Virus record (IMG/VR): IMGVR_UViG_3300046812_000446
Span: 1-22,078 of that record
Direction: 5' to 3' (one strand)
Source of the DNA: a virus
Length of the DNA stretch: 22,078 nucleotides
The translations under genes and the position numbers were made by a program. Numbering within the stretch: position 1 is the stretch's first letter; each line of letters starts with the position of its first letter. Of the stretch, positions 1 through 22,078 are shown in pieces. Below the pieces are notes generated by a model. It did not search any database. It saw nothing but the letters and a program-made list of their open reading frames with translations, and had not been told where the DNA came from.

Positions 1-97
1 CGGTCAGCCCGTATTTCCGCAACCCATAAATGATCCGAGCCTTGGTCCCTGGCTTGGGGACAGGCCAGCCATCGTCGTCGCGTGGTCTTGTCATCAT
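1..97 (-). CDS. Partial small hypothetical protein (N-terminus only)
   Basis: Reading leftward from ATG at 97, the frame stays open to the window edge and begins MMTRPRDDDGWPVPKPGTKA, followed by a basic segment ending GLRKYGLT. The ATG overlaps the TGA of the upstream gene (ATGA), the same coupling seen through the rest of this operon. A second ATG directly follows, so the start could be at 94. The phrase GTKAR-IIYGLRKYGLT could be the first helix of a small DNA-binding or helix-turn-helix protein, but the rest lies outside the window and no function can be assigned. Confidence 0.6.
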   Translation of the reverse strand, partial: MMTRPRDDDGWPVPKPGTKARIIYGLRKYGLT

Positions 98-309
98 TCC
101 TCTTCTCTTTGAATCACTTCCCTCGCCTCTTTCATCCCAATTCCCAACGACTTTGCTACTTTAATCACAAAAGCATTCTTCTTCCGGTACTCTCTCATTC
201 TTGCGTTGTACACTTCCCGTTGTTCTGGAGTCCGATTCCATTGACCATTAGTCCAGGTGGCTTTCTTTGCAAGATATCGGTTACGGAAATACTGACTACG
301 ATCTGCCAT
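94..309 (-). CDS. Small basic hypothetical protein, 71 aa
   Basis: The protein is short, strongly charged and mostly helical, rich in Arg, Lys and Glu (for example NARMREYRKKN near residue 36 and a C-terminal REVIQREEE). No catalytic motif, signal peptide or membrane segment is visible. The charge pattern would suit a nucleic-acid-binding accessory protein, but this is inference. It overlaps the upstream gene by 14 bases and shares an ATGA overlap with the downstream one, so it is almost certainly co-translated in the leftward operon. Confidence 0.6.
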   Translation of the reverse strand: MADRSQYFRNRYLAKKATWTNGQWNRTPEQREVYNARMREYRKKNAFVIKVAKSLGIGMKEAREVIQREEE

Positions 310-634
310 GAGCTTCTAACACATCTTTCCAACTTTCATAAGCCTCGCCTTCAGGATCTATCCCGGTTAAGTCCTTGCCAAACAATCTCGCGACTCGCAT
401 GATGGCGTTGTGATGTTTTTCTTTGATGAGCACAGCCATCAATCCCGCACACTGCTGAGGTTTATCACCTTGCCGTTTGCGACTGTCGTTGAAGTATTTG
501 TACTGAACTGTCTTGTGGCACTGGAAAGCTGTCGCAGTCTTTATTTCTTCTAAGCGTTCAGCGTCAAGCTGAAACAATTCGCCTTGGCCCTTACGAAAAG
601 GGCACGTGACGCATGGTCTTTTCAAATCAAACAT
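296..634 (-). CDS. DUF6283-like cysteine-rich phage protein, 112 aa
   Basis: The N-terminus carries PCVTCPFRK (about residues 7-15), followed by FQCHK near residue 38, QQCAGLMAV near 61 and an HNAIMRVAR segment near 76. The ordered pattern CxxCPFR ... CH ... CAG ... N-x-x-MR matches what I recall of the DUF6283 family, small proteins of phages and actinobacteria with a presumed metal-binding Cys/His set and no established activity. ATG at 634 is preferred to the GTG at 637 because AAGGG then sits 7 bases upstream. Family assignment is from memory; metal binding is inferred. Confidence 0.65.
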   Translation of the reverse strand: MFDLKRPCVTCPFRKGQGELFQLDAERLEEIKTATAFQCHKTVQYKYFNDSRKRQGDKPQQCAGLMAVLIKEKHHNAIMRVARLFGKDLTGIDPEGEAYESWKDVLEAHGRS

Positions 635-659
635 CACGTGTCCCTTTTCATCCTCCCGG

Positions 660-941
660 TTACGTCAAGTCTACGTTGTCACCAATCTCAACTAACACGT
701 CACCGAAGGTTACGTCCCGATCTTCGTTACACGCCTTCAGCCACGCACTATACGCATAACTGTTGAGCTGGTCTGCTTTTCCGTTTGATGAATGCCAATC
801 CGTCCCGATAGATGTGAGATATTTAGCTGCGGCGCAGATAGTATTGTCACTATAGAGAAAGGGCTCATTCTTCGGTTGTTTTTCCAACCACTCCTTGAAT
901 CCTGCGAGTGATGGTAAGTCCCAGTTGGGGTTATTGAGCAT
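660..941 (-). CDS. Hypothetical protein, 93 aa
   Basis: This is a soluble, mixed-composition protein with many Asn, Asp and aromatic residues (WDLPSLAGFKEWLEK at the start, an acidic VEIGDNVDLT end). I do not recognise a family. Start 941 is chosen because AAAGGAG lies about 9 bases upstream; a rival frame beginning at 949 has the same Shine-Dalgarno almost touching its ATG. It is the first gene after the minus-strand promoter near 973 and is followed by the DUF6283-like gene. Confidence 0.65.
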   Translation of the reverse strand: MLNNPNWDLPSLAGFKEWLEKQPKNEPFLYSDNTICAAAKYLTSIGTDWHSSNGKADQLNSYAYSAWLKACNEDRDVTFGDVLVEIGDNVDLT

Positions 942-965
942 TGGTCCATTCTCCTTTAGTTGCTT

Positions 966-1003
966 ACTTCGTATTATACCACAGTATGCACGCGAACGCT
1001 ACT
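966..1003 (-). promoter_or_regulatory. Extended -10 promoter for the leftward genes below 941
   Basis: On the minus strand, TGTGGTATAATAC occupies 983-971: a perfect TATAAT with the TG of an extended -10 element one base upstream. No good TTGACA lies at 16-18 bases, as is usual for extended -10 promoters. Transcription would begin near 966 and run into the gene starting at 941, 25 bases further on, with its AAAGGAG in between. A nearly identical 13-mer occurs on the plus strand at 4029-4041. Promoter activity is inferred. Confidence 0.6.
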
Positions 1004-1661
1004 GTGATGGTAGCAACTCCTCGACAGCGATCATATGCTCGGATAATTCAATCACTGCTTGTCGTCCATCCTTTTCGGCTTCTTTAAGTAGTAGTGGATA
1101 CCCGCTATCAATCGACGCCTTAACCTCATCCCGGTTAGCAGTGCGACTTTCGCAGAACCACCAAATGTCTTCTGGATTCCCTATTCTGATGAGCCACTCT
1201 TTTTCTACGCCAGTGCGGAATGGTGTATATTCCAGCGTAGTCCACACGGCTACCGCGCCTGGATTTCGTTCGATCATAAGACCAGGAGGGTTAACCGCTC
1301 CTATATCTTCCAAGTCCTTGGGGTTGCGTTTCATACGCGGCTTAGTCAGGAACGGGCACGCAGTCGCGGAGAAGATCGCACATTCAAGATGACACGGCGG
1401 CTCTGATGTTGTTCTGGTCACCGTACACATTGGACCTATCACAAAGCTCATGTACTTGCCGAGCTTATCCCCACAAACCCAACACAGATGCTTCTTGACC
1501 GCGATGGCACGCTTGTAATAATCAGCAATCCTGAAGTCTCTCGTACCATCCGGCATAGTCTGAACAAACCAGGGAATTGGGAATCCCCTAGAATCTAGTG
1601 GGAGATGCTTCATATGTGGTGGAAGTGGCGGTAGGTCCGCCCGCAGTGAATGCTCAGTCAT
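999..1661 (-). CDS. Putative zinc-binding phage protein, 220 aa
   Basis: After a proline-rich start (LPPLPPHMKHLPLDSRGFPI) comes a basic helix and then a cysteine cluster: CWVCG near residue 60, GPMC near 77, PPCHLEC near 88 and ACPF near 101. The spacing looks like a treble-clef or zinc-ribbon type fold. The text pattern 'CWVCG ... FVIGPMC ... SEPPxHxEC ... ACPFL' is one I associate with recurrent uncharacterised phage proteins. The C-terminal half is tryptophan-rich and acidic. AAAGGAGG is 4 bases before the ATG, and the start overlaps the upstream stop (ATGA). Function unknown; nucleic-acid binding is only a guess from the cysteines. Confidence 0.75.
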   Translation of the reverse strand: MTEHSLRADLPPLPPHMKHLPLDSRGFPIPWFVQTMPDGTRDFRIADYYKRAIAVKKHLCWVCGDKLGKYMSFVIGPMCTVTRTTSEPPCHLECAIFSATACPFLTKPRMKRNPKDLEDIGAVNPPGLMIERNPGAVAVWTTLEYTPFRTGVEKEWLIRIGNPEDIWWFCESRTANRDEVKASIDSGYPLLLKEAEKDGRQAVIELSEHMIAVEELLPSQ

Positions 1662-1867
1662 GTGTCCTCCTTTACCTTTGGCGTGACATCTTCGAACTGA
1701 AACAGACGACTAGACAGTTCGGACTTAAAGTTTCCGAACTCTACCGTGCGTAAAGTGAAGTTGCCACTGAGTTGCCACGTTGTCCCCTCCCGGTTAGTCA
1801 CGTATAACTGACAGTAGACATGAGGCACTCCTGGAGCTTTCATGTATTGAATTTTGAAAATGGTCAT
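1658..1867 (-). CDS. Small hypothetical protein, 69 aa
   Basis: The ATG at 1867 has AAAGGAGG a few bases upstream and overlaps the TGA of the preceding gene, so it is preferred over a start 15 codons earlier. The protein is beta-like with alternating hydrophobic residues (FKIQYMKAPG, VYCQLYVTNRE) and a charged tail. No family recognised. One copy of the dispersed TAACCGGG motif lies inside it (encoding Asn-Arg). Confidence 0.65.
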   Translation of the reverse strand: MTIFKIQYMKAPGVPHVYCQLYVTNREGTTWQLSGNFTLRTVEFGNFKSELSSRLFQFEDVTPKVKEDT

Positions 1868-2064
1868 GCAGCCTCCTTTGGGAACCGACAGTTTGGGCAA
1901 CGATGCGTCCATTCATCACTGCTCCAGAATGGAGGCAGGGCCGTCCACCCCTCCCTTCGTAGCACTTTCACGGCTAATTGAAAGTCATCTGTAGCCGTGT
2001 CCAATGTTTCATGACAGTTGTCGCACTCAAATTCAATCAGACCCTTGATCCAATGGAGCGTCAT
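1864..2064 (-). CDS. Small zinc-ribbon-like protein, 66 aa
   Basis: Two CxxC pairs, CDNC near residue 14 and CPNC near residue 56, flank a short mixed helix/strand core (DDFQLAVKVLRREGW). This is the usual layout of a small zinc ribbon that could bind nucleic acid or a protein partner. GGAGGAGG lies 7 bases before ATG at 2064. It overlaps the upstream gene by 32 bases, and its stop overlaps the next start. The zinc site is inferred from the cysteine spacing; no specific family is assigned. Confidence 0.7.
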   Translation of the reverse strand: MTLHWIKGLIEFECDNCHETLDTATDDFQLAVKVLRREGWTALPPFWSSDEWTHRCPNCRFPKEAA

Positions 2065-2245
2065 GCACTATCCTCCTCCGTTCATATTCAGTCAGAACAG
2101 CGTTTTCCACGTGGCAATACAACTCCTGGTCAAATATAGGGTCATAAATTCCGTGTTTCTCTATAAAGTCAACAAGTGCCAGGACCTTGGCGTATGAAAC
2201 ACCAAGTTCCTGGGCTATGGAGAAGTAAGGAAATGATAAACTCAT
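2033..2245 (-). CDS. Small helical, possibly HTH-containing protein, 70 aa
   Basis: Residues 8-32 (beginning FSIAQELGVSYAKVLALVDF) read like a helix-turn-helix: a helix with AQELGVS, then a second helix. The remainder is acidic. GGAGG is 4 bases before ATG at 2245. The start overlaps the stop of the upstream 58-residue gene (ATGA), indicating translational coupling. A DNA-binding role is inferred only from the HTH-like pattern. Confidence 0.65.
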   Translation of the reverse strand: MSLSFPYFSIAQELGVSYAKVLALVDFIEKHGIYDPIFDQELYCHVENAVLTEYERRRIVHDAPLDQGSD

Positions 2246-2418
2246 GTATCCTCCGTTGAATCAACCTCGTCGAACCAGCTAATGAATTCGTTGAGGGTTG
2301 TCCTATCTTCTTCGCTTGCAGCCTCGACCAATGCTTTTCTCTTTTCATTGTATGGCCCATCTTCGTTGACTATATCTCCTAGTAGATCAAAAAACTGCTC
2401 AAGCTTTGCCTTGTTCAT
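2242..2418 (-). CDS. Small acidic hypothetical protein, 58 aa
   Basis: This frame runs from ATG 2418 to TGA 2244-2242 with AAGGAGG six bases before the start. The product begins MNKAKLEQFFDLLGDIV, continues as charged helices and ends EVDSTEDT. It fills an otherwise empty stretch, overlaps the upstream gene by 20 bases and the downstream start by ATGA, so it fits the operon perfectly. It is highly acidic and alpha-helical. No family is recognised. Confidence 0.75.
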   Translation of the reverse strand: MNKAKLEQFFDLLGDIVNEDGPYNEKRKALVEAASEEDRTTLNEFISWFDEVDSTEDT

Positions 2419-2653
2419 GGACTTCCTCCTTCTTGGGGTACGTGACCCCTTTGCCGAATTTCCATTCGAAGTTCGTGCAGTCGCCGCCGTCGGTGATAAT
2501 CACCCGGTTAATCACTCCTATCAGTGCAGCGGGTCGTTCAGTATAGGACTTTGCAACAGTGACTGCTTCTTCAGCACTAACGTAACGGCGCACATATTCA
2601 TATGTGTCGTTTGGATAGAATATGCACACTGAGAATTCTTTTTCGTTACTCAT
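2399..2653 (-). CDS. Hypothetical protein, 84 aa
   Basis: The protein has an alternating N-terminal half (EFSVCIFYPNDTYEYVRRYV), then a helix (SAEEAVTVAKSYTE), then another strand pair ending in a charged tail. The beta-alpha-beta-beta look is typical of small phage accessory proteins, but I cannot name one. Its ATG overlaps the TGA of the upstream membrane protein gene. A TAACCGGG copy lies inside it. Confidence 0.65.
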   Translation of the reverse strand: MSNEKEFSVCIFYPNDTYEYVRRYVSAEEAVTVAKSYTERPAALIGVINRVIITDGGDCTNFEWKFGKGVTYPKKEEVHEQGKA

Positions 2654-3051
2654 TTGTTATTTCCCCAATCTATTGGAGGTAATCTTATGGGTTTTGGGAC
2701 CATGGGCTGGGGCTCTTCTGGCTTTGGCTCTTCTGGCTTTGGCTCTTTGGGCTCTTTGGGCTTTTCGGGCTTAGGCCATGATGTTTGTTTCGGCTGCGGC
2801 GTCGTTCGCGGCGGTGCAGGTCGTCCTACCGGTCGAATCGCCCGTGTGCTAGGAGGCGCAAACGATGATATTTCATCCAGAAGCTTTTGACCTTTGGATG
2901 GAGGAGTCATGTGCTGTTGCTTCGGCATCATATCTGGAGTAATTTTTTCTTTATTGGTGACTTGCACAAAGCAGATCGCATACCCAATCATGGCCCCGAA
3001 AGCAAATCCACCTATAGCAAAGACCCCTGCTAAGATTGCAATGTTCATCAT
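2650..3051 (-). CDS. Membrane-anchored proline-rich protein, 133 aa
   Basis: Starting at ATG 3051 (ATGA overlap with the upstream stop), the protein opens with a hydrophobic segment of about 25 residues (MMNIAILAGVFAIGG onward, through residue 31), then a soluble linker and a long Pro/Lys/Glu stretch with KPEKPKEPKEPKPEEP-type repeats near residues 94-119. An N-terminal anchor plus a stiff proline-rich rod is the architecture of TonB-like and some spanin-like envelope proteins, but no domain identifies either. An ATG at 3099 would overlap the previous gene by 52 bases and put a charged leader before the membrane segment, so it is disfavoured. Role unknown; the topology is inferred. Confidence 0.65.
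   Translation of the reverse strand: MMNIAILAGVFAIGGFAFGAMIGYAICFVQVTNKEKITPDMMPKQQHMTPPSKGQKLLDEISSFAPPSTRAIRPVGRPAPPRTTPQPKQTSWPKPEKPKEPKEPKPEEPKPEEPQPMVPKPIRLPPIDWGNNK
2711..2770 (-). repeat. Short tandem repeats encoding the Pro-Lys-Glu rod
   Basis: On the plus strand, ggctcttctggcttt occurs twice back to back (2711-2725 and 2726-2740), followed by three shorter variants built on ggctcttt. On the coding strand these give the KPEEP and KEPKEP runs. The array is prone to slippage, so rod length may vary between relatives. Confidence 0.7.
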
Positions 3052-3299
3052 CGCTTGGCCATTCTCATTGTTTCTAGTGATGTGTCTGACCAAGCCCATT
3101 GATCAATTTCTTTAGCAAGGGTGACCAATGTTTCAAACTGGTCTGTGGTGTCTTCATTGAATAGAGAACGCACAATGTTTCTGTAGTGTCGTGCTCCGGC
3201 AAAGAACACTGATCGTAGAAGTGCTACTGTTTCTGGTGTCATTTCTGGCATTTCAGTCAGTAGCTCTTGCCAGCCGTCCTCGATCGGAGTATCATTCAT
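3048..3299 (-). CDS. Helical hypothetical protein, 83 aa
   Basis: The protein is acidic and alpha-helical, with MTPETVALLRSVFFAGARHY in the middle. The FFAGARHY phrase resembles a small recurring phage protein of unknown function that sits in accessory operons. ATG at 3299 overlaps the previous stop by one base (TAATG on the coding strand), and its stop overlaps the next start. No motif suggests activity. Confidence 0.65.
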   Translation of the reverse strand: MNDTPIEDGWQELLTEMPEMTPETVALLRSVFFAGARHYRNIVRSLFNEDTTDQFETLVTLAKEIDQWAWSDTSLETMRMAKR

Positions 3300-3511
3300 T
3301 ATGAACTTTCCACTTCTTTCTTGAGATGCCCTTCTGGAGCGATGTTGTCTAATTTGATGATGTGGAGTGTAAGAAATTTTTCATCAGAACTCCAGAATAC
3401 TGAATCCCCATCATTGAGGTCTAGTTCTCTGACAATGTCTACTGGAATAGTCACTACAAGACTATTCCCACTTTGCCGGATGTTACTATGTCTTGATAAT
3501 GCTTTACTCAT
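3299..3511 (-). CDS. AbrB/MazE-type (SpoVT-AbrB) DNA-binding protein, 70 aa
   Basis: Residues about 10-42 (QSGNSLVVTIPVDIVREL, then DLNDGDSVFW) match the swapped-hairpin AbrB/MazE/SpoVT fold: R-x-x-GNS-hydrophobic-TIP-x-x-h-x-x-x-L-x-L-x-x-GD. Such proteins bind DNA as dimers and act as transcription regulators or as antitoxins. No toxin gene with a recognisable MazF/PemK sequence is adjacent, so a regulator of the phage operon is the simpler reading. It is the first gene of the leftward block, beside the divergent control region. A GAGAAG stretch upstream of ATG 3511 serves as a modest ribosome site. Confidence 0.8.
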   Translation of the reverse strand: MSKALSRHSNIRQSGNSLVVTIPVDIVRELDLNDGDSVFWSSDEKFLTLHIIKLDNIAPEGHLKKEVESS

Positions 3512-3603
3512 GGTCTTCTCACTTATTCCTCAGGTTTGTTGATGTAACGTTGGTGATTAATTTTTTACTTGTCAACTGCTCCGGGTTGTGGTAAGTCGGA
3601 ATT

Positions 3604-3702
3604 CCTAACGGACGCAGTGCTCTTTGCAGTGATGCTTTGTGCCACGTCGCGTTAGCGGACTCCTTTAAAAGCTGTCGCTTTTCAAAGGAGTGATTTTGTA
3701 TT
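3604..3702 (+). promoter_or_regulatory. Structured 5' leader of the rightward genes with SD-burying hairpin
   Basis: Two nested inverted repeats fill the space before the small-terminase-like gene. The arms ctaacggacg (3605-3614) and cgtcgcgttag (3645-3655, one bulged G) could close a first hairpin. The second is much stronger: ACTCCTTT + AAAAGC (3659-3672), loop TGTC, then GCTTTT (3677-3682), a bulged C and AAAGGAGT (3684-3691). The right arm contains the only Shine-Dalgarno, AAAGGAG, 12 bases before ATG 3703, so folding would hide it. Translational control is inferred. There is no U-tract, so it is not a standard terminator. Confidence 0.65.
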
Positions 3703-4014
3703 ATGTCAAAATCCAATGAGCCTGATATCACCTTCCCGGAATCAGCCCACGAATATAACGATCCGGACCTTTCTCCCAAAGAGTTTCTGCTGGCCATTAT
3801 GCGTGACCAGCGGTTGCCTGTCCCTACGCGCATGGAAGCAGCAGCCAAAGTCGCTGTGTATGAGCATCCCCGGTTAGCGCAGACGAACCAAGACATTTCT
3901 GGTGGTCTTAGAATCGTTATCGAAGGTGGATTGCCTGCTCTTCCCGGAACTGACATTATCATGCCGAATCTTAACCGGGAACCACTGGCTAAGAAATCGA
4001 ATGGGTCAGGGTAA
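3703..4014 (+). CDS. Terminase small subunit-like protein, 103 aa
   Basis: The core segment SPKEFLLAIMRDQRLPVPTR followed by MEAAAKVAVYEHPRLA (about residues 25-60) matches a recurring phage protein annotated as small terminase: a 'xPxEFLLxVMRDPxLPxxxR' helix followed by 'AAAxxAPYxHPRLA'. Small terminases recognise the packaging site on the concatemer and hand it to the large subunit. Its place directly before the large terminase supports this. It lacks an obvious separate HTH and ends with a low-complexity tail, so certainty is moderate. Two TAACCGGG copies, one in each orientation, lie in it. Confidence 0.6.
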   Translation: MSKSNEPDITFPESAHEYNDPDLSPKEFLLAIMRDQRLPVPTRMEAAAKVAVYEHPRLAQTNQDISGGLRIVIEGGLPALPGTDIIMPNLNREPLAKKSNGSG

Positions 4015-4028
4015 GTTTCTGTGTACAT

Positions 4029-4044
4029 TGTGGTATAGTACCAC
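4029..4044 (+). promoter_or_regulatory. Extended -10 promoter overlapped by a palindromic operator-like site
   Basis: TGTGGTATAGTAC (4029-4041) is an extended -10 box with hexamer TATAGT at 4034-4039. It matches the minus-strand promoter near 973 at 12 of 13 positions. The same bases form a perfect 6-bp inverted repeat, GTGGTA-TAG-TACCAC (4030-4044), which could be an operator or a tiny hairpin. Transcription would start near 4046 and lead into the terminase leader. No convincing -35 is present. Confidence 0.5.
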
Positions 4045-4057
4045 GTGAAGTTTAAAA

Positions 4058-4183
4058 ATGCAAACATCACATAGTATTCATGTATCCGCGCCTGTTGGGT
4101 CCTCCCTGTGCATGGTGCGGCTAGGGGAGTCGGTCGGCTGTGGCAGCAATCTCACAACCGACTCCCCGTCCATTTGGGTTTAG
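4058..4183 (+). CDS. Possible leader peptide ORF, 41 aa
   Basis: An ATG at 4058 opens 41 codons ending TAG at 4181-4183, three bases before the terminase ATG. The product (MQTSHSIHVSAPVG at its start, rich in Ser, Gly and Cys) resembles no known family, and a GAAG upstream is only a weak ribosome site. The region also forms a strong hairpin, so it may be untranslated. If translated, it would make terminase synthesis translationally coupled. Confidence 0.25.
   Translation: MQTSHSIHVSAPVGSSLCMVRLGESVGCGSNLTTDSPSIWV
4124..4167 (+). ncRNA. Strong hairpin in the terminase leader (unclassified RNA structure)
   Basis: GGGGAGTCGGT (4124-4134) pairs perfectly with ACCGACTCCCC (4157-4167), 11 bp. An inner TGTG/CACA pairing can extend the stem. 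No U-tract follows, so it is not a classic Rho-independent terminator. It lies 20 bases before the large terminase start, whose own Shine-Dalgarno is weak. A similar GGGGATCGGC...GCCGATCCCC hairpin follows the capsid gene at 15572-15627. It could be an attenuator, a processing signal or part of a packaging site. Confidence 0.5.
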
Positions 4184-4186
4184 TCT

Positions 4187-5479
4187 ATGAACGTACATGT
4201 TGAGTCTTCTATACGAACTATTGGTCTACCAAGATTTCATCCTGGACAAGTTAACGCTTTTAATATTCCAGCTAGATTTAAAGCTTTGCGTTGTGGACGA
4301 CGTTGGGGTAAGACAGCATTTTTGAAGACCATCGCTTGCGATTTTGCAATGAGAGGTGCTCTGGTCGGTTGGTTCGTACCAAACTATCGGTATGCGAGTG
4401 AATCATATACTGAAATCGAATTAATTCTTGATACTTCAATTGTTTCTAGTTCACGTAACTTAGGAATCATTAATACAAACACTCAAGGTCGAATTGAAAT
4501 TTGGACTTTGGAAGATGAAAAGGCTGGTCGATCGCGACGTTATCATCTTGTTATTATTGATGAGGCTGCATTCACCAAGCCAAATATGACTGCAATTTGG
4601 GAAAAGGCAATTCGACCTACGTTACTGGATTATAGAGGAGCAGCTATTGTTGCTAGTAACACAAATGGAATCAATGAAGAAAATTTCTTTTGGCGGATAT
4701 GTAGTCTGCCCGAGTATGGTTTCAAAGAGTATCATGCACCTTCCCATTCTAACCCTTTCCTACCCGCAGATGAACTGGCTCGACTCGAGACAGATAATCA
4801 TCCACTCGTATATGCCCAAGAGTATTTAGCTGAGTTCGTTGACTGGTCAGGTACATCATTCTTTTCCCTGGCCAATTTGCTGACAGAAAATAGACCTGAA
4901 TCATTTCCTAAGCGATGTCTGTATGTCTTTGCGACTATGGACACGGCTGTCAAAACAGGTAAAGAAAACGATGGCACTGGAGTTATCTATTGGGCCTATG
5001 AAAAACTTGGTGAAGAGCATTGGTTAAAGATTGTTGATTATGAATATATGCAGATTGAAGGCTCAATGCTTGAAATGTGGCTCCCGGTTGTGTATCGTAA
5101 TTTGGAGGAGTATGTTGTTAAATGTGGAGCCAGACTTGGGTCCAGGGGGTGCTTTATCGAAGACAAGGCCAGTGGTTCTATTCTTATACAACAGGCCAGA
5201 CGACGAATGTTGCAAGTTGGCGAACTTCCCCACAAGCTTACTCAGCTCGGGAAAAGCGAAAGAGCGATAAACGTCAGTGGCTACGTTTTCAGAGGACAAG
5301 TAAAAATCCTCGAGACAGCGTACGATCGTGTAATGACGTACAAGCAAGTCACCAAGAACCATTTACTTGGTCAAGTCCTCGCCTTCCGTGTTGGCGATGT
5401 TGAAGACCGAGCAGATGATCTACTAGATGCTTTTACCTATGGTGTCGCCATTAGCTTGGGTAATTGGGAGGGTTTTTAG
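4187..5479 (+). CDS. terL: Terminase large subunit (packaging ATPase and nuclease), 430 aa
   Basis: The N-terminal ATPase shows Walker A GRRWGKT (residues 37-43), Walker B LVIIDEAAF (121-129, with D125-E126) and a coupling motif SNTNG near 157. The C-terminal RNase H-like nuclease shows the acidic residues expected of the fold: D252 in FATMDTAV, E325-D326 in CFIEDKASG and D411/D414 in RADDLLDAF. The enzyme cuts concatemers and drives DNA through the portal. Length is normal for a compact terminase. It has no strong Shine-Dalgarno before ATG 4187, which fits control by the leader structures upstream. A tiny gene overlaps its TAG by one base. Confidence 0.95.
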   Translation: MNVHVESSIRTIGLPRFHPGQVNAFNIPARFKALRCGRRWGKTAFLKTIACDFAMRGALVGWFVPNYRYASESYTEIELILDTSIVSSSRNLGIINTNTQGRIEIWTLEDEKAGRSRRYHLVIIDEAAFTKPNMTAIWEKAIRPTLLDYRGAAIVASNTNGINEENFFWRICSLPEYGFKEYHAPSHSNPFLPADELARLETDNHPLVYAQEYLAEFVDWSGTSFFSLANLLTENRPESFPKRCLYVFATMDTAVKTGKENDGTGVIYWAYEKLGEEHWLKIVDYEYMQIEGSMLEMWLPVVYRNLEEYVVKCGARLGSRGCFIEDKASGSILIQQARRRMLQVGELPHKLTQLGKSERAINVSGYVFRGQVKILETAYDRVMTYKQVTKNHLLGQVLAFRVGDVEDRADDLLDAFTYGVAISLGNWEGF

Positions 5480-5571
5480 TGGTTATTACAGATGTTGATG
5501 TTGGTTTTTATGATGTATTGGTTCGTGACACTGGAGGCGAAAGTATAAGTCTTCAGTTTCAATTCAAGTGA
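5479..5571 (+). CDS. Candidate tiny gene, 30 aa
   Basis: GTG at 5479 overlaps the terminase TAG, and GGGAGGG lies 6 bases upstream, an excellent ribosome site. The product (VVITDVDVGFYDVLVRDTGG at its start, ending LQFQFK) is beta-like and ends shortly before the ribosome site of the next gene. The opening VITDVDVG resembles the start of the 183-residue protein at 8749 (VTVTDADVG), perhaps a shared N-terminal strand. It has no known family. Position and ribosome site make it likely to be translated. Confidence 0.5.
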   Translation: MVITDVDVGFYDVLVRDTGGESISLQFQFK

Positions 5572-5587
5572 GCAATGAGGTCATTAA

Positions 5588-5920
5588 ATGGCAGTTTATG
5601 CTGTGGACTCTACAAAGGCTGGCACGTCGCTTGTGGCAGCTACTGGAACAATAAGCGGGATCACGGCGGCGGCTGCACCAGTGATCACAGACAAGGATAC
5701 GCAGATTTGTTTAACGGATGGACCTGGAGGTCCTATCTTATACGCTGCGACTCTATTGGGTCTGGTGTTTCTGTTTGAACCAAGACCGGGGGTTGCTCTT
5801 ACTCCCGGTACAACTGCTCCAGTTTTTCCAAGATCACTTGGTATATCAAAATCATATAAGAATGGTGTCTATGTTCAAAGTTGCCCGACAGGAATTTCAC
5901 TCTCAGTAACAGCAGCATAG
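5588..5920 (+). CDS. Small beta-rich structural protein, 110 aa
   Basis: The protein is Ala, Gly and Thr rich with alternating hydrophobic residues (MAVYAVDSTKAGTSLVAATG, GGPILYAATLLGLVFLFEPR), no signal peptide and a beta ending (GVYVQSCPTGISLSVTAA). This is the composition of head-decoration or tail-appendage proteins. GAGG precedes ATG 5588 by 7 bases. Its position after the terminase and before the fibre-like gene suggests a virion component, but I cannot assign a family. An open -1 frame continues past its stop to 6009. Confidence 0.75.
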   Translation: MAVYAVDSTKAGTSLVAATGTISGITAAAAPVITDKDTQICLTDGPGGPILYAATLLGLVFLFEPRPGVALTPGTTAPVFPRSLGISKSYKNGVYVQSCPTGISLSVTAA

Positions 5921-6009
5921 AAAGAACTACTGTTCCTTATAATGTAGCGAATGGGATTATAGTAGAGCCTCCTCTTACAACGAGTGAAGATGCACAGCCG
6001 GCGAAATAA
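5863..6009 (+). other. Open -1 frame after the 110-aa gene; possible frameshifted extension
   Basis: In the -1 frame relative to the 5588 gene, a stop-free stretch runs to TAA 6007-6009. It reads LPDRNFTLSN, then SSIERTTVPYN, then VANGIIVEPPL, TTSEDAQPAK. Its codons look genuine, and its TAA overlaps the AAGGAG ribosome site of the next gene, as real genes here do. There is no ATG or GTG start in this frame. Either the upstream gene is extended by frameshifting, a single-base indel disrupted it, or it is chance. Confidence 0.35.
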
Positions 6010-6021
6010 GGAGTCTTACTA

Positions 6022-6405
6022 ATGGCCTTTCAATATGGGACGACGTTACGGAACAATCAAGTTTCGCAGCTTCAATCCACAATCGGTGCCAGTGGCGTTT
6101 TAAAGATATTCAGTGGAGCAGAACCTGCGAACTGCGCTGCTGCTGATCCTTCGGGATTGCTGTGTACTATTACACTCCCGGCAACTTTTCTGACTAGTTC
6201 TGGTGGTGTTACCACGATTGCTGGATCATGGACCGCGAATGCAAGTGCTACTGGAACTGGAGCATGTTTCCGTATGTATGATGGTTCTGCGGTGTGTCAT
6301 ATTCAAGGAAATGTCACGACTGATTTGGTGCTGAATAACACCAGTATTGTGTCTAGTCAAACAGTGACGGTTACTTCGTTTACTGTCACTGCTGGGAATG
6401 CTTAA
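6022..6405 (+). CDS. Phage structural protein of a recurrent beta-sandwich-like family, 127 aa
   Basis: The text pattern LRNNQVSQLQSTIGASGVLK, then IFSGAEPANCAAADPSGLL, later ACFRMYDGSAVCHIQG and finally SSQTVTVTSFTVTAGNA, is one I know from many phages (LRNxxLxxxxxxIGxxxxLxIYxGxxPANCAAAD ... FRxYD ... CHIQG). These are virion-associated proteins of uncertain position. It is short, beta-rich and uncharged. AAGGAG lies 8 bases before ATG 6022. It probably works with the neighbouring fibre-like protein. Function beyond 'structural' is not known to me. Confidence 0.8.
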   Translation: MAFQYGTTLRNNQVSQLQSTIGASGVLKIFSGAEPANCAAADPSGLLCTITLPATFLTSSGGVTTIAGSWTANASATGTGACFRMYDGSAVCHIQGNVTTDLVLNNTSIVSSQTVTVTSFTVTAGNA

Positions 6406-6435
6406 TATTTTACAGAGTTGATTCTTGGTTGGTAG

Positions 6436-8730
6436 ATGGTTGCTGTAGGAAATATAGGAGCAATAGCTAATACTTCGGGTGCGACACTGTCCCTGACTGG
6501 TGTCGATGTTGCATCTGGGTCAACCATCGTTGTAATAGTACAGGAGCAAAACACTTCCGGACTAAACGGTACCATTTCTGATGGTGTCAATACGTGGACC
6601 TTGCAGCTATCAGCAGCTCTAAATGGAGGTTTTGCCAACGGCAACGGCATGATGTTCACCGCTGAGAATGCGTCGCTCAGTGGCGGAACAATTACCTATA
6701 CCAAGAAAACGAGTGGTGTTGCTGCTGGTATGACGGCCATCTATGTGACCGGCGTTCCACAACAATCTGTTGTTGCTGGTAGCGGTAAAACTCGTGTTGG
6801 GTCTGGCCGTGGACCAGGAATAGATACAGGGATTGCTCAACACGATCTTGCTGTTGGTGGAGTCTGTATTCAAGGTGGAGGTGTTACCTTCACACAAGCG
6901 AGTGATGGTCCTTGGATTTCTCCACCAAATGCGGATAGTGCAAATAGAACCTTTGGCGGAACACAACGCGCTTACAAAAACAATCCTTTATACGATCCAT
7001 CGTGGAACATTGCAAAAAACTACGCGGCGTTTGTTCTTGCAATCAAATCTTCAGTCTCCTGCACACTGGATCTTACACAAGAAGCGCAGACACTTTCTTC
7101 GGTCGTCACTGTTGATATTGTCGGCACGCTCGGCCGTACACAAAGCAACAATACGATTTCGGCAATAGTTAAGGTCAGTGTAGAAGGAACACTTGCTTGT
7201 ACTCAAAGCAATAATACGATTTCTGGTATAATCTCTGCCATTAGTGCCGGTATACTCGGTATCACGCAAACGGCTGAAACATTAGTTTCAAATGGAATAG
7301 TTTCTGTTCGTAGTACATTAGGAATCACACAATCTGTTAACACATTATCTGCTACTGGATCGTCATCCATTTTGGGGGCACTAAGTACTTCTCAAGCTGC
7401 TAACATTCTTTTATCAGTTGGTAGGGTTACTGTAGAAGGTATTCTTAATCTAACCCAAGCTAATCACACTATTTCGGCTCAGGGCAAAGTTGATGTAAGA
7501 GGTTTATTAAGTACTACTGAAGCTGATGACACGATATTGGCATCTGGAAATGTCCCCTTTCCTGGTCTTGCTGGTTCTCTTAGTATCACGCAAGTTGCAC
7601 AGACTTTATCAGCCACAGGTAAGATTCCTTATGTAGGTATTCTTAATCTTACACAAGATAATGAAACTTTTTCTGCTGATGGAAATGTTATAGTCAGTGG
7701 TACTTTTAATCTAACGCAAGCAAATGAAACCTTTTCAGCCGGTGGAAGAATTATAGTTGGTGGTGATTTACTTCTTACACAAGCAAATGGAACTTTAGTC
7801 GCTGCGGGGAAAATCTTAGTCAGTGGTGTAGTCAGCGTTATACAAGAAAATGAAACTTTATCGTCTACTGGTTTTGTTGCTATTCGTGCTACGCTTAGCA
7901 TCATACAAGTTGCAGAAATATTATCAGCAGACGCTACTCTCACTGCTAGTGGCACTCTAAATTCTTCTCAGACTGCACAGACTCTTTCGGCAACCGGTGC
8001 AGTTCTTTTTGGTATTGTTGGTAATCTTTCTGTTCTTGAGGATTTAGATACAGTAGATATTTCTGGGCTAATTACTGGATATATTGGTGCATTGAATGTT
8101 GTTCAAGAAGATCACACATTAGATTCTGCAGGTTTGGTGGTTGTTCGTGGTACACTTAATACGATACAAGCTGCTGAAATCTTATCTGCAACTTCTGTTG
8201 TTAATGTTTCTGGTAATCTTGTTGTAATTCAGACAACCCAATCATTTTCAGCTATTACTAGAGTTACGGTTTCTGGTGTATTGAATGTTACGCAAGCGGC
8301 AAATACTCTAGCTTCAACTGCAACTGGTCCAGCTTTTGCTGCTCTTACTGTTGCGCAAGCTGATCAAATAGTTTCTGCTTTTGCTGCGGCTCTTGATGGA
8401 CCAGAATGTAGGCTTCATAAGGTACAAGAAGATCAATCGATTTCTGCTTACATTCCGGTTGTAGTAAGCATCGGATTAGGAAAAAATACAACAGACTGTA
8501 TAGATTTAGCACAAAAGATGTTGGAAGGACAACTTGAACTCTCTGGTGAAGAATCTCTGCCAGATCCGCCTCCAGAATGGATTACTAATTTTTCAAGAGT
8601 AGTGAAGTCACAACCCTTGTTGATTAGACCAAGAAAATTGATGGGAACGCAGTTATTAGTGAACACATATCATATGAAACCAATCGGGAAACCTAAACCT
8701 CCCAAACTATACTTGACAAAGGTAGCCTAA
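6436..8730 (+). CDS. Repeat-containing fibre-like protein, 764 aa
   Basis: Residues 1-200 form a Gly/Ser/Thr-rich beta domain (ATLSLTGVDVASGSTIVVIV, later NGMMFTAEN and GMTAIYVTG) like capsid or tail appendage domains. Residues about 205-665 are some 22 tandem copies of a 21-residue unit, consensus G-x-L-x-x-T-Q-x-x-x-T-L-S-A-x-G-x-V-x-V-x, which should fold as a repetitive beta rod. Residues 690-764 hold a linker and a C-terminal module with SQPLL and TYHMKPIGKPKPPKLYL, also found in the gene at 9303. A TAG sits immediately before ATG 6436, fixing the earliest start, and the ribosome site is weak. It is probably a head or tail fibre; location on the virion is inferred. Confidence 0.8.
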   Translation: MVAVGNIGAIANTSGATLSLTGVDVASGSTIVVIVQEQNTSGLNGTISDGVNTWTLQLSAALNGGFANGNGMMFTAENASLSGGTITYTKKTSGVAAGMTAIYVTGVPQQSVVAGSGKTRVGSGRGPGIDTGIAQHDLAVGGVCIQGGGVTFTQASDGPWISPPNADSANRTFGGTQRAYKNNPLYDPSWNIAKNYAAFVLAIKSSVSCTLDLTQEAQTLSSVVTVDIVGTLGRTQSNNTISAIVKVSVEGTLACTQSNNTISGIISAISAGILGITQTAETLVSNGIVSVRSTLGITQSVNTLSATGSSSILGALSTSQAANILLSVGRVTVEGILNLTQANHTISAQGKVDVRGLLSTTEADDTILASGNVPFPGLAGSLSITQVAQTLSATGKIPYVGILNLTQDNETFSADGNVIVSGTFNLTQANETFSAGGRIIVGGDLLLTQANGTLVAAGKILVSGVVSVIQENETLSSTGFVAIRATLSIIQVAEILSADATLTASGTLNSSQTAQTLSATGAVLFGIVGNLSVLEDLDTVDISGLITGYIGALNVVQEDHTLDSAGLVVVRGTLNTIQAAEILSATSVVNVSGNLVVIQTTQSFSAITRVTVSGVLNVTQAANTLASTATGPAFAALTVAQADQIVSAFAAALDGPECRLHKVQEDQSISAYIPVVVSIGLGKNTTDCIDLAQKMLEGQLELSGEESLPDPPPEWITNFSRVVKSQPLLIRPRKLMGTQLLVNTYHMKPIGKPKPPKLYLTKVA
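7056..8430 (+). repeat. About 22 degenerate 63-bp repeats coding the 21-aa fibre unit
   Basis: Units such as GTFNLTQANETFSAGGRIIV and GILNLTQDNETFSADGNVIV follow one another in register at 21-residue spacing. Two copies carry short insertions (after NVPFPG, near residue 372, and near LFGIVG). At DNA level the copies are diverged, so they are old duplications kept by selection on the protein, not a recently expanded array. Confidence 0.85.
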
Positions 8731-8748
8731 TCTCATAGGAGAATTATC

Positions 8749-9300
8749 ATGGTTACAGTTACAGATGCAGATGTGGGGCAAGAAGCTGCAACTGAAGGAG
8801 TGCTGGAAGGTATTGTTATGCTGACAGCACCAACTCAATACGACAATGATTATTTTTGTCTGATGGATGGTGATGTAATTCTTTTCAATATTCATGTGGC
8901 TACAAGTGCTATCGGTCCTGGGAGTGTTCTTCTAGCTGATGGGACTATTAGCTATCAAAAGTTGACATTAAAAAGTATTCCTAAGGGAAGTAGTTTTGAA
9001 CTTACAATGGCTCTTCCTCCTGTTCTTTCTGTTCTTGTTCCTGATACTGCTGTTTCTGGTGATCCAGACTTTACGCTATCTTGTACTGGAACTGGATTCA
9101 CTAAAGGGACAGTTATCAAGTTTGGTAGTAATGATGAACCTACGACTTTTGTTTCGGATACAGAAGTAACTACAGGCGTGAAGCCATCTCTCTTTGCTCC
9201 GGCTGTAGTCCCGGTATCTGTACACACTGGAACATTAACTTCAGATCCATTGGATTTTACTTTTACGGAACCAGTTGTTGAAGATACTTATAAGGGTTGA
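8749..9300 (+). CDS. Protein with Ig-like (IPT/TIG-type) domain, 183 aa
   Basis: The N-terminal half contains strands and DNDYFCLMDGDVILFNI, a possible virion-docking domain. The C-terminal half, about residues 88-175, reads as an Ig-like beta sandwich: PPVLSVLVPDTAVSGDPDF, TLSCTGTGFTKGTVIKFG, then TFVSDTEVTTGVKP and VPVSVHTGTLTSDPLDFTF. This is the typical IPT/TIG order (pro-x-x-x-x-G, GxxF, xGxxV). Such domains decorate capsids and tails and often bind host surface glycans. TAGGAG lies 9 bases before ATG 8749. The domain name is from pattern; receptor binding is inference. Confidence 0.75.
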   Translation: MVTVTDADVGQEAATEGVLEGIVMLTAPTQYDNDYFCLMDGDVILFNIHVATSAIGPGSVLLADGTISYQKLTLKSIPKGSSFELTMALPPVLSVLVPDTAVSGDPDFTLSCTGTGFTKGTVIKFGSNDEPTTFVSDTEVTTGVKPSLFAPAVVPVSVHTGTLTSDPLDFTFTEPVVEDTYKG

Positions 9301-9302
9301 TA

Positions 9303-9596
9303 ATGGACTGTGTATTGATGACACAACAGATGCAAAGTGGGAGGAACAGTTTGCGTGTTACTTCTACTTGTATATCCCCATTCTGGATGTCTGATCTTGC
9401 AAGATATGTACGTTCACAACCATTGTTGATGAAGTCCGGTGGAACATCAGAGTTTCTAGCTCATACGTATCATTCAAAACCAATTGGACAGCCAATATCT
9501 CCTGTTCTATCTGTTAGACAAACGTATCACTCGAAACCAATGGGAAGACCAGGATTCCCAATCTTGGCTACAAGAGGTTCTCTTATTCCGGTTTAA
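9303..9596 (+). CDS. Small protein sharing the fibre C-terminal motif, 97 aa
   Basis: AAGGG lies 6 bases before ATG 9303; a TTG at 9297 would also be in frame but is less well placed. Residues about 37-90 contain VRSQPLLMKSGG, then LAHTYHSKPIGQPISPVL and VRQTYHSKPMGRPGFPIL: two adjacent copies of TYHSKP(I/M)GxPxxPxL. The same SQPLL + TYHMKPIGKPKPP arrangement closes the 764-residue fibre-like protein. The shared module suggests that both dock to the same partner, or that this gene is a duplicated fibre tail. No known family; function unknown. Confidence 0.7.
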   Translation: MDCVLMTQQMQSGRNSLRVTSTCISPFWMSDLARYVRSQPLLMKSGGTSEFLAHTYHSKPIGQPISPVLSVRQTYHSKPMGRPGFPILATRGSLIPV

Positions 9597-9599
9597 TGC

Positions 9600-11123
9600 A
9601 TGACGACTATTTCCAACGGCGTGATTACTACAACTCCCGGTAATGCTCTGCAAGAGCTGCTGGTAGCTCCTGATATTGTGCCTGGAGATGTTGTTAGTTA
9701 TCAAACATGTAAAGAAATCTATCTCTATCACCCACTTGGGGCACGAATTGCTGAAGGACCAGTTTCACTAGCTCTTTCACAGAAACGAGAAATTAAAGTT
9801 CCGAGTAGTCCTAATGAAAAATGTGCTGATGCTTTCAGGGAGGAATGGAAAAGTATGGGTTGTGATTTTCTAGTTCACAACCTTATTACCGTGAGTAGGA
9901 TTTATGGGATTTCATCTATTGCGATGTTGATAGATGGAGTTAAGAGTAACGATAAAATTGATTTTTGGGACCTTCCTGATCTCAATATTGCTTTTAATGT
10001 TCTTGATCCTCTTAACACATCTGGGAGCTTGGTACTTAATCAGAATCCCAACGCCATGGATTTTATGAAGTATTCGCAGATAGCAGTTAGCGGAACTTCT
10101 TATCATCCTTCTCGTTCGGTTACAGTGACAAATGAAAAGCCGATTTATTTGGGGTATACAACTTCTGCTTTTGGTTTTGTGGGTCGTAGCGTTTATCAAC
10201 GTTCTTTTTACCCTCTTAAATCGTACATCAAAAGCCTTATTGCGGACGACTTGGTTGAAACTAAAGTCGGTGTTTTAGTTGCCAAGATCAAACAGCCTGG
10301 AAATTTCGTCGATAATATCATGGCTTTTGCTGCTGGTTTCAAGCGATCTCTTGTAAAAGAGGCTGAAACCGGGAATGTACTCAATATTACGCCTGATGAG
10401 GACATTGAATCCCTTAATATGCAGAACTTAGAGGGTCCTCATGTTCTTGCGCGTAGAAATATTCTCGAAAACATTGCAAATGCGGTCGATATGCCAGTCA
10501 AACTCCTCACTCAAGAGTCTTTCGCAGAAGGTTTTGGAGAAGGATCTGAAGATGCGAAAGCCGTGGCGCGCTACATGGACCGTCTTCGGGAGACGATGGA
10601 CCCTGTATATCGATTCTTAGATCGAATTGTAATGCATCGGGCATGGAGTCCATCATTTTTTGAGTCTATGAGAGTGCAGTTTCCTGAGTATTACGGGAAA
10701 ATACCATATAAGGAAGCCTTTTATCAATGGTTGAATAGTTTTCAAGCTATATGGCCTTCGTATTTGCGCGAACCTGACTCTGATCAGGTCAAGGTTGACG
10801 ACACAAAAATGAAGGCAGCTATCTCGATTTACCAAATTCTTCAGTTTGATTTTGATCCAGAGAACAAAGCACGACTGATTGCATGGATTGCTGATGCTGT
10901 CACAAACAATAAGCTCCTATATTCGAGTCCATTAAACCTTGATTATGAGAAATTACTTAAACAATTGAAGCAAGATCATAAATTTAAGGTAGACCAACAA
11001 AAAGCGGGTTTGGAGCCTGAAGAAAACGTACCTGATTTCCCCAAAGTTAAGATGGCACGCGCTGATTCTGGTGAAACAGGCGTAATTCAGCTTCTTGAGC
11101 ATTTGAAAAATGCCGCTAAATAG
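9600..11123 (+). CDS. Portal protein, DUF1073 family, 507 aa
   Basis: The sequence matches the DUF1073 portal family: an N-terminal region with CKEIYLYHPLGARI, a middle section with DLVETKVGVLVAKI and a conserved SFAEGFGEGSEDAKA near residue 310, then a helical C-terminal part. Portals form the dodecameric ring through which the terminase threads DNA and to which the neck attaches. The length is typical. InterPro groups this family with the N-terminus of Acb1-containing proteins, but I see no C-terminal 2H (two HxT) phosphoesterase here, so this is a plain portal. The start ATG 9600 has no strong Shine-Dalgarno. The next gene overlaps the end by 14 bases. Confidence 0.9.
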   Translation: MTTISNGVITTTPGNALQELLVAPDIVPGDVVSYQTCKEIYLYHPLGARIAEGPVSLALSQKREIKVPSSPNEKCADAFREEWKSMGCDFLVHNLITVSRIYGISSIAMLIDGVKSNDKIDFWDLPDLNIAFNVLDPLNTSGSLVLNQNPNAMDFMKYSQIAVSGTSYHPSRSVTVTNEKPIYLGYTTSAFGFVGRSVYQRSFYPLKSYIKSLIADDLVETKVGVLVAKIKQPGNFVDNIMAFAAGFKRSLVKEAETGNVLNITPDEDIESLNMQNLEGPHVLARRNILENIANAVDMPVKLLTQESFAEGFGEGSEDAKAVARYMDRLRETMDPVYRFLDRIVMHRAWSPSFFESMRVQFPEYYGKIPYKEAFYQWLNSFQAIWPSYLREPDSDQVKVDDTKMKAAISIYQILQFDFDPENKARLIAWIADAVTNNKLLYSSPLNLDYEKLLKQLKQDHKFKVDQQKAGLEPEENVPDFPKVKMARADSGETGVIQLLEHLKNAAK

Positions 11124-11301
11124 TGAAATTGCAAGTTCTTTAACGTATTTGCGGAAGAAATACAGAGTTTCGGAGCGCGATTTGGTTGCTTTAGCGAAAA
11201 AATTGCAAGTTGAACCAGAAAATGAAGAAACTTGGGAAGAAATCACTCGGAATTACCTAAAACAGCGAAGAATTAGACAATTAAGTAGAGCAACAAGATA
11301 A
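11110..11301 (+). CDS. Small basic helical protein, 63 aa
   Basis: The protein is highly charged and alpha-helical (IASSLTYLRKKYRVSERDLV, then EENEETWEEI and LKQRRIRQLSRATR). It overlaps the portal end by 14 bases, and its TAA overlaps the ATG of the next gene (TAATG), so it is translationally coupled to both. The basic C-terminus could contact DNA or the scaffold. No family recognised. Confidence 0.65.
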   Translation: MPLNSEIASSLTYLRKKYRVSERDLVALAKKLQVEPENEETWEEITRNYLKQRRIRQLSRATR

Positions 11302-11603
11302 TGCCTCTCACTTCAAAAGGCAAAGAAATCAGGTCTGCTCTTGTTAAAGAGTATGGTCATGATAAAGGCCGACAGGTTTTCTACGCTATGAAGAATGAAG
11401 GTAAGATTACTGGTGTTGATGATGCTCACATCGCTCCGCATCTTAAGGGTATTATCACGAAATTACGTGATGGTGCGATTGCATTGACAGCTAGGATGGA
11501 TGCTTTCCAACAGCAACAACATCAGCGTAAACCTAAAGACGTAAAGCCGCGTACCAAGGATGGAATGCAACCGTCTAATCCACATCCTAAGGAAGTTGGA
11601 TGA
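11301..11603 (+). CDS. Conserved phage head-region small protein, 100 aa
   Basis: Residues 1-41 (MPLTSKGKEIRSALVKEYG, then KGRQVFYAMKNEGKITGVD) form a short domain common in tailed phages, found alone or fused to other head proteins. A helix and a Gln-rich linker (DAFQQQQHQRKPKD) follow. Its function is not established. It sits between portal and protease genes, coupled by TAATG upstream and ATGA downstream, so it is probably made in a fixed ratio with them. Confidence 0.75.
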   Translation: MPLTSKGKEIRSALVKEYGHDKGRQVFYAMKNEGKITGVDDAHIAPHLKGIITKLRDGAIALTARMDAFQQQQHQRKPKDVKPRTKDGMQPSNPHPKEVG

Positions 11604-12721
11604 CTACTGTCGCGGCAGGAATTCTTTTTAAATCTCCGAATGGGCGTATATTGCTCTGCCGTCGTACTGATGGGCTGGGGTGGTGTACCCCTGGAGGAGT
11701 GCAGAAAGATGGAGAAACCATCGAATCTTGTGCTGTTCGAGAATGTCTCGAAGAAACAGCCTATAACCCCGGACATGCTGGAAAATTACTTACTCGCCGT
11801 ATCAGAGATGATGTTGATTTCACAACTTTCTTATATAACTGCGACGATGAATTTACTCCAAGGCTTAACCACGAACACGATGCTCATGTCTGGATTAATC
11901 CGGACTACGCGACTACATTAAGTCTTCATCCTGGTGTAATTATTGCTTTGCGTAAGATGAAAGGAATGAATGAACTGGAGCTGGCTGAAGCAATAAAGGA
12001 TGGAGAACTTGTATCACCACAATATATTGAAAATATCTGCTTGGTCGATATGCGGATCAGTGGTACTGGATTTAGTTTCCGACCTAAACTCAATGAGTGG
12101 GTCTATCGGCGTGATACCATTTATCTCTCTCCTGAGTTTCTGCGTCGTTGTAGTGGTATACCTATTATACTTGATCATCCGAGCTCGCAAATTCTAAATT
12201 CCGATGAATTTTCTAAGCGTGTTGTAGGAACGATGTTCATTGCGTATATTAAAGGAGATGAAGTTTGGGGAATAGCAAAGATCTATGACAAAGGCGCAAT
12301 GGTTGCTATTGTCAACAATCAGTTATCTACTTCTCCTAGCGTTGTTTTCAGAGACCCTAAAGTCAATTATAATTTGGAAATGGAAGATGGAGCTAACCTT
12401 CTGGTTGAAGGTAATCCAAGCTTTGTCGATCATTTAGCTATTTGTGAAAAAGGTGTATGGGATAAAGGTGGTGATGCCAGCGGTATTCGTATTGATAATG
12501 ATTCTGAAGCTTCTGGTCAATTGACTGAACAAACTGTCACCGCAAAGAAAGATATGAGTGAGTTACCGGCTCCATCACTACCTCCTCAAGGAGTTAGTGA
12601 TGTTCCAGCAGGACCGATGCAAGGTATTCCACCCGGTTTAGCTGGACTTGCTGATGGGTTGAATAGGTTTACAGATCGACTTGCTAGTTTCATGGCAAGG
12701 AAGGATTTAATGGTTCGCTGA
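11600..12721 (+). CDS. Nudix hydrolase domain fused to DUF2213 (putative capsid maturation protease), 373 aa
   Basis: Residues 1-120 hold a Nudix box: G33-x5-E39, R47-E48, E51-E52, with A54 where Gly is usual and C49 at the hydrophobic position; GILLCRR and WCTPGG precede it as in active Nudix folds. Residues about 145-290 match DUF2213, a family placed with phage head proteases: GIPIILDHP (candidate His), LSTSPSVVF (candidate Ser) and VDHLAICEKGVWDK. A Pro-rich linker ends the protein. AAGGA precedes ATG 11600, which overlaps the previous stop. The protease role is inferred from family and location. The Nudix substrate is unknown; it may have become a structural tag. Confidence 0.85.
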   Translation: MTTVAAGILFKSPNGRILLCRRTDGLGWCTPGGVQKDGETIESCAVRECLEETAYNPGHAGKLLTRRIRDDVDFTTFLYNCDDEFTPRLNHEHDAHVWINPDYATTLSLHPGVIIALRKMKGMNELELAEAIKDGELVSPQYIENICLVDMRISGTGFSFRPKLNEWVYRRDTIYLSPEFLRRCSGIPIILDHPSSQILNSDEFSKRVVGTMFIAYIKGDEVWGIAKIYDKGAMVAIVNNQLSTSPSVVFRDPKVNYNLEMEDGANLLVEGNPSFVDHLAICEKGVWDKGGDASGIRIDNDSEASGQLTEQTVTAKKDMSELPAPSLPPQGVSDVPAGPMQGIPPGLAGLADGLNRFTDRLASFMARKDLMVR

Positions 12722-12722
12722 G

Positions 12723-12740
12723 TCGCGCGGCGTCTCGCGA
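12723..12740 (+). promoter_or_regulatory. GC-rich hairpin between protease and scaffold genes
   Basis: TCGCG (12723-12727) and CGCGA (12736-12740) can pair around an 8-base loop, directly after the DUF2213 stop. No U-tract follows, so it is not a strong terminator. It might slow ribosomes or protect the 3' end of an upstream transcript. The start of the scaffold-like gene is 31 bases further on. Confidence 0.25.
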
Positions 12741-12770
12741 TAAACGAAGCCTGCAACATAGGAGATTAAC

Positions 12771-13751
12771 ATGGCAGGAACTGTGAGCGTCGACGCACTT
12801 CTAGCCGACGCGGTTTCGAAGATGGATGCTCTCAACAAGCGCATGGACGCACTTGAAGTGGGCGAAAAGAATATCATCAAGGGAGATGATGATGATGACG
12901 ACAAGAAGTCAGACGGTGCGGGCGCAAAGGCTCGTGGGGACGACGATGACGATGATGACGGGAGCAAAAAGGATGGCATTACCGCTCCCAAGACGAGGAT
13001 CAAGGATGACGACGGCGATAAGAAAAAGGATGATGCAAGCGTCGCTGCGGCCAAGGTGACAGGCGACACCAAGAAGGCCGACACCAAGAAGGCCGACGCC
13101 AAGAAGGCCGACGCCAAGAAGGCGGATGACGGCGAACTTGAGATCAAGCACGGCAAGGAGAAGGGCGACTCGTCGAAGAAGGCCGATGATGACGACGACA
13201 AGAAATCCGACGACGATGACGATGACAAGAAGTCGGATGATTTCCCTCCCAAGAAAGGGGAGAAAGACGATTCGGCGCGTGCTGATGAAATCGTAAGCCT
13301 TCGCCAGCAGATCGAGCGGCTCAGTGCCATGATGAAGCCTCGGTCTGACGACGAACATGCAGCCTTCGCGGATGCGCAAGCTCGCGCCGATGCCGTATTC
13401 AATGGATTTGGAACTCGTGCTCCTCGTCCTCTCGAGGGTGAAGTCCTCCTGGACTATCGGAAGCGGCTTGCTACCAAGCTGAAGACTCATTCTATTGCTT
13501 GGAAGGGCGTGAAGCTTTCCCAACTCCCGGAAGAGGCTTTTGGTATTGCTGAGAGCCAAATCTACGCAGACGCGGATACCGCTGCCGCTAACCCGGTTGA
13601 TCTGGGAGAGGGTGAGTTGCGGACTGTTACCAAGATCGATCCATCGACCGGAGTGCGGTCGAATGTCTTCTATGGCAAAGAGTCCTTTGTCAAGGCGATG
13701 GGTCGTCCGGGGCGCAGGGTTTCTTCTTTCCGTACCTTGCAATCTGTTTAA
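12771..13751 (+). CDS. Scaffold-like head protein with acidic/lysine repeats, 326 aa
   Basis: Residues 1-30 include an amphipathic helix (VDALLADAVSKMDALNKRMD). Residues 35-165 are runs of Asp alternating with Lys (GDDDDDDKKSD, DTKKADTKKADAKKADAKK), likely disordered. Residues 170-190 form a coiled coil (ADEIVSLRQQIERLSAMM), and the C-terminal 120 residues (RADAVFNGFGTRAPRPLEGE, then DYRKRLATKLKTHS and AESQIYADAD) match a domain I associate with proteins sited between DUF2213 and DUF2184 genes. Location and charge suggest a scaffold. TAGGAG precedes ATG 12771. Confidence 0.75.
   Translation: MAGTVSVDALLADAVSKMDALNKRMDALEVGEKNIIKGDDDDDDKKSDGAGAKARGDDDDDDDGSKKDGITAPKTRIKDDDGDKKKDDASVAAAKVTGDTKKADTKKADAKKADAKKADDGELEIKHGKEKGDSSKKADDDDDKKSDDDDDDKKSDDFPPKKGEKDDSARADEIVSLRQQIERLSAMMKPRSDDEHAAFADAQARADAVFNGFGTRAPRPLEGEVLLDYRKRLATKLKTHSIAWKGVKLSQLPEEAFGIAESQIYADADTAAANPVDLGEGELRTVTKIDPSTGVRSNVFYGKESFVKAMGRPGRRVSSFRTLQSV
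13065..13124 (+). repeat. Four 15-bp tandem repeats in the scaffold-like gene
   Basis: gacaccaagaaggcc occurs at 13065-13079 and 13080-13094, then gacgccaagaaggcc at 13095-13109 and a last copy ending ggcg at 13110-13124. They encode D-T/A-K-K-A. Near identity between copies indicates recent slippage within the disordered charged region, so copy number may differ in related phages. Confidence 0.9.
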
Positions 13752-13788
13752 TCTTCTCCCGAACTCTTGAAGAAGGACTAGAGGCATC

Positions 13789-14418
13789 ATGGTAGCAAAT
13801 ATCGCATTCAACCCTTATCTCCAGACTAATGCGGCTGGAATGTTCACCGTTGAGTCCGATGGACTCATTGTTGGTACAGCTTTCCCTGATCCGGCGGCAC
13901 GCTTCGCGCTTTCCGGTGGCTGGCTAGCGACAGCAGAAACTCTGCCGATGTTCGGCGGAGTGGCCATTTCCGAAAACGTCGCAACGGAGCGGTCTACTGC
14001 TCCGGCAACTCCGACACGAGCAGATATTGCGTTGGGTCCTGTAATTGCTCGCGCGACAGCTTACGCGAACCTTACCGGGTTTAGCGTATTTGATCAGAAC
14101 TATGCGGCGGTGAATACTCCACAATCTCCGGTTCCTGTAGTCGGAAGCGGTGGAATGGTGAATTTCTATCGCCTCGGTTCTGGTGCTCGTGTGGCATTGG
14201 CCATTGATCCAACGTTGGTGACGTTGGAAGGTGGTCTTATCACCGCACAAGTTTCGTGGGACTTTACTAACCAGAAGATCATTGCCTTTGCGACAACGGC
14301 ATTGGCAGTGAAGATTCTATCCATCAAGTCCTCGGGATGCATGGTTCCATCGTACTCTGCTGGAACTGGTTTCGTTACTTGGAATTACAACGGAGCAGCG
14401 GCAGTCTGCTTGCTGTAA
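13789..14418 (+). CDS. Probable capsid decoration/structural protein, 209 aa
   Basis: The protein is beta-rich and Ala/Gly/Thr-rich, with an MFGGVAISEN phrase near residue 53 and a C-terminal TGFVTWNYNGAAAVCLL. It sits immediately before the major capsid gene, where decoration or cement proteins are usually encoded, and shares its codon usage. AGAGG precedes ATG 13789. I do not recognise a named Pfam domain, so decoration is inferred from composition and place. Confidence 0.75.
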   Translation: MVANIAFNPYLQTNAAGMFTVESDGLIVGTAFPDPAARFALSGGWLATAETLPMFGGVAISENVATERSTAPATPTRADIALGPVIARATAYANLTGFSVFDQNYAAVNTPQSPVPVVGSGGMVNFYRLGSGARVALAIDPTLVTLEGGLITAQVSWDFTNQKIIAFATTALAVKILSIKSSGCMVPSYSAGTGFVTWNYNGAAAVCLL

Positions 14419-14434
14419 ACTTCAACCTGGACCC

Positions 14435-14456
14435 AGGCCGGGGCCAACTCTGGCCT
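14435..14456 (+). promoter_or_regulatory. GGCC-rich alternative hairpins before the capsid gene
   Basis: Two mutually exclusive stems are possible: AGGCC (14435-14439) with GGCCT (14452-14456), or GGCCA (14442-14446) with TGGCC (14451-14455) around the loop ACTC. The capsid ribosome site TAGGAG follows at about 14466. No U-tract is present. An mRNA-processing or translation-tuning role is plausible but unproven. Confidence 0.35.
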
Positions 14457-14478
14457 AACCTAACCATAGGAGAGACAC

Positions 14479-15501
14479 ATGGGTTCGATCGCTCCGGCAT
14501 TTGTTCAGGTACATCCTTCCTATATGATGCCTGATACACTTATGCCTTATTCCCAGGCTTCTGGGGCGTTTGAGTTGCTTGCCAGTGGCGCGCCACTCAT
14601 TCGACTTTCTGAGGGTGATCTGTACGCTTACATCAAGCGTGTAGATCTTCGCACGAGGATGGCGGCTGGTCAATCTTCCTATAACCAGTTGCCCGGTGTT
14701 TCGTTTGCGATGTCGCAGATCAGTGCTCCAACGTACCTCCTGCGGGTTCGTGCAGAATACGACCACCACGACACGGCGGCGATGGCACGATGGGGTCTCT
14801 CAATCGTCGATGCGCATCGTCTTGGAATGCGGCAGGCGACGTTCCAGCTCATTCGGAATGGATTGCTGTACGGCTTCAATCCGGCTAATGGCGAAGGTCT
14901 CGTCAATGCCAGCGGAGCCACGGCAGTCAGTCTCCCGGCAGATAGCGCCGGGAATACTACGGTCGTTACATATGATAACGGCCAGATGGCATTCTTCTTG
15001 ATATCTTTAATTAGTGCCATCAAGTCCAGGACCAATCAACTCGGCATTGGGCGTAAGTTCGTGTTCGTTGGCCCGCAGCGAACTCTCGGTGCCATGGAAT
15101 ATCAGAATATCGTTCAGCTCACCAGTTATCAGCGGGTCGGTGCTGGTTCTACATCTACGGCGGGTGTTGTCAAAGACGTTTTGGAAATGAACGATGACGA
15201 AATCATCTGGGCCTATGACGATACGCTTATCGGCAAGGGCGCAGGTGGCAACGACGCGGTGATCATCGTTATGCCTGAGGTGGAGGAGCCGAAAGGTGCG
15301 AGGATTAATACCAACGAATTCGCAAAGCTAACTCCTTCAATGACAGCGTGTACACTCCAGCTTTGCGATATGGCGGCTCCACGCGAAATCCCAGTTCCGC
15401 TCGCCGGCGGAGCGATCGACGTGCTCGCCGAGCAGCGTGTCACTTCCGGTTGGGCCGTCCGTCCGGAGGCGGTTACTATCGTGACGATGCAGTATCAATA
15501 A
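14479..15501 (+). CDS. Major capsid protein, DUF2184-type, 340 aa
   Basis: The sequence has the look of a DUF2184 HK97-fold capsid: an N-terminal arm (FVQVHPSYMMPDTLMPYSQA), then LRVRAEYDHHDTAAMARWGL near residue 90, a central LIRNGLLYGFNPANGEGLVN near 122, a GRKFVFVGPQRTL segment and the C-terminal P-domain ending VRPEAVTIVTM. Gene order (portal DUF1073, DUF2213, scaffold, decoration, capsid) is that of Bcep781-like phages. TAGGAG is 8 bases upstream. GC-rich third positions suit strong expression. The family name is from pattern, not a search. Confidence 0.88.
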   Translation: MGSIAPAFVQVHPSYMMPDTLMPYSQASGAFELLASGAPLIRLSEGDLYAYIKRVDLRTRMAAGQSSYNQLPGVSFAMSQISAPTYLLRVRAEYDHHDTAAMARWGLSIVDAHRLGMRQATFQLIRNGLLYGFNPANGEGLVNASGATAVSLPADSAGNTTVVTYDNGQMAFFLISLISAIKSRTNQLGIGRKFVFVGPQRTLGAMEYQNIVQLTSYQRVGAGSTSTAGVVKDVLEMNDDEIIWAYDDTLIGKGAGGNDAVIIVMPEVEEPKGARINTNEFAKLTPSMTACTLQLCDMAAPREIPVPLAGGAIDVLAEQRVTSGWAVRPEAVTIVTMQYQ

Positions 15502-15712
15502 GTAAGTGTTGCTTACCTATTTAGGGTATCAGTAATATCGAGGCTTCCGGACCAGCTAGGAGGCTTTGATCGGGGATCGGCTTTCGGGCAAGATTCGTAA
15601 GCTGGCGACCTTGCTGTGCCGATCCCCTCCACTTCAGTTGCACCAGCACGAATTGACGTGCTTCAAACTGTTGGGGCGACTGTAAGCGTCCGGTGCATTT
15701 AGGGAGGAACCT
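15502..15712 (+). ncRNA. Structured intergenic region after the capsid gene
   Basis: This 211-base gap holds no ORF but has several inverted repeats: GTAAG/CTTAC at 15502-15516 right after the stop; GGGGATCGGC (15572-15581) with GCCGATCCCC (15618-15627), 10 perfect pairs, with an inner GCAAG/CTTGC; TGCACC (15639-15644) with GGTGCA (15692-15697) enclosing GCACG/CGTGC at 15646-15661. No U-tract follows the main stem. It could attenuate transcription between capsid and tail genes or protect the capsid message. The main stem resembles the hairpin at 4124-4167. Confidence 0.55.
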
Positions 15713-16258
15713 ATGCCTGAACTTTTTATTGGGAATGTTTCAAAGCAAATTCAGCAATTTGCTTATCGTGCGCTAGAGCGACCTGGGATCGTATTGCAAA
15801 CAATTCCTATTGGAGGACAAATTCGTATTGCCCCTAATGGGGCTAGAGCTGATTTAACCATTCAAGAAATTGATTATATTATCGATCAACATAAAACCTA
15901 TGGAATTGCTCCGATAGATGAATTGGACAATGTATCAAGTCCATTTGGTGGAATTTGTTATTCTATCGGTAAACCGATTTCTGCTGAGAAGCTACGTCGA
16001 GCTATGGTTAAGAAGGATGATGCTTTAAAAGATTTTGGGAAGAAGTTGCGCCAGGAAGCGGCGCTTGCTGTGAGTTCTCAAATCGAGGAACAAATTGGTG
16101 CTCCGTTGCGTAATCTCGAAATGAGTTTTACTGAGGAAGAGCCAAGGGGTGGTTATTCGGATGATACGGACCATCTGTCCGAAGGTGTCCGTGTAACCCG
16201 GTTAGCTGACCATGGACCTCCGACGGCAGAGGCAGGACGACGAGGACGTCGTAGCTAA
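15713..16258 (+). CDS. Conserved phage head-tail region protein, 181 aa
   Basis: The opening MPELFIGNVSKQIQQFAYRA, then IPIGGQIRIAPNG and LTIQEIDYIIDQHKTYGI is a pattern I have seen in uncharacterised phage proteins just after the capsid gene. The C-terminal third is charged and ends RRGRRS, probably disordered. It may be a head-completion or connector-region protein, but this rests on position. AGGGAGG is 5 bases before ATG 15713. One TAACCGGG copy lies near its 3' end. Confidence 0.7.
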   Translation: MPELFIGNVSKQIQQFAYRALERPGIVLQTIPIGGQIRIAPNGARADLTIQEIDYIIDQHKTYGIAPIDELDNVSSPFGGICYSIGKPISAEKLRRAMVKKDDALKDFGKKLRQEAALAVSSQIEEQIGAPLRNLEMSFTEEEPRGGYSDDTDHLSEGVRVTRLADHGPPTAEAGRRGRRS

Positions 16259-16270
16259 CTGTAACGAGTA

Positions 16271-16287
16271 TTAGGATAATTTCCTAA
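16271..16287 (+). promoter_or_regulatory. Hairpin covering the ribosome site and start of the next gene
   Basis: TTAGGA (16271-16276) pairs with TCCTAA (16282-16287) around TAATT, burying the AGGA Shine-Dalgarno and the first base of ATG 16287. No other ribosome site is near. Six mainly A-U pairs make this a weak, temperature- or ribosome-sensitive switch at most; coupling to the upstream gene would open it. Confidence 0.4.
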
Positions 16288-16745
16288 TGGATCCTACTTT
16301 TGCAGGATTTAAGCAATGGGTACAGACCCTTATGGGTGTACCTGTAGATCAAATACCAAATGATGATACTCTTCAAGCCGCATACGATGAAGCTTTAAAT
16401 CTTGCTTATTATCTATTGGCTGCAATTCCTAGTCAACCTACATCACCGTCTATTTATGCATTGGCTGTCTATAATTTAGCTGGATCAATATTGATGGAAA
16501 TCGCAGTTGATAATCCAAATAGTACGTTTTGGGAAGATCTTCGGAATAAATTCGGGATAAATTCTTTTACTCCTGGTCTCATTAATTCTGCACATGATCA
16601 ACATACTGGGGAAGGAATGGTGATTCCACCTTCTCTACTTAATGGTCTTACACTATTTAATCTACAATTATTGAAGACTCCTTGGGGACGACGTTATCTT
16701 ATGTTTGCTGGTCAATGGGGTACAATCTGGGGACTAACAGGGTGA
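16287..16745 (+). CDS. Probable head-completion or tail-adaptor protein, 152 aa
   Basis: The protein is helical (FAGFKQWVQTLMGVPVDQIP, then AYDEALNLAYYLLAAIP) and includes an AVYNLAGSILMEIAVDNP segment, like gp6-type connectors. A loop and a TPWGRRYLMFAGQWG end follow. Position between capsid and tail genes supports a connector/adaptor job. I cannot confirm a family. The next gene starts on a GTG overlapping its TGA. Confidence 0.65.
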   Translation: MDPTFAGFKQWVQTLMGVPVDQIPNDDTLQAAYDEALNLAYYLLAAIPSQPTSPSIYALAVYNLAGSILMEIAVDNPNSTFWEDLRNKFGINSFTPGLINSAHDQHTGEGMVIPPSLLNGLTLFNLQLLKTPWGRRYLMFAGQWGTIWGLTG

Positions 16746-17161
16746 AAATCCAATTGGGGTTTGAAAATGTAACTTACACAACACCACGAAGAGGTAAGTC
16801 TGGTCGCTTTGAGAAAAGAAGATTAACAAAAAGTGCTTCAGTAGCTAGAGAGTTAGAAGATGAATTTATGATTGTTGAATCATTTTATAATTTAGATGCA
16901 AAACAGATGTTAGTGACAATGCTAGAAGATGCTTATGCTGATGGTATAGAATCTATGACATCTGGTACACCTAAGTCAGTAGAATTAAAAGATACTGATT
17001 TAACAACAATTCAGGAGAAATTTAAACAAAATCTTAATAATAGAAGATATGATGGTTTATTGTTCAATACTCCAACTGAACAATCTAAAAAATCTGGAAA
17101 ACCAAGTTTTGTAGAAACAGGAACATACAGAGATAATTTCAGAGTGTGGAAGGGGAGATAA
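16742..17161 (+). CDS. Hypothetical neck/tail-completion-region protein, 139 aa
   Basis: GTG at 16742 overlaps the upstream stop (GTGA), with GGGGA about 10 bases before it. An ATG 20 codons earlier would lie inside the previous gene and is rejected. The protein is basic at first (TTPRRGKSGRFEKRRLTKS), then helical with Glu/Asp (ARELEDEFMIVESFYN, MLVTMLEDAYADGIESM), and ends FVETGTYRDNFRVWKGR. The location is where neck or tail-terminator proteins are encoded, so that is a guess. No motif is diagnostic. Confidence 0.65.
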   Translation: MKIQLGFENVTYTTPRRGKSGRFEKRRLTKSASVARELEDEFMIVESFYNLDAKQMLVTMLEDAYADGIESMTSGTPKSVELKDTDLTTIQEKFKQNLNNRRYDGLLFNTPTEQSKKSGKPSFVETGTYRDNFRVWKGR

Positions 17162-17162
17162 C

Positions 17163-17336
17163 ATGATAGCATCTGTAGGAACCATTCTGCTAGTATTTGG
17201 CCTCGTGTGCGCTATCTTGGCGGCAATTTTTCAACCGATCCCGCCTGGAACTCCAGCATGGGGTCGTATTCATCTTGGTTGGCTTGCGATTGCGTTTTTG
17301 ATCGCCGCCATGATTTTTGGAGGGATAAAACTGTGA
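17163..17336 (+). CDS. Two-helix small membrane protein, 57 aa
   Basis: The product has two hydrophobic segments: residues 4-23 (SVGTILLVFGLVCAILAAIF) and 38-54 (LGWLAIAFLIAAMIFGG), joined by a short loop with QPIPPGTPAWGR. GGGGAG lies 5 bases before ATG 17163. It could be a holin-like protein or a membrane-bound tail-assembly factor; the size and two-helix form fit small holins, but no lysis enzyme is near. GTG of the next gene overlaps its stop. Confidence 0.7.
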   Translation: MIASVGTILLVFGLVCAILAAIFQPIPPGTPAWGRIHLGWLAIAFLIAAMIFGGIKL

Positions 17337-17452
17337 CTGAACCCTGTTCCCCGGTTAATAGATCGGGAGGACCGCAAGGTAAGGGGAAACCTTTGCCTAT
17401 TCCGGCCAAGCCGGTATCTCCTGGTGCTTGTTCTAACCCCTCAGCTAAATAA
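17333..17452 (+). CDS. Tiny proline-rich protein, 39 aa
   Basis: GTG 17333 has GGAGG nine bases upstream, overlaps the stop of the membrane protein gene, and its TAA overlaps the ATG of the next gene, so it is tightly coupled on both sides. The sequence (TEPCSPVNRSGGPQGKGKPL and KPVSPGACSNPSAK) is Pro/Gly/Lys-rich with two Cys and no lipobox. Function unknown; a small scaffold or partner of the membrane protein is possible. Confidence 0.6.
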   Translation: MTEPCSPVNRSGGPQGKGKPLPIPAKPVSPGACSNPSAK

Positions 17453-18759
17453 TGCCTTCTATATTTGAAACTCTTGGTGCTAAACCCCCTCTTGGGGCTG
17501 CTCTTGCGGCAGGGGTCAATACCCTGTCGGTGGATCAAGAGTTATCATTTTCATTGTACAATCGATATGTGTTTCCGTTAGATGGTATGGTCTATTGGCT
17601 TAGAGTTCCATCTAGTACTGGCAATGTTACAACTCCTGGTATTCGGACAAGAGCAGGATTTCCACAAACACTAAAAGATAAAGAAGCGAGACAAGTTTCA
17701 CCTGGGAATTTAGGTGCTGCTGATATAGTGGGAGGTCGTATAATTAATCCATTGTTAGCTTCTGATCAAGGGCTTGCTATAGTGGAATCTTTGTTTGTAG
17801 ATTTTACGGGTCCGGCGTATTCCCATGTTACAGGAACTACTGTAGAACTTTTACCAGGAGAAAGTATTGATATTCCGGCTAACCTAACGACTGGAGCATG
17901 GGTCTGTTCTGCTCATGGAGGCCATAAATTCACGTGTATTCTACAGAAAACTATTACGTCTGTAACATTGCCGACTGATGTACAAGTAAAAGGTTCTTTT
18001 CATTATGTAACAGAAATAGAACAAGAAGTAGATTCAACATATGATACTAATGAAGTGATTTTCACTTCTCTTTCAGAAATCCAGGAATTTAATCAAATCG
18101 GCCCAGACTTCATGTATGTTTGTCATTATCGTGATTTGATATTTGCATTTTCTGCGCGTGGTCGTTTATATGAACAAGCTGATCTTTATCATTATCGTGG
18201 GAATGCACTTTTTAGTAAGAGTGCAACTCAAATTATCGACGATCCATCTCAATTTAATCCTTCGTTGATTGTTTCTAATTCGCTACCAATCTGGTTGTAT
18301 ATGCCGATCTATGTGCCTCCATACCCTGGATTTACTTGCCCTGTTCCTCTTTATCCTTCTTATTTGGTTGATGATAATCTTCCTCCTCCATTTGGTTCTG
18401 TACATATTGAGGAAACTACGACGTTAGAAATGAGTCCTTATTATGGGCCACGATTACAGTCTGCTAGCCTGTGTAGAGATCGTGTGAAGATTCATTTGTA
18501 TGGTGCAGATAATACCGTATCTGATAATTTTGTGGCTTTTGTGAGTCAGTATTCTCGTGATTGGATGACTATAGGAATGGCTAACAGTCCAAATGTTAAG
18601 GATGAAAAAGCCAAGCAAGCTGAATTTCGTATTCTTTCTAAATATAAAACAATTGAATTTCTTGTTAACTATCTGCAAGGAACAAGTCGAGATATAGCAC
18701 GGCAGTTTATCAAACATGCTATCGTTCAGAATCAGCTCCAGTGGATAACTGGTGACTAA
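17452..18759 (+). CDS. Structural protein of the neck/tail region, 435 aa
   Basis: The sequence is a long mix of beta strands (SFSLYNRYVFPLDGMVYWL, TTVELLPGESIDIP) and contains a VDSTYDTNEVIFTSLSEIQE segment followed by FNQIGPDFMYV and ARGRLYEQADLYHYRG. I recall 'DTNEVIFT ... EFN.IGPDxMW' with 'YEQAxLYHY.G' from phage proteins near the connector genes. The C-terminal third has helices. Role in the virion is unclear; a neck, collar or baseplate component is likely. It overlaps the previous gene by one base. Confidence 0.75.
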   Translation: MPSIFETLGAKPPLGAALAAGVNTLSVDQELSFSLYNRYVFPLDGMVYWLRVPSSTGNVTTPGIRTRAGFPQTLKDKEARQVSPGNLGAADIVGGRIINPLLASDQGLAIVESLFVDFTGPAYSHVTGTTVELLPGESIDIPANLTTGAWVCSAHGGHKFTCILQKTITSVTLPTDVQVKGSFHYVTEIEQEVDSTYDTNEVIFTSLSEIQEFNQIGPDFMYVCHYRDLIFAFSARGRLYEQADLYHYRGNALFSKSATQIIDDPSQFNPSLIVSNSLPIWLYMPIYVPPYPGFTCPVPLYPSYLVDDNLPPPFGSVHIEETTTLEMSPYYGPRLQSASLCRDRVKIHLYGADNTVSDNFVAFVSQYSRDWMTIGMANSPNVKDEKAKQAEFRILSKYKTIEFLVNYLQGTSRDIARQFIKHAIVQNQLQWITGD

Positions 18760-18771
18760 TAGGAGACTCCA

Positions 18772-19104
18772 ATGCCACAGACCAACTATCTCACGTTATT
18801 CACAGCTTGCTATCCGATCCTGGCTAGGGTACAGAAACCGGGTGGAGTAACCGTTGCTACCACTGTTGGAGCCGGTGATGTTCCGAATAAGCCAACTCCA
18901 TCTACCCCAACTATTCAAATAGCAGAATTCTTTTCGGCTGTAGATGGTGGGACCGTGGTGGAAGAGGCTATTATGGATGAAACTGCTGTGAACGAAACTG
19001 ATGAAGTAGTAGAGGATGAGGTTGAGGAAGAGGTTGAACATGATGAAAATGGTCATCCCAAGCCTCGCCATAGAAAGCCTCAACGTGTGAAACATCGCCG
19101 GTAG
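18772..19104 (+). CDS. Small protein with acidic then basic tail, 110 aa
   Basis: The first 55 residues are Thr/Pro-rich (GGVTVATTVGAGDV, PTPSTPTIQIAEF). The middle is strongly acidic (NETDEVVEDEVEEEVEHDEN) and the end is basic (HPKPRHRKPQRVKHRR). Such a charge-split small protein may bind a tail or head partner electrostatically. TAGGAG precedes ATG 18772. No family recognised. Confidence 0.65.
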   Translation: MPQTNYLTLFTACYPILARVQKPGGVTVATTVGAGDVPNKPTPSTPTIQIAEFFSAVDGGTVVEEAIMDETAVNETDEVVEDEVEEEVEHDENGHPKPRHRKPQRVKHRR

Positions 19105-19145
19105 AGGTTAAATTTTTGTTATCCTCGAATGAAGGAACGTGAACC

Positions 19146-20750
19146 ATGACCGTTCAAACACAGTTTAGCACGGATCCGAATTCGATTGTAACGGTACACG
19201 TTTCAATCATTGAGGCTCCGACACCGATCAACTATCAACGCACTGGAGCATTTGTATCTTTTGGTGCTACGAGCCTGCTCCCTGGATCTACAGTATTGTT
19301 GACACAATTTTCTGATTTGAACGTTCCGCCGTCGGATGCTCCTTCTTCCTTACTCCCAATACTTCGTGGGTCAGAAGAAATTGCATCTGTAACATGGGCT
19401 GCTGGAGTTGCAACTGTTACAACTACTGACCCAATTCCTGATGTTCAGGTTGGTGATGTTCTAGGAATGGTTCAGTTAGGATTCAGCCCTATTGGTCCAG
19501 GGCTAAATGGTTTGAAGACTGTTACAATCGTATCACCTACATCATATACGTATCAAGTTACTCCTGATCCTACCCCTGTAACAACAATGGGAACATACCA
19601 ATTCTTGAATTCTATTGAATTGTCACAGATGGTGACGACTTTCTTTAGTCAAGGCAATGAAATTGGTGTATGGATTTTGGAACTTGGTTATGATAATAAT
19701 CCTGATAATAATGTTTCAGCTTTGGAAAATTGGCTTCAACAGAATCCGCTGACTATCTATGGGTTTTTGATGCCACGTAGGTTTGGAAGTGATCCACTTA
19801 TTTTGGGAAGTGCGACAACTCCACTTTCGTTCACAAATTTGTTAAAGCAGTATGAAGCTCCTTCAAACACGATGGAATACTTCTGGTTAACTGTGACTTC
19901 AACAACAATGAATAATCTTTTCTTCCCAGGGCAGTTAGGTTCTGGTGGAACTAAGGGAACAGGGTCAAGTTTCAAAGATGTAATTCAAATGGTTGAAGCT
20001 CCTGTTTTGACTGATCCGAATCTAATTCATGTTCCGGCTAGTGGTGTTGATCCTGAAAGATATGAACTTCCTAGTTATCTAGACCCAGAAGGTGAGTTTA
20101 CTCTTGCTGCGATGTTTTACAATGCTCTGGCTTATAGGCCATCAAACACTAATCGTGTTACTCCTATGGCGTTTAAATTCTTGTATGGGGTTACAGCATA
20201 TCCTCAAAAGAATAATGGTCCATTGCTTAGGGGCTTCAAATCCGCGAATACCAATTATGTTTCTACTGGCGCGGAGGGTGGAATAAGTTTCACTATGGTT
20301 TATGAAGGAGTGACTTTAGATGGTCATGATTATTTTAACTGGTGGTACACAATTGATTGGGTTCAGATCCAAGTAAATCTAGATCTAAGCAATGCTATTA
20401 TCAATGGATCAAATAACCCATTGGCTCCGCTATACTATAATCAGGAGGGTATTAATTATTTGGAAACCGTTCTTCTTGGTACGATGCAAGATGCCCAGAC
20501 TTTTGGTATGATCTTAGGCAAAATCCAAATGACTCAATTTGATGGCCCTGATCTTGGTTCGGCTATTAACAGTGGAACTTTTGCTGGACAATGTGATGTA
20601 AACGCAGTCCCATTCCTCAATTATACACTAGCCAATCCTGGAGACTACAAAATTGGGGAATACGATGGGCTTTCAACTCTGTTTATCCCTGCGCGTGGCT
20701 TTATCCACATTCTTGTAAATGTGGTGGTCACAGATCTCATCTCACTCTAG
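19146..20750 (+). CDS. Tail sheath-like protein, DUF3383-type, 534 aa
   Basis: C-terminal motifs (GGISFTMVYEGVTLDGHDYF, then NWWYTIDWVQIQVNLDLSNA and GSNNPLAPLYYNQEGINYL) match DUF3383, the family I associate with Bcep781-like contractile sheath proteins. The N-terminal half has sheath-like beta segments and QGNEIGVWILELGYDN. This is the main reason to call the phage contractile-tailed. AAGGA is 9 bases before ATG 19146. If the assignment is wrong, a tail tube or neck protein is the alternative. Confidence 0.82.
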   Translation: MTVQTQFSTDPNSIVTVHVSIIEAPTPINYQRTGAFVSFGATSLLPGSTVLLTQFSDLNVPPSDAPSSLLPILRGSEEIASVTWAAGVATVTTTDPIPDVQVGDVLGMVQLGFSPIGPGLNGLKTVTIVSPTSYTYQVTPDPTPVTTMGTYQFLNSIELSQMVTTFFSQGNEIGVWILELGYDNNPDNNVSALENWLQQNPLTIYGFLMPRRFGSDPLILGSATTPLSFTNLLKQYEAPSNTMEYFWLTVTSTTMNNLFFPGQLGSGGTKGTGSSFKDVIQMVEAPVLTDPNLIHVPASGVDPERYELPSYLDPEGEFTLAAMFYNALAYRPSNTNRVTPMAFKFLYGVTAYPQKNNGPLLRGFKSANTNYVSTGAEGGISFTMVYEGVTLDGHDYFNWWYTIDWVQIQVNLDLSNAIINGSNNPLAPLYYNQEGINYLETVLLGTMQDAQTFGMILGKIQMTQFDGPDLGSAINSGTFAGQCDVNAVPFLNYTLANPGDYKIGEYDGLSTLFIPARGFIHILVNVVVTDLISL

Positions 20751-20759
20751 GAGGCCCAA

Positions 20760-21200
20760 ATGGCTTTTCAATTCACTCCCCCCGGCGTCCTAAATCGGCT
20801 CCGGGCTTCCGTGGTTTGGAAACTATTTCCAGAACTCAACGTTACATCGAGTTTTCTTACAACTGAAGGAATTCGATTAGCGTTGGAAGGGAACGCAACT
20901 GATTTGCTCCCGGCTATGGTGAGCTTGGTGAGCAGTCCAGCTCCATATCTTGCGGCGTCGATCACGATGTCAGTTGTACGGAGTTCTTCACTTGCAGCTC
21001 TGTATCAGGAGCAAATTGAGAATACTACACTTATGGGATTGATGTCTATTTTTCCGGATACGGATGTACTGAAACCGTATATCATAAATAACGTAGCTCT
21101 CGAAAGTGTTCGGGAAATGGCCTTTGCTGGAATGGAAGCGGCTATGGTGGTCACAGCGAGAGGTTATTATAACGTCAACACAGGATTCTTTGGGACTTAA
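20760..21200 (+). CDS. Tail tube-like protein, 146 aa
   Basis: The protein directly after the sheath gene starts MAFQFTPPGVLNRLRASVVW, continues with FPELNVTSSFLTTEGI and ends with ARGYYNVNTGFFG. This text is familiar from small proteins following DUF3383 genes, where a tube protein is expected. The visible pattern is mixed helix and strand, so the tube assignment rests on order. TAGGAGG lies 5 bases before ATG 20760. Confidence 0.7.
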   Translation: MAFQFTPPGVLNRLRASVVWKLFPELNVTSSFLTTEGIRLALEGNATDLLPAMVSLVSSPAPYLAASITMSVVRSSSLAALYQEQIENTTLMGLMSIFPDTDVLKPYIINNVALESVREMAFAGMEAAMVVTARGYYNVNTGFFGT

Positions 21201-21223
21201 CGTCGTCGTAAAAGGAGGGTCAA

Positions 21224-21793
21224 GTGGCAGATATCACGTTAAATAGAAAGTTGAATATTGTTCTAAGCGTAGATACCGACAAAGGGCCAGTTTATATTCA
21301 CTCTACTCCTATCGGAAGAGAAGCATTTGAAAATAATTATCTTGTAATATCAAGAGCGTTTACCCAAGTCTATACTCAGGGACTTGGTCCAGTCACAGGG
21401 CCGCGTGTAGCGGCTCTTTTGTTACGTGATGAAGCTAAGAAACTTGGTGTCTGGGAGCATACTCAGCAATCCCTGATAGCTGAAATCTACCGGTTAACTA
21501 ATGTGATTGCTTCTGGTGCAGATGGTTGGGAACAGTATCCATTCAATGTAGCGAAGGCGCGCGGGATTTTAGATGCTGATACAATAGCCGAAGTGGAGAA
21601 TTGTATCATATATTTTATATGCGCCTCGTCGGTTCATCTGAGAGCGGAACTGACAGTGGCGCTGGAAGGCTTGAGCACTCTCTGGGGCGCGCAAACTACA
21701 TTATTGAATGTTACGGAATATCAACGTTCCTTGCCGATTTGGACTCCGGAAGAGACTACTGGCGAGAGTCTGAAAACGGCCGTGAGTCAATAA
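21224..21793 (+). CDS. Putative tail assembly chaperone, 189 aa (GTG start)
   Basis: The gene starts with GTG at 21224 after a strong AAAGGAGGG 4 bases upstream. The N-terminus is beta-like (ITLNRKLNIVLSVDTDKGPV) and the rest mainly helical (EAKKLGVWEHTQQSLIAEIY). Its position between tube and tape-measure genes, and an overlapping open frame in the -1 register, fit the first product of a tail-assembly-chaperone pair that wraps the tape measure. Sequence identity to known chaperones is not seen, so this is by context. Confidence 0.72.
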   Translation: MADITLNRKLNIVLSVDTDKGPVYIHSTPIGREAFENNYLVISRAFTQVYTQGLGPVTGPRVAALLLRDEAKKLGVWEHTQQSLIAEIYRLTNVIASGADGWEQYPFNVAKARGILDADTIAEVENCIIYFICASSVHLRAELTVALEGLSTLWGAQTTLLNVTEYQRSLPIWTPEETTGESLKTAVSQ

Positions 21794-21924
21794 TTCATAG
21801 CTGTTTGACATGGTTAGTAGAAGAAGGGTTTAGTGAATTCTTCGATCAGTTTGAAATAGCATGGCCACATTCTAGTCGATTACAGTGGCAACAGCGATAC
21901 ATGATCGCTATGTGGAAGTCGTAA
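21601..21924 (+). CDS. -1 frame ORF: C-terminal extension of the tail chaperone by frameshifting
   Basis: The -1 frame stays open past the chaperone stop at 21793 to TAA 21922-21924, immediately before the next ATG. The part after the stop, IIHSCLTWLVEEGFSEFFDQ then FEIAWPHSSRLQWQQRYM, looks like real protein with two helices. The ATG at 21601 lies deep inside the first gene and lacks a ribosome site, so independent translation is unlikely. A slip near CTG-AAA-ACG (about 21771-21779) would join the two. No textbook X-XXY-YYZ heptamer is present, but a GGCGAG stretch lies upstream. The used portion probably begins near 21771. Confidence 0.6.
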   Translation: MYHIFYMRLVGSSESGTDSGAGRLEHSLGRANYIIECYGISTFLADLDSGRDYWRESENGRESIIHSCLTWLVEEGFSEFFDQFEIAWPHSSRLQWQQRYMIAMWKS

Positions 21925-22078
21925 ATGGCTCCGATTAAAATATCAGTACCAACTAATTTTATCGATTCCATGAAGAAGTTCATGGATGTGATTGATAAGA
22001 CTCAAGTAATAATGAATCAAGCCAGGAGGGTGCAAGTTCCAACAATTCCTTCTCGTCAACCTCCAATACAGATTCAAG
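21925..22078 (+). CDS. Probable tape measure protein, N-terminal fragment
   Basis: The ATG at 21925 directly follows the TAA of the chaperone extension, and the frame is open to the window end. The 51 visible residues begin MAPIKISVPTNFIDSMKKFM and continue with a helix and a Pro-rich stretch. Gene order (sheath, tube, chaperones with frameshift, then this) predicts the long tape measure. There is too little sequence for a domain call. Confidence 0.55.
   Translation, partial: MAPIKISVPTNFIDSMKKFMDVIDKTQVIMNQARRVQVPTIPSRQPPIQIQ

Follow-up and report, generated by a model that had tools for sequence, protein, structure and literature searches.

The window analysed here, a stretch of 22,078 bases (positions 1 to 22,078 of IMG/VR record IMGVR_UViG_3300046812_000446), is part of the genome of a phage with a contractile tail and carries genes for the portal, the major head protein, the tail sheath and the terminase. 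It raises the question of why a single octamer, TAACCGGG, recurs along it. The preliminary description had counted nine copies and taken them for a functional dispersed motif, and all nine were found, eight on the minus strand and one on the plus strand (Table 1). Across the genomes of a family of uncultured soil phages, the octamer, in this form or as TAGCCGGG, proved to be about ten times commoner than the genes explain. It probably serves as a site at which a DNA-handling protein lands.

Two contigs, G001 (39,170 bases) and G003 (31,907 bases), are near-identical to the window and contain 13 and 9 copies of TAACCGGG, respectively. Window positions are converted into G001 positions by adding 32701, and the window joined to the left part of G001 gives a 54.8-kb composite, referred to as A. 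Genes were called with a simple codon-model script. The replication block of A encodes DNA polymerase A, a UvrD-type helicase, a thymidylate-synthase homologue, a 5-hmdU DNA kinase and a TET-associated glycosyltransferase. The genes for the last three lie side by side at G001 7315-10064 (L045 7315-10064), and their joint presence suggests that the thymine bases of this phage are probably modified or hypermodified. At G001 26015-28294 (L046 6015-8294), two genes share the coding of an archaeo-eukaryotic-type primase, and the gene of a NusG-like antiterminator comes next, an arrangement conserved in the clade. Within the window, a 764-aa predicted protein (gene 6436-8730) contains a 63-base (21-residue) repeat of the type LTQANETFSAxG at 7636-7793. 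When a route to the host was sought through proviruses, the only matches in bacterial genomes were relatives of the head protein, 59 to 62% identical.

Nine copies of the octamer were never reached in 100 dinucleotide shuffles of the window (mean 0.26, maximum 2). In the codon-shuffled check proposed in the preliminary description, permuting synonymous codons within genes left 1.47 +/- 0.66 copies (maximum 4, n=150), and shuffling the order of codons gave an expectation of 1.29 (maximum 4, n=150) versus the nine observed. On the strength of these shuffles, codon or amino-acid bias was rejected as the cause. Moreover, TAACCGGG tops all 8-mers of the window, with a -log10 P of 5.0 versus 4.0 for the highest chance value in 20 scanned shuffles. 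Its one-base variants, a count of which had also been suggested, number 13 versus about 9.6 expected and show little excess as a group, so that the word has to be regarded as sharp; the exception is TAGCCGGG, the second form of the motif in relatives.

Table 1. Copies of the octamer and of its second form in the window (window positions)
Word	Position	Strand	Gene context	Other contigs
TAACCGGG	362..369	-	sense in leftward gene 296-637	present in G001, G003
TAACCGGG	655..662	-	across TAA stop of leftward gene 660-941	
TAACCGGG	1130..1137	-	sense in leftward gene 999-1661	
TAACCGGG	1789..1796	-	sense in leftward gene 1658-1867	
TAACCGGG	2503..2510	-	sense in leftward gene 2399-2653	
TAACCGGG	3869..3876	-	antisense in small-terminase-like gene 3703-4014	aligned copy retained in relative G028
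TAACCGGG	3972..3979	+	sense in small-terminase-like gene 3703-4014	
TAACCGGG	16197..16204	-	antisense in late gene 15713-16258	same in G037
TAACCGGG	17350..17357	-	antisense in small late gene	
TAGCCGGG	20909..20916	-	antisense in late gene 20760-21200	aligned copy retained in G041, G061

The density of copies in the early block, to which attention had been drawn, is mildly significant (five of the nine within 2.15 kb, P 0.036; seven of the nine within 3.6 kb, P 0.003), and these copies do occupy different codon frames, with all three phases represented and the copy at 655 spanning a stop codon. The latter reads TAACCTGG in both near-identical contigs; every other TAACCGGG copy of the window is unchanged wherever a near-identical contig covers it. 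Nothing special was found about the opposed pair in the small-terminase-like gene, which had been thought suggestive. The copy at 16197 is missing from G038 and G039, in which the aligned stretch is 85% identical.

Searches with the terminase and the head protein yielded more than 100 related viral contigs, including records of 75 to 79 kb. The close clade consists of uncultured soil phages with a head protein mostly 87 to 93% identical and a G+C content of 44 to 52%. With words from repeat arrays set aside, the top 8-mers common to at least five phages were TAGCCGGG and TAACCGGG, and the motif of the clade is TARCCGGG (R = A or G), accompanied by a weaker TTRCCGGG. Under an order-3 Markov model, in which the motif itself raises what is expected for neighbouring words, the pooled count of TAGCCGGG was 72 versus 12.3 expected (three copies from an array in G041 still included) and that of TAACCGGG 63 versus 12.5, while the weaker forms TTACCGGG and TTGCCGGG reached 43 versus 14.3 and 56 versus 22.2, respectively. 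The remaining substitutions across the eight positions were mostly close to expectation, and CCGG words are somewhat enriched in the clade generally. When a longer motif was sought, clear information in the flanks was restricted to the first two positions on the 3' side, a C just 3' of the octamer being disfavoured (5% versus 13% after other CCGGG), and no second half-site was present within 30 bases. When the literature was searched for the word, no phage-motif paper was among the matches listed.

Some of the relatives also carry tandem arrays. In G028 (L052 6463-7930), as well as in G043, G022, G030 and G046, arrays of up to about 40 units have a 36-base period, each unit being composed of two half-units, TGGCTCGCT-N9 and TGGGTTTCT-N9, with nine-base spacers that look random. 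The unit length is sometimes off by a base, thus the reading frame is not kept throughout, and the location of the array varies by phage. The repeat word, GGCTCGCT, was not found in the window's phage. A different array, of about 0.8 kb and with a five-base period (GGC plus two variable bases), is located at G041 65331-66100 (L156 5331-6100). Three TAGCCGGG copies of G041 are by-products of this (NNGGC)n array and were removed from the shuffle counts given below.

The excess was quantified in a non-redundant set of nine phages (A, G041, G043, G019, G028, G022, G040, G061 and G046), with the G041 array masked. Together they carry 132 sites; synonymous shuffling leaves 17.5 of the originals in place and creates 11.8 new ones (29 in total), which gives an 11-fold enrichment over the newly created sites, or a 4.5-fold one if the retained sites are charged to the null. 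Sites versus the shuffle mean were 18/4.5 in A, 24/4.5 in G041, 22/7.0 in G043, 22/4.3 in G019, 9/3.0 in G028, 12/2.6 in G022, 12/2.5 in G040, 6/1.6 in G061 and 7/2.5 in G046. Eight of the nine phages exceeded all of their 60 shuffles, and the seven sites of G046 were matched by one shuffle. The phages share ancestry and their sites are not all independent, therefore those P values in which they are treated as independent are optimistic. The two forms are used in different proportions, the TAA:TAG ratio being 16:2 in A, 8:19 in G041 (16 of the latter outside the array), 5:17 in G019 and 2:10 in G022. Enrichment was not found in three relatives with 58% G+C, i.e. G044 (head protein 83% identical), G052 and G055 (both about 70%). 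The view that the octamer is a functional dispersed motif and not a codon artefact is supported, and the excess holds in related phages.

It is the number of copies, and hardly their places, that is kept. In phage pairs of about 70 to 77% identity, each counted both ways, 39 of 246 aligned sites (16%) were identical versus 22 expected from a 9% background. This low positional identity, with its 1.8-fold excess, indicates that most copies have been gained or lost independently while the excess was kept. The preliminary description had made its case depend on conservation of the copies in relatives, and the outcome is divided: positions are weakly conserved, but the excess itself is conserved. 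The mean spacing of sites is 1.9 to 3.5 kb, and regular spacing was rejected, since the sites are no more even than chance, except weakly in G019; those of A and G043 are clustered. Across the nine phages, 56 sites are sense and 68 antisense with respect to the gene (null 4.7:6.7, P 0.41). Among the sense copies, phases 2 and 1 are in use and phase 0, in which the word would start with a stop codon, is rare, while antisense copies occupy all three. No preference for intergenic DNA was seen (8 of the 132 sites versus 8.9% non-coding, P 0.36), which speaks against operators or promoters.

The claim that the octamer is mostly one-way held for the window (8:1, P 0.04), but genome-wide the polarity is weaker. 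Relative to the late genes, 86 sites of the nine phages are minus and 46 plus, an overall bias with P 0.043 against the shuffle null. On a circular map, which assumes 78 kb and on which the terminase positions are approximate for the fragments G040 and G061, the bias is found in the approximately 9.5 kb upstream of the large terminase (29 minus, 7 plus; corrected P 0.0038) and in the 33 kb downstream of it (30 minus, 3 plus; corrected P 0.028), the rest of the genome having 27 minus and 36 plus (corrected P 0.71). The 30:3 ratio shrinks when the asymmetry of the null itself in the late genes (2.65:0.96) is counted. The polarity is therefore real but modest, limited to the 40 kb or so around the terminase and partly a matter of codon composition. 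It is not set by gene direction, because in A the upstream block runs leftwards and the late block rightwards; sites are mostly sense in the leftward block beside the terminase and almost only antisense in the late genes.

An octamer that is oriented, sharp, restricted to a clade, kept in number and indifferent to position and transcription resembles a site used by an enzyme that travels along DNA or processes it. Its closest counterparts are Chi and the nick sites of phage tf. We give about even chances to the explanation that TARCCGGG is an oriented recognition site for a putative DNA-processing protein that acts on the phage chromosome and is most likely encoded within the phage lineage itself. 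Such a protein, possibly a site-specific nickase, a primase or a recombination enzyme, would act during replication, recombination or maturation of the chromosome, and what would matter is a site every few kilobases and not its exact location. Three points are inferred: that selection maintains the octamer, that it is read at the DNA level by a protein, and the class of this protein. The incomplete strand bias, partly compositional, speaks against this explanation, as the known phage nick sites are confined to one strand. Candidate readers among the clade-wide proteins are the primase pair, the NusG-like antiterminator and two unknown proteins, one of 168 aa (A 28792-29298) and one of 125 aa (A 30473-30850). 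The AbrB-like protein (3299-3511), to which binding had been suggested, is an unlikely reader, because a homologue was detected in only one (G022) of eight relatives tested, two of which (G040 and G061) do not cover the region. Tentatively, a phage-encoded system, e.g. the primase or a nickase of the clade, may read TARCCGGG and may have driven the genome to a density of one site per 2 to 3 kb, with reader and word drifting together towards TAA in some phages and TAG in others. If true, word and reader would form a co-evolving system for which phages of this group offer no described counterpart.

One form of the DNA-processing-site explanation, that the octamers are site-specific single-strand nick sites of the kind known from phages T5, phiKMV and tf, cut in virion DNA by a phage nickase, appears rather unlikely to us. 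Phage tf has a similar number of nick sites per genome (14 in 46 kb) at a short, nearly exact, oriented word, with an A/G change between related phages (TACTGTGAC in tf versus TACTATGAC in its relatives; PMC3517423). The phiKMV-group nicks lie on the non-coding strand, at CGACxxxxxCCTA/CTCCGG, much like the octamer with its antisense placement in the late genes, and for site-specific nicks in T5-like phages the function is still reported as unknown (PMC3517423). However, known nick sites occur on one strand and at similar positions in relatives, whereas here 46 of the 132 sites are plus, even the window is divided 8:1, and positions turn over; furthermore, no nickase gene was identified.

We likewise regard it as rather improbable that the octamer is a Chi-like site modulating the host RecBCD or AddAB, in which case the phage would carry the Chi word of its host. 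The octamer is oriented, GC-rich, located within genes, blind to gene direction and indifferent to position, as is Chi. Of the two properties by which proteobacterial Chi sites were surveyed, over-representation and polarity (PMC8022716), the former is found in the phages at the 11-fold level (4.5-fold with the retained sites charged to the null), and the latter is seen in the roughly 40 kb around the terminase. On the other hand, the octamer is not one of the five proteobacterial Chi forms (PMC8022716). The densest of 150 Pseudomonadota genomes, all from a single phylum to which the host may not belong, has about 90 copies per Mb versus about 330 per Mb in the phage. Two Pseudomonadota genomes examined in more detail showed no obvious replichore polarity: what seemed striking in a subset of the copies was lost when more of them were included.

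A by-product of codon-pair preference or of context-dependent mutation, with no reader at all, would agree with the general enrichment of CCGG words in the clade and with a strand bias that partly follows codon composition. We consider it decidedly unlikely, as the excess is specific to the octamer, with most one-base variants near expectation, both senses and several codon phases are in use, and the three relatives with 58% G+C lack the enrichment.

A further form of the DNA-processing-site explanation, in which the octamers are initiation sites of the archaeo-eukaryotic-type primase on lagging strands, is a long shot. Each of the six motif-bearing relatives with contigs that extend over the region has the two-gene split primase, and the site spacing of 2 to 3.5 kb is comparable to the lengths of Okazaki fragments. 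However, most known replicative primases recognise two or three bases, a weak primase match was also obtained in G052, which has no enrichment, and the strand preference is missing from part of the genome.

Least probable, and to us very doubtful, are stoperators or operators, i.e. dispersed sites at which a phage repressor stops transcription: the number of sites per genome, the drift of the motif between relatives and the mostly sense sites of the leftward block recall the cluster A mycobacteriophages, in which 20 to 30 sites per genome are oriented with transcription (PMC6550527), but here the sites are not so oriented (sense and antisense as in the null, late-gene sites antisense), no intergenic preference is seen, and the AbrB-like protein, the only repressor candidate examined, is missing from most relatives.

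To our knowledge, oriented words that are indifferent to position are few in phage genomes and mostly unexplained. A clade that keeps their number while position and one base drift provides natural material for a comparative search for the reader and its function.

Compared with known systems, the octamer shares with the cluster A stoperators, which are asymmetric and dispersed, a drift between relatives, but it is a shorter word, not oriented with transcription, and no repressor has been identified for it. Like Chi (GCTGGTGG in E. coli, and the other proteobacterial forms), it is an over-represented, oriented, GC-rich octamer within genes that ignores their direction; unlike Chi, it has another sequence and two near-equal forms, and no density near that of the phage was found in the bacterial genomes sampled (150 Pseudomonadota). 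In contrast to the nick sites of Pseudomonas putida phage tf (5'-TACT/RTGMC), which keep to one strand and to similar positions in relatives, it occurs on both strands in part of the genome and its positions turn over. At the same time, it resembles those sites in being a short, exact, oriented word, present about once per 3 kb and with an A/G variant between relatives, and it resembles the sites of the phiKMV group in its placement on the non-coding strand and in the TA and CCGG of the word.
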